From Pirellulaceae bacterium (GTDB taxonomy: Bacteria; Planctomycetota; Planctomycetia; Pirellulales; Pirellulaceae), in NCBI GenBank assembly GCA_020852965.1, contig JADYZV010000029.1, positions 1 to 64,000 on the forward strand: a DNA stretch of 64,000 bases, written 5' to 3'. Positions 1 through 64,000 of this stretch are shown in pieces. The notes beneath the pieces were generated by a model. That model saw nothing but the letters and a program-made list of their open reading frames with translations. It was not told the DNA's origin and made no database searches. The position numbers were made by a program, and so were the translations under genes. Position 1 is the first letter of the stretch, and each line of letters begins with the position of its first letter.

Positions 1-43
1 AGAGTAAAAACGACGAAAAATATCGCTTTCCCACCTCACGTAA

Positions 44-781
44 TTGTTGTACCGCAAATCTTCGTCGTTGATTTGCCACCAAAACCCGCCTAGAATCCAG
101 CTCAACCCAATTTCCGGTCAGACACTAACTAGGCATGTTGTCGTTCTAAATCCCGCCGCGTCCGTGCGCGCAGAGCGACTGAAAATCGTCGAGGGCAAGA
201 CGCCGGAGATTACCATCGAACAAGCTCGTCTATTGCTTCGCAGCATTGACACGACCAATATTGTGGGCCTGCGAGATCGGGCAATTATCGGGATCCTGAT
301 CTACACGGCCGCTCGTGTGGGCGCGGTAGCCAAGCTCCGGCGCTGCGACGTTTACGATTTGGGCGACCAGAACTGCCTTCGATTCCACGAGAAGGGTGGC
401 AAGTCCCGAGAAATCCCCGTCCGACACGACCTCCGTCAGTTAATTCAGGAATACCTGGAAAGCGGTGGACTCGCTTACTCCGACAAAGCCAGTCCGCTCT
501 TCCGAACCACCATCCGCCGCACGAAACGCCTAACCCAGTCCAGCATGACCGCCGACGACATGGGACGAATGCTCAAGCGCCGACTTCGGACCGCTGGGCT
601 TCCCAGTCGACTCTCGCCGCACTCGTTTCGAGTTGCCACCATCACTGACTTGCTCAATCAAGGCGTCGCCTTGGAAGACGTCCAGAATCTTGCCGGCCAC
701 GCTGATCCCAGAACAACGAGACTGTACGATAGGCGTCAACGCAAAATCACTCGCAATATTGTCGAGCGGATTTCCATATAG
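44..781 (+). CDS. Tyrosine recombinase (phage-integrase family) catalytic domain, N-terminally truncated
   Basis: The protein is a site-specific DNA recombinase that would cut and rejoin DNA through a tyrosine-DNA intermediate. All catalytic residues of the family are visible: Arg91 (in TAARVGAV), Lys120 (GGKSREIP), His193-x-x-Arg196 (HSFR), His219 (GHAD) and nucleophile Tyr228 (RLYDRR). The segment NPAASVR near residue 36 normally marks the junction between the core-binding domain and the catalytic domain. Before it lie only about 35 residues that do not resemble a core-binding SAM-like domain, and the only start in this frame is a TTG. The gene is therefore either a decayed 5'-truncated copy or is frameshifted with its first half left of the window. 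It lies at the edge of the accessory region, where an integrase would be expected, but I see no att site. The catalytic domain is certain; functionality is doubtful. Confidence 0.75.
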   Translation: MLYRKSSSLICHQNPPRIQLNPISGQTLTRHVVVLNPAASVRAERLKIVEGKTPEITIEQARLLLRSIDTTNIVGLRDRAIIGILIYTAARVGAVAKLRRCDVYDLGDQNCLRFHEKGGKSREIPVRHDLRQLIQEYLESGGLAYSDKASPLFRTTIRRTKRLTQSSMTADDMGRMLKRRLRTAGLPSRLSPHSFRVATITDLLNQGVALEDVQNLAGHADPRTTRLYDRRQRKITRNIVERISI

Positions 782-824
782 CGAATTCCTTCAGCCAATA
801 AAATTCTTGATACAACTAATTCCT

Positions 825-1217
825 ATGTCGCAAAACACGATCCAACTTCGAGCGCTCCGTGAGCGAGTCTCCCAAATTCAGGATGAACTACATATCGTCC
901 GCGAGATGCTGGCGTGTGTGCTCGGTACATACAATTTCTCTACAATTGACCGCCCCGCCGCAAGACTGCACCAAAGTGGCGAAGTTCTGATTGCACTTGA
1001 GGAAGCAATTTCCATCGTTTGGAGCAAGTCAGCAGCAAAGACTGCAGAAAGCAGAAAGAATCATGCTAGTATTCTTGATAGTTGGGCAATGGAAGGCCTC
1101 GTTGGCGTGATTCTTGAGACCTCGGTGATCAATGGCACTCGTTTTACCTCACGTGAGGCTGCGCACCGATTCAAAGAAAAAACTGCAGCATACAAACCAC
1201 AGATTGTTGCCAAGTAG
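825..1217 (+). CDS. Hypothetical protein, 130 aa
   Basis: I do not recognise this protein. The start chosen is the ATG at 825; the frame is open further upstream but that part overlaps the recombinase gene in another frame and looks non-coding. The N-terminal half (residues 1-45) is predicted by eye to be helical and heptad-like (LRALRERVSQIQDELHIVRE), so a coiled coil is plausible. There is no signal peptide or membrane segment. It ends in a TAG at 1215-1217, and the next gene begins 18 bases later in the same reading frame. The two probably form a small operon of accessory genes downstream of the recombinase. No function is proposed. Confidence 0.5.
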   Translation: MSQNTIQLRALRERVSQIQDELHIVREMLACVLGTYNFSTIDRPAARLHQSGEVLIALEEAISIVWSKSAAKTAESRKNHASILDSWAMEGLVGVILETSVINGTRFTSREAAHRFKEKTAAYKPQIVAK

Positions 1218-1235
1218 CAGAATGGACTACTGAAC

Positions 1236-1751
1236 TTGATTGTCCGACTTTCGCAGAAACTGAGCGCGAAGATCAATGCTGGCAAGCTCGATAGCATGCC
1301 ACTTGACACAAATCCGTACGCCGATTGGTCGTGCCATCTATTTAATGTGAGTCGAGTCCAGTACATCATCCTCAGTAATACCGCATCCCTGTATTCATGC
1401 GTGATGCTCGGAAGAGGAATTGCGAATGAAAGTAGCTTCATCCAACGTGCCAGAGATACGATTCGTGAGTTCCTAATTGACGATGGACAGCAATTCGTCT
1501 ACGAGCGTTTTATCGCGCCAAGCATTGCTGCCGGGGAATTCGCCAAAGCTCACAATCGCGGTGTGACTGGTTCGATGAACGAATTGATCGGCACGGCCGA
1601 ATACCTATTGGCAGATCACGGTCATTCTCCACACTCCGTTGGGTTTGAACTCAACGATATTCTCCTTAGTTACATCGGCACAAAAGAGACCGGTGACTAT
1701 GACCGGCCAAACAACGCTTTTCGCAACCTTGCTGCTAAAATGAGCCACTAG
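1236..1751 (+). CDS. DUF6933-like protein, 171 aa
   Basis: The protein begins MIVRLSQKLSAKI, continues with NPYADWSCHLF, RVQYIILSN and a GVTGSMNEL motif near residue 112. This layout (short basic N-terminal strand, DW-x-HLF, an ILxxN strand, then a GSMN helix) is what I recall for the DUF6933 family, whose function is unknown and which often sits among mobile or stress genes. The start is a TTG at 1236; it is preferred because the family N-terminus starts at exactly this point and no ATG lies in frame before an internal Met at residue 21. The gene follows the preceding hypothetical by 18 bases in the same frame. The Pfam number is given from memory; the match of the N-terminal pattern is the main support. 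Confidence 0.6.
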   Translation: MIVRLSQKLSAKINAGKLDSMPLDTNPYADWSCHLFNVSRVQYIILSNTASLYSCVMLGRGIANESSFIQRARDTIREFLIDDGQQFVYERFIAPSIAAGEFAKAHNRGVTGSMNELIGTAEYLLADHGHSPHSVGFELNDILLSYIGTKETGDYDRPNNAFRNLAAKMSH

Positions 1752-1864
1752 ATGTCAAATCGGAATCTCCCGACTGACTCGCAAGTTTTAAGATACCAAG
1801 CTGTTGCACTGCCCATCATGCACATGGCGCCAAGTTCGTAGCATCGAAGTCGGAGGAAATGCCA

Positions 1865-3127
1865 ATGTCTACCGCAACCGTAATGGAACGGACTTTCACG
1901 CGACAGGAATTCTACGACCTTGTTTGGTCTGCGCCGGCGACTCAACTAGCAAAGGAACTGGGGTGCTCGGATGTGATGATCGGTAAAGTCTGCAAGGCGT
2001 TTGACGTTCCGAAGCCCTATTCAGGCTATTGGGCGAAGCTGGCCCATGGCAAGAACCCTGAGAAGACTAAGCTTCCCGACAACGAAGATCCAGGAGTTCA
2101 GTCCCTGACGTTTATGAAGCACCCAGACTACGATGCTTCGGTCAACGAGCTGCCGCGCGAACTGCAGTACGAAGAAGAGATTCTTGAAATCCTTGACCGA
2201 GCCAAATCGCTCGAAGAGCTCTCAGTGCCCAAGACTCTTCGAAATCCACATCGGCTGGTCGCTCAGAAAAAGGAAGTACTCGAGTACATAGCGGCGCGAG
2301 AAAGCATCCCTCCATACAAGAGAGATTACTCGAGTTATAAGACTCCGCCAGCAACTATCGACATCGATGTGACCAAGAACCAGACTTGCCGTGCCCTGAG
2401 GATCATGGATGCATTTATCAAACGCATTGAGAAACTGGGCGGACGCGTTGAGATTCGCGCTGCCCGATGGAATGAACGGCTTACCAGCACGTTTGTGGTC
2501 GTAGCCGATGAAGATGTTACGCAAATCCGTCTCCGCGAGAAACACAATCAGATTCGAGTCAAAACTGACAAATCTGGCTTTAGCTGGCGGGACAGCCGAA
2601 CTGAGCTCATCCCGAGCGGGGAGTTACTCTTCGATGAGGGCCCATCAAGTTACGGCAGTCCACTGCTCAAGGACACGAAGAAGAGCAAGATTGAAGATGG
2701 ACTAGGAAATCTGGTGATTACTCTGATCAAAAAGGCTGGAGAGATGCGGCTCAAACGTCGCGTCCGCGAGGAGTTGGAACGGCGGCAGGTCGAGGAGGCC
2801 AGAAGGCAACAAGCGCGTGAGGAAGATGTCCGCCGAAGAAGGGAAGAACTGAGAAAGCTACAAGAGGCTGAACAAGAACGAGTCAACGATCTTCTTCACT
2901 ACACAACATCTTGGAAACGTAGTCGCGAGGTGCGGGACTACCTCGACGCACTCTGTCATTCCCTTGTCGGTCCCGGCTGCCCGGTTCCTATCGACGGCAA
3001 ATTGGCCGAATACCTAAAATGGGGCTTTCAGCAAGCAGACCGAATGGATCCGCTCAAGGACAGCCCTCACTCTGTACTTGATGATGAGATTGAAGACTCA
3101 GTCAGTCGCCCCAATCACCCGAGATAA
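1865..3127 (+). CDS. Conserved hypothetical protein with HTH-like N-terminus and charged coiled coil, 420 aa
   Basis: Residues 5-60 (FTRQEFYDLVWSAP, then LAKELGCSDVMIGKVCK) resemble a helix-turn-helix followed by the phrase VPKPYSGYWAKLAHGK. I recognise this opening as a recurring but unnamed bacterial family. Residues of about 290-345 are extremely rich in Arg, Glu and Gln (LKRRVREELERRQVEE and onward) and should form a long coiled coil. The C-terminal 70 residues are compact and contain a conserved-looking GCPVPIDGKLAEYLKWG segment. The start at 1865 is preferred over the ATG at 1859 because GGAGG at 1852-1856 sits eight bases upstream of 1865 and only two from 1859. The function is unknown; DNA binding is only an inference from the N-terminus. 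Confidence 0.7.
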   Translation: MSTATVMERTFTRQEFYDLVWSAPATQLAKELGCSDVMIGKVCKAFDVPKPYSGYWAKLAHGKNPEKTKLPDNEDPGVQSLTFMKHPDYDASVNELPRELQYEEEILEILDRAKSLEELSVPKTLRNPHRLVAQKKEVLEYIAARESIPPYKRDYSSYKTPPATIDIDVTKNQTCRALRIMDAFIKRIEKLGGRVEIRAARWNERLTSTFVVVADEDVTQIRLREKHNQIRVKTDKSGFSWRDSRTELIPSGELLFDEGPSSYGSPLLKDTKKSKIEDGLGNLVITLIKKAGEMRLKRRVREELERRQVEEARRQQAREEDVRRRREELRKLQEAEQERVNDLLHYTTSWKRSREVRDYLDALCHSLVGPGCPVPIDGKLAEYLKWGFQQADRMDPLKDSPHSVLDDEIEDSVSRPNHPR

Positions 3128-3205
3128 TTCAGCAGCCTACGCAAAATCACATAATACACTCGCTGCTCTCAATTAAAGAACAACCTACAAGAGCCAAGAA
3201 TTGCA

Positions 3206-3706
3206 ATGGACGCACAACAGAGACGGGCACTAAGAGTTCTGCGAATTGTTCACGAGCTTCACAAACAAGGTTACCAGTTGTTGCGTATTGCCCCTGGAAT
3301 GTCTGCGTCGGGCTGCCACTGGCGGTGCGCAATTACACCTAGATCCAATATACTTGAGTCCCATGGGGCAAAGCTCGCTGACGAAGATGAGCTAGTCGCC
3401 CGATATACGAGCGGTCAGGACAACGAGTACTTTGGCTGGGCAGATGCGAAGCATGATGATGTGAAGGAACTTGCGGAGAAATTTACTCGCCGATTTCCCG
3501 AGATCATGAGAGCTGCACGAGGCGACGATTGGAACTATGCGGGTTGGTATGTGAAGATGCTCGGCTACGCTGAGCGTGGAATGTTTCCGATTGCATACGC
3601 CGACTGGTACGAAGAACCGGATCCGCAATTTCTTGCGCTCTCCGGCTTCGAAAGTGATTTACCCATGCCGCCGCCAGGTGACGTCCAAGGACGCCGAGAA
3701 GCGTGA
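3206..3706 (+). CDS. Conserved hypothetical protein, 166 aa
   Basis: The protein opens with RRALRVLRIVHELHKQGYQLLRIAPGMS and contains HWRCAITPRSNI near residue 50 and a WNYAGWYVKML segment near residue 110. I recall proteins with this pattern as recurrent hypotheticals in bacterial accessory regions, but no family name or function. There is no signal peptide and no membrane helix; the protein should be cytosolic. It begins at an ATG 78 bases after the previous gene and converges on the phosphatase gene on the opposite strand, from which it is separated by only 14 bases. No catalytic motif was seen. Confidence 0.6.
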   Translation: MDAQQRRALRVLRIVHELHKQGYQLLRIAPGMSASGCHWRCAITPRSNILESHGAKLADEDELVARYTSGQDNEYFGWADAKHDDVKELAEKFTRRFPEIMRAARGDDWNYAGWYVKMLGYAERGMFPIAYADWYEEPDPQFLALSGFESDLPMPPPGDVQGRREA

Positions 3707-3720
3707 CCCGCCGATCACTA

Positions 3721-4260
3721 CTAGGACGCGTACTTGTTCCACTCCCGTACAAATTGCCACTGAATGTCAGTCTCCGGTGACCTGCGGAAACCGCGTTCTC
3801 GGTCGTGCTGGCGAAGCTGCTGCAATACTTCGAAGACGTTTTCGGTGGTGGCAAGTCCCTTTCGCAATAACCAGCAAGCAACGACGGTGCCGGTTCGCCT
3901 AACACCACCCCAACAGTGAACATACACAGCCTTACCATTCTCGTGGTAGCTATCGATGGCGTCCAGGATTTCGCTCATCTCCGATTGCGTAGGGACGTCG
4001 CAGTCAACGATCGGGAAGCGAACGCATTTTGCCTCAGGATTCTGGGTGAGCACTTCCGCTTCGTATGGAGTGAATTGCTTGCCTTCGTGATTGGTCTCGT
4101 CGGCTTCCATCAGGCTAAGGAAAACTTGAACACCACCGTCGAGCAGTTGCTCGATCTTCTGTTGGTGAGCATCCGCTTCGGCAGCACCAGGATACGCACC
4201 GGCAAGCAGCTTTTTAGGAACAACCCAGCAACTTGAGTTCGTCGGCGGTGAATTCGTCAT
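3721..4260 (-). CDS. Dual-specificity/tyrosine-type protein phosphatase, 179 aa
   Basis: The protein is a cysteine-dependent phosphatase. The P-loop signature HCWGGVRRTG lies at residues 115-124 with nucleophile Cys116 and phosphate-binding Arg122; the candidate general acid is Asp86 or Asp88 in the loop FPIVDCDVPT. An aspartate loop, a short alpha/beta core and about 180 residues fit the compact bacterial DSP-like class. The start at 4260 is chosen because GGAG lies six bases upstream on the minus strand; an in-frame ATG 33 bases further out has no such site. The gene precedes no obvious kinase; the neighbouring VWA gene on the same strand lies 79 bases upstream and may share transcription. 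The substrate is unknown and could be a phosphoprotein or a small phosphorylated metabolite. Confidence 0.85.
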   Translation of the reverse strand: MTNSPPTNSSCWVVPKKLLAGAYPGAAEADAHQQKIEQLLDGGVQVFLSLMEADETNHEGKQFTPYEAEVLTQNPEAKCVRFPIVDCDVPTQSEMSEILDAIDSYHENGKAVYVHCWGGVRRTGTVVACWLLRKGLATTENVFEVLQQLRQHDRERGFRRSPETDIQWQFVREWNKYAS

Positions 4261-4339
4261 TAGCACTCCGGTAGCAATAAATGCGGAGGGCAAAAAAGCC
4301 CGTTTGCTGTAGCCACGAATTTAGTCCAAGAGACGACTG

Positions 4340-4972
4340 TTAGCTCATATCCTGACGCTCCTCGAGCGTAAATGCGTTTACTACAGTTTCGCCTTCCCGG
4401 CGCTGTTTGCGCATTCGACCGACCTTAGCCGCGGTGGCACCGTAGGCGGCGGCCACTTTATGCTTTGCGAAGTTAGCTGCGCCGGTAGTGTCGATTCCCA
4501 TGGCGTTGGCTTCGGCGAAGGCGTCCTGATCGGCCCCGAGGAAAGTAAACTGCCAGCCATACTTTTCCTGCTGGTGCTCGATCATTTCCTTGATGCGGGA
4601 TTTTGAAAACTCTTTGCTTGAGTTTTCAAGTCCGTCCGTCATAACCACGAAAACAACCAAGCCCGGACGATCGGCCTCGGCCAGCTTGGCTATTCTTTCA
4701 CCAGTTTCGTTAATGGCCCGACCGACAGCGTCCAGTAGGGCCGTAGCACCCCGAGGGACAAGGCTGTACTTGGGCACTTCGTTGATCGGAACTCCGATGT
4801 GAAGAAACTCGTACTCCGTGTCGAATTGCACAAGATTTAGCAACGCGACGCCGGCTTCTTTCGCCTGGGTTTCGATGAACGCGTTAACCCCGCCTTCGGC
4901 ATCCGAGCGAATATCTTGCATCGAACCACTTCGATCGACGACCAGGGTAATATCGGTTAGATCAGGTTTCAT
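4340..4972 (-). CDS. VWA-domain protein (MIDAS-type), 210 aa
   Basis: A von Willebrand factor A domain spans nearly the whole protein. The metal-ion-dependent adhesion site is intact: Asp13-x-Ser15-Gly-Ser17 (DRSGSM), a Thr in RGATALLDAV near residue 85 and the Asp of VMTDGLEN near residue 117. No signal peptide or membrane helix is present, so it is a cytosolic VWA protein that probably binds a partner through Mg2+. The start at 4972 is chosen because GAGGA lies about seven bases upstream on the minus strand; an in-frame extension of 18 residues upstream looks non-coding. Proteins of this shape often accompany phosphatases or kinases in tellurite/TerY-like or phage-related clusters; here it is followed by a DSP-type phosphatase and is divergent from a PPP-type phosphatase. 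Confidence 0.85.
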   Translation of the reverse strand: MKPDLTDITLVVDRSGSMQDIRSDAEGGVNAFIETQAKEAGVALLNLVQFDTEYEFLHIGVPINEVPKYSLVPRGATALLDAVGRAINETGERIAKLAEADRPGLVVFVVMTDGLENSSKEFSKSRIKEMIEHQQEKYGWQFTFLGADQDAFAEANAMGIDTTGAANFAKHKVAAAYGATAAKVGRMRKQRREGETVVNAFTLEERQDMS

Positions 4973-5254
4973 AGGTTTGTCCTCAATATTGGAGGGAGGA
5001 GATAAACAGCTCTTCAAATTGACCAATTCGTCGACCGTTGCCCGTCGGTGTTCGCCAAGTGCTTATTATTGACGATGCTTCTGACACCTTTGGTCACGTA
5101 CTTACAAATGTTGCAAGTTTTTCGGGAACTGCCTTTTCATGATTCTGTCCGACCAAAACGCCGGGAATCCCCTTCGCCAGCGGCCAGGTACAGGCGAGAA
5201 TACGCATCACAAAGCAACTGGGAACGGAGCGAAACCACCGAAAGGAAATGAAAC

Positions 5255-6205
5255 TTGAGCACGCCAGCGGGATACGACTTGATCGGAGACATACACGGGC
5301 ATGCAGATGAACTGCGGGCGCTGCTAAGTGCGTTGGGTTACGAAGAGGCCGACGGAGTTTACGAGCACAGCGAGCGCCAAGTCGTTTTCCTTGGTGACTT
5401 TATTGATCGCGGGCCGAAGATTCCAGAGGTTCTGGCCATAGCTCGGTCGATGGTGGGCTCGGGCAAAGCGATTGCTGTGATGGGGAATCACGAGTTCAAC
5501 GCACTTGCTTTTCATACTGAGAATCCGCAAGCTCCCGGTGTTAGCCTTCGCCCTCGAATCAACAAAAATATTCGGCAACATGCAGCAACGATCAGCCAAT
5601 TGAATGATTCGGAGCTGAGCGACGCGCTGAAGTGGTTTCGCACTCTGCCGATGTGGGCCGAAATCCAAGGTCCCAGCGGCTCAATATGTCGTGCCGTTCA
5701 CGCGTGTTGGGACGAATCACAGATGGAATGCATCTCTAATGCCAAGCAGCAATACGGTGGCTTAAATTCTGACTTTCTAGCCGACGCAACGAACAAGGGA
5801 TCCAAACTTTTCCAAGCTGTCGAAATCGTGCTCAAGGGAAAAGAGATTAGTCTGCCTGAAGGATACCACTATTACGACAAGGAGGGGCACAAACGCACCG
5901 AGATACGCGCCCGTTGGTTTGAACGGCCTAGCTCTGGGACTCAATACCAGGATTATGTGCTGCAAGCCGATCCCATCGAATGTGCCATCGAGATGGACGA
6001 ATCCGCGTTGACGAGTATCGAACCTTATTCACCTGAGGCACCGCCAGTACTTGTCGGGCACTACTGGCTCAACGCCGACCGGCCCGAACGCCTTGCACCT
6101 AACGTGGCCTGCATCGATTACAGTGTCGCAAAAGGCGGTTACCTTTGCGCCTACCGCTGGGATGGTGAGAACGAACTGCAGGATGAAAAGTTCGTGTGGT
6201 TCTAG
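5255..6205 (+). CDS. PPP-type metallophosphoesterase, 316 aa
   Basis: The protein carries the classical two-metal phosphoesterase motifs: GDIHGH at residues 11-16, GDFIDRGP at 47-54 and GNHE at 77-80, plus a later VGHYW histidine motif near residue 268. This is the arrangement of bacterial PPP-family (ser/thr phosphatase 1/2A-like or Ap4A-hydrolase-like) enzymes, which hydrolyse phosphoesters with Mn2+/Fe2+. The start is a TTG, chosen because AAAGGA lies eight bases upstream and the first motif needs only about ten residues before it. It is divergent from the VWA/phosphatase pair across a 280-base gap and is followed 43 bases later by another phosphoesterase gene. The substrate cannot be told from sequence. 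Confidence 0.88.
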   Translation: MSTPAGYDLIGDIHGHADELRALLSALGYEEADGVYEHSERQVVFLGDFIDRGPKIPEVLAIARSMVGSGKAIAVMGNHEFNALAFHTENPQAPGVSLRPRINKNIRQHAATISQLNDSELSDALKWFRTLPMWAEIQGPSGSICRAVHACWDESQMECISNAKQQYGGLNSDFLADATNKGSKLFQAVEIVLKGKEISLPEGYHYYDKEGHKRTEIRARWFERPSSGTQYQDYVLQADPIECAIEMDESALTSIEPYSPEAPPVLVGHYWLNADRPERLAPNVACIDYSVAKGGYLCAYRWDGENELQDEKFVWF

Positions 6206-6248
6206 CTTACAAATATGGCGATTTTTTGATTTGGAGCACTCAAATACG

Positions 6249-7046
6249 ATGAGAATTGCTACATGGAATGCGGAACGTCCCAACGGCCGTGAGAAGCAAA
6301 GAGTTAATTCGCATATTGAACGCATGAAGGAAGTAAATGCAGACATTTGGATTTTGACTGAAACAAACGCCGATGTTTCGCCTGGTAACGACTTCAAATC
6401 GGTTGAAACCAATTGCATTCAAGGTGAGATTGAATACGCAGTTGGAGAAAACCGGACCACAATCTGGTCACGCTTACCAATCATCAAGCCTGTCCCGACC
6501 CATGATCCTGAAACAACTGCGTGCGCGGCAGTTGAAACACCTTTTGGTCCCACGCTTTTCTATGGCACAATCATTCCCTACCATGCAGCCGGTGGACACT
6601 GGCCGTATCGATTTGGCGGTGAGACGATCACAGGCAAAAAACAATGGCAACTGCATTACGACGCGATCGACTATCACGGGAAGGAGATCACACGACTAAA
6701 AAAAGCTTACCCAAAGCACCATTTCTGCTTCGGAGGAGACCTAAACCAAAGTCGAGACGGAAGACGCTGGGCAGGGAACCGCCAGTGGTATGGAACAAAA
6801 CTAGGCCGTGAAAAGCTGTCCACAATGTTTGTCGCTAACAATATGCGCTGCGTAACGCAGAATGACTTCTTTGCGACAGGACAGTTAACAACGCGAAGCA
6901 TGATCGATCATCTCTGTTTAGATCATGAACTTGCCTCCTGTCTTTCATGCGTTGAGCCCTGGGAAGCCGGGATTCTTGATTCCGGAAAAAGACTTACCGA
7001 CCATAGCGGCATATGGATAGATTTGTTCGCGACTAGCTCCAGCTAA
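6249..7046 (+). CDS. Endonuclease/exonuclease/phosphatase (EEP) family protein, 265 aa
   Basis: The fold is that of the DNase I/AP-endonuclease/inositol-phosphatase superfamily. Asn7 in TWNAER, Glu38 in LTETNAD, the GGDLNQ motif near residue 164 and the DHSG motif near residue 251 are the expected metal-binding and catalytic positions. It therefore hydrolyses a phosphodiester or phosphomonoester, in the cytosol because no signal peptide is visible. The start is the ATG at 6249; the frame is open upstream but overlaps the preceding phosphoesterase in a different frame. It is probably cotranscribed with that gene. Whether it attacks nucleic acid or a small molecule cannot be decided. Confidence 0.83.
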   Translation: MRIATWNAERPNGREKQRVNSHIERMKEVNADIWILTETNADVSPGNDFKSVETNCIQGEIEYAVGENRTTIWSRLPIIKPVPTHDPETTACAAVETPFGPTLFYGTIIPYHAAGGHWPYRFGGETITGKKQWQLHYDAIDYHGKEITRLKKAYPKHHFCFGGDLNQSRDGRRWAGNRQWYGTKLGREKLSTMFVANNMRCVTQNDFFATGQLTTRSMIDHLCLDHELASCLSCVEPWEAGILDSGKRLTDHSGIWIDLFATSSS

Positions 7047-7186
7047 TCTACTTGGGGAGCATTCATCCTCCGACTAGTCTCACCAATCAGCACAGTTTCT
7101 CAGGTTCATCTTGTGGATTCATGGGTTCTCGCCTGCCGTTTCAATGAAAGTCGAGGTAGAAAGAATTAAGATGGTGTTATTCCCGT

Positions 7187-7963
7187 ATGCACCAACCACT
7201 GAGCGATGCAACCATGTCTGGCACGTCTGCTGATTCCGCCTCACTGTTATCCGTCCGCGACCTGCGCCGTCGTTGGAAACCTACCAAGGAACGGCTAGTT
7301 AAGGCTACTCGCAACGGTGAGAGTCATCCGCTGCCGATTCGCTTGCACCGAGCGTTTAGTTGGCTGGCGGCGGTTGAAACACTTGCTGATTCGGAACAGC
7401 TGGATCAGAGGCTGATTTTTCGATGGATCGCACTCAACTCACTTTATGGTCGTTGGGATGGGAAAATTGACGAACCAACGCGTGACGCCGAGTCGTTGAG
7501 ACGATTCTTGTCCACAATCATTCGCCTCGATCATGACGGCCTGCTGGCCGCTTCGCTTCAAACGCATAAACCACTCGCGATGTCGATCTTGGAAGATGAG
7601 TACGTCAATGATTACTTCTGGCGGATGGTTCGCGAAGATCGCCAGTTTCGTCCTGGACGTACGCGACGGCTGGCGGAGGAGTGGTACAGAGAAGCGAATT
7701 GGACAAAGTTGCTGGATGAACTGCTAGATCGAGTCTACCTGGTCCGATGCCAACTGATTCATGGAGCCGCGACTTATGACAGCAAGATGAACCGGGAAAC
7801 CGTTCGACGTTGTGGGCTGATGCTCCGAATTGTCATGCAATCGATACTCATCGTCATGATCGACCAAGGGCTAACGACAGACTGGGGCGAGCTCTGTTAC
7901 CCCCCGATATCACAGTCGAACTCACCGGCCTTTCCGTCTGCGAGACCGTCCAGACCAAAATAA
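7187..7963 (+). CDS. HEPN-like protein with Rx4H motif, 258 aa
   Basis: A helical protein whose distal part contains the segment LVRCQLIHGAATYDSK, with Arg187 and His192 spaced as Rx4H, the hallmark of HEPN-type ribonuclease domains. The preceding region (FRWIALNSLYGRW near residue 85) matches the helical bundle seen in Apea-like/abortive-infection HEPN proteins, where RFxALNxLY-type text is common. HEPN proteins commonly act as RNases in toxin-antitoxin or antiviral systems. Here no nucleotidyltransferase or other obvious antitoxin lies beside it; it sits just before the AddAB-like pair, 112 bases upstream. ATG 7187 is taken as start, but ATG 7214 is also possible since neither has a clear ribosome-binding site. 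The HEPN call rests on the motif and fold impression only. Confidence 0.6.
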   Translation: MHQPLSDATMSGTSADSASLLSVRDLRRRWKPTKERLVKATRNGESHPLPIRLHRAFSWLAAVETLADSEQLDQRLIFRWIALNSLYGRWDGKIDEPTRDAESLRRFLSTIIRLDHDGLLAASLQTHKPLAMSILEDEYVNDYFWRMVREDRQFRPGRTRRLAEEWYREANWTKLLDELLDRVYLVRCQLIHGAATYDSKMNRETVRRCGLMLRIVMQSILIVMIDQGLTTDWGELCYPPISQSNSPAFPSARPSRPK

Positions 7964-8074
7964 CATGAGCTGTGACCAAAGGTGTCACGGGACCGGGTAT
8001 TCTCAAAGATTAGCAGTCAGCATCGGCTGCCTTTGCGGAATGAACTGTAATGAACTCGATCGGGACGATCCATC

Positions 8075-11000
8075 TTGACGAATGCAACTGTGAATTGGTT
8101 GCGGCAGCAGTGTGCCGACAACTTGCTTACTGAAAAATGGCTAGTGTGTGCCAATCTGCGCACTGGCCAAACATGGAAAGACCGGGTCAACCTAGCGGGA
8201 ATTTCCACGGTCAATTTGCACATCAAAACGTTACGTTCGATCGCTCTTTCATTGGTGGGCGAGTCGTTAGCAGCTTCCAATCGCACCTATCTCGGCGGCT
8301 CAGCGGCTCAATCGCTCGTTCATGACCTTGTGAATTCGTTTTTGGAGAGGAACGAGCTTGAGTATTTTGGGCAGGTGCTTCACTCCCAGGGACTTGCTAG
8401 GCTGCTAACTCGGTCAATTCGCGATTTAAGTTTGGCGGGAATAGACGTTAGCGGCCTAGCCGACAGCAGATTTCAGTCCGCCGCCAAAGCCTCAGACATC
8501 CGAAATCTGTATCGGGCATATGCCGAGACGAAGATGCAGCGCCGGTTGGTTGACTACGCCGATTCGTTGAACGCGGCTTCCCAAGGAATCAAAGCAGGAT
8601 CGATTCGTCTCCCTTCCAACTTAGTCGTACTGATGCCTTCAGACGTTCAGATGTCCCTGAGGGAACGAGGATTCATAGAAGAACTGAGACAACACGTTTC
8701 GATCCAGGAGCCAGCACAGGAATCGAAATGCAACGAAGCCCGTGCTGCGGCGACCCTCTCCAAGCTCCAGTGCACGTTTTTCTCGGGATACGGCGAAATC
8801 AACGAGGTGCGTGGAGTTGTTCAGCGCTTGCTTCAGAAGGACGCCAATCAATCCTTACGGATGGATGATGCTGAAATCCTGTACACCGACTCGACCGCGT
8901 ACGTTCCGCTTCTGTACGAATTCCTCTGTGAAGCACCCATTCAGACTGCGGATGGCTCGAGACAGACATTGGCTGATAATCCTCCAATCACGTTCTCGGA
9001 AGGAATCGCAACGATCTATTCGCGACCGGGCCGTGCGCTGCGTGCTTGGCTGCGTTGGATTAAGTCCGATGGACTGCAGTCCAAGGCTGTGCAGATGGTG
9101 CGTGAAGGCATCTTGAATCGTCCGAATGCAGAGGGACAAAGCGATGCCGAGCAGATCGGGTATTCGCGACTGGCATCGAACCTGCGCCGAATCAGCATCG
9201 GTTTCAAGCAAGAACGGTATATCCCAGCAATTCGCGTTGCAATTGAGCAAGCTGAGCATCTCCAGCAAGAGTTTCTTGCACGGCGGGATAATGACGAAGG
9301 CGATGAGGACAAAGCGGGCGACTCGCACGATGAATTGTTTCCGAGAGACTACGGGCTCCCAGCTTTGGAATCCATTCTGTCGATGTTCGAACCGATGGTT
9401 GAGTTTGCCCCGAAAATTGGCGACTCGGCGAAAACTGTGCTTGCGAATGCTAAGCGGTTCTTGCTTAAATGCGCACGTTGTGAAAACAAGCTCGATCGAT
9501 ATGCCCGCAACAAACTGCTAGATGAAATTGATGGTCGACTTGCGGCCCTCGAATTTGCAGACGAAAGCGTCGAAGGTACGATCGCTTGGCTAGAAGAACT
9601 TCCGATCGAAAGCCGCATACTAGGCAGTGGACCTCAACCTGGCTCAATTCATGCTTCGCCGATTGGTGGTGGAGCATTTTCCGGGCGAAAGAATTTCTTC
9701 GTCATTGGGATGGATGCGAATCGATTTCCGAAACCAGCCAGAGTCGATCCGTTGCTATTGGACAGTGAAAGATCCGCAATTTCTGCAGACCTGGAGACGT
9801 CAGTCCAAATTGCTGATCGAAATCAACGTGAGCTAGTTGATGCACTGGATCGAATTGCTCAATCCGATTGCAATAGTCTCCATTTCTCGTTCTCAACTCG
9901 CAACCTAGTTGAGGATCGTGAAGTTTCGCCGAGCCCAAGTTTGGTCGAGTTCTTTCGCACGGCTCGTAACTCGCCTAGCGCCCACGTTGACGATCTCCTT
10001 GCACATATCGGCCGACCGACTGCGTTTGTTAGTACTGATTCGGATAACTGGCTTGGCAAGAACGATGGCGACCTAGCTGAGCTACTTACTACTGCCGATG
10101 AACAAGCTTGTCGAGTGAAATTGGAATCGCAGCACACGAGCTTCCAAGCTGAACGAATCGCACGCGAGCAACGTGAGGCTGTTCACTTCAACGAGTACGA
10201 TGGCTACGTTCCAGAAGCTGGACCGGAACTCTCGCCGACCAACTCAAATCAAGTAGTCTCGCCCAGTCGCTTAGAGACGTTTGGCACCTGCCCACGCCGA
10301 TTCTTTTTTAAGTATGGATTGGGAGTCCAACCGCCAGATGAATGGAATATTGATCCTGAGCGGTGGCTCGACCCGATCACGTTGGGGAAATTAGTGCATG
10401 GACTTTTTGAAAAGTTCTTGAGGAAGCTCACCAGCGATGAGCTCATTCCCAATAGTGAGAGAGATCTGTCAACACTGCTCGAATTCCTGGAGCAGGAGAT
10501 CGCTGTCTATCTACAGGATTTCCCAAGTCCGACTGAAGACGCGTTTCAGCGGCAACACGATTGGCTGGTTGAGGCTTGTGAGATCTTCCTGGAAAAGGAA
10601 CAAGCCTATTGCTTGCAGTCCGGTGCACGTCCGTGGATTCTTGAGGCTGCGATCGGACTGGACGAAGAGCCAAAGTCGCCACTCGATTGTCGCGAACCGA
10701 TTACACTCGGCTTGCGTGATGGTAGGCTCCTCCGCGTGGGAGGCCGAATCGACCGAGTAGACCGATTCTGCCAGAACGGCAGTGAAAGCTACGCGATCTG
10801 GGATTACAAATCGGGATCGGCATTTGAATTCAGCCAGGAAGACCCGTTCAAACAAGGTCGCAAACTTCAGTCGTTCCTTTACGTAGGCATGCTTCGTCAC
10901 CGATTGGCTTCAATTGGTAAGGGCAATGATGTTGTCACCAGCTTCGGCTACTTCTTTCCAAACACCAAAACTGAAGGCCTGCGATTGGTGTGGACGGCCG

Positions 11001-11239
11001 GTGATCTTAAAGAGGGAGACGGCATCCTGCAAAGCATCTGCGATCTTATCCAAGCCGGAGCATTCCCGGCTACCACAAACAAAGAGGACTGCAAGTTCTG
11101 CAACTACAACAACGTATGTAAAGATGCGGCGTTCGTGGCCGTCGAGTCAGTTCGCAAAGCGAGTGATACCAACAATCGCAAGTTACTTGGAGCCTGGCAC
11201 AAGCTTCGACAACTGGACGAACAAGGAGCTGGCCAATGA
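8075..11239 (+). CDS. AddB-like PD-(D/E)XK nuclease subunit with Fe-S cysteines, 1054 aa
   Basis: The C-terminal third is a RecB-type nuclease: GGRIDR near residue 889 and WDYKSG near 908 supply the catalytic Asp and Asp-x-Lys, and a Cys in FGTCPRR near residue 740 together with C-x2-C-x5-C near 1005-1015 forms the iron-sulphur staple typical of AddB. The N-terminal two thirds look like a degenerate SF1 helicase scaffold: the place where AddB normally has a Walker A reads LRTGQTWKDR, with no GxGKT. It overlaps the next gene by four bases (ATGA), so the two subunits are translationally coupled and almost certainly form a heterodimer that resects DNA ends. The start is a TTG; no in-frame ATG is credible. 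It could be housekeeping AddAB carried by a plasmid or a defence-dedicated variant. Confidence 0.82.
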   Translation: MTNATVNWLRQQCADNLLTEKWLVCANLRTGQTWKDRVNLAGISTVNLHIKTLRSIALSLVGESLAASNRTYLGGSAAQSLVHDLVNSFLERNELEYFGQVLHSQGLARLLTRSIRDLSLAGIDVSGLADSRFQSAAKASDIRNLYRAYAETKMQRRLVDYADSLNAASQGIKAGSIRLPSNLVVLMPSDVQMSLRERGFIEELRQHVSIQEPAQESKCNEARAAATLSKLQCTFFSGYGEINEVRGVVQRLLQKDANQSLRMDDAEILYTDSTAYVPLLYEFLCEAPIQTADGSRQTLADNPPITFSEGIATIYSRPGRALRAWLRWIKSDGLQSKAVQMVREGILNRPNAEGQSDAEQIGYSRLASNLRRISIGFKQERYIPAIRVAIEQAEHLQQEFLARRDNDEGDEDKAGDSHDELFPRDYGLPALESILSMFEPMVEFAPKIGDSAKTVLANAKRFLLKCARCENKLDRYARNKLLDEIDGRLAALEFADESVEGTIAWLEELPIESRILGSGPQPGSIHASPIGGGAFSGRKNFFVIGMDANRFPKPARVDPLLLDSERSAISADLETSVQIADRNQRELVDALDRIAQSDCNSLHFSFSTRNLVEDREVSPSPSLVEFFRTARNSPSAHVDDLLAHIGRPTAFVSTDSDNWLGKNDGDLAELLTTADEQACRVKLESQHTSFQAERIAREQREAVHFNEYDGYVPEAGPELSPTNSNQVVSPSRLETFGTCPRRFFFKYGLGVQPPDEWNIDPERWLDPITLGKLVHGLFEKFLRKLTSDELIPNSERDLSTLLEFLEQEIAVYLQDFPSPTEDAFQRQHDWLVEACEIFLEKEQAYCLQSGARPWILEAAIGLDEEPKSPLDCREPITLGLRDGRLLRVGGRIDRVDRFCQNGSESYAIWDYKSGSAFEFSQEDPFKQGRKLQSFLYVGMLRHRLASIGKGNDVVTSFGYFFPNTKTEGLRLVWTAGDLKEGDGILQSICDLIQAGAFPATTNKEDCKFCNYNNVCKDAAFVAVESVRKASDTNNRKLLGAWHKLRQLDEQGAGQ

Positions 11240-14200
11240 ACGCGAAAAGATCAGACCTAGCGGTATCGCAAGCAGAAGCCCAAGACAGAATCACGCGTGA
11301 TCGTATTGAACGGGAACTCGATAAGAATTTCATTGTCGAAGCCGCTGCTGGGACCGGCAAAACCACCAGCCTAGTCAATCGAATGGTGGCGCTGGTCGAA
11401 ACAGGGACCTGCCGCATTGACCAACTGGCTGCAGTGACGTTTACACGCAAGGCAGCCGCCGAACTGCGAGAGCGTTTTCAGGCCGCACTGCGGAAGCGCG
11501 CCAATTGTAGCGCAGCATTGCGGTCTGGTGATTCAAACGATCCCGATCGGCAAATTCGGCTTTCGGATGCCGCGGATCGAGTGAACCGAGCTTTCGTTGG
11601 AACGATACACAGCTTCTGTGCTGCCTTGTTACGAGAACGTCCCATTGAATTCGGTGTCGATCCTGCCTTTCGAGAATTGGATGAAAACGAGGATTTTCAA
11701 ATTCGAGAGCAGGCCTGGCGCGAGAATATCGCCGACCTAATTGCCGTCGGTGATCCACTGTTAGACCAACTTCGCGATCTGAGCATCGATCGAGCGCAAC
11801 TCAAAGCCTGCTTTGACAAGTTTGTTGAGTATCGGGACATTCAGGACTGGCCAGCCACGCTTCCCACGCAGATTGATGTTGACGACTTGCGGCGTAGAAC
11901 TCAAGCATACGTCGAGGATATGAAACTGCTAATTTCAACCTTTCCGGTTGAACGTGGCAAAGAGGAACTGATGGGCCGTTACGAGGAAATCGTACGTGCC
12001 TCTGGACTAAGCTGGTCGAGTTTAGGGAGATTCTTCGCCCTCCTCGAACGATTCGAATCAAAGAAGAAAGCGACTCAAAAGATCTGGGCGGCCGCTGTAG
12101 GCGGTAGCACAAAGCTCGGGAAAGCGCACAGCGATCGTTGGGAGGATTTCCGTATATCCGTAGCGGAGCCTGGTCTCGAATATTGGAGCCGTTTTCGATA
12201 CTCGTTCGTCGTTGACTTTTTGCGTCGAGCGGTGAGTGTTTATGAGCGTCTGAAACAAGCCAATGGAGGTTTGAATTTTCAAGATCTGCTTTTAATTGCG
12301 TCGCGAGGACTGCAGAACCAACCAGAAATGCGAACTTACTTCCAACGAAAGTACTGCAACTTATTGGTTGACGAATTTCAGGACACCGATCCATTGCAAG
12401 CTCAGATGATGTTGTACCTAACAGCTTCGGATTCGTCGCAAGTGGACTGGACGTTGTGCATACCCAATCCTGGCTCACTTTTTTTGGTAGGCGACCCGAA
12501 GCAATCAATTTACCGATTTCGCCGCGGCGACATTATCACCTACAACAAGGTCAAGGAAATAATCTGCAAGAGCGATGGTGAGGTTCTTCCGTTGGTGAAA
12601 AACTTTCGTTCCCGAACAGAATTGCGTGAGTGGAACAACCGCGTTTACAGTGATAAATTCGGCACCAAGGCTACGCCCTATTCGCCGGCGGCTGAGGACA
12701 TGGTTCAAGGTCGCGTCGACTTGAACGTGCCTAGCGATTTGGCGAAAGCATTGTGCGGCACATACCGCCTCGAGCTGCCCACCGATCAGCGAATCGCAGA
12801 AGTGCGCCTTTATGAAGCGGATGCGATCGCTAGATTCATCCGTCATGCGATCGACTCAGGCATTCAAGTGCCAAGATCGCAAAAGGAACTGGATTTTGGG
12901 AGGGCACTGGAAGTTGAACCTCGCGACTTTTTGATCATTCCATGGGGAAAGAAGTCCAACGGTGTGGACACCATGCATGTCTTTACCGATGCATTGCAGC
13001 GCTACTGCATCCCATATCAGGTATCGGGTGGCAATCCTCTGTTCAATAGTTCGCAATTAGCCAACTTAATTGATTGCTTGCGAGCGATTGATGATCCAAC
13101 TAATCCCGTGCACTATTTAACCGTGCTGCGAGAACTCTTTGGCTTCAGCGACCGTGATCTCTACCAGCTCAAACATTCTGGCGGTAACTTCAATTACAAC
13201 CTGCCTGTGCCAGATTCGTTGAATGGTGCACTCAGGTCACGGTTTCAATCGGTTGCCGATCGCATGTGGGATTTTCAGATATGGATGCGATCCTTGCCCT
13301 ACGCAACGGCAGTATCGCAAATCGCGACAGCTCTTGGATCGTTTGCTGCAGCAGCTTCGACCGGAGAAGGTGATATGCAATCAGGAGGACTGTTCAAAGT
13401 CATCGAGAGGCTGAGAAGCCAAAGCTGGGATTTCGATAGCGCGACCGATTTGATTCAATTTATGGAAGAAACTCTCGCCACCGAGGATGCAGACGCTTGT
13501 CCCGCGTTGGCGACTGACGGGAATGTTGTTCGCATTATGAACCTGCACAAGGCAAAGGGACTTGAAGCTCCAATCGTCTTTCTGGCGGACACTCGGCAAA
13601 AGCCCGACCGAAAGCCAGTGTGCTATATCGATCGGAGGTCCGGCGCACCAATTGGTTATATGGGGATTGCCATCGAGCGGGACGTGCAGAAGAAGATCTA
13701 TAAAACGAAGAAGATCGCCACGCCGGAAAACTGGTCCGGACTGCAAGACGAAGAGCGACGCTTCCTGAACGCGGAACACGACCGACTGCTGTACGTAGCC
13801 ACAACACGAGCCGCCTGTGCCACGATCGTTAGCGTCGGCAGTGGCAGCGCAAATTGGGCTAGTCTCTACTCGTACCTTGACAAAGCGCCTGCGTTAGAAA
13901 TTCCCGAACGAGACCCTCCGATGTTCGGCGACGCGACAGCTATAGTCGATGCAAACACAATTTCACAAGAGCAGATCACCGCCAAATGGTCGGCCACTCT
14001 CACGCCCAGCTATGCAATCACCACCGCGAAGAAGCTTGGTCTCAAAGGCAAAACACGTCCCAGCTGGGAAGTTTCCGGCGATTACGGGCACGCTTGGGGT
14101 TCGGCTGTTCACGAACTACTCGAAATCTGCCACAAATCCCCGACCGTCGACCTTCGCGCCACCGCCTTGCGTCTTGTCAAAGAATACGACCTTGGCATAC

Positions 14201-14556
14201 ACCGCGTTGATGAAGTCGTCACGACAGCTCAATCAGTCGCCAAATCTGAGATCTGGAATCGGGCACAAGCATCGGCGCGTTGTTACAGCGAATTACCGTT
14301 TGAGACTACCGCCACGGTCGTCGGCATGCCCACCATTATTCGCGGCATCATCGACTTGATCTTTGAAGAAGCCAACGGCTGGGTAATTGTCGATTACAAG
14401 ACGGACGATCTAAACCCAAAAGACGTTCAGGAAGCCACCGAATTCTACCGCGGACAGCTTGAGCAATACTCGTACTATTGGCAGGACATGACTTCGCTGC
14501 CAATCGCTGAGATGGGGCTCTATTTCACGCGGACCAGCGACTACGCCCGGCTGTAA
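11236..14556 (+). CDS. AddA-like UvrD/RecB-type helicase-nuclease, 1106 aa
   Basis: This is an SF1A helicase fused to a RecB-type nuclease. Walker A AAAGTGKT is at about residues 36-43, followed by VTFTRKAAAELRERF; the Walker B DEFQDT is near 378; GDPKQSIYRFR lies near 420; motif IV-like NFRSR near 453; HKAKGLEAPIVFL near 770; and LLYVATTRA near 850. The nuclease at the C-terminus has GSAVHELLE near 955, GIIDLIFEE near 1036 and VDYKTDD near 1052, all catalytic positions intact. Together with the preceding AddB-like subunit it should process double-strand ends with 3'-5' translocation. Its gene overlaps that subunit by four bases and is followed 31 bases later by an HNH nuclease gene, suggesting one transcript. 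No residue needed for activity appears to be missing. Confidence 0.9.
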   Translation: MNAKRSDLAVSQAEAQDRITRDRIERELDKNFIVEAAAGTGKTTSLVNRMVALVETGTCRIDQLAAVTFTRKAAAELRERFQAALRKRANCSAALRSGDSNDPDRQIRLSDAADRVNRAFVGTIHSFCAALLRERPIEFGVDPAFRELDENEDFQIREQAWRENIADLIAVGDPLLDQLRDLSIDRAQLKACFDKFVEYRDIQDWPATLPTQIDVDDLRRRTQAYVEDMKLLISTFPVERGKEELMGRYEEIVRASGLSWSSLGRFFALLERFESKKKATQKIWAAAVGGSTKLGKAHSDRWEDFRISVAEPGLEYWSRFRYSFVVDFLRRAVSVYERLKQANGGLNFQDLLLIASRGLQNQPEMRTYFQRKYCNLLVDEFQDTDPLQAQMMLYLTASDSSQVDWTLCIPNPGSLFLVGDPKQSIYRFRRGDIITYNKVKEIICKSDGEVLPLVKNFRSRTELREWNNRVYSDKFGTKATPYSPAAEDMVQGRVDLNVPSDLAKALCGTYRLELPTDQRIAEVRLYEADAIARFIRHAIDSGIQVPRSQKELDFGRALEVEPRDFLIIPWGKKSNGVDTMHVFTDALQRYCIPYQVSGGNPLFNSSQLANLIDCLRAIDDPTNPVHYLTVLRELFGFSDRDLYQLKHSGGNFNYNLPVPDSLNGALRSRFQSVADRMWDFQIWMRSLPYATAVSQIATALGSFAAAASTGEGDMQSGGLFKVIERLRSQSWDFDSATDLIQFMEETLATEDADACPALATDGNVVRIMNLHKAKGLEAPIVFLADTRQKPDRKPVCYIDRRSGAPIGYMGIAIERDVQKKIYKTKKIATPENWSGLQDEERRFLNAEHDRLLYVATTRAACATIVSVGSGSANWASLYSYLDKAPALEIPERDPPMFGDATAIVDANTISQEQITAKWSATLTPSYAITTAKKLGLKGKTRPSWEVSGDYGHAWGSAVHELLEICHKSPTVDLRATALRLVKEYDLGIHRVDEVVTTAQSVAKSEIWNRAQASARCYSELPFETTATVVGMPTIIRGIIDLIFEEANGWVIVDYKTDDLNPKDVQEATEFYRGQLEQYSYYWQDMTSLPIAEMGLYFTRTSDYARL

Positions 14557-14587
14557 ATGGGACCCATTCAAGTGTGAGGCTTTTGAA

Positions 14588-15541
14588 ATGCGAGGTTTTT
14601 GGAAAATTGCGCCTGGGAGAAAGGCAGCCTATTGGGGAGAATGCCGAGACAATGGCTGCATCGCCATTAGCTGGATGAATGCTCTCGATCTTCGGGCGTT
14701 CGATGATAAAAAAGGAATAGAAAACGAACTCATCAGTCGAGCCGAGGGAGCGTCGCGCGATGCGCACTCGATTTGGACATTCGTTCATGAAATGAAGAAG
14801 GGAGATATCGTTGTTGCAAATGACGGCAAGAGTAGCGTTAAAGGAATCGGAGTAATCCGCAGCGATTATTTGCCACCCAGCGATCGAAACAACCCGTTTA
14901 AAAACGCCGAAAGGTATGCGCAAGTTCGGCTGGTGGACTGGAAACTCACAAGCCCAGTCGTGTTGGGAAAAGAGGTCTTCAATATCCCAACTGTACAGGT
15001 TCTGCGATTGGCCCAGGTCGAGAAAGTTCACGCGGCCTATCTCAAGCAGTTCCCGAATAAGCAAGCCCTGCTGGAAAAGCTGCTGTCTGTTCGCTTGTCG
15101 CCGGAAGATTCGGCCCCTGCGACCGAAGAATTTGTTCCATCATCTGACGATGAACGATCCGCGATTCTTCGACGCATCATGCAGCGTCGGGGGCAGCAGA
15201 AGTTTCGTCGCGAGTTACTGACTCGTTACCAGGGCAAATGTGTCGTAACTGGTTGCGGCATAGTTGATCTGCTTGAAGCAGCCCACATTCATCCGCATTT
15301 GGGAGCGAAAGACAACGTACCGGAAAACGGACTTCTCCTGCGCGCAGACATTCACACGTTGTTCGACCTGCACTTGTTGGCGATCGATCCAAAGACTCTC
15401 GAAGTAGTGTTGGCGTCAAAGATTGCCAATGATTCGGATTACAAGAAGTTTGCTAGTCGAGCAATCACGTTTCCACGAGGGTCCAAGCCCTCGATAGCGG
15501 CCCTCAAGGTCCGTTACGACCAGTTCTTAGCTCAGCAATAA
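14588..15541 (+). CDS. HNH endonuclease with PUA/EVE-like N-terminal domain (candidate modification-dependent restriction enzyme), 317 aa
   Basis: Residues 1-135 (FWKIAPGRKAAYWGEC, WTFVHEMKKGDIVVAN, GIGVI) look like a small PUA-superfamily/EVE-type barrel, the kind used to read modified bases. Residues of about 213-275 are an HNH_2-type nuclease: GKCVVTGC, then LEAAHIHPH, ENGLLLRADIHTLFD, with the histidine of AAHI and the asparagine/histidine pair of NGL and DIH as metal-binding and catalytic candidates. Known proteins with this pairing act as type IV, modification-dependent restriction enzymes. The ATG at 14588 is the only sensible start. It lies between the AddAB-like pair and the DrmD-like gene and is probably in the same operon, so it may add a cleavage activity against phage DNA carrying modified bases. 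That role is inference. Confidence 0.8.
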   Translation: MRGFWKIAPGRKAAYWGECRDNGCIAISWMNALDLRAFDDKKGIENELISRAEGASRDAHSIWTFVHEMKKGDIVVANDGKSSVKGIGVIRSDYLPPSDRNNPFKNAERYAQVRLVDWKLTSPVVLGKEVFNIPTVQVLRLAQVEKVHAAYLKQFPNKQALLEKLLSVRLSPEDSAPATEEFVPSSDDERSAILRRIMQRRGQQKFRRELLTRYQGKCVVTGCGIVDLLEAAHIHPHLGAKDNVPENGLLLRADIHTLFDLHLLAIDPKTLEVVLASKIANDSDYKKFASRAITFPRGSKPSIAALKVRYDQFLAQQ

Positions 15542-15652
15542 TCTGCGCGAAATCCAAGAACTGGCGCAACCCCCAGAAGCACTAGGCATCCTGCGCTGGT
15601 ACACTGCCACTTTCCTATTTTCCTGCCCCCACAATGCGGTTTTCACAGCAAG

Positions 15653-18600
15653 TTGGAAATGATTACATCGGAAGTAAAGAATCCACACGTCGGCATGCTG
15701 GCTATCGTACGGAAACGTCGAGCTGTCATCAGTGAAGTTCGCCCGTTTCTTGGCGAAGACAGTGTTCTGCACCTGGTTCGCATGGAGTATAAGGACGACG
15801 CGTCGCCAGAATTTGAGGAATTGATCTGGGAACGCGAACCGCATCGGCAGTTGCTAGAGCCCAATGCTTTACCTCAGGGTACCGATCCGCCAATGGTAGC
15901 GGATGACTTCGACGCACTTCTGAGTTCCGCCCGTTGGACAGCTCTGTCACCCTACCTTGATCCGGATGACGACGGCCCTCTTGACCGCATGCCAATCTGC
16001 TCCCCGTTTCACGGTGCGGTGCAGGTCGAAGATTATCAGCTAGTGCCGCTGTTGAAGGCACTAAAAATGCCTCGTATCAATTTGATGATCGCCGACGATG
16101 TCGGACTGGGAAAAACGATTGAAGCGGGCCTGATTCTCAGAGAATTGCTGATCCGCCGCCGCATTCAACGCGTGCTCATCCTGACGCCGGCGTCACTTCG
16201 AATTCAGTGGCACGACGAGATGTGGTCCAAGTTCTCGTTGCGGTTTGACGTGATCGATCGTGCGTCAACTCATAAACTAAAACGCACGATGGGAATTGAC
16301 GCGAATCCGTGGCGGTCCAGCTACCGCGCCATTTCGTCGTACCACTACTTGCGCCAACCCGATGTGTTGGAGCAGTTTCACAGTGCCTGTCAGACGCCTG
16401 AAGGCTCTCCACACCTACCCTGGGACTTGTTAATCGTCGACGAAGTCCACAACCTGATGCCGTCCCCCTTCGGGGAGGACAGTGATCTATGCAAAACCCT
16501 GCGTTACATCGCGCCGCTTTTCGAACATAGGCTATTTTTGACCGCTACACCACACAACGGTCGAACTCGTTGCTTTTCAGGATTAATGGAGTTGCTCGAC
16601 CCGGTGCGATTTAGCCGTACCGATGAACTCAAACCGGCGGAGCGACAGCGAATTCAAGATGTTGTCGTGCGCCGACTGAAACGCGATATCAACAGTCGGA
16701 CCAACCCACCGAAGTTTTGCACTCGGCTCGACCCCAAGGCATTGATGCTCACGTTCTCGAAGTCCGAGAAAGCTCTGATAGTCGCACTATCCACCCTGCG
16801 TGACAGAATTCGAGAAGTCATCCGCGCTGAAGGCGGGCGGCGTAAGCTGGCGGGTACCTTTGCCATTGAAATCCTAGGCAAGCGATTATTGAGCGGCCCA
16901 GCAACATTTGCCAACTCATGGCTACGTTGCAAGCTGGGGCTGGTAGAAGAGGAAGCGTCCAGCGACTCCGATGTGGAGGCTGCAAAGAAGAGCGTAGAAG
17001 ATGACACCGGAGACGACAGAGAAACAGAACGCCGAGGATCGACAGCATCACTGGTCATTGGCTCATGGTTAAAGGCGTTGGAAGACCAAATTAACGACGA
17101 GATCGCGGAAGTTGATGCGGCCGTCGAGGGGCTGGGAATTAGTCTGGATAGCGATACCTTACAACCGCTGCTGCCAAAGAACGATTCTCGGTACGACAAA
17201 TTGGCAGAGTTGATCGCAGATCTCTTGCTGGACGGTAAGACATGGCGTGACAACGAACGGATCGTCATATTTACCGAGTACAAGACAACGCTTGACTATT
17301 TGCTTTCCCGATTGCGCAAGACGCTGCCGGATTCGGGTGACCGCATTCTTTCGTTATTTGGCGGCATGCAGGATACCGAACGAGAGCAGATAAAGGAGCA
17401 GTTCAACGATCCCGAGGCCAAGGTTCGCGTATTGTTAGCAACAGATGCCGCTTCGGAAGGCCTAAACCTGCAGGATACGGCTCGCTACCTACTCCATTAC
17501 GATTGCCCCTGGAATCCCTCGCGCATCGAACAGCGAAATGGCCGATTGGATCGCCACGGCCAAGCTCGGGATGTGCAGACGTATCACTTCGCCAGCGACG
17601 AAGATGCAGACATGCGTTTTATGGCGCTTTTGATCCGCAAAGTGGACCAAATGCGGGAAGATCTCGGGGCCGTGGGTGAAGTGCTCGACGAGGCCTTACA
17701 CAGTCGCTTGATCGAGGGAAAGTCAGTTGAGGACGTTGAGCGGCGACTAGATCTCCAGTTGGAGAGCGCGAAAGGCAGTGTAGATTTGCCCGCTGATGAC
17801 TCCGTTTCCACCACAAATGGAAACGTAAATGCAACGGACAAAGAGAGTGTCGATCATCTTCAGGCCCTGGCTGCGGAAGTAGCACTCGATGAGCATGCCC
17901 AACGCCATGTACTCGACGTCGCGATGGGCATCCATGCTGGGCGACCGCAATTATCCGAGCCGGATGAGAAGAAATGCTGCAGAGTGCTCAACCCTAGTTT
18001 GTCTGGCTGGAGCGATACGATCGATGAGACCGTCCGTCGCACAGCCACTGGAAGCCGTTTAGGGCCAATGCCGCTGCTAACCTTTTCTAGTGCACCTTTT
18101 ATACACGACGTGGGAGGGCGAACTGTCTTTCGCCCGAATCACAACATTCAAATGGTTCATCTCGGCCATCCTCTCATGAGCCTAGCATTGAACATTCTGG
18201 GGCAACGACGATACCCCGGTACGAAAATGTCGGTGTCACGCTGGACGGTACGCGAGGGCCAACTGCCTGCAGGCGCGGATGCGCTCATCTTGTTGCATCT
18301 CGAAGAGTTAGGCGTCAACGAACTTCGAGAGACTTTCCATCATTGGATTCGAACCGTCCGTTTTCCGGTCAGGGGAGAAGAACTCGCCGAACCGCTACCG
18401 CACGTGCCCGCCGCTTTGCTGCATGCCATGCGGCCGGTCACATCCGCCTCTGCAAAAGACCGCGCGGCGGAACTATTGTTGGATTTAGAAGTCGATCTAA
18501 AGAATACGGTCCGCGACATGCGAGAACGCCTGACAGGCGATTTACGTGTTCAATTGGAACGGGATGGCAAGACGGCCCGCTCCGAGGAAGACAAGCGGTA

Positions 18601-18931
18601 CCAAAGTCGACAAGGCGAAGTGTCCACATTGATCGCAGAGAACACACTGCAGAAGCTGGAGCGAGAGATTGCATCGCTCAAGTCACAAAAGGAACAAGGT
18701 ATGCTGTTCGATGCCGAAGCACACCTCGAAGACTTAGATAAATCGATCAAGCTCAAAGAGGAAGAGGTCGAGCATCGTCGCAAGCATTATGAGGAGGTAC
18801 GCGAACAACTGTCACGGGAGCGAGAACGAGTTGTCAATCGCCTTCTGCCAAAGCGCTACACATTGTTTGGTGAAGCCCAAGTCTTTCCGCTGGCGATCGA
18901 AGTCTGCCTGCCGGAAGGAGCCCACCAATGA
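15653..18931 (+). CDS. drmD: DrmD-like SNF2-family helicase, 1092 aa
   Basis: An SF2/SNF2 translocase. Walker A is in ADDVGLGKTIEAGLIL near residue 148, the DEVH box in LIVDEVHNL near 260, SAT-like LTATPHNGR near 302, and the second RecA domain ends in ATDAASEGLNLQ near 594 and WNPSRIEQRNGRLDRHGQ near 621. The run SPFHGAVQVEDYQLVPL before Walker A, the PASLRIQWHDEM segment and the long C-terminal coiled coil (about 985-1055) ending in RYTLFGEAQVFPLAIE match my recollection of DrmD, the helicase of class 1 DISARM. Its stop overlaps the methyltransferase start by four bases, as in DISARM-type drmD-drmMI pairs. The start is given as TTG 15653; ATG 15659 is two codons later and equally possible. 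No separate drmA or drmB follows; their place is taken by the giant helicase at 30168. Confidence 0.78.
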   Translation: MEMITSEVKNPHVGMLAIVRKRRAVISEVRPFLGEDSVLHLVRMEYKDDASPEFEELIWEREPHRQLLEPNALPQGTDPPMVADDFDALLSSARWTALSPYLDPDDDGPLDRMPICSPFHGAVQVEDYQLVPLLKALKMPRINLMIADDVGLGKTIEAGLILRELLIRRRIQRVLILTPASLRIQWHDEMWSKFSLRFDVIDRASTHKLKRTMGIDANPWRSSYRAISSYHYLRQPDVLEQFHSACQTPEGSPHLPWDLLIVDEVHNLMPSPFGEDSDLCKTLRYIAPLFEHRLFLTATPHNGRTRCFSGLMELLDPVRFSRTDELKPAERQRIQDVVVRRLKRDINSRTNPPKFCTRLDPKALMLTFSKSEKALIVALSTLRDRIREVIRAEGGRRKLAGTFAIEILGKRLLSGPATFANSWLRCKLGLVEEEASSDSDVEAAKKSVEDDTGDDRETERRGSTASLVIGSWLKALEDQINDEIAEVDAAVEGLGISLDSDTLQPLLPKNDSRYDKLAELIADLLLDGKTWRDNERIVIFTEYKTTLDYLLSRLRKTLPDSGDRILSLFGGMQDTEREQIKEQFNDPEAKVRVLLATDAASEGLNLQDTARYLLHYDCPWNPSRIEQRNGRLDRHGQARDVQTYHFASDEDADMRFMALLIRKVDQMREDLGAVGEVLDEALHSRLIEGKSVEDVERRLDLQLESAKGSVDLPADDSVSTTNGNVNATDKESVDHLQALAAEVALDEHAQRHVLDVAMGIHAGRPQLSEPDEKKCCRVLNPSLSGWSDTIDETVRRTATGSRLGPMPLLTFSSAPFIHDVGGRTVFRPNHNIQMVHLGHPLMSLALNILGQRRYPGTKMSVSRWTVREGQLPAGADALILLHLEELGVNELRETFHHWIRTVRFPVRGEELAEPLPHVPAALLHAMRPVTSASAKDRAAELLLDLEVDLKNTVRDMRERLTGDLRVQLERDGKTARSEEDKRYQSRQGEVSTLIAENTLQKLEREIASLKSQKEQGMLFDAEAHLEDLDKSIKLKEEEVEHRRKHYEEVREQLSRERERVVNRLLPKRYTLFGEAQVFPLAIEVCLPEGAHQ

Positions 18932-21900
18932 GTGGTACCATGAACCAAGCGATCGAGAAATTCAGTTGGTGGAATAGCCTGCGTCATGGCGGACTGCTGT
19001 TGGACGCTGCCAGGTTGAGCGAAGTGGTTCGTGAGCCGCAGAAGCTCAGTTCCTACGAGCAAGATCGGCTACGACGTGAATTAGCGAACTTCGTGGACGC
19101 GCCCGACGTGAAACGCGGGGAATTCGTCAAGTATATGATGGGAAGTTTGTGTGGCTTCGAGCGCACGACAGGGGAATGGTATCGTGGTTCCGAAGTGAGT
19201 AAAGACTGGTCGCGGACGGCTATCACGGGAGAAACGATCCGCCCAGCTCATCTATGGATAGGAAAACGGGGAGCAATGCTGCCCGTATTTATTGACAAAG
19301 AAAAGCGGTTGGGAATCGGTCGTGGCGTGCGCGTCATTGGTCATGCTCTGCAGTGGATGCGCAAAACAAGCAATCGGCTTTCGATCGTCACCAATGGCGA
19401 TCAATGGCGAATCCTTTACGCGGGCCTCGATTACGAAGCCTTCGCCGAATGGGATCAGCGGCAATGGTTCAGTGAAGGCGAACCATCGACGGAGCTTAAA
19501 GGCTTTCTTTCACTGGTCCATCCCGATCTGTTCACGCCACCGGATGAGGATGCCGGTTGCCAACTTCTGGCCGCGATCAATGATAGTCGCAAGGGCCAGG
19601 CAGAGTTGTCGCAAGTCTTGGGGGAGCGCGTTCGGCAAGCCGCTGAGCTATTGATCCAAGGTCACGCCCAAGCGTTCGAGGGACATCTCGATAGTTTTAC
19701 ACCTCAGGAGCTATATCGCGCCGGCGTGCGCATGATCATGCGGCTGGTTGTTGTGCTGTTCGCGGAATCACGCGAGGCATTGCTGCCGCGCGACAATCCG
19801 GTCTACCACATGTCCTACAGTCTTCAGGGACTTCGCGATCAACTCGAACGCATCAATCCCCTGCGATTGAGAAATAACTACGCCGCCTATCCACGACTCA
19901 TTTCCCTCTGCAAGCTCGTCTATGAAGGATGTTCGCACGAAGCGTTGCTCGTCCCAACTTATGGCGGACAACTGTTCGAAGCCGGTGACCTGGAGAGCGC
20001 AGATGGACTTAGTCGAGCATTAGCCGTACTCGAGCAGGGCTGCTACGAACATGATGTGATGAATGACCAGCAAGTTCGCAATATTTTGGACTTGCTCAGC
20101 CGCACCAAAATCAAGATCCGACAAGGAAGACAAAGTACTTGGATACCTGCGCCGGTTGATTTTTCCAGCCTCGATAGCGAATACATCGGCATTCTCTATG
20201 AAGGCTTGCTTGACTTTGAACTGCGTCAGGCGAGTGCCGACAATCCCATCATTTTTCTTGCGGTTGGCAATCAGCCCGCCTTGCCATTGGCAACATTGGA
20301 AGCCATGGATGACAAAGCGCTGAAGAATCTATTAGAGAAAATGAAAGACACCTCGTCAGGTTCCGACGAGGAAGAGGAAGCTGATGAGGAGACATCTGAT
20401 GACGACAATGAGCCGACGGCACTAGCCGCGGGCAACGAGGCTAGCAGCGACGACGACCAGTCCGGTGAGACCGATGATGCAAGCGACGACTCGGACGAAG
20501 GAACTGTAGACGATGCACGACACACTGCTCGAGTTCGCGCAGAAGCTTGGGCCCAACGTGCGATCAAAGTTGGCAATCTCGTCACCAAGCCACGCGGCGC
20601 GATGACGGATGAAAAAAAACTGCAATATCAAGCTGCACTCGATCGCAAAGCCAAGCAGATTGTTACCAAAGTTGTATTACCCGGTGAATGGTATCTCGTC
20701 CGTTGGGGCGGCACGCGCAAGGGCTCCGGTACGTTTTACACGCGACCGCAGCTAGCCATTCCCACTGTCCACCGCACCCTCCGCCCCCTCGCCTATGACC
20801 CACCAGCATTTGCCGACAAAACGTCTAACCAATTAACTTTCCCCTCGGGGAGAGTCGCAAGTAACGCGACCGGAGAGGGGGCGATCCCGGAAATATCCGT
20901 TGCTGCCGAAAAAACACCGGAGTTCGACAAAGACGTCGCGATCGATCCACCCGAGTCTTATGCATCTCGCAGCGCAGCCACCCCAGGTGAAAGTGGCGAC
21001 GTCGGAACCAGCGACTTGGTAAACCTTAACTACGACGCCCCAGTCGAAGATTGGATCCCCAAACGCCCAGAAGAGATCCTAAACCTCAAAGTCTGCGATC
21101 CGGCTTGTGGTAGTGGCTCGTTCCCGCTTGCCGCACTTCGCTTCCTTACCGAAGCCCTTTATAACTCGCTGCATCACTACAACCGCATCCAATACTATTC
21201 GGACCGCACGGTCATCGACTTGATCGTCGACAATGCTACGCAGCGCACACTTTCCGGGGAACTCCTACCCTGCCGCCCCGAGGACAACGATTTTGAACCG
21301 CGCACCAAAGCAGTGCTTCGCCGCTATATCGTCGAGCGCTGCATTTACGGCGTGGATCTCGACCCGCTAGCCGTCGAGTTGTGTCGGCTGAGTCTGTGGA
21401 TCGAAACGCTCGATCCACGCCTGCCATTTACCTTCCTCGATCACAAAATCAAATGCGGCAATTCGCTGATCGGCACTTGGTTCGATCAGTTTATGCACTA
21501 CCCTGCCATGGCTTGGATGCGCGAGGGAGGCGACAAGAACCACAGCAACGGTGTGCACTACGAGAAAGAAGCATGGACTAAGGCGATTAGTAGCCGCGTT
21601 TCCGACATCAAATCGCAGTTGATCGATCAAATTGATCAGCAGCTTTACCTCAACACGGGCGAAGATCTCAACACTGTTCAAACGGTGCACGATGATGCGG
21701 AACGGGCTCTGGAAGGCATTCATCGCATTGGCATCCACGAAGCAGATCGTCGCGCCCAGGAATACCACCGACTGGTTGAGAGTGACAAGTTCAAGCACGC
21801 CAAGTTCTCGCTGAATCTGTGGTGTGCCATCTGGTTCTGGCCGCCGCAGCAACTCGAACATTGCCCGCTCGTTACTGAGTTTTACGAGGGCAAGCTATCG

Positions 21901-24462
21901 GACGAAGCGAAACGGATCGTCGAAAGTCTACAAGCTCAACTCCGCTTTTTCCACTGGCAACTCGAATTCCCCGACGTCTTCAGCACAGCCACCGATGGTT
22001 TTGACGCTGTCTTAGGCAATCCGCCGTGGGACATTGCCAAGCCGAATAGCAAGGAATTCTTTTCTGCGCTCGATCCACTGTACCGCAGCTATGGCAAACA
22101 GGAGGCAATTAACAAGCAGAAGGAACAGTTTGCAACGGACGCTGGCATCGAGCAGCGCTGGCTTGAATACAACGCACAGTTTCGTGCGCAGTCGAACTGG
22201 GTCAAGAATTCGGGCGATCCGTACGGGTGTTCTATCAGCACGGATTCCAAGGGGAAACAATCTCAGACCTTGAACATCGGTGGGGGAGGTGGCGGAAGTT
22301 TTAACCGGTCGGTCAGTCGCCATGAAAAATGGAAAGACAACCGTGAGGGGCAGTCGGGTTACTCGCAGAATCTCGAAGAGGTTCGGGGTTTCCATCACCA
22401 GGGCGGCGGCGACATCAACCTGTACAAGATGTTTCTTGAACAGGGGCATGCCATTCTCAATGAGAATGGCCGCATGGGATTCATCGTTCCATCTGGTATC
22501 TACTCCGACCACGGCACTGGCAATTTGCGAACTCTCTTCCTGGATCACTGCCGTTGGCAATGGCTATTTGGCTTTGAGAATCGCGAAAAAGTTTTCGATA
22601 TAGACAGTCGATTTAAATTCAATCCGATCATCATTCAGAAGGGCGGTCGAACAGATAGTATCCGCACGGCGTTTATGCGCCGTGACTTGGCCGACTGGGA
22701 GAAGGGTGAACAGTTCATCACCGAGTATCCCCGCGAGCGAGTCTTGCAGTTCTCGCCCAAGAGCAAAGCCATTCTTGAAATTCAATCTCGCCGCGACTTG
22801 GAGGTCTTGGAAAAGATCTACTCCAACGGCGTCTTGTTAGGCGACGACGGCCCCAATGGCTGGGGAATCAAGTACGCCACCGAATTCCATATGACGAACG
22901 ACAGCAAGTTGTTTCCGCCGCGCGACAAGTGGGAAGAGCGCGGCTACCGCCCCGACGAATACAGCCGCTGGCTCAAAGGCAACTGGCAGGACCGAACCGG
23001 CGACTGTCCCGCACCACCGGGTTGCAAACGCGTCGACATCCCCGAAGGTATCCTACTTTCCCGCGACGGCCAATCTTGGATTAGCGAGGACGCGATTGAT
23101 ACGGATATATTCGAGGGCTACATCCGCGAAGGTAATCGCAAGAAGCAAGTCAAAATGGAAGGTAGGAGCATTGTGCTTCCGTTGTACGAAGGCCGAATGA
23201 TCGGGCAGTTTGACTTCTCAGAAAAAGGATGGGTTTCTGGAAAGGGTCGTTCGGCAGTCTGGCGAGAAATCGACTGGAAAGCAAAGCAGATCGAACCACA
23301 GTTTCTTATGGCCGCACCCGTATTGCAGACCGCTTTGCTGCATAGCTTCATCACGGAGGTCAGAGAATCACAAGGAGAACGCGCCGTAGTAGTAGCGGAA
23401 GAACGTTTGCGTAGTGATTCGTATTTGCAAGCCTGGAATCTAACAAATTATAACCGGCTTGCCTTTATGGATGTCTCATCGGCAACGAACACAAGAACGA
23501 TGATTTCTTCATTGCTTGGCTTGAGCCCCTGTGGGAATAAGACACCACTTTTGAAGACATCGCACGATTTGACGTCATTAAGCGGTGTCCTAAACAGCTT
23601 GGCGTTTGACTACCAATTCAGAAATCGCTTGGGCGGAACCACGCTTAATTATTTCATCGTTGCGGAGGCCGCAATTCCCAGTCGGTCTGACCGTGCCCGT
23701 GAACTACAGTTCGTCAGTACTATCGCCAGATCGTTGAATTGTGCAGGGCATTTGCATGCAATCTGGTGGCTCAAAAGTCAACCTGACGTGCGGCTCGCGT
23801 GGCGAAATTACTGGGCAGTTACACCTCACGAACGACTGCGATTGCGAAGTATTAATGATGCAATCGTTGGCGCAATCTATCGTTTCAGCGAAGAAGATTA
23901 CTGCCTTGCCCTTAGAGAAACGGACTTCCCAGCTGACCGGATTGCGAAGGATGAATTTGCGTCCAAACTAAATCCCAAAGGCCTATGGCGCGTCGACAAG
24001 CAATTACCGCCGGAACATCGCTTAACGATATTATCGATTGTGGCATTCCACGAATTGCAGAAGCACATCGCCTCGGCAAATGATATAGCTGGCGGTGTAT
24101 CATCTTTCTTAAGTCAAAATGACGGAGAGGGCTGGCAGTTGCCTGAGACGTTACGATTAGCGGATTATGGCTTGGGGCATGACGAACGCGCCCTGGAGCA
24201 CCAGCCGGTTCGCGAGTGTTTCGGCCCCCGCTTCTACGATTGGCAGCTCGAGCAAGACGCAGAAGAATCCTGGCGCGAGTGCCACCTCCACGCCCGCAAC
24301 CTCCTCGGCCCCACCGGCTACCAAGCCCTCCTCGACGAAATCGCCGGTAAAGAACCGAGTGATCATTTGTCAGCGGCTAGTGTGCCGGCAACAGACGAAC
24401 GTGATATCGACCCGGACGACTTTGAACTGTCGGCCGATCCAATAAAGAAGTCGCGTAAGTAA
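18928..24462 (+). CDS. Giant Eco57I-class N6-adenine DNA methyltransferase (DrmMI/PglX-like), 1844 aa
   Basis: The protein methylates adenine in DNA using S-adenosylmethionine. Motif I is DPACGSGSF near residue 724 and motif IV is GNPPW near residue 1030, in the order of gamma-type N6-adenine methylases. The N-terminal 470 residues contain the RGEFVKYMMG, TNGDQWRILYAG and LYEGLLDFELRQA signatures found in large type IIG/BREX/DISARM methylases. Residues of about 473-530 are an extraordinary acidic linker made almost only of Asp, Glu, Ser and Ala. The C-terminal 700 residues should hold target recognition. It is coupled to the DrmD-like gene by an ATGA overlap, implying equimolar synthesis. At 1844 residues it is longer than usual DISARM methylases. 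No PD-(D/E)XK nuclease was seen, so it probably marks self DNA rather than restricting. Confidence 0.85.
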   Translation: MSGTMNQAIEKFSWWNSLRHGGLLLDAARLSEVVREPQKLSSYEQDRLRRELANFVDAPDVKRGEFVKYMMGSLCGFERTTGEWYRGSEVSKDWSRTAITGETIRPAHLWIGKRGAMLPVFIDKEKRLGIGRGVRVIGHALQWMRKTSNRLSIVTNGDQWRILYAGLDYEAFAEWDQRQWFSEGEPSTELKGFLSLVHPDLFTPPDEDAGCQLLAAINDSRKGQAELSQVLGERVRQAAELLIQGHAQAFEGHLDSFTPQELYRAGVRMIMRLVVVLFAESREALLPRDNPVYHMSYSLQGLRDQLERINPLRLRNNYAAYPRLISLCKLVYEGCSHEALLVPTYGGQLFEAGDLESADGLSRALAVLEQGCYEHDVMNDQQVRNILDLLSRTKIKIRQGRQSTWIPAPVDFSSLDSEYIGILYEGLLDFELRQASADNPIIFLAVGNQPALPLATLEAMDDKALKNLLEKMKDTSSGSDEEEEADEETSDDDNEPTALAAGNEASSDDDQSGETDDASDDSDEGTVDDARHTARVRAEAWAQRAIKVGNLVTKPRGAMTDEKKLQYQAALDRKAKQIVTKVVLPGEWYLVRWGGTRKGSGTFYTRPQLAIPTVHRTLRPLAYDPPAFADKTSNQLTFPSGRVASNATGEGAIPEISVAAEKTPEFDKDVAIDPPESYASRSAATPGESGDVGTSDLVNLNYDAPVEDWIPKRPEEILNLKVCDPACGSGSFPLAALRFLTEALYNSLHHYNRIQYYSDRTVIDLIVDNATQRTLSGELLPCRPEDNDFEPRTKAVLRRYIVERCIYGVDLDPLAVELCRLSLWIETLDPRLPFTFLDHKIKCGNSLIGTWFDQFMHYPAMAWMREGGDKNHSNGVHYEKEAWTKAISSRVSDIKSQLIDQIDQQLYLNTGEDLNTVQTVHDDAERALEGIHRIGIHEADRRAQEYHRLVESDKFKHAKFSLNLWCAIWFWPPQQLEHCPLVTEFYEGKLSDEAKRIVESLQAQLRFFHWQLEFPDVFSTATDGFDAVLGNPPWDIAKPNSKEFFSALDPLYRSYGKQEAINKQKEQFATDAGIEQRWLEYNAQFRAQSNWVKNSGDPYGCSISTDSKGKQSQTLNIGGGGGGSFNRSVSRHEKWKDNREGQSGYSQNLEEVRGFHHQGGGDINLYKMFLEQGHAILNENGRMGFIVPSGIYSDHGTGNLRTLFLDHCRWQWLFGFENREKVFDIDSRFKFNPIIIQKGGRTDSIRTAFMRRDLADWEKGEQFITEYPRERVLQFSPKSKAILEIQSRRDLEVLEKIYSNGVLLGDDGPNGWGIKYATEFHMTNDSKLFPPRDKWEERGYRPDEYSRWLKGNWQDRTGDCPAPPGCKRVDIPEGILLSRDGQSWISEDAIDTDIFEGYIREGNRKKQVKMEGRSIVLPLYEGRMIGQFDFSEKGWVSGKGRSAVWREIDWKAKQIEPQFLMAAPVLQTALLHSFITEVRESQGERAVVVAEERLRSDSYLQAWNLTNYNRLAFMDVSSATNTRTMISSLLGLSPCGNKTPLLKTSHDLTSLSGVLNSLAFDYQFRNRLGGTTLNYFIVAEAAIPSRSDRARELQFVSTIARSLNCAGHLHAIWWLKSQPDVRLAWRNYWAVTPHERLRLRSINDAIVGAIYRFSEEDYCLALRETDFPADRIAKDEFASKLNPKGLWRVDKQLPPEHRLTILSIVAFHELQKHIASANDIAGGVSSFLSQNDGEGWQLPETLRLADYGLGHDERALEHQPVRECFGPRFYDWQLEQDAEESWRECHLHARNLLGPTGYQALLDEIAGKEPSDHLSAASVPATDERDIDPDDFELSADPIKKSRK

Positions 24463-24515
24463 CCTGTCGGTTAGCGACTAATGACGATCAAGAGTAAATC
24501 CTGGAGTTCTAGTAA

Positions 24516-26927
24516 ATGGCGTTGACTAATCTCAGTTTGCGAGCCTTGTCGATTTGGTTCAGTACCAAGGTCAAGCCTTTCTTAGAACATGAAGATCCGG
24601 ACAAAGTCGCTGAGCTAAAGCGCGAGATAACTCGGCTCGTCGAACGCGAGAAACAGCTCGCCGAACCACTCTCCGTCTGTTTCGTCGGCGACGCGGGGGT
24701 CGGGAAAAGTACGCTCATTAACGCGATGGTAGCAGGAGGCGGGATCGTCGTTCCAAGTGGTGGGGTCGGCCCATTAACTGCCCAGGCTATTCAGATCTCG
24801 TATAACGAGCTTCCTTCGTTCAGCGCGATCTACCATTCGCCATCAAGCTTCTGGAAGATTGGCTTTGCCCTCGAGAGCGCCATTCGCCGCGATGAAAAGT
24901 CGTCGGATGCCGAGGACGACGCCGACTTGACTGAGCTGCTGGATGATGAAACTCGCGAGGAGATGAAACTACCGGTTGATGGACAAGAAACCGAAAACAA
25001 AACGGAAACCTACCGTAAACAAGCCCAACTGATTCTCACAGGAAATCAGGAAAATGTTGTAGAGCTAAAGTATCTTGCTGATAGTATTCGCGAAGCAATA
25101 GGCAAGCCACGGAAGTGGAAGACGAAAGCAACGCCTGAAGATCAAGTACGGATTAATCGTCTTAAAAAGATCTTTGAAACCGAACACAAGCGTTCCGAGT
25201 CAATATTTGAACTGGACGGCAACTCGGCGCAGTTTACTGAGGAACTGCATGTTCATGCGGCTGGCTATCTTTCTCCAATCATCAAAGAGTTGCAAGTTCG
25301 CTGGAATTCACCGTTGCTGAAAGAAGGAATCCAACTGGTCGATCTGCCTGGACTGGGAATCGCAGGCGATGTCTACCGAGAAGTCGCAGACAAATGGGTG
25401 CGCAACAACGCCAATGCCGTTGTATTGGTTGTCAATCACCGAGGCATCACGGAAGCCGATGCCAATCTGCTGCGATCAAGCGGCTATTTGACACGTTTGT
25501 TGCACTCGGCGGACGATCCCACCGCGGACCCGGTGATCTTGATTGTAGCCGTCGTCCGTACGGATGAAATTGCAAGCACACTGCGGCAAAATGATGTTAA
25601 GAAGACGAAAGCCACACGCGAATACCTTGCCGACGTGATGTCCAAGTGCCGCGAGCTGGTCAACAGGCAACTACAGGAGCAAATCGCTACCGCATGGACC
25701 AATGCAGAAGATGAACTAGGCGAAGTGAAGAAGGCGACCATTGATCGGATCGCGGAAACGCTACAAGTATTCCCACTGTCTACCACACAATATCGTCTTC
25801 TATTGATTGACGACGAGGATGAACGTCCCTTCATCCGTGAGGAAGAACAGAGTGGCGTTCCCGCCATGGTGCATGGCTTGGCGACCCTGTGCCGAGAGAA
25901 CCGCGAGGTCGTTCACGAGCGTTTTTCCGATGCGCTCAACTCACTATATGAGAGACTGCTGAGTCAAGTAGAACTAATTCGCGCACGTTGGGAGGAAAAG
26001 ACACGAGCACGTGAAGAAGCGGATGCTCTAAAAGCAGAGCTCGAGTCTTTTATCAAGCCGCTGCGCGAAGAATTTCGAGCAAGGCAAGGCGGCTACAGGG
26101 CTTTTCTCAAGGAGACGCTACCTGCGAATATTGAAACCGTGGTCGTCAATTCCAGCCTCACCGCCACAAAGTCGATACGCAGTTATCTTAGAAAGCTGCG
26201 CGACGCTAACTGGCGCACGCTGCAAGCTGCAGTCAAACGCGACGGCACTTTCTACGGGGCACGGCATATCAATCTGCCGACAGATTTTGCCATGTCGTTT
26301 GAAGATCCCGTAGCTGAGGCTTGGGGCAAATCGATACTAAGCGAATTACGCAAGCGTACGCGAGAGTTTTCAGCAGATTGCCTCGGATTTGTGGATCGAG
26401 TGGTCGAATGGGCCAAGGAGCAAGGTGGCCGCGTCCAGCCGCGTTTGATCGAAGCCCAGCGCGACGCTATCGCTGCGGACACCAAGCATTTGGCGTCCGT
26501 TGGAAAGAGTGTCGTTGATGACTTGCGTGAAACCGTCCGTGCAGAGTTATGCAAGGCGATTGAGGGTCCCATCCGCAGAAAGTGCCAGGCTTTTGTACGT
26601 CGAAACGAGCATGTTGGGACAGGCGTTCGGAATCGCATATTGGACCTGTTTGATGATCTGGCTGACGAGGCAATCGAAGCAGCCAAAACGCCGGCCCAAA
26701 ACGTCTTGCTAAGCAATTATCGGCTTGTCGAGTCGGAGATCCTGGAGGCATGGAAGAATCACAACGATCCATTACTGGCGGCAGCAGAGGCTATCGTCAG
26801 TTCGCATGAAGATAGCGTGAAACGAAGCGATGCCCAGAAGCGAAAGAAAGTGCTCGACGAAATTGATGACATTATTCAATGTGCACCAGCAGTGGAGAGT
26901 ACGGCATCGGAGAGTGCAGCCGTATGA
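24516..26927 (+). CDS. Dynamin-like GTPase, 803 aa
   Basis: A large GTPase of the dynamin class. G1 is GDAGVGKSTLIN near residue 59, the G2 threonine is probably in GGVGPLTAQAIQ near 88, G3 is DLPGLGIAGD near 275, and the G4 position reads VVRTDE rather than the usual TKxD. About 180 residues are inserted between G2 and G3, with an acidic stretch (SSDAEDDADLTELLDDE). The C-terminal half is long and helical (KAELESFIKPLREEFRARQGG and beyond), like a dynamin stalk. No membrane helix is obvious. It starts 53 bases after the methyltransferase and overlaps the next helicase gene by four bases (ATGA), so it belongs to the array rather than being a passenger. Dynamin-like proteins are known in bacterial phage defence, where they act at membranes; here it could equally be a DNA-complex-associated GTPase. 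Confidence 0.82.
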   Translation: MALTNLSLRALSIWFSTKVKPFLEHEDPDKVAELKREITRLVEREKQLAEPLSVCFVGDAGVGKSTLINAMVAGGGIVVPSGGVGPLTAQAIQISYNELPSFSAIYHSPSSFWKIGFALESAIRRDEKSSDAEDDADLTELLDDETREEMKLPVDGQETENKTETYRKQAQLILTGNQENVVELKYLADSIREAIGKPRKWKTKATPEDQVRINRLKKIFETEHKRSESIFELDGNSAQFTEELHVHAAGYLSPIIKELQVRWNSPLLKEGIQLVDLPGLGIAGDVYREVADKWVRNNANAVVLVVNHRGITEADANLLRSSGYLTRLLHSADDPTADPVILIVAVVRTDEIASTLRQNDVKKTKATREYLADVMSKCRELVNRQLQEQIATAWTNAEDELGEVKKATIDRIAETLQVFPLSTTQYRLLLIDDEDERPFIREEEQSGVPAMVHGLATLCRENREVVHERFSDALNSLYERLLSQVELIRARWEEKTRAREEADALKAELESFIKPLREEFRARQGGYRAFLKETLPANIETVVVNSSLTATKSIRSYLRKLRDANWRTLQAAVKRDGTFYGARHINLPTDFAMSFEDPVAEAWGKSILSELRKRTREFSADCLGFVDRVVEWAKEQGGRVQPRLIEAQRDAIAADTKHLASVGKSVVDDLRETVRAELCKAIEGPIRRKCQAFVRRNEHVGTGVRNRILDLFDDLADEAIEAAKTPAQNVLLSNYRLVESEILEAWKNHNDPLLAAAEAIVSSHEDSVKRSDAQKRKKVLDEIDDIIQCAPAVESTASESAAV

Positions 26928-29680
26928 AACCCTACGCATTCTACAAATACTCCCGTTGGCCCTACCCTCGGCTGGTCCTCAAAATTGCTGAGGAGTGGGG
27001 TATTACGACGGCTGACATTGGTCGCCCTCCGCAGAGATTGCTGCTGGCTGGACAGCACTCAGACGCTCCCGTGGAGCTTGGGGTCGATGCGAATCGCCTG
27101 CAACCTGTCGCTACGCCTGCGGAAGTCTTACGGAATTTAGCTGGCGATGCGAATGTATCATCAGTGGGAAAGCGAAGCATCGCTCGATTGATGGCCTATT
27201 TTCTGGTTTGCGAAGATCCCCAGCGCCGCTTCGACGCGCGAGAAGTGTCCACGCTGGCCCACCAAGTGAGTTTGGTTCGGCATATTCTCGACAGTGAAAA
27301 CCTTAGGCGAGTTTTGGTCGCTGATGAAGTCGGATTGGGGAAGACTGTTGAAGCTGGTCTGTTAATCAAAGAGCTACTCGAACGGCGTCCGAACACACGA
27401 ATCATTTACTTCGCCCCCGCACGTTTGGTTTCTAACGTGCGCAAGGAATTCGATCGGCTTGAGCTCGGTTTTCGACAATGGTCTTCGCAGCAGGCGGACG
27501 CGAGGTTGGATGACTCTCGTCTGATTGTTAGTATTCATCGTGCCGTCCACAAAGCCCACCGCGAAAACATACTTGCCACAGTCCCTTGGGACGTCATCGT
27601 TGTGGACGAATGTCATCATCTTTCCGATTGGGCGGAGGGCGGAGGCGATCCAAAAGAGAAATTTCGATTGGTCCGTGATTTGATTCGCAAGCAGCCGAAT
27701 CAAGGCAGGGTTATCTTGCTGAGCGGAACACCTCATCAAGGGCACGTTAGTCGATTTGAAAACTTGGTTGGGCTGCTTAAGGCGCCGGACGAACCTCAGG
27801 AAGCTCTTAACGGCCGAGTCATCTTCCGGACTAAAGATGATATTGTTGATTGGGATGGCAATTTGCTTTTCCCAAGACGAATAGTAAACCCGGCGCTCGT
27901 AATTGACTTGGGACGGCAATATCGCCAATGGATATCCGCGATCCATGATCATTTCTCGCCGCCAAAATTTGGCTCGTATCAGGAACCTACTGCAAAACAG
28001 CGCGCAGCAGGATGGCGTTGTGCTCAAGCCATGCAATGGGCAGCCTCGAGCCCGCAAGCTGGACTTGGCTACTTAGTGCGACAGGCAATCCGCTCAGGGG
28101 CCGAACCAACCGAAACGCTCCTACACCAGTGTTTGGCGGCTCTAAGGCCCTATCGCAATGGGCCCTTTGATGAAAACGTTGAGAAGCTGTTCGAGCGGAT
28201 GAAAAACGAAATTCGGCGGCAAAGCACTGAGAGCGATGTCGACGACATCGAAGACGAAGTTGGAGACGACGATTCAGAATCACTTGCAAGTCTCTATGGC
28301 CTTCTCGAACAAGGTCTAGCGATAATTAGGGAGCAAGCTGATTTCAAATGGGATTTCATTAAGAAAAACATCATTGATACAGCCGGTGGGGAGAAAATTG
28401 TCTTTTTTGCTCAGCCCATCGAAACTGTTACGGCCTTTGTCAATTACCTGAGAAGAGTGACCGACGACGACGTTTCTCTCGTTATTGGCGGCCAAAGTGA
28501 TGCGGATCGTTATGCGGAAGTAGACAAGTTTCTTCGTCCCGACGGTCCGCGTTTTCTCGTTTCCTCCCGCGCCGGTGGCGAAGGCATCAACTTGCAGGTT
28601 GCGCGCCGGTTGGTACACATCGATGTTCCATGGAATCCTATGGATATGGAACAACGCGTTGGACGTGTTCACCGTTTTGGGTCTCGGAAGAATATTGTCG
28701 TAGACACAATAGTCGTTTCTCAAAGCCGTGAGGAACACGCATATCGTGCTGCAAGAGAGCGATTACGACTAATCGCCTCAACGCTGGTTGACGCAGATCG
28801 ATTTGAGTCGCTGTACTCACGAGTAATCTGCTTGGTGCCACCCGAGGAGTTGCAACACCTGATGATTGCTGGCGACTTGGGACCACTTTCTCAGCAAAAC
28901 GAGGAGGAATTGGCTCGCATGGTTAGAGATGGTTTCGAGAAATGGCGCGAGTTTGACGAACGTTATTCGGAACAGGAAAAACTCATAAGGAAACAAGACG
29001 CTGGCCTTGTGACATGGGACGACGTACAGAATTTTATGTTGAACTATGGAAAGGCCACGCCAAGGTCCGATTTTTTTACGGAAAGGTTTCAACTCAACGG
29101 AAACGAGACCATTGCAAATCAGAAGAAAGCACCGGTGTTGCAGTTGAGCGACGGCACAATTGTCGCCTGCGAAGATTTGGGTGGCCTTCCTGCTTATGGA
29201 CCCGACGGTCAATACGCACGACAGTTTGGGATCAATCACCCTTCGGCGCTTGAGATTCTGCCTAAGCTCGCATTTGCGGAAGAGGAAGTAGGGCCTGCAT
29301 TTTTGCGCTGGCCTAAGGACGAAGCTTGTCTTGTTGACTTTCCACGACCGTTTGCAGTGTTGATCTATGTGCGCAGTACGTTTCGCGCTGATGAAGTGAG
29401 GGGTTGGATTGAGCACGCAAATGAATTGCGTTTCTTTGCAGTCAGCAATTCAGGAGAGTATCGCGAGCTCACAAGGTCCCAAAAGCGAGCGTTTATATCT
29501 GGGCTCCAAACGGCAACTGTGCGTAGCAAGATGCCACAGATCGCTCCCCTTGTTCAAACGATCAGCGAGCTTGAACCGAAGTTGGCAGAAGACCTGCGAC
29601 GCCCCTCCCCCGAGGAGTTGGAACAGCGAAAAAGGCATGCAGTTGCATCTTTAGTAGTTTGTGTTGTGGAGAGTGATTAG
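26924..29680 (+). CDS. Second SNF2-family helicase (RapA-like core), 918 aa
   Basis: An SF2 translocase distinct from the DrmD-like one. Walker A is in VADEVGLGKTVEAGLLI near residue 133, the Walker B is a DECHH box (VVDECHHLSDWA) near 226, LLSGTPHQGH follows near 265, and the second lobe has SSRAGGEGINLQ near 547 and WNPMDMEQRVGRVHRFGS near 570. An acidic patch (DVDDIEDEVGDDDSE) sits near residue 440 between the lobes. The start is the ATG at 26924, which overlaps the dynamin stop (ATGA); an upstream in-frame GTG is ignored because it would overlap further. Coupling to the GTPase gene suggests the two act together. The first 60 residues (YAFYKYSRWPYPRLVLKIAEEWG) form a small unrecognised domain. 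It probably translocates on duplex DNA and has no visible nuclease. Confidence 0.85.
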   Translation: MKPYAFYKYSRWPYPRLVLKIAEEWGITTADIGRPPQRLLLAGQHSDAPVELGVDANRLQPVATPAEVLRNLAGDANVSSVGKRSIARLMAYFLVCEDPQRRFDAREVSTLAHQVSLVRHILDSENLRRVLVADEVGLGKTVEAGLLIKELLERRPNTRIIYFAPARLVSNVRKEFDRLELGFRQWSSQQADARLDDSRLIVSIHRAVHKAHRENILATVPWDVIVVDECHHLSDWAEGGGDPKEKFRLVRDLIRKQPNQGRVILLSGTPHQGHVSRFENLVGLLKAPDEPQEALNGRVIFRTKDDIVDWDGNLLFPRRIVNPALVIDLGRQYRQWISAIHDHFSPPKFGSYQEPTAKQRAAGWRCAQAMQWAASSPQAGLGYLVRQAIRSGAEPTETLLHQCLAALRPYRNGPFDENVEKLFERMKNEIRRQSTESDVDDIEDEVGDDDSESLASLYGLLEQGLAIIREQADFKWDFIKKNIIDTAGGEKIVFFAQPIETVTAFVNYLRRVTDDDVSLVIGGQSDADRYAEVDKFLRPDGPRFLVSSRAGGEGINLQVARRLVHIDVPWNPMDMEQRVGRVHRFGSRKNIVVDTIVVSQSREEHAYRAARERLRLIASTLVDADRFESLYSRVICLVPPEELQHLMIAGDLGPLSQQNEEELARMVRDGFEKWREFDERYSEQEKLIRKQDAGLVTWDDVQNFMLNYGKATPRSDFFTERFQLNGNETIANQKKAPVLQLSDGTIVACEDLGGLPAYGPDGQYARQFGINHPSALEILPKLAFAEEEVGPAFLRWPKDEACLVDFPRPFAVLIYVRSTFRADEVRGWIEHANELRFFAVSNSGEYRELTRSQKRAFISGLQTATVRSKMPQIAPLVQTISELEPKLAEDLRRPSPEELEQRKRHAVASLVVCVVESD

Positions 29681-29807
29681 GTTGCGAGAGCAGCACTCTT
29701 CGTTCAGCGACCACTCGTTTGACGAAAACGCCTTTCTTAAAAAATACCAAAAGTTAACTCGGATTCATTAAGTCTCGTGCAAACAGTATTCAAGTAGGTA
29801 GATCAAA

Positions 29808-30137
29808 ATGCCGCTTCCTTCAGTGAGTCCTGGATGGACCATCAACTTCGTACTTGAGTCAGGCCACATTGACGCCGACTTAACACCACCCGATTCAATT
29901 GAAGACCTGATCAAAGCTCCGTCAACAACTATGACGGCAAACTTTCCGATCGGGTATCCCGCGCGCGAAGACGCTCTGGCGACTCTCACGCGATGGCTCG
30001 ATTTCGCGTTGCGCGATGCCGCCTTCTTCCGAAAAATACACGAGCGGGGTGGCAATGTTGAACCCGGCTTGCGTGGATATCTAGACCGCAAAGACCGTTA
30101 CTTGGCGGCAGTCAAACAATTGATCAACGAAACCTAG
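29808..30137 (+). CDS. Small hypothetical protein between the second SNF2 gene and the giant helicase, 109 aa
   Basis: I do not recognise this protein. It begins at an ATG 127 bases after the SNF2 gene and ends 30 bases before the giant helicase gene, so it is most likely cotranscribed. The first 55 residues are Pro/Asp-rich and probably extended (SPGWTINFVLESGHIDADLTPP); residues 60-108 look like two helices (REDALATLTRWLDFALRD, YLDRKDRYLAAVKQLI). There are no cysteines or membrane segments. The position within an otherwise coupled run makes it a candidate accessory subunit or regulator of the helicase complex, but this is inferred from position alone. Confidence 0.6.
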   Translation: MPLPSVSPGWTINFVLESGHIDADLTPPDSIEDLIKAPSTTMTANFPIGYPAREDALATLTRWLDFALRDAAFFRKIHERGGNVEPGLRGYLDRKDRYLAAVKQLINET

Positions 30138-30167
30138 AACGCTCAAACTGAATACGAATCATCGCCC

Positions 30168-33100
30168 ATGGCATTAAACCCAATCGTTTACACCGAGAAG
30201 ATTGTTCGCAGCTTTCTTAAGTACCAGCTGTCGGCTTACCCGTTTGCGGATCCGGAGCTGAATGAACAGATGCGCCAGCAACTGTCGCTGGATAGCATCC
30301 GCCGGACACCGCTGTTGAAGGGGCCCTTCATCAGCCTTTCTCGAGGGTTTCGAGAAGGGGCTACCGTGGCAGAGCTGGTAGTCGATGGCGTATTCCATCC
30401 GCACATGCAACAGCTTATCCCAGACTACGTCAAGCGCGTTTATGGCCACCAAGAAAAAGCGATGCGGGCCATTCACGACGGCCAACCTACCCTGGTTAGC
30501 ACGGGGACGGGGTCAGGCAAAACTGAGTGTTTCCTCTATCCGATCATCAGTAAATGCCTACAACTGCGAGACCAACAGGGACCTGCAGGGATTGCGGCGG
30601 TCCTCGTTTACCCAATGAACGCGCTTGCAGAAGATCAACTCGATCGTTTACGAGGAATTCTTGCAGGCAGTGGTATCACTTTCGGCATGTACGTGGGTAA
30701 AACGCCAGAGTTGGAACGCGAGGTTTCGGGCGTTCGTATGCCTCAGGGAAGTAGTAACGCTGATTATCAAGCGAAACTCAAACAGTACCGCGAAGCTAAT
30801 CTTCCCGACTCCATCCATCCCTTCGAGGAAATGTGTTCCCGCGAAGCCATGCGAACACCTGGGAAGCAACCGCGAATCTTACTCACGAATGTCAAGCAGC
30901 TAGAATTGCTGCTCACACGGCAGACTGACATCGAACTGTTTTCAGACGCTCGGCTGGACTTTATGGCCTTCGACGAGGCTCATACTTTCAGCGGGATCCA
31001 AGGAGCGGAGACAGCCTGCTTGATCCGTCGCTTACGCACTTATTGCGGCAAGAGCCTGGACCATACTACGTGTATCGCGACGTCCGCTACCATCGTCGAC
31101 AAACAGGAGCCTGACGCAGCTCGCAAGTTCGCGGCGCGATTCTTTGGCGTGCCAGCAGATACGGTGGTGACGGTCAATGAAGAGTATCAGAGGGAAGACT
31201 GGACTGTTCCCCGCGAGACGCCTGCAGCGCCGCCAGGAGACCATGCCACACTACTGACACGCACGCTAAACGCTCTCGAAAGCGACAACATCGAGAATGA
31301 AGTACGGTCCGCATACCTCATGCTTACCGGCCAACAATTGTCCCAAGGCGATTGGCAGGAAGCACTGTTCGATGGACTTCGAACCAACGAAGTCGCCGCC
31401 AAAATAGCGACGGCCTTGCAAGGCCCCCGCGAACTGCCGTTGTTGTTGGGAGAATTGGAAAAAACGACCGGAAGACCAGTTAGCGAAGAAGAGTTATTGG
31501 CGTATCTCGCTTTGGGAGCGGCTGCAGTAAAAAGCGGGCGGCCGTTACTCCGCCCAGTCGCCCACGCCTTTATTCGGGGAATCAGCGGCGGTGTTGTCAC
31601 GTTTCCGGTCGGCAACACTCCCAAGCTTTGGTTGAGCAGCGCCGATGAATTAGCGTCTCAACAAGACGATTCGCACGTATGGCGTCCTAGGATTTTTACC
31701 TGCACGACTTGCGGCCAGCACTATTTTATTACTTCGCTCAAAGACTTCGAGTTTACTAAGTCAGAGCCCGAAGGTGGGCAGTTGAATGAAAGCGGTGTGG
31801 TCTTTTGGGAGCCGATGGCGGAATCCAACGGTGGCATGCGTGTCGTGCTCGTGGACCAGCTGATTAGCCAAGACGAAGAAGAAACCGAGGCACTCACACG
31901 CACGGCAGCCGTTTCATTTTGCCGTCACTGTGGGGCTGCGCATCAGGCAGGTGCGACCCTGTGCTGTGCTTGCGGGGCGGCCGGTGATCAAGTTCGACTA
32001 TTCTCGGTCCGGTCCAGCGATAAAAGTCCCGGCTACTTGAGTTCTTGTCTTTCATGCAATGCTCGCGGCAAGGCAATGGGGCGACGATATCGTGAACCGA
32101 TTCGCGAATTACGAGCGACCAATGTTTCGGATGTACACGTGTTGGCGCAGGATATGATCCATCACGCAGACCGCAAACGACTCTTGTTGTTCGCAGACAA
32201 TCGGCAGGATGCAGCCTTTCAAGCTGGATGGATGAAGGACCACGCGAGGCGTTTTCGCCTCAGGAGCTTGATGGCTGACGCGATTTTTGGCAGCGAAGTT
32301 GCCATCGGTGATATCGCGTTGCGGATGAGCGACAAGTTGGATGACAACGATACGCTGTCGCGCGTACTGATTCCGGAAGTGTGGAGGGCGGTTCCAAAAG
32401 AAGGCAGTGGTGGTTCGCATGCTGACGAACGGCTGCATTTTCTCCGGATTCAGGTGCTGCGAGAGATCACCATGGCGGGTAACCAGCAAATCGGCTTGGA
32501 GCCATGGGGACGGATCAAAGTTCGCTACGAGAATCTCGATGTTGCCGCGCCGGTGATTCAAACTTGGTCGCGACGGCTGAAAATCTCTCCCGAAGATATA
32601 AAGTCGGGTATCGAAGCGCTACTCGACCACTTGCGTCGCCGCCGGCTTCTATACGACTCGCGGCGAGGCATTTTCTCGCGTTACTGGCAGGAAGGCGATC
32701 GCGAAATTCAGCGAGGCTATATGCCTATTCCCCAGGGAGTGCAGGGGATGAAACTCGTTCGAGCCGCCGGTGATAAACCTGAGATTGTCTTCCAATGGCA
32801 TAGCAAGCAACAAACACTTGTCAGCTCGGTCGCCAAGAAATGGGGAGTATCACCCGATGAGATGGAGCAGTTTCTTACCGAGCTTTGGAATCATCTAACG
32901 GATCCCCAAGTGGCGATCCTCGTGCCTGTTACGCTAAAAAACAACAAGGATCGCCCGCTCCCCAACTGCAGCGGTGTATACCAGATTGATGCAAACAAGC
33001 TGCGTATCTCCGAAAACAGTGGGTTTTATCGTTGCAACCGCTGTCGCAGGAAAGTTAGCAGACGAACTCCGCGCGACCGATGTTTAGCGTGGCAGTGCGA

Positions 33101-35942
33101 CGGCACATTGGAGTTTGTCGGCGAGGAGTCGGACAACTACAATCTTCAACTGCTCGATCAACGTTACACGATGCTCAGTCCTGAAGAACATACTGCGATG
33201 GTGCCTCAAGACCATCGAGAGCGGATTGAGAATTGGTTTAAGGGTGACGGCGACAAAGTCAATATCCTGGTTTGCACGCCTACCCTGGAATTGGGCGTTG
33301 ATATTGGCGCACTCGACTCGGTCCTGTTGAGGAACGTGCCACCTTTGCCAGCTAACTACTGGCAAAGAGCAGGACGGGCAGGACGACGAAACAGAATGGC
33401 GGTCAACGTCACGTATTGTCGCTCCATTTCTCATGATCGATCGTATTACAATGACCCGCTTCGCATGTTGGAGGGACGGGTAGACCCACCAGCGTTTAAC
33501 TTGCGAAATGATTTGCTGGTTTCCAAGCACGTTCACGCTGCTGTGCTGACACGCTTGAATCAGTTGGCTTCCAGTGAAAGCACCCTGAACGAAGACGAAC
33601 GCCAGTATATCCAACAAGTACTCCGCACGATGTTTCCCACTCGCATCGACGCGTACTTATTCGAGCGCGAAGGTCAGCTACGCGAAGAGTTGTTTGATGT
33701 GCGCCCATTAGCGGCGCTGATTGGACGGTATCGTGAGGATCTGCTGCAGCACATTCGCTTGATTTTTCAGCAAGGTTGGCCTGAGTCAGACGCAGCATCG
33801 ACTTCGACAGAGGCGCTCACGAAGCACGTTGATGAGACTTCGGTGCGACTGCTGGAAGTCATTAAACGCTTGAGGAAACGCCTGCAGTGGGCTTACAAGG
33901 AAATCCGTCGCCTTAATAAGGTCCGCGATGAGCAAGGGACTTTAGAGGCGGAAGACGACGCGCACTTTAAGCGGTGCGATCGCATGATCAAGAAGTTGAA
34001 GGGAATGCAAACGCGTCAGCGAAGGGAGTCGCAGGGCGTGGATGACATCAATACGTTCAGCTTGCTTGCTAGCGAAGGCTTTATGCCGGGCTACGGGCTG
34101 GACACGGGGTCGGTAATAGGGATGGCTGAAGTGCCCTATTGGCAACTTGGCTCAATGGACTTTTCTCTACCTCGAGCCTCGAGCATGGCTCTGCGCGAGT
34201 ATGTCCCCGGTAATTTGATTTACGCCAATGGTCACCGATTCGTTGCCAGGAGATTCCATCAAGAGGCAGAAGATGAGCACACAGACAAGCCTGTGTTTGA
34301 CGTCAATATTGAACGCCAGGCATTGTCAATCTCCAGTTTGGACGCTACAGCAGCCTCGTTTGGCGCAAACGAGCTGAAAGCGATTCCTGTTTGTGATGTC
34401 GATCTCGTGCATACTTCGCAGATTTCGGACGAAGAGGAGACTCGCTTTCAGATGTCCGTCGCCACTTATGGCATCGAGCAAGGGAGACATAACGGAGGGC
34501 ATCACTACGATTGGGGAAACCAGCCTCTGCAATTGCGGCGAGGAGTACATTTTCGCATGGTCAATGTCGGTGCGTCGAGTTTGATTGAACGCAACGTGCC
34601 CGAACTTGGATACCCTGTTTGCGAAATTTGCGGATACAGCGTTTCGCCTTTGTCCTCAGATCGACAACTGCAGAGCTTTCGTGAAGGGCATGGAGAGCGC
34701 TGTGGCAAGACTCCAATTAATGTTGGTTTCTACGCGGACGTTGTGGCGGATGCAATCACGTTAGATGACTTACCCAACGCGATCGCTGCATATAGTGTGC
34801 TTGAGGCATTACGGATGGCGGCTACGCAGTTGCTGGACATGCATTTAGACGACCTGCATGTCTTGGTGCTGGGAGAAACGGATCGGGATGAAGTACGAGC
34901 GGTATTGTGGGATCCAATGCCCGGGGGATCAGGGTTGCTCGATCAGATCACAGAACACTTCTCGGAAGTCTGTTCGGTCGCAGCCGAGATCCTTGCAGGC
35001 TGTCCATCGGATTGCAATTCTTCTTGCAATGATTGCTTGCAAACCTTTCGCAATGGTTTCTACCACAAGTACCTTGATCGTCATGCTGCACTGGACTTGA
35101 TCCGGACTTGGGGAGACAGCCTAGTGGCTGGACATGCCATTCCGCCATCTCAAGCTGCGACTGTAACAGTTAGCGATCAGGGAATGCCGGTTAACGATGC
35201 TGAGATGAAGCTGAAGCACTTGTTGTCGGCCGCAGGTTTTTCCTCTGGTAGCTTTCAGCAGCAGATTCGGTTCGGACACAAGCTTACCCTAAGCCACCAA
35301 ATCGGCAGTACGACGCCAGATGTTTTCTTTGAAGGCGACGAGGATGATCCGGAGGATCGAGGCGTTTGTATTTACCTCGATGGCTTGAGCGGCCATATTC
35401 ACGGCAATGCTGCCACGGCAGAGATTGATCGTGAGATACGCAGTTGGCTTCGTGACAACGGCTTTCAGGTCATAAGCATCTCGTACGTTGAACTGTCTGA
35501 GCGCCAGGCAATGGCAGCCGCGTTTAAGAGACTTGCCAAATTTTTATCTGGCAAGGACTTGGCTGCTCAGATTGCCGAAGATACGAGTTGGTTCGACGCT
35601 CAGGAGTCAGCCACACCGCAAGAGTCCAATGTTGAAAACGCTTCGGGTGTAAACACTGACGGATGGGCAAGCCTGCTTGAGGTCGCAGACGAAAATGTGC
35701 ACGCACTATTGATCGCATTGCGTGATGCTGGAGTTCCACTTCCGGTCGTCGGATATGAGCTCAGCATCAATGGGGCGGTAGTGGCGACTGCGGAGTTGGC
35801 TTGGCCCGGTTCTCGAATCGTTGTGTTACTGGACGACCAAGACGAGGACTATCAGCAATTCGAAAAACAAGCATGGGACGTGCGCTACGCAAAAGATACG
35901 ACCACTGAAAGTCTGGCAAGCGCGCTGGAGGCCAGTGCATGA
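30168..35942 (+). CDS. Giant YprA/DruE-type DEAD/H helicase with DUF1998 region and nuclease-like tail, 1924 aa
   Basis: An SF2 helicase of the YprA/MrfA clade, central to DISARM, Dpd and Druantia. Walker A STGTGSGKTECF is near residue 109, DEAH in FDEAHTFSGIQG near 268, and the second lobe has CTPTLELGVDIG near 1035 and WQRAGRAGRR near 1064. Between the lobes lie zinc-finger-like cysteine pairs: CTTCGQH near 511, CRHCG and CCACG near 586-604, CLSCN near 628 and CNRCRRK near 952. The DUF1998/MZB region shows CEICGYS near 1485 and a C-x3-C-x3-C-x2-C cluster (GCPSDCNSSCNDCLQ) near 1608. After it, TTPDVFFEGD and CIYLDGLSGHIHGN (about 1723-1750) resemble a Vsr/DUF559-like PD-(D/E)XK fold, but a catalytic Lys is not evident. 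The length and fused DUF1998 recall DruE rather than the split DrmA/DrmB. It overlaps the next gene by four bases. Confidence 0.85.
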   Translation: MALNPIVYTEKIVRSFLKYQLSAYPFADPELNEQMRQQLSLDSIRRTPLLKGPFISLSRGFREGATVAELVVDGVFHPHMQQLIPDYVKRVYGHQEKAMRAIHDGQPTLVSTGTGSGKTECFLYPIISKCLQLRDQQGPAGIAAVLVYPMNALAEDQLDRLRGILAGSGITFGMYVGKTPELEREVSGVRMPQGSSNADYQAKLKQYREANLPDSIHPFEEMCSREAMRTPGKQPRILLTNVKQLELLLTRQTDIELFSDARLDFMAFDEAHTFSGIQGAETACLIRRLRTYCGKSLDHTTCIATSATIVDKQEPDAARKFAARFFGVPADTVVTVNEEYQREDWTVPRETPAAPPGDHATLLTRTLNALESDNIENEVRSAYLMLTGQQLSQGDWQEALFDGLRTNEVAAKIATALQGPRELPLLLGELEKTTGRPVSEEELLAYLALGAAAVKSGRPLLRPVAHAFIRGISGGVVTFPVGNTPKLWLSSADELASQQDDSHVWRPRIFTCTTCGQHYFITSLKDFEFTKSEPEGGQLNESGVVFWEPMAESNGGMRVVLVDQLISQDEEETEALTRTAAVSFCRHCGAAHQAGATLCCACGAAGDQVRLFSVRSSDKSPGYLSSCLSCNARGKAMGRRYREPIRELRATNVSDVHVLAQDMIHHADRKRLLLFADNRQDAAFQAGWMKDHARRFRLRSLMADAIFGSEVAIGDIALRMSDKLDDNDTLSRVLIPEVWRAVPKEGSGGSHADERLHFLRIQVLREITMAGNQQIGLEPWGRIKVRYENLDVAAPVIQTWSRRLKISPEDIKSGIEALLDHLRRRRLLYDSRRGIFSRYWQEGDREIQRGYMPIPQGVQGMKLVRAAGDKPEIVFQWHSKQQTLVSSVAKKWGVSPDEMEQFLTELWNHLTDPQVAILVPVTLKNNKDRPLPNCSGVYQIDANKLRISENSGFYRCNRCRRKVSRRTPRDRCLAWQCDGTLEFVGEESDNYNLQLLDQRYTMLSPEEHTAMVPQDHRERIENWFKGDGDKVNILVCTPTLELGVDIGALDSVLLRNVPPLPANYWQRAGRAGRRNRMAVNVTYCRSISHDRSYYNDPLRMLEGRVDPPAFNLRNDLLVSKHVHAAVLTRLNQLASSESTLNEDERQYIQQVLRTMFPTRIDAYLFEREGQLREELFDVRPLAALIGRYREDLLQHIRLIFQQGWPESDAASTSTEALTKHVDETSVRLLEVIKRLRKRLQWAYKEIRRLNKVRDEQGTLEAEDDAHFKRCDRMIKKLKGMQTRQRRESQGVDDINTFSLLASEGFMPGYGLDTGSVIGMAEVPYWQLGSMDFSLPRASSMALREYVPGNLIYANGHRFVARRFHQEAEDEHTDKPVFDVNIERQALSISSLDATAASFGANELKAIPVCDVDLVHTSQISDEEETRFQMSVATYGIEQGRHNGGHHYDWGNQPLQLRRGVHFRMVNVGASSLIERNVPELGYPVCEICGYSVSPLSSDRQLQSFREGHGERCGKTPINVGFYADVVADAITLDDLPNAIAAYSVLEALRMAATQLLDMHLDDLHVLVLGETDRDEVRAVLWDPMPGGSGLLDQITEHFSEVCSVAAEILAGCPSDCNSSCNDCLQTFRNGFYHKYLDRHAALDLIRTWGDSLVAGHAIPPSQAATVTVSDQGMPVNDAEMKLKHLLSAAGFSSGSFQQQIRFGHKLTLSHQIGSTTPDVFFEGDEDDPEDRGVCIYLDGLSGHIHGNAATAEIDREIRSWLRDNGFQVISISYVELSERQAMAAAFKRLAKFLSGKDLAAQIAEDTSWFDAQESATPQESNVENASGVNTDGWASLLEVADENVHALLIALRDAGVPLPVVGYELSINGAVVATAELAWPGSRIVVLLDDQDEDYQQFEKQAWDVRYAKDTTTESLASALEASA

Positions 35943-38050
35943 CCCAGCTCGCCATTACCGCCGAATTCCTGGAGTCGCTGGCTAAATTGCCCAAGCGGCT
36001 GCAGAAGAAAGTGCGGGAGTTTACTCGCAAGTTCGCGGACAATTCGCATTCCTCTGCGATCAATTACGAGAAAATTCATAATGTACTCGACCAGCGTGTA
36101 AGGACGGTCAGAATCGATCAGCAGTATCGAGCGATCGTTCTGCACCCCAACGAAGGCGACGTTTACGTCATGTTGTGGGTGGACAACCACGATGAAGCGA
36201 TGGCGTGGGCCAGTGCGAAGCGATTCGACGTAAACCCGGAAACACATGCCTTTCAAATTTATGATCCAGCTGCCGTTGATGAAGTCTCACGAACGATTCG
36301 ACGGGACCAGGATACGGTAGCTGGTGAAAGCACCGATGGGACAGACACCGCGCGCCTATTTGAGCAGCATGAAGATCAGACTTTGGTGTCGCTTGGGGTA
36401 CCGGAAGTTCTGGTGCCAGCCGTACGTGAAGTCCGCGACCTGGAAGACTTGAAGGCAATTGCTTGCCATCTTCCTGCAGAGGCCGGTGAAGCGCTTTATT
36501 GGCTTGCTGACAATCTGCCTTTAGAGGAGATTCGAGCCGCTATCTCTATACCGTCCGCTAGTAATAGCTCCGTACCGACGGTTGCAGAATCCCTCGAGCA
36601 TCCAGACAGTCGACGACGACTGGTGAAAATCAAGTCTATCGATGAGTTGGAACGTGTCTTGGATGCATCGCTCGAACAGTGGCGAATCTTCTTGCATCCA
36701 ACGCAACAAACGCTGGTTGCCATGGACACATCGGGCCCCGTCATAGTTGAGGGTGGCGCCGGAACTGGCAAAACAGTCGTAGCCTTGCACAGAGCGAAGC
36801 ATCTGGCACTGAATGTTTTCCAAAATTCCTCCGACCGAATACTTTTCACAACATTCACAGCGAATTTGGCGGAGGCCATTTCCAGGCAGCTCGATTTATT
36901 GTGCGGAGCTGAACGAAGTAGGATTGAGGTCGTGCATATCGACCAGCTGGCGCGTCGAATGCTTGACGATACTCGAATTGAGATCGCTTCTTCGGCGGAC
37001 CTAATGCACTGTTGGGATCTGTCAGTTACTGAGAATTGTCCATTGTCGGCGCCAGAACTCCAGCATGAGTGGACCTATGCATCGGAGATTCGTGGAATCA
37101 GTGACGAGCGCGATTACCTTCGGATGTCTCGCGTCGGTCAGAGCAAATCACTCGATCGATTGCAGCGGAAGCAGGTTTGGCAGGCATTCGAAGCTTTCCA
37201 ATCAAATATGAAAAATCGCGGATTGCAGGCATGGTCATCGGTGATTCGGGAGGCTACAGAAAACAGCGTAGCACAGGGGCCCAAATACGCGGCCGTGTTG
37301 GTGGACGAATCCCAAGATTTTACCGCACCGGCTTGGCGACTGATTCGTTCGCTCGCCAAACCGGGGCCAAACGACTTATTCCTAGTTGGCGATGCGCATC
37401 AGAGAATCTATGGCTGTCCCATCCGCTTAAAGGAGTGTGGGATTGATGTTGGAGACCGGAAGTTTTTACTGCGCGTCAATTATCGCACCACTGAGGAGAT
37501 TCGAGATTGGGCCTTTTCAAGGTTCAGCAATCGCGATTCGGCGCGGCTAGCTGGTGAGTCAGGCGCGCGTAGTGATGTGCACGAACGCTCTTTATTGTCT
37601 GGGCCCAACCCCGAACTTGTACAGCTATCGAGCCGCGAAGAGGAAATAGAGTATTGCAGAAAGCTCATACCAGAACTGCTAAAGGAATTCCGTCCCGAGG
37701 AAATCGTAGTTTGCGCTCGTGCTGCATGGATTCTTCGCGATTTTAAGAAACTGTTTCACGATATGGACCAACCGTATGTGGTGCTCGAAAAAATCCGTGA
37801 TGAGTCAAACGATGGGATACGTTTGGCAACCATTCACAGGATCAAGGGTCTAGAGTTTCGTTGCGTCTTAATCGTGTCTGTGAATGCCGGCATCATTCCC
37901 TGCAAATTCGACGGTCGTGACGACGATAACGTGTCGCAGGCCCAGCACAAGAGCCGCGAGCGAGCCTTGCTTTACGTTGCGACAACTCGGGCACGAGACC
38001 GCGTAATCATTAGTACCTCGGGGAAAGCCAGCTCCTTGCTTCAGACCTAG
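35939..38050 (+). CDS. UvrD/REP-type helicase with RelE-fold N-terminal domain, 703 aa
   Basis: Residues 1-100 look like a RelE/ParE-superfamily toxin fold (ITAEFLESLAKLPKRLQKKV, then RTVRIDQQYRAIVLHP and YVMLWVDNHDEAMAWA). The rest is an SF1 helicase: Walker A VEGGAGTGKTVVA near 270, Walker B LVDESQDF near 452, NYRTTEEI near 513, IHRIKGLEFRCVLIV near 629 and LLYVATTRARDR near 680. No C-terminal nuclease is present. Such RelE-UvrD fusions recur beside YprA-type helicases in defence loci, where the RelE domain might contact the ribosome or RNA, or simply be a structural module. The gene is coupled to the giant helicase by an ATGA overlap, so the two proteins are made together. It ends the first coupled block; only a 76-aa reading frame separates it from the next operon. 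Confidence 0.87.
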   Translation: MTQLAITAEFLESLAKLPKRLQKKVREFTRKFADNSHSSAINYEKIHNVLDQRVRTVRIDQQYRAIVLHPNEGDVYVMLWVDNHDEAMAWASAKRFDVNPETHAFQIYDPAAVDEVSRTIRRDQDTVAGESTDGTDTARLFEQHEDQTLVSLGVPEVLVPAVREVRDLEDLKAIACHLPAEAGEALYWLADNLPLEEIRAAISIPSASNSSVPTVAESLEHPDSRRRLVKIKSIDELERVLDASLEQWRIFLHPTQQTLVAMDTSGPVIVEGGAGTGKTVVALHRAKHLALNVFQNSSDRILFTTFTANLAEAISRQLDLLCGAERSRIEVVHIDQLARRMLDDTRIEIASSADLMHCWDLSVTENCPLSAPELQHEWTYASEIRGISDERDYLRMSRVGQSKSLDRLQRKQVWQAFEAFQSNMKNRGLQAWSSVIREATENSVAQGPKYAAVLVDESQDFTAPAWRLIRSLAKPGPNDLFLVGDAHQRIYGCPIRLKECGIDVGDRKFLLRVNYRTTEEIRDWAFSRFSNRDSARLAGESGARSDVHERSLLSGPNPELVQLSSREEEIEYCRKLIPELLKEFRPEEIVVCARAAWILRDFKKLFHDMDQPYVVLEKIRDESNDGIRLATIHRIKGLEFRCVLIVSVNAGIIPCKFDGRDDDNVSQAQHKSRERALLYVATTRARDRVIISTSGKASSLLQT

Positions 38051-38070
38051 AAAGACTCCATGGATCCATC

Positions 38071-38301
38071 ATGAATCAAGAAGCCGACGATTTCATTGAT
38101 GAAACAGTCAAGGACTCCCTTGTCGAAAGCGGTATGACTGCCGGTGGTGCCCGTGAAAATGCGCTCGCGCTATTCCGTAAGCCACTTACCGAGCGTCACG
38201 AATCCAGTTCGTCAAAACTCGCATATGTGAATGCGGACCAAGGTAAGCGCACACCACAGCCATGGGCGTGGAGTTGGGCAGGGGCGCATTTCGTCGTGTA
38301 G
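38071..38301 (+). CDS. Possible small protein, 76 aa
   Basis: A short reading frame starting with an ATG 20 bases after the UvrD-like gene. The N-terminal half (NQEADDFIDETVKDSLVESG, then GARENALALFRKPL) is acidic and helical and looks like real coding sequence; the last 25 residues (GKRTPQPWAWSWAGAHFVV) look like read-through into non-coding DNA. It could be a small helicase-associated peptide, or the 5' end of a gene that has been truncated. The 166 bases that follow hold no other reading frame of note and form the boundary between the two operons. Confidence 0.35.
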   Translation: MNQEADDFIDETVKDSLVESGMTAGGARENALALFRKPLTERHESSSSKLAYVNADQGKRTPQPWAWSWAGAHFVV

Positions 38302-38467
38302 GTTTGGCTGGAGACTCGCTCCTCATTCATCACTGTCCATCCCTCTGGACCAAAGTTCTTGTTGCCGCCAGTTTGGTATCGCTGAACAGCGTACGGGAAG
38401 ATTCCCAAGTGTTACAATTCGATGCATTCAATAAGTGATTTTTCGTGCCGTAAGCTGATCGCAACGA

Positions 38468-39778
38468 ATGCTACAAATCCCATTCCTCACTGACCTAGAT
38501 TCACGCGCTGCAGTTAAGGGCTCGCGTGACCCGTTAGGTATTCAACAGATTTGGACACGACTCGGCCGGCATGTCGTGGGCAATCTCACTACTGTTAGCA
38601 ATTCTGTTCGAGACTTTACGACGTTGCTACTGGGCTATTACTTTGCCGAGCAACTTGCCGATGACCTAGGACCCGGATCAGAGCTGGCAATATTCTTAAA
38701 GTGGGAGCAATTGGCGGCTTATTCTCGGGCAAGCGTCAACAACGACTTCATTTTTCGCGGTACTGAGCGGGTGAAGCGATCACTTAGCGAAGGTGGCAAG
38801 GTCTGGTTGTCAGATGAACGCAGCCATCAGATCCTCTCGAATCAGAAAATCTATGGACTGTGGGGTTTGTATACGATGCCCTCGAGGGCGTCGGGACTCG
38901 TCGATGAAAATCCGACTCGATTGACACCGATGGCTTTGGATTTCGTACAGAAACATTGCTTGCCTCTATTGTCTAAAGCCGGAGCGGGAAAGGATGCGAG
39001 CCGAATAACTGCACTGTTAAAGCCAAAGTCGACACGTTTGAATCTGAGTTCAACTCCTGATCCTGCAATTGAAGCAGTTGGGAAAGTTCTGAATCTACGC
39101 ATTCGAAAAGCTGAGCGTGATTTCTACTACGAACACTTGGTCGAGGGCGGACCAAGCGACGCTACTGAAGGTAAACAGCGTCAGTTGGCATCGCTACTCA
39201 CAGAAACACTCAATGATTCGTCTTTTCATTGGGCTCCAACTACGATTCGGCAACTTGCTAAGGTCGCGAGCAGTCGTGGAGAAGAATGGCAGCCGCTGGC
39301 ATTTGATCTGGAACAAATCCGAGTAACGGAGACTGTGCTGGCGCCAACTTCGCTTCTATTCGACTACTTACTTGGCTCGGATGGCTGCACAATTAATGAG
39401 GTCGCTGCTTCAATTGAGAAGCAATGGGGCGAAGGACTATCGTCAATTGAATCTGACTCACTCGACAGCATGCACGGCCAGTGGAGTGGAGGCGATACTT
39501 CTGTAGGCGATCGCTGGGTTGCGATTGGACATGGGCTGTGCAGTGGACGTTTCATTGACGTAATCGAACACCTGGCGCAGCAAAACTCGAGTGTGATGGC
39601 AACTCGTGGTGGAGCCGCTTGGATCGAAAGCAATCGGGGCAAACTTGTTGTGCGATACAAAGAGGAGAATGGAAAACTCCCCGCTCGAGATGAGCTCGGA
39701 CAGCTATGGCGTTTCCCTTATTTCCTGGATTCACTGAGAAGCGTTACCCGGGTCCTGTGGGAGAAGCCACATGACTGA
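38468..39778 (+). CDS. Unknown 436-aa protein opening the PLD-helicase operon
   Basis: I cannot assign a family. It opens with a globular-looking region (IPFLTDLDSRAAVKGSRDPLGIQQIWTRLG), then a helical segment FTTLLLGYYFAEQLAD, and contains an ISHDE-like nothing of catalytic type. Residues of about 140-175 (KIYGLWGLYTMPSRASGLV, LTPMALDFV) resemble a winged-helix-like stretch. The middle is helical and charged, the C-terminal 60 residues return to beta-rich text (GKLVVRYKEENGK). No membrane helices or cysteine clusters are present. Its stop lies eight bases inside the next gene (PLD family), and that gene in turn overlaps the SNF2-like gene, so the three proteins are made as a unit and probably form a complex. 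Position suggests a DNA- or substrate-binding adaptor, which is inference. Confidence 0.75.
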   Translation: MLQIPFLTDLDSRAAVKGSRDPLGIQQIWTRLGRHVVGNLTTVSNSVRDFTTLLLGYYFAEQLADDLGPGSELAIFLKWEQLAAYSRASVNNDFIFRGTERVKRSLSEGGKVWLSDERSHQILSNQKIYGLWGLYTMPSRASGLVDENPTRLTPMALDFVQKHCLPLLSKAGAGKDASRITALLKPKSTRLNLSSTPDPAIEAVGKVLNLRIRKAERDFYYEHLVEGGPSDATEGKQRQLASLLTETLNDSSFHWAPTTIRQLAKVASSRGEEWQPLAFDLEQIRVTETVLAPTSLLFDYLLGSDGCTINEVAASIEKQWGEGLSSIESDSLDSMHGQWSGGDTSVGDRWVAIGHGLCSGRFIDVIEHLAQQNSSVMATRGGAAWIESNRGKLVVRYKEENGKLPARDELGQLWRFPYFLDSLRSVTRVLWEKPHD

Positions 39779-41801
39779 GATTCCGCGTGAGGCACTATCG
39801 GATCACTTTCAACTTCGGATGGAAGGCCGTCGTTTGCGCTCTGCGGTGCTTCTGACCTACCAGTTCGATCCAGGCTTCTTTGAACAAGAAGTATTGCCAG
39901 TGTTTTTCGACATTGGCCTGAGCCACGCTTCGGCCATTCGACTACTGCAATTGGAGGACGCGATTCGCGATCTCGCTGGAGAAATCGCGGTGTACTACGA
40001 TGCAGGCGGGCTAGTCGTTGGCGATGCGGGATCTGCAAAGTTGGATGTTCGCTACATCCCGATCCAGCATAACGCGATCTTTCATCCCAAGAACGTCTTG
40101 TTACTGGTGGAGGATGAAGTAGCGGACGAGAATGACGAACGTCAGTTGTATTTGATCTTTGCGTGTATGTCGGCAAATCTAACGCGATCGGGATGGTGGG
40201 AGAACATTGAATGTTGCCATGTAGAGGAAATTGCACACGGCGATAAAAATCGGTTGAAGGAAGATCTAACAAAGTTCTTGCAATCAATAAAGCGCAGAAG
40301 CCCTGGCGGAACGACTCACACAGCGATTGACGACATCCTTACTTTCTTGCGGGCCAGCGAGCAACGAAAACAAAAGTCGATCGCCGGGGAGTTGCAGTCG
40401 CACTTCTACCGAGGTGGCGAGAGTTTGCCGGAGTTTCTTAAACGCCACATTGGCAGTCAACTGAAAGGCGGCTACCTGGAAATTATCTCGCCCTATTTCG
40501 ATGATGCTGATCAGTGCGATCCGTTGGAAGAGTTGATCCGGTTATTCGAACCGAAGGACGTGCGTGTATTCTTGCCGCGAAGTGCCTCGGGTGAAGCACT
40601 GGTGCGAAAGGAATTGTTCGAGTCGGTTACCGATTTACCCAAGGCAGGTTGGGGGAGGCTGCCAAAGGACATCATGCGTCGCGGATCGCGTGAAGAATAC
40701 GGAGAGCGGTTTGTGCACGCCAAGCTCTATCGCTTTTTCACGCAAAGTCCGAAACGCGAGATCTGCTTTCTTGGCTCGCCCAACCTAACCCGCAGCGCTC
40801 ACCAGAAGGACGGAAACATTGAAAGTGGGTTCTTAGTCGAAGTCCCCACACCACGCCGTCCCGAATTCTGGATGAGTCCGGAATTGAAAACGCCGACTGA
40901 GTTTGCCGTTCGCGGCGAAGATGATGGATCAGACTCCGGGAGTTCACCTTTGAACATCCGGTATAACTGGGACACTGAAACCGCGTCGGCTTTTTGGGAC
41001 CACAAAGCAAATTCATCTGTACTTCGTATTTCTGATCGAAACGTCCCGCTTGGCGATATCGGTCCTCTCGCATGTCGAGAGTGGATTGAGTTATCAAGCG
41101 AGATTGCAACTGCGATCGCAAGCATACTTGACAACACTACCTTGGTAGAAGTTCATTGCGAAGGAGAGAAACCAGCATATGTCCTCATTCAGGAGGAAGG
41201 GATGTCGCATAAGCCATCATTGCTGCTGCAGCTCTCGACGGCAGACATCCTGCGCTATTGGTCGCTGCTGAGTGCTGAGCAACGTGCGGCATTCATCGAT
41301 TCGCGTGCAACGGATTTGGCCGGAATCGGAACTGGCACTGATCTGGTGGTTCGAGCAAAAATCGCACTGGACAACGATACTCTTTTCGATCGTTTTGCGG
41401 GCTTCTTTCATGCGTTCGGCTGCTTGGAGCGTTCTGTCCGAAAGTCACTTGACGACGGCCAGCCCAAGCAAGCCAGCTATCGCCTGTTTGGCAAGAAATA
41501 TGATTCCCTCGGCACGTTGCTTGAGCGTGTTGCAGCCCAGCGAGAGACACTCGACGCCGTCGATGGATATGTAATTTTGATGTGCTGCAAACAATTGTGC
41601 ATCGAAATTGCCAAGGACTATCCAGATTACTGGCGTGAACAAATGGACTACACTAAGAAACTGAACGCGCGGCTTGCCGACTTAGCATCAGTCCGCAAGC
41701 GATTGTTGAAAGAAAATGAACATGGATTTGGCGATTTCTTGACTTGGTTTGACAAGTGGTTTTTGAAGCGGGCCACACCGGCGGAGGTGGCTGATGCTTG
41801 A
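39771..41801 (+). CDS. Phospholipase-D-superfamily protein with two HxK motifs, 676 aa
   Basis: Two PLD-type half sites are visible: HPKNVLLLV near residue 105 followed by CMSANLTRSGWW, and HAKLYRFF near residue 318 followed by GSPNLTRSAH. Two such halves form one active site in this superfamily, whose prokaryotic members in defence systems are mostly nucleases (for example DrmC and DpdK). The remaining C-terminal 280 residues are helical and unrecognised. No signal peptide or membrane segment is present, so it should be a cytosolic DNA or RNA phosphodiesterase rather than a lipase. The gene overlaps its upstream and downstream neighbours by eight bases each, showing tight coupling to an unknown protein and an SNF2-like helicase. 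It is the likely nuclease of that operon. Confidence 0.82.
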   Translation: MTEIPREALSDHFQLRMEGRRLRSAVLLTYQFDPGFFEQEVLPVFFDIGLSHASAIRLLQLEDAIRDLAGEIAVYYDAGGLVVGDAGSAKLDVRYIPIQHNAIFHPKNVLLLVEDEVADENDERQLYLIFACMSANLTRSGWWENIECCHVEEIAHGDKNRLKEDLTKFLQSIKRRSPGGTTHTAIDDILTFLRASEQRKQKSIAGELQSHFYRGGESLPEFLKRHIGSQLKGGYLEIISPYFDDADQCDPLEELIRLFEPKDVRVFLPRSASGEALVRKELFESVTDLPKAGWGRLPKDIMRRGSREEYGERFVHAKLYRFFTQSPKREICFLGSPNLTRSAHQKDGNIESGFLVEVPTPRRPEFWMSPELKTPTEFAVRGEDDGSDSGSSPLNIRYNWDTETASAFWDHKANSSVLRISDRNVPLGDIGPLACREWIELSSEIATAIASILDNTTLVEVHCEGEKPAYVLIQEEGMSHKPSLLLQLSTADILRYWSLLSAEQRAAFIDSRATDLAGIGTGTDLVVRAKIALDNDTLFDRFAGFFHAFGCLERSVRKSLDDGQPKQASYRLFGKKYDSLGTLLERVAAQRETLDAVDGYVILMCCKQLCIEIAKDYPDYWREQMDYTKKLNARLADLASVRKRLLKENEHGFGDFLTWFDKWFLKRATPAEVADA

Positions 41802-44800
41802 TACAAAATTGGCTTCTCAGTTACTCGACTTCGGTAGTAGGATCGGTTCAGCGCGTGGGGATGAACAACTAGAAGGAGCCGTCGCAATTCACAATATGCT
41901 CCAGTCGAATGGCGTCGCTTACTTGGCTGATGAAGTCGGCATGGGCAAGACGTATGTGGCGTTAGGGGCCTTAGCTTTGTTTCGCCACTTCAGTCCAAGT
42001 TTTCGCGTTCTCATCCTCGCACCGCGCGGCAATATTCAATCGAAATGGATGAAGGAACAGCGTAACTTTGTCGCTAACAACGTCCGTGTCTGCGACATGC
42101 GAGTGAAGTCACTGCACGGTTCGCCAGCGCGTCCGTTGGTATCCTGCAGCAATTTGCATGACCTGGTTCACGAGGTTACTGCGGACCCCAATCGTGACTT
42201 CTTCGCCAAGATGACGAGTTTCAGCTTTGCCATCACCGGCAAGAATTCCGTTGATCGTGAGCGTGGCGAAAAGATCCGTGACGCTTTTCGACGTAGTGTT
42301 CCTTGGCTTCGCAACGAGATTTTCGATCTTCGTAGCAAGGAATCCTTCAAAGACAACTTCGCGAAGGCGCTTTGTTGCGTTCTGCCGACGTTCGACCTTG
42401 TCATTGTCGATGAGGCTCACAATCTAAAGCATGGCTTTGGTGATCATGTCTCATCTCGTAATCGTTTGTTAGCTCTGGCTATGGGGCATCCGAGTGTTGA
42501 GCCTGACTTCAAGCTTTTCCCCGGCTTTAGGCCTAGAGCTGCCCGCGTTCTGTTTTTATCCGCGACTCCAGTGGAGGAAACCTACCAACAGCTTTGGAAC
42601 CAATTGGATGTCTTTGGTAAAGCGGCTCCTTACAAGCAGCTCTTGGACAAGAAGATTACCGATGACGAGCGAAAGGCGATCGCAGCCGAGTTTTTGATTC
42701 GTCGAGTTACATCGGTTCGAATCGGTGCAAACGAATTGACCAAGAATGAATACCGACGCGAGTGGAGACGCGGTGGTGTCGCCTCTCACGACGAACCGAT
42801 CAGAGTCGAAGATCCAAAACAACGTCTTGTGGTCGCACTCGTTCAGAAGAAGGTTACCGAGTTGCTGGGACACGAGCGATTCAATTCGTCGTTCCAAATT
42901 GGGATGTTAGCGTCCTTCGAGAGCTTTCTAGAAACGGCAAAGCTGAAGCGCGACGATGACGAGTCGGCTAACTTTGACGATTCGGACCAAACAGAAAACG
43001 CGATCGAGAAGGAAGGCATCGATGTAGGTGATATCAATCGCTTGGCTCGATCGTATAGGAACCAGTTTCAATCTGAATTGCCGCATCCAAAAATGGACGC
43101 GTTAGTTAGTTCACTTTCGCAGTGTTGGGAGACTGGTGAGAAAGCCCTTGTGTTTGTTCGCCGAGTTGCATCCGTAAAAGAACTTAAACGCAAACTGGAT
43201 GATCGATACGATGAATGGCTGATGAATCGACTGCGGTCCGAAATGCCGCAGCGCATGCAGGATCGGCTAGCGTCATTGTTCGATGCGTATCGTCAGCAGC
43301 GGCTCGCGGCTGGAAACAAGCAACTTGACTTGTCCGGCGAGGTTGTTCCCGGGGGCGGCAAGGAATCAGATGGCGGTGGCTTAGATACGTTCTTCGCTTG
43401 GTTCTTTCGTGGCGAAGGTCCTGCGGATGTCGTAAGCGGCGCAAATATCCAGCGGCGATTTATTCAGAGCGGAACAACCTTGGCAACTTTCTTCTCGGAC
43501 AACTATGTGGCTGACGTGCTTCGATGCAAGCCCGCGATGGTCGAGAGCGCGCTTGCAGAAGTGCTTGGCTTGAATGAGGGAGGACTATTGACGGAACTTC
43601 GAAAAGAATCCGTGAAGTTTCTCAGTGCGGCCAAGAGACAAACCAGAGCCGACCGTATTGAAGCAGTCCAAGCAGCCGCCATTGAGCTATTGAAGGACAA
43701 GAAGTGCGAATTCCAGGAAGATGCTCGTGTCGTGTGGCATGAGCGTTTCGAACGTCAGGCCCATGCGATCCCAGCGATCGAGACTTCTGATGTTTCGTGT
43801 TTGCTAGCCGTCGAAACTTTTTTTACAAAGCTGCGCGAGAGACCCGAACTTCGCGCTGACTTGTGGCCAGAGTCAGAAGGCAAATGCCGCACAACACGGT
43901 TTCGGAGTCGTGAATGGAGAGCCAGCTTACTTGCATCGGTTGCTCGATTGGGCCATTCCTTTATCGATATGTATGTCTTGATCGCGTCTCGCCTGCAAAC
44001 CCTCGACCAGCGATCGCAACAACGAGGCTTAGAGGACGAGTCGGATTCAAACAACGATCAAATCACCCAGTACCTCGACTTGCTTGAGCATCAACGAGCG
44101 ACGGATAGAAAAACGCGAGGTTGGCGGGCATTTGATGAGCTGGCTGATGTTGCCGCAAACTTCGATTTGATTATTGACGTCAATGCGCCCAATATTCGGG
44201 ACAAGCATGTTGATGAAGCTACAAAGGAGTTTGGCAGCATGCTTGGCCGACAACAGCCCGTGGGTGGAATGTCTGGCAAAGTCAATGAAACCTTGGTCCG
44301 TCAGTTCCGAATGCCAGGTTATCCCTTGGTTCTGTTTTCAACTGACCTGCTTCAGGAAGGCGAAGACCTTCACACTTTCTGTTCATCGATTCATCACTAC
44401 GGGATATCTTGGACTCCATCGTCAATGGAACAACGGATTGGTCGAATTGATCGTGTCAGGTCTCATTCGGATCGCCGTCTTTCAAGCCTGAACGAGGAGG
44501 GGCTGGAGGGAAACGATAAGCTTCAAGTGTTTTTTCCGCATCTGGAAGATACGGTCGAGGTGCTTCAAGTTCATCGCGTCCTGGACCGGATGAACATGTT
44601 TTTACGTTTGATGCACGAAGGGCTAACTGTATCCACGACAGAACAAAGAACCATTAACGCGAGCCACGAATTTGCCAAATCGAGGAAGCCTCCCGAGCAG
44701 ATTCGTGGTCGATTAAAAACAGCCTTCCCAGTTTTACCCGCGCACGTAATTGGCACGCGAGAATCGCTCCCAACTGTGCCGGATCATTACTCGGAAATTC

Positions 44801-45270
44801 AAAATCGATTTAGAAAGCTTTCATCCGGTGAGCTTCACGGCTTAACTATTCAATGGGAACGAGAAGCAAACGAATGTGTGCTAACTGGGACCGCGAAATT
44901 AAATCATCGAATACAGCCATTCACCCTAATACTCGACTCAGTCGACCGGTTTCCAATTGTTCGATGTCTTAGCCCGGTGGGACGGGTCGACCCAGACGAA
45001 GAAATGGAGGCTGTATTGGAAGCAGTATCTGCGAGCCCAATGAAGGTTGGAGCAATCGTTAGTAAAGATGAACGCAGCTATGACTTGACGGTGGAAGGTG
45101 AGGTGCTTTTCAGCGGTGATGACGAGGTGAATCGACTACGGATTTCAGGACTTATCGAGCGAGTTGTACTTAACGCGGACATACTCGAACAGAGACTGCT
45201 GCCCGGACGAGACGAATCGCTGGAAGCGTTTCGAGACGATCTGCGCAAGGAGGCTGGTCATGACAGCTGA
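41794..45270 (+). CDS. Third SNF2-like SF2 helicase, partner of the PLD protein, 1158 aa
   Basis: Walker A is in YLADEVGMGKTYVALGAL near residue 44, the Walker B in LVIVDEAHNLKHG near 201, LFLSATPVEE near 253, and the second lobe has FSTDLLQEGEDLHTFC near 850 and SSMEQRIGRIDRVRS near 873. About 400 residues separate the first lobe from the final helicase motifs, with an acidic patch (DDDESANFDDSDQTEN) near 390. This LLQEGEDLHTFC-type second lobe is a distinct subfamily that I have seen paired with PLD proteins. The C-terminal 200 residues form a separate beta-rich domain. It is translated from a start inside the PLD gene and overlaps the small gene that follows by 11 bases. The role is probably to drive the PLD nuclease along DNA. 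Confidence 0.85.
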   Translation: MLDTKLASQLLDFGSRIGSARGDEQLEGAVAIHNMLQSNGVAYLADEVGMGKTYVALGALALFRHFSPSFRVLILAPRGNIQSKWMKEQRNFVANNVRVCDMRVKSLHGSPARPLVSCSNLHDLVHEVTADPNRDFFAKMTSFSFAITGKNSVDRERGEKIRDAFRRSVPWLRNEIFDLRSKESFKDNFAKALCCVLPTFDLVIVDEAHNLKHGFGDHVSSRNRLLALAMGHPSVEPDFKLFPGFRPRAARVLFLSATPVEETYQQLWNQLDVFGKAAPYKQLLDKKITDDERKAIAAEFLIRRVTSVRIGANELTKNEYRREWRRGGVASHDEPIRVEDPKQRLVVALVQKKVTELLGHERFNSSFQIGMLASFESFLETAKLKRDDDESANFDDSDQTENAIEKEGIDVGDINRLARSYRNQFQSELPHPKMDALVSSLSQCWETGEKALVFVRRVASVKELKRKLDDRYDEWLMNRLRSEMPQRMQDRLASLFDAYRQQRLAAGNKQLDLSGEVVPGGGKESDGGGLDTFFAWFFRGEGPADVVSGANIQRRFIQSGTTLATFFSDNYVADVLRCKPAMVESALAEVLGLNEGGLLTELRKESVKFLSAAKRQTRADRIEAVQAAAIELLKDKKCEFQEDARVVWHERFERQAHAIPAIETSDVSCLLAVETFFTKLRERPELRADLWPESEGKCRTTRFRSREWRASLLASVARLGHSFIDMYVLIASRLQTLDQRSQQRGLEDESDSNNDQITQYLDLLEHQRATDRKTRGWRAFDELADVAANFDLIIDVNAPNIRDKHVDEATKEFGSMLGRQQPVGGMSGKVNETLVRQFRMPGYPLVLFSTDLLQEGEDLHTFCSSIHHYGISWTPSSMEQRIGRIDRVRSHSDRRLSSLNEEGLEGNDKLQVFFPHLEDTVEVLQVHRVLDRMNMFLRLMHEGLTVSTTEQRTINASHEFAKSRKPPEQIRGRLKTAFPVLPAHVIGTRESLPTVPDHYSEIQNRFRKLSSGELHGLTIQWEREANECVLTGTAKLNHRIQPFTLILDSVDRFPIVRCLSPVGRVDPDEEMEAVLEAVSASPMKVGAIVSKDERSYDLTVEGEVLFSGDDEVNRLRISGLIERVVLNADILEQRLLPGRDESLEAFRDDLRKEAGHDS

Positions 45271-45634
45271 TTGGCGCACGATGGCTAGTGCAGAGGATTT
45301 TAGTGTCGATGGATCATCAGTTGGTGTGACGCTCCAAGACGGCCGAAAACACTGTGTGGAGGTCAGCAAACAGGCGAATGAACTTGTACTGAGTGCGTTC
45401 GTCGTGAAGCAATCTGTCGTCAGTTCGTTGCCCGAGCTTCCACTGGAAATTTGGAAAAGGAATCGAAGTGCAAGTTTGGTCGGGTTTCGAATTGATAAGA
45501 AGAATCGTTTGATTGCCGAATGCCGCATACCGACACATGGCCTTACTAGCGAGGAGTTCCAGTTTTATATGCGAACTATTGCCGTCGAGGCTGATCGTCT
45601 TGAGTTTCTCTTGACGGGACGAGACCAGGAATAG
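45260..45634 (+). CDS. Small protein overlapping the third helicase gene, 124 aa
   Basis: The start is the ATG at 45260, overlapping the helicase stop by 11 bases; the frame is open further upstream, but that part lies inside the helicase gene. The protein has alternating strands (SVGVTLQDGRKHCVEVSK, SLVGFRIDKKNRLIAECRIP) and ends with a helical segment EEFQFYMRTIAVEADRLEFLLTGRD. The overall strand-strand-helix pattern resembles the small chaperone-like fold of YbjN/type III secretion chaperones, in which a C-terminal helix follows a beta sheet. I do not recognise the family. Tight coupling suggests that it binds the helicase or another member of this operon. Confidence 0.65.
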   Translation: MTADWRTMASAEDFSVDGSSVGVTLQDGRKHCVEVSKQANELVLSAFVVKQSVVSSLPELPLEIWKRNRSASLVGFRIDKKNRLIAECRIPTHGLTSEEFQFYMRTIAVEADRLEFLLTGRDQE

Positions 45635-45735
45635 TGACTTAGCCTTGGAACACCGCAAAGATGTCACAGCGGGTAGAATAGCGAAGTCGATTCTTAGTCC
45701 GATTCTATCCTCGCCTAGCAAAGTCACCTGTTGTC

Positions 45736-48700
45736 GTGCATCCAGGTCTTTACGAAGAAATTCTCACGAAAGCTATTGAATCGCAGCTCGCTGAGCTTGG
45801 CGACCCGAGGCTATTCGCTCTAAGTCCCGTGGATGCGGAAGAGTCGCATTCGGCTCTCGCTCAGTACCTAGAAAGATTGATCGCGGCAAGTTTGGCCCTG
45901 CATCGCGGCTCGGATGCGGCTGAGAAGCAGCGACAACTGGTGGAACGAATCATGGTCACGCTTGCTGATGCATTGCAAGATGGAGAAGCTGATGGCTTGA
46001 GCATCGCCACGCCGCTGCAACGCTTGCTGGCGGTCCATCGATCAGCGAACGTTCCCTCCAAAGATCGGCCCGACAGCCCATTGTCGCGTTCGTCACTGTT
46101 CACTGGGACGCGATTGGATGCCAGTCTAGGAAGCCAGCTCCGAAAAGAGATCGCGACTTGCGATGGTGTTGATATCCTCTGTTCGTTCATCAAGTGGAGC
46201 GGGCTGCGAGTCTTGTTGGACAACCTTCGTGAATTAGCTGAACAAGCAGGTGGCGCAGAGCCAGTGATTCGCGTCATTACCACAAGCTACATGGGAGCGA
46301 CTGACCCCAAAGCAGTTGAAGCACTGCGTGAGTTGCCCAGAACAGAAGTTCGCGTCAGTTATGACACCAAACGAACGCGGCTGCATGCGAAGGCATATCT
46401 CTTTCGCCGGAATACGGGTTTCAGTAACGCCTATGTGGGCTCTGCGAACCTCTCGAATGCGGCGCTGACTGAGGGACTCGAGTGGACCACCAAGATCAGC
46501 CAGTACGAACTGCCTTATCTCTGGGAAAAGGTGACGGGTACTTTCGAGACTTATTGGCAAGATGATGAGTTCCAGTCTTTCGACGAGCACGCTGTCCCGA
46601 GACTGCGTCAGGCAATCCAGACGGAACGCCATGTTGCATCGGATTCAGGCTCGGGGCTCAATTTCGATTTGCGTCCGTTCCCGTTTCAAGAAGAAATTCT
46701 CGATATCATCGCAGCCGAACGCGAGGTCCAGAATAAGTATCGCCATCTTGTGGTCGCAGCAACCGGTACCGGCAAGACGATGATCGCCGCCTTTGACTAT
46801 GCCAGAGTTGCTCGGCAACTCGGGCGCAAACCTCGGTTGCTGTTTATTGCCCACCGCAAGGAGATTCTCAACCAAGCGTTAATGTCGTTTCGTTGCGTCG
46901 TAAGGGACCAGAACTTCGGTGAGTTGCTCGTTGATGGTAACGATCCTGGACAACGCAACCATTTGTTTTGCTCGATCCAAAGCTACAACTCGCGCAATCT
47001 GATTGATGAAGCGGCTGATCGATTTGAATACGTCGTCGTGGACGAGTTCCACCATGCTGCCGCGCCGAGTTATCAATCGCTTCTCGGACATGCTCAGCCA
47101 ACGATCTTACTGGGGCTGACCGCGACTCCTGAACGCTCCGATCAACTTGATGTGCTGAGTTGGTTTGGTGGGCGAGCCAGCGCCGAGATCCGACTTCCCG
47201 ACGCGATCAATCGTCGACTACTGTGCCCGTTTCAGTACTTCGGTGTCGCAGATTCGGTTGACCTCAATGGTCTCGCTTGGCAGCGTGGTGGATACCGCGT
47301 CGATGATTTGGATCGGCTTTACACAGGCAACGATATCCGAGCGAAGCTAATTCTCGAAAAGCTTTACGATACGGTTTTGGACCCTACCGATGTTCGCGGC
47401 TTAGCGTTTTGCGTCAGTGTGGCCCACGCCGAATTCATGGCGAGGTTCTTTGGTGAGAACGGAGTGACTTCAATCTCACTTTCGGCGCAGTCGACGGATG
47501 AAGAGCGAAACACGGCCCAGCAGAAACTGCGGGACCGCTCTGTGAACTTCATTTTCGTGGTTGATCTCTACAACGAAGGTGTTGACATTCCCGAAGTCGA
47601 TACGGTGCTGTTTCTGCGACCAACGGAAAGCCTGACGGTGTTCCTACAGCAACTTGGCCGTGGCCTTCGGTTGCATCCCGATAAAGATTGCTTAACGGTA
47701 CTCGACTTCATCGGGGCACAACGCAAAGAGTTTCGCTTTGCGAGTCGCTTTCGCGCATTGAGCGGAAAACCAACCGCAAAGCTTGACTACGAAATCGCAG
47801 CCGAGTTTCCGCACTTGCCCAGCGGTTGCGTGATCAAACTCGAGCGAGTCGCCCAGCAACGAGTGCTCGACAACGTACGCGAATCGATTCGTTTGGTCCG
47901 TCCACGTATGTTAGCGTCGCTGCGTGATCTGAAGCAGTACCTTGGCGGAACGCCGACAATCGAGGATGCCATCGACTATTTTGACACAACCCTGGACGAA
48001 TTGCTGAAGCGAGGCTTATGGTCGCGGTTGCTGGCAGATGCTGGAATTGGAGAGCAAGTGGATTCTCCTGATGAGTCGCAACTCGCCAAGGGGATTTGTC
48101 GACTGAGCCACATCAATTGTCCACAGCAGATTGGTGTGCTAAAGGAGTACCTGGCGTCGTCTGAGCCAGCTGGGTCAATCAGTATGCCGGCGCTTATTGA
48201 AATGTTGCACACCACACTTTGGGGAACCCAGCATTCAGAAATGTCGCTGGAAGTCGCTGAGCAACGATTGCGAACCAATCCCTTTGTGATTAACGACCTC
48301 ATCACCGTATTGGACTACCGGCTAAAGCATTCGCCATTGATCGCATCGTCAACATCGTCAGTTTACTCTCCCCTCGAGATTCATGCAGCCTACACGCGTG
48401 ACGAAATCCTGGTCGCGCTCGGCCACTGGAGATTCAACAATCGGCCGAGCCAGCGCGAAGGCGTCTTGCACTTGAAAGATCGAAAGCTCGACGTGTTCTT
48501 CGTGACCCTGCAAAAATCCGAAGACGAGTACTCGCCCACAACCATGTACGAGGACTACCTTATCTCACACGATATCTTCCACTGGCAATCTCAGAGCAAC
48601 ACGTCCGAACAGTCACCCACGGGCCAACGATACATCCGACATTCAGAGTTGGGCTACACACCGTTGCTGTTCGTGCGCGAAACCAAGACCCTGCCATCAG

Positions 48701-48843
48701 GGCTATCGGCTCCTTACCACTTTCTCGGCCCATGCAGCTATGTAAGTCATACCGGCAGTCGCCCCATAAGCATCACCTGGAAACTACAGCATTCGGTTCC
48801 AACTCGATTGCTAAGGACGATGACGCGACAGATCGCTGTGTAG
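45736..48843 (+). CDS. PLD nuclease - SF2 helicase - DUF3427-type protein, 1035 aa
   Basis: A single polypeptide combining a PLD-like domain with a helicase. Residues of about 120-260 hold the PLD part with HAKAYLFRR near 217 and YVGSANLSNAAL near 231. The helicase has Walker A AATGTGKTMIAAFD near 340, a DEFHH box (VVVDEFHHAAAPSY) near 434, GLTATPERSD near 459, and YNEGVDIPEVDTVLFLRP plus LQQLGRGLRL in 610-650. The C-terminal 380 residues match the layout of DUF3427-type proteins, with NRPSQREGVLHLKDRK near 900. Such proteins occur widely as stand-alone defence or repair genes. The start is a GTG at 45736, 101 bases after the previous gene, so transcription may continue from the array. It converges with a paralogous architecture on the minus strand, with about 200 bases in between. 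Confidence 0.87.
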   Translation: MHPGLYEEILTKAIESQLAELGDPRLFALSPVDAEESHSALAQYLERLIAASLALHRGSDAAEKQRQLVERIMVTLADALQDGEADGLSIATPLQRLLAVHRSANVPSKDRPDSPLSRSSLFTGTRLDASLGSQLRKEIATCDGVDILCSFIKWSGLRVLLDNLRELAEQAGGAEPVIRVITTSYMGATDPKAVEALRELPRTEVRVSYDTKRTRLHAKAYLFRRNTGFSNAYVGSANLSNAALTEGLEWTTKISQYELPYLWEKVTGTFETYWQDDEFQSFDEHAVPRLRQAIQTERHVASDSGSGLNFDLRPFPFQEEILDIIAAEREVQNKYRHLVVAATGTGKTMIAAFDYARVARQLGRKPRLLFIAHRKEILNQALMSFRCVVRDQNFGELLVDGNDPGQRNHLFCSIQSYNSRNLIDEAADRFEYVVVDEFHHAAAPSYQSLLGHAQPTILLGLTATPERSDQLDVLSWFGGRASAEIRLPDAINRRLLCPFQYFGVADSVDLNGLAWQRGGYRVDDLDRLYTGNDIRAKLILEKLYDTVLDPTDVRGLAFCVSVAHAEFMARFFGENGVTSISLSAQSTDEERNTAQQKLRDRSVNFIFVVDLYNEGVDIPEVDTVLFLRPTESLTVFLQQLGRGLRLHPDKDCLTVLDFIGAQRKEFRFASRFRALSGKPTAKLDYEIAAEFPHLPSGCVIKLERVAQQRVLDNVRESIRLVRPRMLASLRDLKQYLGGTPTIEDAIDYFDTTLDELLKRGLWSRLLADAGIGEQVDSPDESQLAKGICRLSHINCPQQIGVLKEYLASSEPAGSISMPALIEMLHTTLWGTQHSEMSLEVAEQRLRTNPFVINDLITVLDYRLKHSPLIASSTSSVYSPLEIHAAYTRDEILVALGHWRFNNRPSQREGVLHLKDRKLDVFFVTLQKSEDEYSPTTMYEDYLISHDIFHWQSQSNTSEQSPTGQRYIRHSELGYTPLLFVRETKTLPSGLSAPYHFLGPCSYVSHTGSRPISITWKLQHSVPTRLLRTMTRQIAV

Positions 48844-49050
48844 CCATGCGTATCAGCAAGCTCATCAAGCACAGAACATGTAGACTTGTAGCCTCGATAC
48901 CAAGCAAGATGTATTGGACCGGGCCAGAATTTTGCGTTTTATGGCATTTTATTACGCGAGCCATGAAAGTCTCGTAAGGGTTGATTCTTTCTAAGTCCTC
49001 CCCTGACAACGTCTGACCAGGTCGGTAGCAAAAAAAGTACACGGTCGTTT

Positions 49051-52000
49051 TCAAATCGCATCATGATCCTTGTTGTTGAGCTTGGCGACAAACTCACCAA
49101 TAATCCTGATGTCGTTCGTATCTTCGGCAGCAAGTTGAATTGGCCGAAACTCCGGATTGAGTGGTTGGAGTTCTATTTGATTGTGTTCCCAGCTTGAGTC
49201 GTTGATGGTTTTGACGGAGTGGTATCGTTTGATGGTGTAGCGGCCGCCGTCTTCTGGATCGGTGTGCGTGTTCACTTGAACGAGGAGCAATCGGCCTTGG
49301 CGGGAACCTTGCGGACAGGGCGCAAAGAGACACCAGCTGCCGCTTGGGATCTTGGGTTCCATTGATCGACCAACGACTTTGGCGGCAAACATGCCGGGGG
49401 CAAGTTTGCGATCGGGTACTTTGATCCAGCCAATTTCTTCAGGAACGCCTTCATCACCCCATTCACCGGCGGCGGCAACGAGATCGTAGACGGGTACATG
49501 TGTCTTGTATTTTGCGGAGCGGGCAACTTCGATTTCGATCTGGGCTAGAGCGTTCTTTTCACTTTGCAGTTCACGTGTTTCGGAGCCAGCGGTTGGATTG
49601 GCTTCAGGCTGAGAACTTTCACGAAGGATCGAAGGTTGCGCGTGCCATTGGCCTTGCTGAGTCGAGAAGTGAACTTTGAAGTCGGTTCCAGGCAAGCCGG
49701 CGTTCGGACCGAACCATGTCTTCAATAACTGCCCAAGTTCGTTCTTCGTTCCGCCAAGTGGTTTGGCAACGTTGCAGGCAACCTTCACAAACTTGAATTC
49801 CCAAGTTGTTCCATCGGGTAATTGTACGTTGACGGGACCAACCGGGCGGTCAGGATTGGTGGTCTTGTCTGGCAGGAATAAAATGGGGCGGCCGCCGGCG
49901 TGGGAAACTTTGGCTTCGAAGGCGACTTCGCCAATCTCTGTTTCCACCAGGCGACGCGTTTTGGAATACGCGGCCAGGCGCCAGTCAACCAGCTCCTCTG
50001 TCAGACTTTCTAGCGTGGGTCGAAGTGCTTCAGTGCAATCAATGGTCAATTGAAAGTCGTCGACAATTCGCTTAAACCACTTCTGGCCGTTCTGTGTGTC
50101 AAGCCAACGATCGATGGGCCACTTGATCCACCACTCGGTCCATTTCTTTTGGTCCGCCGCATGATGGTCGACTGCGTGACCGTCGCCTTCCAGATCGCGG
50201 CGGAGCACGGGATGATTGCGCATAAACGACCGGCATTGCTGAGCGAATGTGTGTAAGTCAACGGGTGCAAACAATTGGCCTTGGTCGAGCAACACTCGCA
50301 GCACAACCATCTTATATGACCTGTTGAGGCTGGTCGTTTCGAGTGTCCTGAGCCAGGGTTGAAACAAGTCCAGGGCTTGTTGCTCACCATCGGACAAATC
50401 GCCTTCGCTGGCGACAAAGGCAAACCAACTTCCTTCTTTCTTGCTGAGCGTTTTGGGTAGTATGCCTCGAACCAACAACTCAGACGCAGCCGGCCGCCGT
50501 CCGAGCTCGTCTCGCATAGCTCGATACGCTTCGATCCCGGCTTGCGCGCCCTTGGGAAGAAACTCCCTTAACACATCGCGAGCTTCGAGCTCGACATCCA
50601 ACAAGCAGCCTTCCGGCAGCTCCGGTGGTTCGCCGTCCAGCCACGACTTGAGATCATTCCAGCTGGCTTCCTTCGATTGGAGCGAGAGCAAGTGAATGAT
50701 CCGCTGTGCAAAGATACGGTGATTGCCGACGAAGTCGATTACCAGCAAGCGCGTTTTGCCTTCGCTTGCACGCAACCCGCGGCCGAGCTGCTGCAGAAAG
50801 ACGACTTTGGATTCCGTCGGTCTCAGCATGATGACTCGATCGACTGCGGGAATGTCGAGTCCTTCGTTGAACATGTCAACGACACACATGGTTTGCAGTT
50901 TGCCGGATCGCAGCGAATCCAACGACTCACCGTAGCTATCGCCACCAGAGCCTGAGAAAACCGCAGCCGAGGAAACGCCCCTGGATCTCAGCCAATCACG
51001 AGCGAACAACGCATGACGCCTGGAACAGCAGAACACAATGGTTCGCTCGGCAGGATGATCCAGCATCGCATGCCACAATCGCTCCATACGATCGCTCCGC
51101 TCGACACGCCGCTCGAGTTCCGCCAGATCGAATCGCCCATTGCGCCACGGTACCTGGCGAAAATCGACGGTGTCCTTGATACCGACGTAATGAAACGGAA
51201 CCAGCGAATCTTCGGCGATGCCGTCGCCGATTGTCGCATGATGCGCGAGGTTGTTGTCGAAGATGCTAGCTACATCCACTCCATCGGTTCGCTCCGGCGT
51301 AGCAGTCAAGCCAAGCGTAAAGTGGCTGTCGATTTGCGCGAGCACACGCCGGTAGGTCGGTGCGTGGGCGTGGTGGACTTCGTCGATGATGGCGTAGTCG
51401 AACTGCTCTTCCGCGAGTCGCTCGAGCCCCTCTGGTCGCGAGAGTTTTTGAATCGACGCGATCACGATATCGCCATCCAATTCGCTACGATCGCCGATGT
51501 ACCATGCGGTGCGTCCTTCGCCAAACTCGGCGTCCAAGATCACTGACAACGCCGCTTCGGCTTGGGCAAGGATGTGGGAGCGATGGGCGATGACCAAGAC
51601 GCGAGGCCGTTTATTGAGACTTTGACCAACTTGTCGCGCGTCGAATGCGGAGAGCCAGGTCTTACCCATGCCGGTTGCCACGGCAACCAGCGCGCGTTGA
51701 TAGCCAGCGAGCCGAATGTTGTGGAGCGATTCGAGTGCTGTAATTTGCCACGGTCGCGGCTGCGGGATCACGCGACTATCGAGGCTCTCCGGTTCAAAGT
51801 GTTCGGCGCGGAACTTGCGAGTTTGTTCGGCGTAGTTCTCTATCAACGAGCTGGTCAACACAGAGGCCACGTTCCACAGGTTGTTGAACTCTTCGGCGAA
51901 TTCAGCGTGCGCTCCGAAGGTTTCGCGGCTGCTTGAAAGCAAATTCCACTCGATGCCTGTTTCAAGTGCGGGGCGAGAGAGATTGCTACTGCCGACGGCG

Positions 52001-52803
52001 ATGAAGCCACCGTGCTCGTCGACGATCCGCCAGGACTTGGGGTGAAACGATGCGGGTTTCGATGCTAGCTTGGCCAGCTCGATCAGCTTTATAGCCAATT
52101 GCCCCGTATGTTGCTCCTCCGCGTCATTCGCTTCACTCCATCCCAGCAACCGGCGCAGTGCTTGCGGATCGGAAATATTGAGATAATCACTGACGAGAAT
52201 GCGAATCGCAGCTTCGCTGCTTAGCGCCTCAAACAGCCGCTCTTTAATCACGTCCAATCCGGACAATTGAACGAAAGAAACCAGGATGTCGATTGTCTTC
52301 GCACCCGCCATCCGCGCCGAAAGTTGATCCCAAAGTCGTGAATTGGGATGTCCCGTACTCAGTCGCAGCGTGCTATTGGCGGATGCTGGATTCGACTGCT
52401 GCGAGTCTCGTGTTTGGGACGATCGGAGATAATTGCCCTTCTCGGGAATCACATGCCGCACGCCGCCTCGCGGATCGTCCATATCACCTGAGTAGCGAGG
52501 GATGACGTGCACGTGCAAATGCATCACCGTCTGTCCGGCCGATTCGCCAGAGTTGAAACCAACGTTGTAGCCTGTCGGTTTCGGGGCGAGCGTCGCATCG
52601 AGGTTAGCTTTCACCTCATTGACCAACGCCATCACTGCGGCTTGTTCTTCCGCTGATGCCTCAAACCAAGTTGCAACCAGTCGCTTTGTAATGACCAGGG
52701 TATGCCCGGGGCTAACCGGAAATCCATCCAAAACCGCAAACGTCAACGCATTCGCCGCAGTCCATTGTTCAATTGGGATTTCAAGGAACGGAGAGGTGGA
52801 CAT
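49051..52803 (-). CDS. HIT - PLD - SF2 helicase - S24 peptidase fusion protein, 1250 aa
   Basis: Four enzymatic modules lie in one chain. Residues 1-125 are a HIT nucleotide-hydrolase domain with HLHVHV at 95-100. Residues of about 165-310 are PLD-like with FHPKSWRI and VGSSNLSRPAL. The helicase follows, with Walker A AVATGMGKTWLSA near 380, IIDEVHHAHAPTY near 475, and FNEGLDIPAVDRV plus LQQLGRGLRAS in about 640-680. The last 130 residues are a LexA/UmuD-like S24 domain: VVGRSMEPKIPSG carries the catalytic Ser, and YTIKRYHSV the Lys. The start at 52803 is chosen because the HIT domain begins there; eleven further in-frame codons upstream add nothing. The helicase core and C-terminal half resemble the convergent DUF3427-type gene. 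The S24 end could make self-cleavage responsive to DNA damage; that is inference. Confident on domains, not on purpose. Confidence 0.88.
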   Translation of the reverse strand: MSTSPFLEIPIEQWTAANALTFAVLDGFPVSPGHTLVITKRLVATWFEASAEEQAAVMALVNEVKANLDATLAPKPTGYNVGFNSGESAGQTVMHLHVHVIPRYSGDMDDPRGGVRHVIPEKGNYLRSSQTRDSQQSNPASANSTLRLSTGHPNSRLWDQLSARMAGAKTIDILVSFVQLSGLDVIKERLFEALSSEAAIRILVSDYLNISDPQALRRLLGWSEANDAEEQHTGQLAIKLIELAKLASKPASFHPKSWRIVDEHGGFIAVGSSNLSRPALETGIEWNLLSSSRETFGAHAEFAEEFNNLWNVASVLTSSLIENYAEQTRKFRAEHFEPESLDSRVIPQPRPWQITALESLHNIRLAGYQRALVAVATGMGKTWLSAFDARQVGQSLNKRPRVLVIAHRSHILAQAEAALSVILDAEFGEGRTAWYIGDRSELDGDIVIASIQKLSRPEGLERLAEEQFDYAIIDEVHHAHAPTYRRVLAQIDSHFTLGLTATPERTDGVDVASIFDNNLAHHATIGDGIAEDSLVPFHYVGIKDTVDFRQVPWRNGRFDLAELERRVERSDRMERLWHAMLDHPAERTIVFCCSRRHALFARDWLRSRGVSSAAVFSGSGGDSYGESLDSLRSGKLQTMCVVDMFNEGLDIPAVDRVIMLRPTESKVVFLQQLGRGLRASEGKTRLLVIDFVGNHRIFAQRIIHLLSLQSKEASWNDLKSWLDGEPPELPEGCLLDVELEARDVLREFLPKGAQAGIEAYRAMRDELGRRPAASELLVRGILPKTLSKKEGSWFAFVASEGDLSDGEQQALDLFQPWLRTLETTSLNRSYKMVVLRVLLDQGQLFAPVDLHTFAQQCRSFMRNHPVLRRDLEGDGHAVDHHAADQKKWTEWWIKWPIDRWLDTQNGQKWFKRIVDDFQLTIDCTEALRPTLESLTEELVDWRLAAYSKTRRLVETEIGEVAFEAKVSHAGGRPILFLPDKTTNPDRPVGPVNVQLPDGTTWEFKFVKVACNVAKPLGGTKNELGQLLKTWFGPNAGLPGTDFKVHFSTQQGQWHAQPSILRESSQPEANPTAGSETRELQSEKNALAQIEIEVARSAKYKTHVPVYDLVAAAGEWGDEGVPEEIGWIKVPDRKLAPGMFAAKVVGRSMEPKIPSGSWCLFAPCPQGSRQGRLLLVQVNTHTDPEDGGRYTIKRYHSVKTINDSSWEHNQIELQPLNPEFRPIQLAAEDTNDIRIIGEFVAKLNNKDHDAI

Positions 52804-52959
52804 GTGATGAAGTAGCTTACACGGCGAATTGCACACAGATAACGAGCCAGCATTTTAGCCAATTCCCAAGTTGATGAGGACAGCGAATGCTAAACTGATC
52901 TGTCCCTAAATTGGGCCAAATGTGGTTTCTACGGGCGTACCGGCAGGGCGTTTGACGTA

Positions 52960-53841
52960 ATGTTCCAACTTCGAATACTTCCATGCTTAGACTCTGACGA
53001 GCTAGCCGCACAAAGGCGAAGTGAGTTGGCGTTGCGACCGGAGTTGGCTGAGTCGCTTGGTAGGTCGGCTGTGGAAGCGATTGAGCTGGGGTACTATCTC
53101 ACCGACAATGGCAAGGTCGATTGGAGTGACGCAGTGCGGGCTGCTTGTGTGGCGAAGGTGAGCATCGCGCCGGAATCGGAATTGCCGACTTGTGAAACTT
53201 CGCATTTTGCAGAGGCGATTGTGCAAGTTACCAACGAGACTACGCTGGGTGCGTCGCGACGGTTGGTGGATGAGGGGAAACGGCCGTTGGCGTTGAACTT
53301 TGGGAATGGTACGGAAACGGGCGGCGGGTTCTTGCGAGGCGCGACGGCTCAGGAAGAGGCATTGTGTCGATCGAGCGGTCTATATGCAACGCTTGTCGAT
53401 GATCCGATGTACGAATTCCATCGCAAGCACGAGCTGTGGGCGGAGGCCAGCGACTGGGCGATACTTTCGCCGAATGTGCCGGTGTTTCGGGACGATCGAG
53501 GGATGGAGCTGGATGCGCCTTGGCTGCTGAGCTTCATTACTTGCGCAGCTCCCTACGCCCCTTCCGTTGGGCATCCGCAATCAGGCGATATGCTACAGAA
53601 GCGAATTGTGCGCGTGTTATCAATCGCTCGAGCGTATGGTTACACCGAACTGATTCTCGGGGCTTGGGGGTGCGGAGCATTCGGAAACGATCCTCAGCGC
53701 ACGGCCAGCGACTTTCGCAACGCGCTCGAGGGCGAGTTTGAGGGCACGTTCGGAGAAGTTGTCGTCGCGATTACCGATTGGTCTCCCGAGCGACGTTTCC
53801 TTGGGCCGTTCCGTGATGTTTTTTCAGTGGAACGGATTTGA
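52960..53841 (+). CDS. TIGR02452/microbial PARG-like protein (copy 1), 293 aa
   Basis: This family shares the macrodomain fold with poly(ADP-ribose) glycohydrolase. The signature is complete: NFGNGTETGGGFLRGA then QEEALCRSS in residues 111-138, giving the GGG-x-QEE arrangement that contacts ADP-ribose. ITCAAPYAP near residue 190 and LILGAWGCGAFGND near 229 are the other conserved strands. It would remove or bind ADP-ribose on proteins, nucleic acids or free metabolites. The ATG at 52960 is a clean start. The stop codon overlaps the next start by one base (TGATG), so the two are coupled. The second copy lies 2 kb downstream. Confidence 0.87.
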   Translation: MFQLRILPCLDSDELAAQRRSELALRPELAESLGRSAVEAIELGYYLTDNGKVDWSDAVRAACVAKVSIAPESELPTCETSHFAEAIVQVTNETTLGASRRLVDEGKRPLALNFGNGTETGGGFLRGATAQEEALCRSSGLYATLVDDPMYEFHRKHELWAEASDWAILSPNVPVFRDDRGMELDAPWLLSFITCAAPYAPSVGHPQSGDMLQKRIVRVLSIARAYGYTELILGAWGCGAFGNDPQRTASDFRNALEGEFEGTFGEVVVAITDWSPERRFLGPFRDVFSVERI

Positions 53842-54830
53842 TGAGTGATTGGTTTGAGGAGCTGCTGGGCTTTAGTGAACGCACGCCGGATGAAGTTCGC
53901 AAGAAATTGCAGTTGGATGAGACGCGAGTTCGTTCAAAGATCAATAGCGAGTCGTATGAATGCGGTCGTTTGGAGGTTGTTTCGCTGCAGGAGTTGCGCG
54001 AACGAGTTGCTGCGGCGGTGCGATTTGACGGCAAGTTGCAGGTGGCTGAGTTAGTTGGAGATGCGAGGGCGCTGCATATGGATGTCGCAAATGCAGGCGC
54101 TTTGTTTCAAGTGGCCTCGCAGTTTAATTTGCTGGAGATGGTTTCGCCAAGTGTTAGACCAGAGCACGGAATTGGGATTTACGAGAACGATCCGACGCAA
54201 GGGCCGGCTTGTGCGATCGCTTGTGGCGCGGGTACGGTCTACCGAAACTACTTCGTTGAACTGGACGGGCAACGTGGCCAAACAGCGGAGCGGCAGATTG
54301 ACTGTTTAGCGGAAATTGGCAGGGCTCTGGGAAACAACAACAACCGGCTGTGGGAAATTCGGAACGGTTACGCAGTACCAACGCGCGAGGGGCTAGAGGA
54401 AATTCACTCGCGGTTGGGTAATATGTCCAAAGGGGACTTGGATGAATTGCGGACGAAGCTGAAGGTCGGAGTGCATTCGGATGTTCAAGTCACGCTTAAA
54501 GAGTGCACGCATGTTGTCACGCAAGTCTATTGCTCGGCGATGCCGGTGGCTTACACTCGCCATTCGTCCGAACTCTGGCGCCCGTTTGCACAATTGATTT
54601 TGGACGCCGCGTACGAGGCAACGTTTTGCGCGGCTGCGATCAATGCGGCTCGGACAGGTAATAAGTCTCTTTATCTCACCTTGCTGGGTGGTGGAGCGTT
54701 CGGGAACCAAGAAGGGTGGATTATCTCCGCCATCCGCCGCTCTCAGGAGCTCTTCCGCAATTGGGATCTCAACGTGCATATTGTCAGTTTCCGCAGGCCA
54801 AACCAGAGTCTGCGCGAACTAATCACCTAG
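53841..54830 (+). CDS. Macro-like protein coupled to the PARG-like gene, 329 aa
   Basis: I do not know a family name. The second half shows macrodomain-like features: DVANAGALFQVAS near residue 80, GIYENDPTQGPACAIACGAGTVYRNYF near 113-140, and LTLLGGGAFGN near 278, the last a typical phosphate-binding glycine loop. The N-terminal 40 residues (WFEELLGFSERTPDEVRKKL) are helical. I recall similar proteins next to TIGR02452 genes, so a joint role in ADP-ribose turnover is likely but unproven. The start is the ATG at 53841, sharing one base with the preceding stop; an alternative TTG one codon earlier would add only one Met. The gene ends 78 bases before the reductase gene. Confidence 0.72.
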   Translation: MSDWFEELLGFSERTPDEVRKKLQLDETRVRSKINSESYECGRLEVVSLQELRERVAAAVRFDGKLQVAELVGDARALHMDVANAGALFQVASQFNLLEMVSPSVRPEHGIGIYENDPTQGPACAIACGAGTVYRNYFVELDGQRGQTAERQIDCLAEIGRALGNNNNRLWEIRNGYAVPTREGLEEIHSRLGNMSKGDLDELRTKLKVGVHSDVQVTLKECTHVVTQVYCSAMPVAYTRHSSELWRPFAQLILDAAYEATFCAAAINAARTGNKSLYLTLLGGGAFGNQEGWIISAIRRSQELFRNWDLNVHIVSFRRPNQSLRELIT

Positions 54831-54926
54831 GCGTACCATGGGGCTAGTAATAACCGAGTTTGCTATCCCAACCGAGCCAAGAATTGAAGATATCCAACTC
54901 AGCGGGCTATGGGCGAAAGAAACACC

Positions 54927-55772
54927 ATGGAACAAGTTAGGACCATTGAGGGTGCCAAAGTTCCCGCGTTTCTTTACGGCACAGCTTGGAAAGAAGCTGC
55001 GACTCAGGAGCTTACCGAACTAGCCATCGCTCAGGGTTTTCGCGGTATAGACACAGCCAATCAGCGCAAACACTACGATGAGGTGGCAGTCGGACGCGCA
55101 ATCTCAGCGGCTTTGGCTGGTGGCCAGATTGCTCGCAACGACTTATTCTTGCAGACCAAATATACCTTCCAACGGGGACAGGATCATCGGCTGCCTTACA
55201 ATCCGGCATCGCCGATCCAGACTCAAGTTGAGGAGTCGTTTGCTAGTTCGTTAGAACACTTGGGAGTCGATCGAATCGACTCGTACATCCTGCATGGCCC
55301 TAGTCGTGCCGCGGGACTCGGCGCAGAAGACTGGGCGGCTTGGCAGGCAATGGAGAAGATCCATGAAAGCGGTCGCGCGCGGCTGCTCGGGGTGAGCAAT
55401 GTTTCCCTGGATCAACTTGAGATCCTGTGCAAGGACGCCAAGGTCAAACCGCATTTCGTGCAAAATCGGTGCTTCGCCGTGAGCGGATGGGATCGTGCTG
55501 TCCGCACGTTTTGCAAAACCAACGGTATTGTCTATCAGGGATTCTCGCTGTTGACAGCCAACCGCGTCGCGTTGGCCAGCCAGCAGTTGGCGACGCTCGC
55601 GCAGCGGCACGACTGCTCACCAGCACAGCTCATTTTCCGCTTTGCAATCGATGTCGGGATGATCCCTTTGACCGGTACGACGGACGCACAGCATATCCAG
55701 TCGGACTTGGACGTATTCGACATGCAATTACAGCCGGACGAGATTGAGGCTATCGAACGCATTGCGGGATAG
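54927..55772 (+). CDS. Aldo/keto reductase, 281 aa
   Basis: An NADPH-dependent oxidoreductase with a complete catalytic tetrad: Asp42, Tyr50, Lys78 and His123 (IDTANQ, KHYDE, QTKYTF, ILHGP). GVDRIDSYILHGP and the C-terminal IPLTGTTDAQH near residue 247 match the family's substrate and cofactor loops. The start is taken at ATG 54927 because the family begins a few residues before the GxxVPxxxYGTAW strand; ATG 54909 would add six residues. It is embedded in the ADP-ribose cassette between a macro-like protein and the second PARG-like protein, all on the same strand. That could mean it handles an aldehyde or ketone related to free ADP-ribose or its products, but this is inference. Confidence 0.88.
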   Translation: MEQVRTIEGAKVPAFLYGTAWKEAATQELTELAIAQGFRGIDTANQRKHYDEVAVGRAISAALAGGQIARNDLFLQTKYTFQRGQDHRLPYNPASPIQTQVEESFASSLEHLGVDRIDSYILHGPSRAAGLGAEDWAAWQAMEKIHESGRARLLGVSNVSLDQLEILCKDAKVKPHFVQNRCFAVSGWDRAVRTFCKTNGIVYQGFSLLTANRVALASQQLATLAQRHDCSPAQLIFRFAIDVGMIPLTGTTDAQHIQSDLDVFDMQLQPDEIEAIERIAG

Positions 55773-55865
55773 CTCAAACGCCACCTTTGTCCTGTCTCCC
55801 GTTAGCTCGCCATCTGCGGGTGCAGTTGATCGTTCATTTTCAAAGTACGCTCGAGGAAACTTCAA

Positions 55866-56747
55866 GTGAGTGAACTCCATTTCTTACCCTGTGTCGATTC
55901 CAGTGAATTGGCCAGTTTGCGGCGAACCGAGCTGAATATCTCGCGTGATATGGCTCTTTATCAATCGCGGATCGTCGTCAATGCAATCGAAGCCGGATAC
56001 TACACGAATGCGCGGGGCGAAGACGTCGACTGGAAACGACAAGTTGTCGATGCGTGTTTAGCAAAGAGGTCGATTCCGCCCTGGCAGGACTTGCCATCGG
56101 CGCCTCGGTCTGAGTTCAAAGCAACGACCGTTCAAATTTCCAACGAAACGACCGTCTCGGCCTTGCTACGGTTAGTGGATAAGGGCGATCGCACTCTGGC
56201 ACTAAACTTTGCAAACGGCGTCAATCCAGGAGGCGGCTTTCTGGGAGGCGCAAGAGCGCAGGAAGAAGCGATATGCCGGGTGTCGTCGCTTTACTGGACA
56301 CTAGTTGGCGACGCCATGTACTTGTATCATTCCTATCGCGAACAACCGGACGCCACAGCGTGGGCCATCCTATCTCCTCAAGTGCCGATTTTTCGAGCCG
56401 ACAACGTAGTGACGTTTGACACACCAGTATTGGCAGATTTCATTACCTGCGCTGCACCGTATGCCCCGACCGTTGGGCAGCCACAATCGGGCGACCTCTT
56501 ACGGGAGCGAATTCATCGCGTCCTACAAATTGCTAGTTCCAAGCGTTACACCAAATTAGTGCTGGGCGCTTGGGGCTGCGGCGCATTTGCCAATGATCCA
56601 ATGCGAACAGCCAAAGATTTTCGGGAGGCGCTCGAGGGCCCCTTTTCGGGAGTATTTTCAGAAGTTGTTTTTGCCATTACCGATTGGTCGGAAGAGCGGA
56701 AGTTTTTGCGACCGTTCAGTGAAGTGTTTTCCAAACGTCAGTTATGA
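55866..56747 (+). CDS. TIGR02452/microbial PARG-like protein (copy 2), 293 aa
   Basis: A second member of the same family as 52960-53841, of identical length. The signature NFANGVNPGGGFLGGARAQEEAICR lies at about residues 116-140, split here into NFANGVNPGGGFLGG and AQEEAICR, with ITCAAPYAPTVGQPQSG near 193 and LVLGAWGCGAFAND near 233. The N-termini of the two copies align (LPCVDSSELASLRRTEL here, LPCLDSDELAAQRRSEL there), so they are duplicates that have diverged moderately. The start is a GTG at 55866. A strong rho-independent-type hairpin follows 24 bases after the stop, closing the cassette. Confidence 0.87.
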   Translation: MSELHFLPCVDSSELASLRRTELNISRDMALYQSRIVVNAIEAGYYTNARGEDVDWKRQVVDACLAKRSIPPWQDLPSAPRSEFKATTVQISNETTVSALLRLVDKGDRTLALNFANGVNPGGGFLGGARAQEEAICRVSSLYWTLVGDAMYLYHSYREQPDATAWAILSPQVPIFRADNVVTFDTPVLADFITCAAPYAPTVGQPQSGDLLRERIHRVLQIASSKRYTKLVLGAWGCGAFANDPMRTAKDFREALEGPFSGVFSEVVFAITDWSEERKFLRPFSEVFSKRQL

Positions 56748-56771
56748 ATAGTCGATCGCCAATATCCAACG

Positions 56772-56800
56772 GCTGCCCGGTCCTCGGGCAGCTTCTCTTT
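56772..56800 (+). terminator. Rho-independent-type terminator after the second PARG-like gene
   Basis: A perfect 8-bp stem (gctgcccg at 56772-56779 with cgggcagc at 56785-56792) closes a five-base loop and is followed by ttctcttt. The stem is GC-rich and the tail T-rich but interrupted by C. It lies 24 bases downstream of the stop of the preceding gene, where a terminator is expected. Confidence 0.7.
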
Positions 56801-57263
56801 CCAACTAAATATATTGAAAAAGAACTCTTGTTGTTCGAAGCCGGGCATTCGCCAATTGGGAGCAAATCGGATCTGGACGGTGCTCCGGTACGGGTGACCG
56901 AAGCGAGTTAGCGGCCCGATTTTCGTGCCGCCTGGATGCTGGGGAAGATGCAACCGCTGCGAATTGGCGGAATAGCCAAGTCGCGTTGGAGTTTCACTTC
57001 TATGAGCCTTGCATCGCCTCGGTTGAGTACACAGGTCACGCTTTTCGATGTTGTCGAGGAGCAAGCATCATTTTGTCTTGCGGGCTGTTCCAATGTAGAT
57101 ACGCGTCTATCTTGGGCAGGTTCTGAAATCTCGGATTGGAGCCTGTGGCGGTCGCGGGAAGTACCATGCAAAATCACACGTAACAATAACGAACCTGTAG
57201 CTGAACAAAGTGTCCCAAAAGTGCATAGGGACATCTCATGCCCCCCGTTACTTTGGAAGAGTC
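56801..57263. other. Intergenic stretch without a recognised gene
   Basis: About 460 bases between the terminator and the HEPN gene. Reading frames exist on both strands, the longest running into the HEPN gene in another frame, but their translations are low in hydrophobic periodicity and have no motif. The promoter of the HEPN gene must lie here. Nothing further could be identified. Confidence 0.5.
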
Positions 57264-57992
57264 ATGAAAACACCGTCACGAAAAGACTACTTGGAACTCT
57301 ACGTCAACGACTTCGTGATAAGATCGTTTCGGGATATCGCGGATGAGGACTACATCAGCGCTAGATTGAATTACCGGTACGAGCTCAACCGTCAAGCACT
57401 CTGGTTTGCAGAACAAGCAATTGAGAAATACCTCAAAGCTATCCTTGTATTCAACCGCGTGAAGGTGAAGAGGATCAGCCATGACCTCGAGAAAGCGCTG
57501 CAGAAGCTAAGGTCGATTCCGGATATGTCCTTCGATTTTCCGCCCAACGTAGTTGAATTCATCGAGTTTGTTAGCAAAACAGCAAATAACAGATATTTTA
57601 CGCGAGGAACGTCACACTATGGACGAGAGCTTCTGTTCCTTGATTTGACGGTCTGGCACATTCGACGTTACTGCAAATTCATGCGACAGGCTGAACTGCT
57701 AAGTTACGTAGACGACGCGAATAGCCTATCGGATCAGCTCGACGAGATTCATGCTCAGTCGGTTAAGCTGCCCGCAGAAGCATTGATTCATGGCGGACTT
57801 CTTGAGAAACATTTGACAGACAAATCGTCGAAATGCCGTCAACACCTGATATGGAAGAACCTCTACTTCTGGAGCAGACCGAGAAGAACAATCAAAAACT
57901 TCAAAGTTCGACCTAGGTGGGAGTTCCCGACCCAAGAGGTTTTTGGTGGCTCCGATCTGAAACACGAACTTGAAAAGTACATTGACTTTTAG
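57264..57992 (+). CDS. HEPN-domain protein, 242 aa
   Basis: Residues of about 30-90 match the HEPN helical bundle: FAEQAIEKYLKAILVFN followed by KRISHDLEKALQKL, the pattern LAxQAAEKALKALL...HDL seen in many HEPN proteins. A R-x2-H pair (RISHD, residues 70-74) replaces the longer Rx4-6H motif, so RNase activity is uncertain. The C-terminal 80 residues are rich in Lys/Arg and Trp (WKNLYFWSRPRRTIKNFKV) and could bind nucleic acid. The start is the ATG at 57264, with GGAAGAG just upstream; a further in-frame start at 57210 is not preferred. No nucleotidyltransferase partner (MNT) is next to it. It may be a solitary HEPN effector near the ADP-ribose cassette. Confidence 0.75.
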   Translation: MKTPSRKDYLELYVNDFVIRSFRDIADEDYISARLNYRYELNRQALWFAEQAIEKYLKAILVFNRVKVKRISHDLEKALQKLRSIPDMSFDFPPNVVEFIEFVSKTANNRYFTRGTSHYGRELLFLDLTVWHIRRYCKFMRQAELLSYVDDANSLSDQLDEIHAQSVKLPAEALIHGGLLEKHLTDKSSKCRQHLIWKNLYFWSRPRRTIKNFKVRPRWEFPTQEVFGGSDLKHELEKYIDF

Positions 57993-58278
57993 CTAAGGTC
58001 TAGCACACCCTGAACCGGCCGGACACGTCGCTTCATCGTCCGATGCACGCAACGCACCTTTAGTACTCGCGCAGGACGAATCGTCGACGAACCGTCCTGG
58101 TACAGTTGGGTTCCTGGCCCGAAACTACTTCGGACCGACGCGCCTTCCAGCGCACCGATATAAACCAAAGGGGCGTTTTGTGCAAAGGTATACTCGCGCC
58201 CGTTTTACATTCGAACCCCGGTTTTCAAGCGAATGTGTTGATGCCTTGGATTAGTCTCGCCCTTTTGGCGAGGTCCAC

Positions 58279-58959
58279 TCAGTTGTCAAATGGCTTCGTT
58301 ATTTTCCGGCGCAAGTTGAGGGCGGACGTGGGGACTCTCTCGTAGCTGCTGCGTTCTCGCGCTTTGTTGACGGCGCGGAGGATGGTGAGGAGTTGGCGGC
58401 GGATTGGGGCGTAGCGGGAGAATGGGACGCGGGCGAAGTCGGAGGATAGGTTTTCGACGGATCGATGAATGGCGCGGGCGAGAAAAAAAGCCTTGAGTTC
58501 GCGGTAGGTGGTGTTGTCGATGCGGACGCAGGCGTGCCACTTGGGTGCGCCGCCACCTTGGGGTGTTAGGCCGCTGCGGCGGTAGCTGATGCTGTAGCCT
58601 TCAAACTTGATGGGATGACGGCGGCAATCGCGTATTTGGGATTTCTCGTCTTGCTTGAATTGATGGTGGCCATCGGTGGCCAGCAGCAAGAACCAACGGC
58701 CAAAGCGGATGTACCGCATATTGGCTAGGCCACGCTGCTTGCGATAGGCACGCTGGCGTTCGGTCAGATCGATCTGGTACTTGGCGATGAGTTTTCGATC
58801 GATTGCATTTGCATCCTTTCCGTCGGGAATGCGGCCGGTCACGTAATACCAATAACCATGACGGAGGTAGCAGACGGCCACTTGTTGGACTAACCCCTCG
58901 GGCGATGAGGCCACGTGCCGATTTGCGGTGATGGCTGAAGTTGATGTACTAGCTCTCAT
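58279..58959 (-). CDS. Conserved hypothetical protein (planctomycete-type), 226 aa
   Basis: A basic protein with the text CYLRHGYWYYVTGRIPDGKD, RYIRFGRWFLLLATDGHHQF and FARVPFSRYAPIRRQLLTIL. I recall this pattern as an abundant hypothetical family in planctomycetes, frequently in mobile or repetitive regions, with no known function. There is no signal peptide, no catalytic motif and no cysteine cluster. It starts at ATG 58959 and ends 286 bases from the HEPN gene; these 286 bases hold no recognisable gene. It lies beside the hairpin-rich non-coding region, and the same strand is the one on which that region appears structured, so the two could belong to one element. Confidence 0.6.
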   Translation of the reverse strand: MRASTSTSAITANRHVASSPEGLVQQVAVCYLRHGYWYYVTGRIPDGKDANAIDRKLIAKYQIDLTERQRAYRKQRGLANMRYIRFGRWFLLLATDGHHQFKQDEKSQIRDCRRHPIKFEGYSISYRRSGLTPQGGGAPKWHACVRIDNTTYRELKAFFLARAIHRSVENLSSDFARVPFSRYAPIRRQLLTILRAVNKARERSSYERVPTSALNLRRKITKPFDN

Positions 58960-59489
58960 CTAGTGCGGCCGCAGGATCAGTAGTGTGAAATAGAAACCGG
59001 CGATGGTGAGCGTTTGTTGTGGATACTGGGTAAACAAGCACAAAGCCGTTCCATAGTAGAAGACAAACATAAGGCCTCATTCCGCGACCGCTTCACTGCC
59101 ATTTCCGAGCAGGAAGCAGAATTCAAGTCGAGCAAAAATTGGGGTTGTTGCGGCCAACCCCAAGCCGTTTCCGTCCGTGAAAAATCCCCATATGCAGCAC
59201 TGAGCAAGCGAGCTGATCTGCGTGCGCCGACAACACAAATGTCGTGCGCAAGCGACCAGCAGGCGCGCTCAGCCACATGTGGGCACTTTGCGAATGTCGT
59301 GTATGCACTGTTTTCCTCAGTGCATTCGACCAATCCATAGTGCCCACAAAAAAGAACCTCAGCCGAACATTCCACCAGCTGCAGTACGCAACTCGGGTGT
59401 ACGTCGTCAGTCCGCCGCCAGAGGAAGCCGCTCTTCCGAGCAGCCACCTCTAGCCGCCTCGCTGCCAGCCAAGGACGTGGGAATCAGTG
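58960..59489. other. Stretch without a recognised gene
   Basis: About 530 bases between the conserved hypothetical gene and the hairpin-rich region. A minus-strand frame of 156 codons (58977-59447) and a plus-strand frame overlap here, but both give cysteine- and arginine-heavy translations without domain character. I see no tRNA, repeat or promoter that I would defend. Confidence 0.45.
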
Positions 59490-60735
59490 TGCGCGTCTGC
59501 AAAAAGACGCATCAACACAATGTGCCGAATACACACTGCCCCACAGTACAATCTCCTGACGGGGTATCGGATGCACAAGCATCGCAAAGCCCCTCGACTC
59601 TTTCGTTCCTGCTGTTCGGGTCATCACTCCCGAATAGACGCAGACGGGTCGTGACTGCCTTGCCACGCAGAATCGCCCAAAGCCTTTCGACATACAGACG
59701 ATCCTGTTCGAACCTTCGCTCGAAACACCGTTGGCGCTTCCGCACCAGTTCTACTCAAGCCACACTCCCCCTCTACGGCTTTTCACGCTTTTGATGGCGC
59801 TACTTACACCCTGGTGACTAGCCAGGGCACCGAGTTGCCAAACCCGGAGGCCGCAGAGGTTCCCGCGTTATTGTCAGCCTTCAACTCTGAAGTCACGTCG
59901 CTAGAGCGCGTTACCGCTCGGTCCGCATGGGTATGTACCGCCTTCCGGCCAGCCATACTTTCCTCGTCGAAACGAGATTTCCCCCTACGAAAACAGAAGA
60001 TCGGGGTATCGTTCCCACGCGGCGTTTCACAGTTCAGCACCGTCTCTTCAAAGTCTTACTGGCAAGCCCTCCCTTACCTATTCGGTTGGGCCTTTCATGG
60101 TTGAGCTTTTCACCGTTACCGGATTTGCCGATAATCGCCGAAGTAGTCGTACTTCGGTGCCGCCTGTCACCAGACGGCAGCTCCCCACGCCAGCCGCGTT
60201 GAACGCGCTCGCCGAAGCAAGCCCGAACCCCACGGGCGGGATTCTTCATGCACCGCATGAACCACCCGCTTTGCCTGCCGATACATTCGACAGGGAAGCA
60301 ATTCAAAACTGAATCACTTCGCTGACACGGCCTCGCTCCACTCGGAGCAAGGTATGTCCGCGTCGCCCGTATTTCATAACCAGTCAATATAAAACCATTG
60401 GATAGAACGCCGGGATTACTTCGATGCGATGGTGCTTCAATACAAATGAAACACTCACATCGGGATTACTCCGACGAGCCTCCATTGAGCTGAGCAAGCC
60501 TGTCTCCAGGCACTCAGCTCGAAGGGCCAGCGCAGTGGTTTGAATAAAGCCACTGGGAAGTTGGCAAACTTCCAGCTCTTATATCCCGGTTGATGAGACC
60601 GAGTTTCCTGAGCCCGCCGTCCCCGTCAGGAGACATCAGCTCTTCGCCCTTATCCGCAGCTTTATGACATGCTGCAATTCAGACGAACGCGTTTCGCATG
60701 AGCTTGACGACCGGCGAGAAGAGTCTCTCGCCTGA
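59490..60735 (-). ncRNA. Candidate large structured RNA (hairpin-rich, ORF-less region)
   Basis: Roughly 1.2 kb hold no convincing gene but many perfect stems: 59492-59497 with 59504-59509; 59809-59814 with 59822-59827; 60138-60145 with 60150-60157; 60159-60166 with 60171-60178; 60245-60251 with 60255-60261 inside 60236-60240/60265-60269; 60487-60494 with 60513-60520 enclosing 60498-60502/60507-60511; 60533-60538 with 60550-60555; 60556-60562 with 60567-60573; 60713-60719 with 60726-60732. Read on the minus strand, loops at 60167-60170 (GUGA), 60503-60506 (GAGA) and 60116-60119 (GUAA) are GNRA tetraloops, which suggests minus-strand RNA. A CGGGATTACT element is repeated at 60411 and 60461. 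It could be an ORF-less or decayed group II intron, or another ornate RNA; I did not find a clear domain V. Confidence 0.4.
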
Positions 60736-60841
60736 ACCAAGAGAAATATCAGTACCACTCAGAATGTCACGCTTTTGCAATGCTTTTGACACGAATTTGC
60801 AATGATTGAATTAGTGCGGTTTCCGTGGTATTCAGTCGCAA

Positions 60842-61470
60842 ATGAATAGCCACCTGCCCGATGAAAGATTGGTATTCGTGGATCTCGAAACCGGAGGTGC
60901 CGAGCCCTGGCGACCGATCTTCGAGATCGCGGCAATTGCCGTGGATGCTGATCTAAATGAGCTGGAAACGTTCGAGGCTCGACTGCGGTTTTGCCGCCAT
61001 ATGGCAGATAAAAAGGTGCTCTGCGGTTCGCGCTACGATACGGCCGCGTGGAATCGCCGGGCGATCTGCGCGGATGATGCTGCCGAGGAGTTTGCGGATT
61101 TTCTCAGCCGACATGGCACAGTGATCAATCAAGCCGCAGCGGGCGCGTGTTCCAAGTCGCTCAGATGGTCGCCCACAACGCCGCCTTCGATAGCGAGTTT
61201 CTCAGCAGTTGGTTCAATCGAGTCGGACGTTTTCTACCAGCCTCAAGGCGGATGTTATGCACGATGCAGCGGGCCATCTGGTTGTTTCACGAAGTAAAAT
61301 CCCTGACTCCACCGGACGATTTCAAGCTGCCAACCCTCTGCCAATACTTCGGAATTCCATTTTCACCGGAGTCCGCTCACGAGGCGCTGTTCGATGTCCG
61401 CGCGACCGTCCAGCTTTATCGTGCAATGAACCAAGCTCGCGTTTCAGGCAACTCGGGCCACGAAAGTTGA
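60842..61470 (+). pseudogene. DnaQ-like 3'-5' exonuclease, frameshifted
   Basis: A DEDDh exonuclease is split over two frames. The first frame (60842 onward) gives FVDLETGGAE with the Asp-x-Glu of motif I; the second frame, from about 61145, gives VAQMVAHNAAFDSEFL (motif II) and SAHEALFDVRATVQLY (motif III). The reading frame must change near 61135-61150, equivalent to loss of one base or gain of two. No slippery heptamer is visible there, so programmed frameshifting is unlikely; either the gene is broken or the sequence has an error. All catalytic residues survive on the two halves. It is convergent with the rep gene, eight bases apart, and may once have been plasmid-borne proofreading or processing activity. 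Confidence 0.8.
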
Positions 61471-61477
61471 GTCGGAT

Positions 61478-62671
61478 CTACTTGCGCCGGAAAATCTGTC
61501 GGTCTGGACGCAACTTGGCGGCGGTAAACTCGGGTGACGGTTGGTAGCCATCTTGCAGGGCTTTAGTCAGCCATTTGTCAGCGCAGCGAATGCTAACTCC
61601 GCGTTGCCTTTGTTCGTCCATGGCCCGCACGGCCCGAACCAGAATGTCGTCTTGGATGCTATCAATCAGGCGAACAGCCAGAGCTGTTGAGACGCCACGC
61701 CGCGCCAATGCCTGCAACCGCTTGCCAGTACGGTCCGACTTGGATTCCCCAGTAATGCCCGTCGGCTTTTCGCCGCCGTATACGAAAGTGGCCGACCAAA
61801 TCCCGCGACGGACTTTGGTAAAGCGCTGGTCTTCCGATAAACGCTTTAGGTAGCCAGCGGCTTCTAATTCTTCCGCAGCCGGAGCCAGATAGCGTTTACG
61901 GACTTTGTCGAGTTCGATGCCTGGACTCACTCCTATATGTTGATAGGCCAGCCGGGCCAAGTCGATTGTCACGGTTCGATGATGCGGCGGATGAAAGTGC
62001 TTATCGAGGTAGCGATACAGGCGCCGAGCAGTTGTGCTCAATTCACGTGCCAAGCCATAGTCGATCCGTTTTAGATAACCGCAATCGAAACTCTGGAAAA
62101 GCACCTGACTCCAGCGGAATAACGACATTTGCTCTTGGTAGCTTCCACCGGCCTGTCGCGCATCGCGAAAATGGTACGAGTCCAATATGCCAAAGGCACC
62201 CTGGTCTCGAAACTGTTTCTCGCGGTTGTCCCGCCAGAAGTTCTCGTAGCTGAGTCGGACTCCTACGAGTCGCTGCATCCCGAGTGTCAAGCGCCCATAG
62301 GCCCAATCCGACTTCGGCCAGCCCATGAGATCAAACAAAGCGGATCGCTGTAGCACCACCTTGGCATCAGCGAAGCCGTTGTAGTCGCTGGTGTACTTCA
62401 TCAATCCCAGGTAGATTTCCTCGTCCTTGGCCGTCGGCAGGCCGAACTCCGGATCGCCCTTTACTGTCAACGTGCGGGAGACCGTCTGTTTCTTTTCGCG
62501 GTCGAAGTCTTCGATCTCAAACTTGAGGAAGTTGCGACTCCCGTTGCGTTCCGATAGCAGCGCGAACGGCAGCTCGCAAAGATTCATCTCGTCCCGCCCG
62601 TGGGCGAGGTTCTTCAGGCGTTCTGGAAATGTCTCAGGTGGCTTCCGCCGCTTGCCTTCTTCTTCCTTCAT
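61478..62671 (-). CDS. repA: Plasmid replication initiator protein, RPA/RepA family, 397 aa
   Basis: The protein belongs to the replication initiator A (RPA) family that binds iterons and opens the plasmid origin. Characteristic segments are DEMNLCELPFALLSER near residue 30, a GLPTAKDEEIYLGLMKY stretch near 80, a winged-helix region with LSTTARRLYRYLDKHF near 215, and a C-terminal winged helix (ELDKVRKRYLAPAAEELEAAGYLKRL) near 255-280. The start is set at ATG 62671; a GTG three codons upstream is the alternative, and neither has a strong ribosome-binding site. It is transcribed away from the iteron-like repeats that lie between it and parA, the usual layout. A palindromic GTACGTAC just upstream of the start is a candidate autoregulatory operator. 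Confidence 0.85.
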   Translation of the reverse strand: MKEEEGKRRKPPETFPERLKNLAHGRDEMNLCELPFALLSERNGSRNFLKFEIEDFDREKKQTVSRTLTVKGDPEFGLPTAKDEEIYLGLMKYTSDYNGFADAKVVLQRSALFDLMGWPKSDWAYGRLTLGMQRLVGVRLSYENFWRDNREKQFRDQGAFGILDSYHFRDARQAGGSYQEQMSLFRWSQVLFQSFDCGYLKRIDYGLARELSTTARRLYRYLDKHFHPPHHRTVTIDLARLAYQHIGVSPGIELDKVRKRYLAPAAEELEAAGYLKRLSEDQRFTKVRRGIWSATFVYGGEKPTGITGESKSDRTGKRLQALARRGVSTALAVRLIDSIQDDILVRAVRAMDEQRQRGVSIRCADKWLTKALQDGYQPSPEFTAAKLRPDRQIFRRK

Positions 62672-62754
62672 ACCACCCACGGTTGTTTATGGTACGTACA
62701 GTACATAGTAGTGCGTCCAGAAATCCAATGATCTCGGCAGCTTATCAATCCAAA

Positions 62755-62931
62755 CCGGTCTCATTCAACGCTCGATTCGGTCTCAGATGACGTCGAACCC
62801 GGTTTCATTTGGCGCAGGTTCTCGGTCTCATTTAGTGTTCAAACCGGTTTCATTTGGCGTCGCTTCAAACTAGATGCAGCTACGCGATGCTTCATTGCCA
62901 ATCAAGCTGTAGCAGAAGCAAATGAGACCGG
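62755..62931. repeat. Iteron-like repeats, candidate origin of replication
   Basis: The element ccggtytcatttggcg occurs in at least five imperfect direct copies: 62755-62769, 62778-62785 (core only), 62799-62814, 62823-62837 and 62844-62859; copies three and five are identical over 16 bases. One inverted copy lies at 62919-62931. The centre-to-centre spacing is about 21-24 bases, or two helical turns. The position between a RepA-family gene and parA is where an iteron-controlled oriV is expected. No DnaA box or AT-rich unwinding element was convincingly identified. Confidence 0.72.
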
Positions 62932-63077
62932 AAACCGTTTTCTGAAGGCTACCGTCTGGCCGCAATAATCGTTGACGACCTTTGTCGCCACATGCCACTG
63001 TATGCAGAGAGTTTTCAACGACTTGGACGGAATTGCAGCATGCAATCGTCGCAAGACACCTCACAAGGAAGCGCCGG

Positions 63078-63887
63078 ATGCCGATTACCATTTGCATGAT
63101 TAACCAGAAGGGAGGGTGTGGCAAGAGCTCCACCTGCTTTCACTTGGCCGGTGCCATGGTCGAAGCCGGCAAGCGTGTGCTGCTAATGGACCTGGATCCC
63201 CAAGGCTCATTGAGCCAAGGGTTTTTTGGCTCGACCGCCGTGGAGAACGTTGAGGCCATTAACACAACTGCTCGCCTGTTTCACGACAACGCCTTTTTCA
63301 CGACGGTCGATCAATTGGTCGTGGGAACCAGATTCGAAAACATCTCGATGGTGATCGCCAACCAGCATTTGGCAAGATTCAATACACCGGAGCCCGAGGA
63401 AACAGGAATGCTGCAGTTTGCGGTGCGGGAATTCCTGCGGGAAGCGATCGAGTTTGACATCGTTTTGATCGACTGCCCTCCAAATCTTTACCGCTGCAGC
63501 TGGACCGCTCTGGTTGCCGCGGATTTCGTGGTGATTCCAGTTCCACCCGAAGATTTTGGAACTCAGGGGCTGCGCGCGGTCCATCAGACGATTGAACAGG
63601 CGAGAAAACTGAACCCAAACCTGCGGCGATTGGGGCACCTGATTACTCGCAGCGATCGACGGCTGCTGATTCATCGAGCCTACGAGCAGCGTGTGCGCGA
63701 AATCTACCGGGGTAATGTGCTTGAGACCGTAGTCCCCGAAGCATCGGCTTTTAAGGTCTCGTTGGCAGGACGCTCTCCCGTGGAATTCGATATGCCTGGG
63801 TCACTGGCCGCCAAGTTGACTCGACAGTTGAGTCGTGAGATTCTCGACCGCATCAATGAGAAAACAGTGTCCTTGAAGGTCGCGTAG
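63078..63887 (+). CDS. parA: ParA-type plasmid partition ATPase, 269 aa
   Basis: The deviant Walker A KGGCGKSST is at about residues 11-19, followed by LMDLDPQGSLSQGFFG near 40, and LIDCPPN near 131; these are the ParA/MinD-family motifs for DNA-dependent ATPase activity in plasmid segregation. The N-terminus is short, without the HTH of type Ia ParA, so it is closer to type Ib/Soj-like. The ATG at 63078 is chosen because AAGGAA lies at 63065-63070; the frame is open 96 bases upstream but that part is in the iteron/spacer region. It is followed after two bases by a parB-like start, so the two form the usual partition operon. Confidence 0.92.
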   Translation: MPITICMINQKGGCGKSSTCFHLAGAMVEAGKRVLLMDLDPQGSLSQGFFGSTAVENVEAINTTARLFHDNAFFTTVDQLVVGTRFENISMVIANQHLARFNTPEPEETGMLQFAVREFLREAIEFDIVLIDCPPNLYRCSWTALVAADFVVIPVPPEDFGTQGLRAVHQTIEQARKLNPNLRRLGHLITRSDRRLLIHRAYEQRVREIYRGNVLETVVPEASAFKVSLAGRSPVEFDMPGSLAAKLTRQLSREILDRINEKTVSLKVA

Positions 63888-63889
63888 AT

Positions 63890-64000
63890 ATGGCTAACAC
63901 CAAAAGAAGAATTGCAGAGCTGGCCCCAAACCTGGAAGAATCCATGGGCCGACGGAACCCGAGTTCGACCATCAGCGTGTTGCCGCAGTTCAGTCCGATA
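63890..64000 (+). CDS. parB: ParB-like partition protein, N-terminal fragment (runs off the window)
   Basis: An open frame starts with ATG two bases after parA and continues to the window edge, giving 37 codons (MANTKRRIAELAPNLEES and onward). The content is N-terminal linker only; no ParB nuclease or HTH motif is yet reached. The call rests on position directly after parA and on the general look of the sequence. Confidence 0.6.
   Translation, partial: MANTKRRIAELAPNLEESMGRRNPSSTISVLPQFSPI

Follow-up and report, generated by a model that had tools for sequence, protein, structure and literature searches.

Closest described systems and the ARMADA core

ARMADA was recently described by Bell et al. 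in a 2025 preprint (PMC12458937). According to that preprint, the Type II system of E. coli consists of three helicases and one methyltransferase, requires all four genes, and is non-abortive, and the A-B-C gene order of Type I occurs in many archaea and cyanobacteria. BREX loci are reported to contain embedded back-up effectors that include OLD and Shedu-type nucleases (PMC12839542).

The window analyzed here, a stretch of 64,000 nucleotides from a Pirellulaceae bacterium (contig JADYZV010000029.1), includes a 41-kb gene array (positions 8075-48843, Table 1), the core of which is a relative of ARMADA. A BrxHII/RapA-like helicase (ArmA) adjoins a PglX-like methyltransferase (ArmB), profiles and a phylogenetic tree place a YprA-family helicase of the same operon (ArmC) in the ARMADA/Druantia branch, and a GajB-like UvrD helicase (ArmD), a Type II feature, is located 3' of ArmC. 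ArmA also matches the PADLOC DrmD model (639.9 bits) and has RapA as its nearest solved relative, and ArmB has a Pfam match to Eco57I and an NPPW motif at residue 1031. ARMADA ArmC is expected to end in a Vsr-type nuclease domain; solved structures matched nothing in the window ArmC beyond its YprA part, and its tail may contain a Vsr-like stretch, as judged by eye. ArmD is 37-38% identical to relatives from E. coli and a cyanobacterial plasmid over 99% of their length. Its N-terminal stretch, where Type II ArmD has a RelE-like domain and where the original prediction (RelE-UvrD) placed RelE, yielded no toxin of this kind in a profile search, and the structural model of this region (pLDDT 56.2) had no Foldseek match at E 0.001. 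The stretch is also conserved in known ArmD proteins.

Table 1 Predicted genes of the array, with coordinates in the window
Gene product	Position	Strand	Length (aa)	Match
AddB-like protein with PD-(D/E)XK domain	8075..11239	+	1054	Pfam PDDEXK_1, 111.8 bits
AddA-like UvrD helicase, C-terminal PD-(D/E)XK	11236..14556	+	1106	Pfam UvrD-helicase, 170.9 bits; PDDEXK_1, 41.8
HNH endonuclease	14588..15541	+	317	Pfam HNH_2, 50.6 bits
ArmA, DrmD/RapA-like SNF2 helicase	15653..18931	+	1092	NCBIfam DISARM_DrmD, 648.2 bits (cut-off 610)
ArmB, PglX/DrmMI-like adenine methyltransferase	18928..24462	+	1844	PADLOC IIG, 1423.7 bits; DrmMI, 420.1
Dynamin-like GTPase, armB-armC cargo	24516..26927	+	803	Pfam Dynamin_N, 42.9 bits
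SNF2b helicase, dynamin partner	26924..29680	+	933 (mechanical ORF from 26879)	Pfam Helicase_C, 64.9 bits
Orphan ORF in slot	29808..30137	+	109	no family match
ArmC, YprA/DruE-like helicase, Zn-binding domain	30168..35942	+	1924	PADLOC DruE, 370.8 bits; Pfam DEAD, Helicase_C, MZB
ArmD, UvrD helicase with conserved N-terminal domain	35939..38050	+	703	Pfam UvrD-helicase, 79.7 bits
PDC-M27A-like protein	38468..39778	+	436	PADLOC PDC-M27A, 58.2 bits
PDC-M27B/ZacB-like PLD protein	39771..41801	+	676	ZacB, 70.1 bits; PDC-M27B, 33
PDC-M27C-like SNF2/SF2 helicase	41794..45270	+	1158	PDC-M27C, 271.8 bits; Pfam Helicase_C, 46.2
Small ORF 3' of M27C	45260..45634	+	156 (mechanical ORF from 45164)	no family match
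PLD-SF2-DUF3427 protein, type IV restriction-like	45736..48843	+	1035	PADLOC mREase_IV, 790.3 bits

Like Type II ARMADA, the window has ArmA, ArmB, ArmC, and ArmD in that order, with NPPW in ArmB and similarity to the ArmD of E. coli and of cyanobacterial plasmids. The order is interrupted, with a dynamin-like GTPase, an SNF2 helicase (SNF2b), and a 109-aa ORF between ArmB and ArmC. Unlike in Type II, 5.7 kb of cargo separates armB from armC in this operon; further, its ArmC lies outside the E. coli clade, and its lineage has ArmD only in some members within the stretches fetched. The window shares ArmA, ArmB, and ArmC with Type I as well, but its ArmC is separate from the C-A-B/haloarchaeal set, which is called Type I here from gene order.

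Other systems fit less well. A DrmD-like helicase and a DrmMI-like methyltransferase are shared with DISARM Class 1, whereas the YprA-type helicase of the window is of the DruE kind and in one piece. No DrmB was present among the matches listed (up to 25 per protein), DrmC reached only 19.7-21 bits (on M27B), and DrmA is not convincing, with DrmA models scoring below DrmD on ArmA. Druantia III was rejected since DruH is absent among the matches listed, again up to 25 per protein. The window resembles Eleos in having a dynamin-type GTPase, with LeoA among its structural matches, but the LeoBC model scored only 35.7 bits and the partner gene is an SNF2 helicase.

Organization of the array

All 15 ORFs of the array are on the plus strand, so that every recognizable gene is co-directional, as originally predicted. 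Position 8075 is not a strand boundary, since the plus strand also carries mechanical ORFs at 6051 and 7187. Start codons read directly and set against ORF ends confirmed overlaps at all the junctions named in that prediction. Four of these (11236, 18928, 26924, and 35939) measure 4 nt, two (39771 and 41794) 8 nt, and one (45260) 11 nt. The mechanical ORF at the 26924 junction begins earlier (Table 1), and an inner ATG at 26924 agrees with the junction originally predicted. The overlaps fall within AddB-AddA, ArmA-ArmB, dynamin-SNF2b, ArmC-ArmD, and M27A-B-C. The proposal of large coupled blocks is consistent with these overlaps but does not extend to continuous coupling, as seven gaps (31, 111, 53, 127, 30, 417, and 101 nt) separate the blocks. 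Promoter and terminator scans of positions 24000-39000 found no excess over shuffled sequences (3 versus a mean of 9.7, and 15 versus 15.8).

Helicase domains above Pfam cut-offs are present in seven genes (AddA, ArmA, SNF2b, ArmC, ArmD, M27C, and the DUF3427 gene), in line with the original prediction of at least seven. Their class labels DrmD-like, YprA/DruE-like, and PLD-SF2 also hold, and RelE-UvrD is plausible with its RelE part unconfirmed. Just beyond the array, an eighth helicase gene is located on the minus strand (49051-52836).

A third ARMADA lineage and the armB-armC junction

Phylogenetic analysis places the window ArmC in a third lineage, separate from both the Type II set and the Type I-like set. 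Its clade of eight sequences had an SH-aLRT support of 100 in a 27-sequence tree, and the same clade was recovered with support of 100/100 in a careful 25-sequence tree. The protein falls outside the Type II clade, which contains the E. coli protein. ArmD is present in the window and G482, and was not found in G052, G277, G579, and G715 within the stretches fetched. A search for ArmC at E 1e-100 in 369 genomes sampled around a Zoogloea genome had no hits, which shows little as it lacked a positive control. All six members of the third lineage with a visible armB-armC junction carry cargo there.

To compare junctions, cargo was defined as any ORF of 70 aa or more lying between two genes of the core and scored by hand in 22 A-B-C operons, six from sampled genomes (the window, G052, G277, G482, G579, and G715) and 16 from plasmid loci. 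The plasmid loci come from 21 that were fetched and hand-picked for diversity, 17 from 40 listed of 163 records and four from 20 listed of 102. There is kinship among the loci counted, and the Fisher values of the comparison carry no correction. Loci with another gene order (L136, L155, L156, and L157), cut at the record end (L150), or at a contig edge (G169 and G072) were excluded before counting. The armB-armC junction is filled in 14 of the 22 operons, while cargo is present at A-B in 1 of 20 and at C-D in 0 of 9; with Planktothrix counted once, the numbers are 12/20 at B-C and 1/18 at A-B. The junction is empty in the other eight operons, and cargo is therefore dispensable for ARMADA. E. 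coli ATCC 8739 (L170), a later outgroup source beyond the 22, has no gene between B and C, and a 2-kb E. coli junction query was covered to at least 80% in 490 of 518 matching genomes.

The cargo elsewhere includes Mokosh (MkoA 864 bits, MkoB 265 bits), OLD (254 bits), Shedu (251 bits), a pair formed by a short Argonaute (427 bits) and a TIR protein, and toxin-antitoxin genes, which may be passengers. The junction thus has a recurring association with defense modules in other genomes, and the outcome of a chance stack allowed for in the original prediction does not simply apply. Like BREX, ARMADA has extra effectors, OLD and Shedu-type nucleases among them, within a defense locus based on modification. 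Unlike in BREX, the ARMADA cargo clusters at a single junction, and entire multi-gene systems such as Mokosh are part of it. The ARMADA operon of the window carries within it a second module, probably defensive and exchangeable, a feature newly seen here.

The strongest alternative, which we place just short of an even chance, is that the junction is a passively tolerated landing site in mobile DNA, with cargo and ARMADA independent and the stack a product of ordinary island accretion. The high diversity of the cargo, including toxin-antitoxin genes and one opposite-strand gene (L154), is consistent with this, as are decayed cores in some filled operons (L147 and L140) and the occurrence of dynamin-SNF2b without ARMADA. 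The core of the Shedu-bearing Planktothrix operon is shortened (ArmA ORF of 239 aa, ArmB ORF of 603 aa) and the Synechocystis ARMADA copy is fragmented into numerous ORFs, which leaves some filled operons hardly able to work as ARMADA. However, a passive site does not readily account for the near absence of cargo at the other junctions, its co-direction in nearly all filled operons, or its overlap with the armB stop in G052 and Haematobacter.

The dynamin-SNF2 pair

The cargo GTPase contains G1 and G3 motifs, and its structural model has a dynamin-type fold, matching SynDLP (E 1.7e-11) and BDLP (E 5e-11); global TM scores were low (0.21-0.23). Dynamin and SNF2b genes are adjacent at all six other loci identified, and SNF2b is 39-50% identical to its counterparts at four of these. 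None of the six had ARMADA in the stretch seen, although only the stretches from G258 (60 kb) and Polyangium (22.7 kb) are long enough to show this absence well, the other four being contigs of 6-11 kb. A scan of genome contigs with SNF2b was unspecific (at least 80 loci); only L023 and L024 (47-53% identity) were taken as orthologues, the rest of the matches listed being partial and at most 38% identical. The neighbor of the L023 gene is outside the stretch, which begins at SNF2b. The dynamin protein had no match in plasmids, and 596 plasmid records matching SNF2b included none that covered 80% of the query. A viral origin of SNF2b was rejected, as viral contigs gave one relative among 44 matched stretches (36% identity over 69 residues).

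The pair is probably an independent, so far unrecognized defense system. Some bacterial dynamins have membrane functions unrelated to phage, and the pair could instead be a host maintenance module for membrane or chromosome upkeep. The dynamin gene of G258 has an in-frame stop and that of G065 is split into separate ORFs, so that two of the six relatives appear defective, which would fit such a role, but the pair's sporadic distribution (6 of 294 genomes, including that of the window) and its position in a slot where other genomes hold known defense systems make maintenance unlikely.

Proposed working of the island

We consider it likely that the window holds a defense island in which a third-lineage ARMADA core carries the dynamin-SNF2 pair in a recurrent slot, with a two-layer mode of action. 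In the first layer, ArmB would modify host DNA, and the ArmA (SNF2) and ArmC (YprA) translocases together with ArmD (UvrD) would, by analogy with E. coli Type II, recognize and block invading DNA with survival of the cell. We infer that the cargo is expressed together with the ARMADA operon and would act as a second layer once the first is evaded. More tentatively, SNF2b might act as a sensor of phage DNA that permits membrane remodeling or sealing by the dynamin GTPase. Extending this to the lineage is rather doubtful: third-lineage operons would be two-layer platforms, with a fixed DNA-recognizing front and a slot normally loaded with a swappable back-up, and dynamin-SNF2 an undescribed system coupling DNA sensing to membrane remodeling.

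Should armB-armC prove to be a loading site, anything found in the slot would be a candidate defense system, and ARMADA operons could serve as a tool for discovery. Mokosh, OLD, Shedu, and the short-Argonaute pair would serve as positive controls and open the unknown cargo, dynamin-SNF2 foremost, to direct tests. Operons that occur in nature with and without cargo, such as the closely related Haematobacter L146 (filled) and Martelella L159 (empty), offer a simple test of co-operation between nested systems.

Flanking modules

The original prediction left open whether systems had been stacked or one had grown. Our results support several antiviral systems side by side, since modules recur separately and the A-B-C-D core corresponds to published ARMADA. 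The island has at least five separable modules aligned on one strand: the AddB-AddA-like pair, the HNH gene, the ARMADA operon, the PDC-M27A-B-C trio, and the PLD-SF2-DUF3427 gene. The helicase count requires no new giant system, as ARMADA by itself contributes three. That the 41 kb form a single large machine with all parts acting jointly, as co-direction and overlapping reading frames across large blocks might suggest, is highly improbable, given that AddB-AddA, dynamin-SNF2b, and M27A-B-C are each found elsewhere without the remaining modules (in the stretches fetched), that no other ARMADA operon fetched has the full set, and that a four-gene core suffices in E. coli (PMC12458937).

The first pair is AddAB-like only, its domains being present with scores far below the NCBIfam cut-offs (AddB-like protein 62.5 bits against 903.7 for addB_Gpos; AddA-like protein 261.1 against 707.65 for addA_Gpos). 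Among 294 genomes of the phylum, 11 have the AddB-like protein; one is that of the window, and the ten others are outside its family, order, and class. A search for a second AddA in the genome of the window gave only a weak match. The HNH gene matches PADLOC HNH (52.9 bits) and PDC-S02 (33.7 bits), and the PLD-SF2-DUF3427 protein matches Pfam ResIII (113.3) and DUF3427 (98.1). M27A, M27B, and M27C are adjacent, as in PDC-M27, with M27B at 33 bits only and its PLDc_2 match (24.8 bits) under the cut-off of 27. A Rhodoferax plasmid has M27A-B-C in the same order.

Composition of the defence island

The defence island at 8075-48843 is dense and genuine. ORF calls place all of its recognisable genes on the plus strand and Pfam detects helicase domains in seven of them, both as originally predicted, and ORF ends and start codons give overlaps of 4, 4, 4, 4, 8, 8, and 11 nt at the seven junctions where overlap had been claimed. 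The proposed coupling holds for the overlapping blocks but not as an unbroken chain, with gaps of 30 to 417 nt between coupled blocks. Of the two origins suggested in the original prediction, stacked systems or one enlarged system, stacking is the source of the high helicase number. Pfam finds the domains expected of AddB and AddA in the two genes that resemble them, but their NCBIfam scores lie far under the cut-offs for true AddAB. AddB of the window's type occurs in 11 of 294 genomes of the phylum, the window's own included; AddA adjoins it in six of the ten others, and none of the ten stretches fetched around these genes has matches to ArmA, ArmB, or ArmC. M27A, M27B, and M27C fit the PADLOC candidate system PDC-M27, order included, and recur in this order on a Rhodoferax plasmid. 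The last array gene encodes a type IV restriction-like protein with PLD, SF2, and DUF3427 parts (PADLOC, Pfam). The window is the first 64,000 bases of a contig of 72,436 bases; the whole genome is 8.37 Mb.

Features of the window and of related loci
Feature	Sequence	Position	Strand	Assignment
ArmA	window	15653	+	DrmD score above cut-off (NCBIfam)
ArmB	window	18928	+	DrmMI/IIG methyltransferase (PADLOC)
Dynamin-like gene	window	24516	+	
SNF2b	window	26924	+	
109-aa ORF	window	29808		
ArmC	window	30168	+	YprA/DruE helicase (PADLOC, Pfam)
ArmD	window	35939	+	UvrD helicase (Pfam)
HIT-PLD-SF2 protein	window	49051-52836	-	1261 aa; HIT, PLD, SF2 helicase, S24-like domains
Two related proteins	window	52960-53841; 55866-56747		microbial PARG type
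HEPN-domain protein	window	57210-57992		
ArmC relative, C-terminal part	L105 (G072)	5463-5738		
805-aa protein in B-C slot	L144 (Pseudanabaena galeata)	13164-15581		UvrD type, ArmD similarity
Genes overlapping armB stop, C-A-B order	L155; L156	24938-28847; 25288-27258		AAA-McrC pair or DUF2326 gene

A third ARMADA lineage

The core of the array is ARMADA, defined in a 2025 preprint as a PglX-like methyltransferase together with two helicases, one BrxHII-like and one of the YprA family, to which Type II adds a RelE-UvrD protein; non-abortive protection by the E. coli system is described there as requiring all four genes (PMC12458937). The window's ArmD shares 37-38% identity with its counterparts from E. 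coli and cyanobacterial plasmids. In two trees, a quick one with 26 ArmC proteins and a DruE (27 in all) and a careful one with 25 proteins, ArmC of the window groups with those of genomes G072, G169, G052, G482, G579, G277, and G715 (SH-aLRT 100 and 100/100, respectively). This clade falls outside both the E. coli Type II set and the set of C-A-B and haloarchaeal operons, which was assigned to Type I by gene order. Because the DruE branch is very long, the branching order of the three sets is not fixed. ArmC of the window's kind is uncommon, being present in 5 of 294 genomes of its phylum and 6 of 382 from an overlapping draw of the same phylum (E 1e-150), and in 2 of 339 from the phylum to which an Obscuribacterales genome belongs (E 1e-100), cyanobacterial judging by that name. 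The window's ARMADA, placed in a third lineage and carrying cargo in an internal slot, is together with the dynamin-SNF2 pair the valuable part of the array.

Cargo at the armB-armC junction

Counting as cargo any ORF of at least 70 aa between two core genes, the B-C junction is filled in 14 of 22 operons, A-B in 1 of 20, and C-D in 0 of 9 (Fisher p = 3e-06, uncorrected for kinship). With the lineage and the Synechocystis copy removed, the counts are 7/15, 0/15, and 0/7. All six lineage members with a visible B-C junction are filled, each with unlike cargo; G072 and G169, which stop at contig edges, are outside this count. The sole operon with ORFs at A-B is that of G579.

Contents of the armB-armC slot
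Operon	Contents
Window	dynamin-like gene, SNF2 gene, 109-aa ORF
G052	OLD nuclease (254 bits)
G482	MkoA (864 bits), MkoB (265 bits)
G277	seven ORFs, including short Argonaute (427 bits) and TIR protein
G579	DUF2281-PemK pair
G715	three ORFs, one a KAP-type NTPase
Synechocystis plasmid (broken relative)	small ORF, PIN-domain gene
Outside lineage:	
Pseudanabaena galeata	six genes
Haematobacter	one gene
Nostoc linckia	one gene
Natribaculum	one gene, opposite strand
Three Planktothrix plasmids	Uma2 (all), Rpn (two), Shedu (one)
PCC 7367, E. coli, Martelella, Tsukamurella, Natrinema, Haloquadratum, Thermus, Allomeiothermus	empty

Closely related filled and empty sites can be compared. Near the junction, Martelella and Haematobacter share 90% identity across 298 bp of armB, with greater divergence farther upstream in that gene, and 92% across 726 bp of armC; Haematobacter has an additional 282-aa gene whose start falls on the armB stop, after which armC picks up at the same codons as in Martelella. 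Two Planktothrix plasmids share 98% identity over 1,479 bp, reaching near the Uma2 end, and 97% over 369 bp inside armC; what differs between these matches is Shedu and a stretch that extends into the opening bases of armC. In the operon with Shedu the core is shortened (ArmA 239 aa, ArmB 603 aa). A 2-kb E. coli junction query matched 518 of 5,426 genomes, with at least 80% covered in 490. Among the 60 matches listed out of these 518, one, from an O145 strain, is longer than 2.01 kb and has an IS gene inside; the search joins pieces, and an insert below about 1.5 kb could stay hidden outside these 60. The idea of a slot that serves the system has a serious rival: the junction may be no more than a passive landing place.

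A 2026 paper describes back-up nucleases of diverse kinds that are encoded within BREX loci (PMC12839542). With its slot, ARMADA seems to follow the same strategy, although its cargo is confined mainly to one junction and whole multi-gene systems can fit. The functional steps of slot and cargo we infer. No report of the slot was found in literature listings or preprint passages, most subscription papers lying outside the search, and the words Mokosh, Argonaute, and accessory are absent from the preprint's main text, supplement aside (PMC12458937). In Pseudanabaena galeata the ArmD-like protein sits in the slot, not 3' of armC. In C-A-B-order operons, cargo seems to come after armB too.

The dynamin-SNF2 pair

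The dynamin-like protein has G1 and G3 motifs, and SNF2b retains its helicase motifs. The dynamin model (pLDDT 76.5, pTM 0.50) matches SynDLP (E 1.7e-11) and BDLP (E 5e-11), with low global TM (0.21-0.23). Five other genomes of the 294 sampled encode the protein, SNF2b adjoining in all five, and Polyangium fumosum provides a sixth locus. Neither ArmB nor ArmC was found in the stretches covered around these six loci, four of which lie on contigs measuring 6-11 kb. A stop interrupts the dynamin gene in G258, and in G065 both genes are broken into several ORFs. The pair is therefore a separate unit, decaying in some genomes. Its slot context makes it likely to be a new defence system. Titles and abstract beginnings, with most subscription papers outside the search, gave no description of a dynamin-SNF2 system, and the word dynamin is absent from the ARMADA preprint's main text, supplement aside (PMC12458937).

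Genes beyond the island

The HIT-PLD-SF2 gene is convergent with the DUF3427 gene. The C-terminal part of an ArmC relative in G072 is 50% identical to residues 1109-1197 of the HIT-PLD-SF2 protein, and a tail domain is therefore common to two unlike helicases. An aldo/keto reductase gene lies between the two PARG-type genes, and the HEPN-domain gene is 3' of the island.
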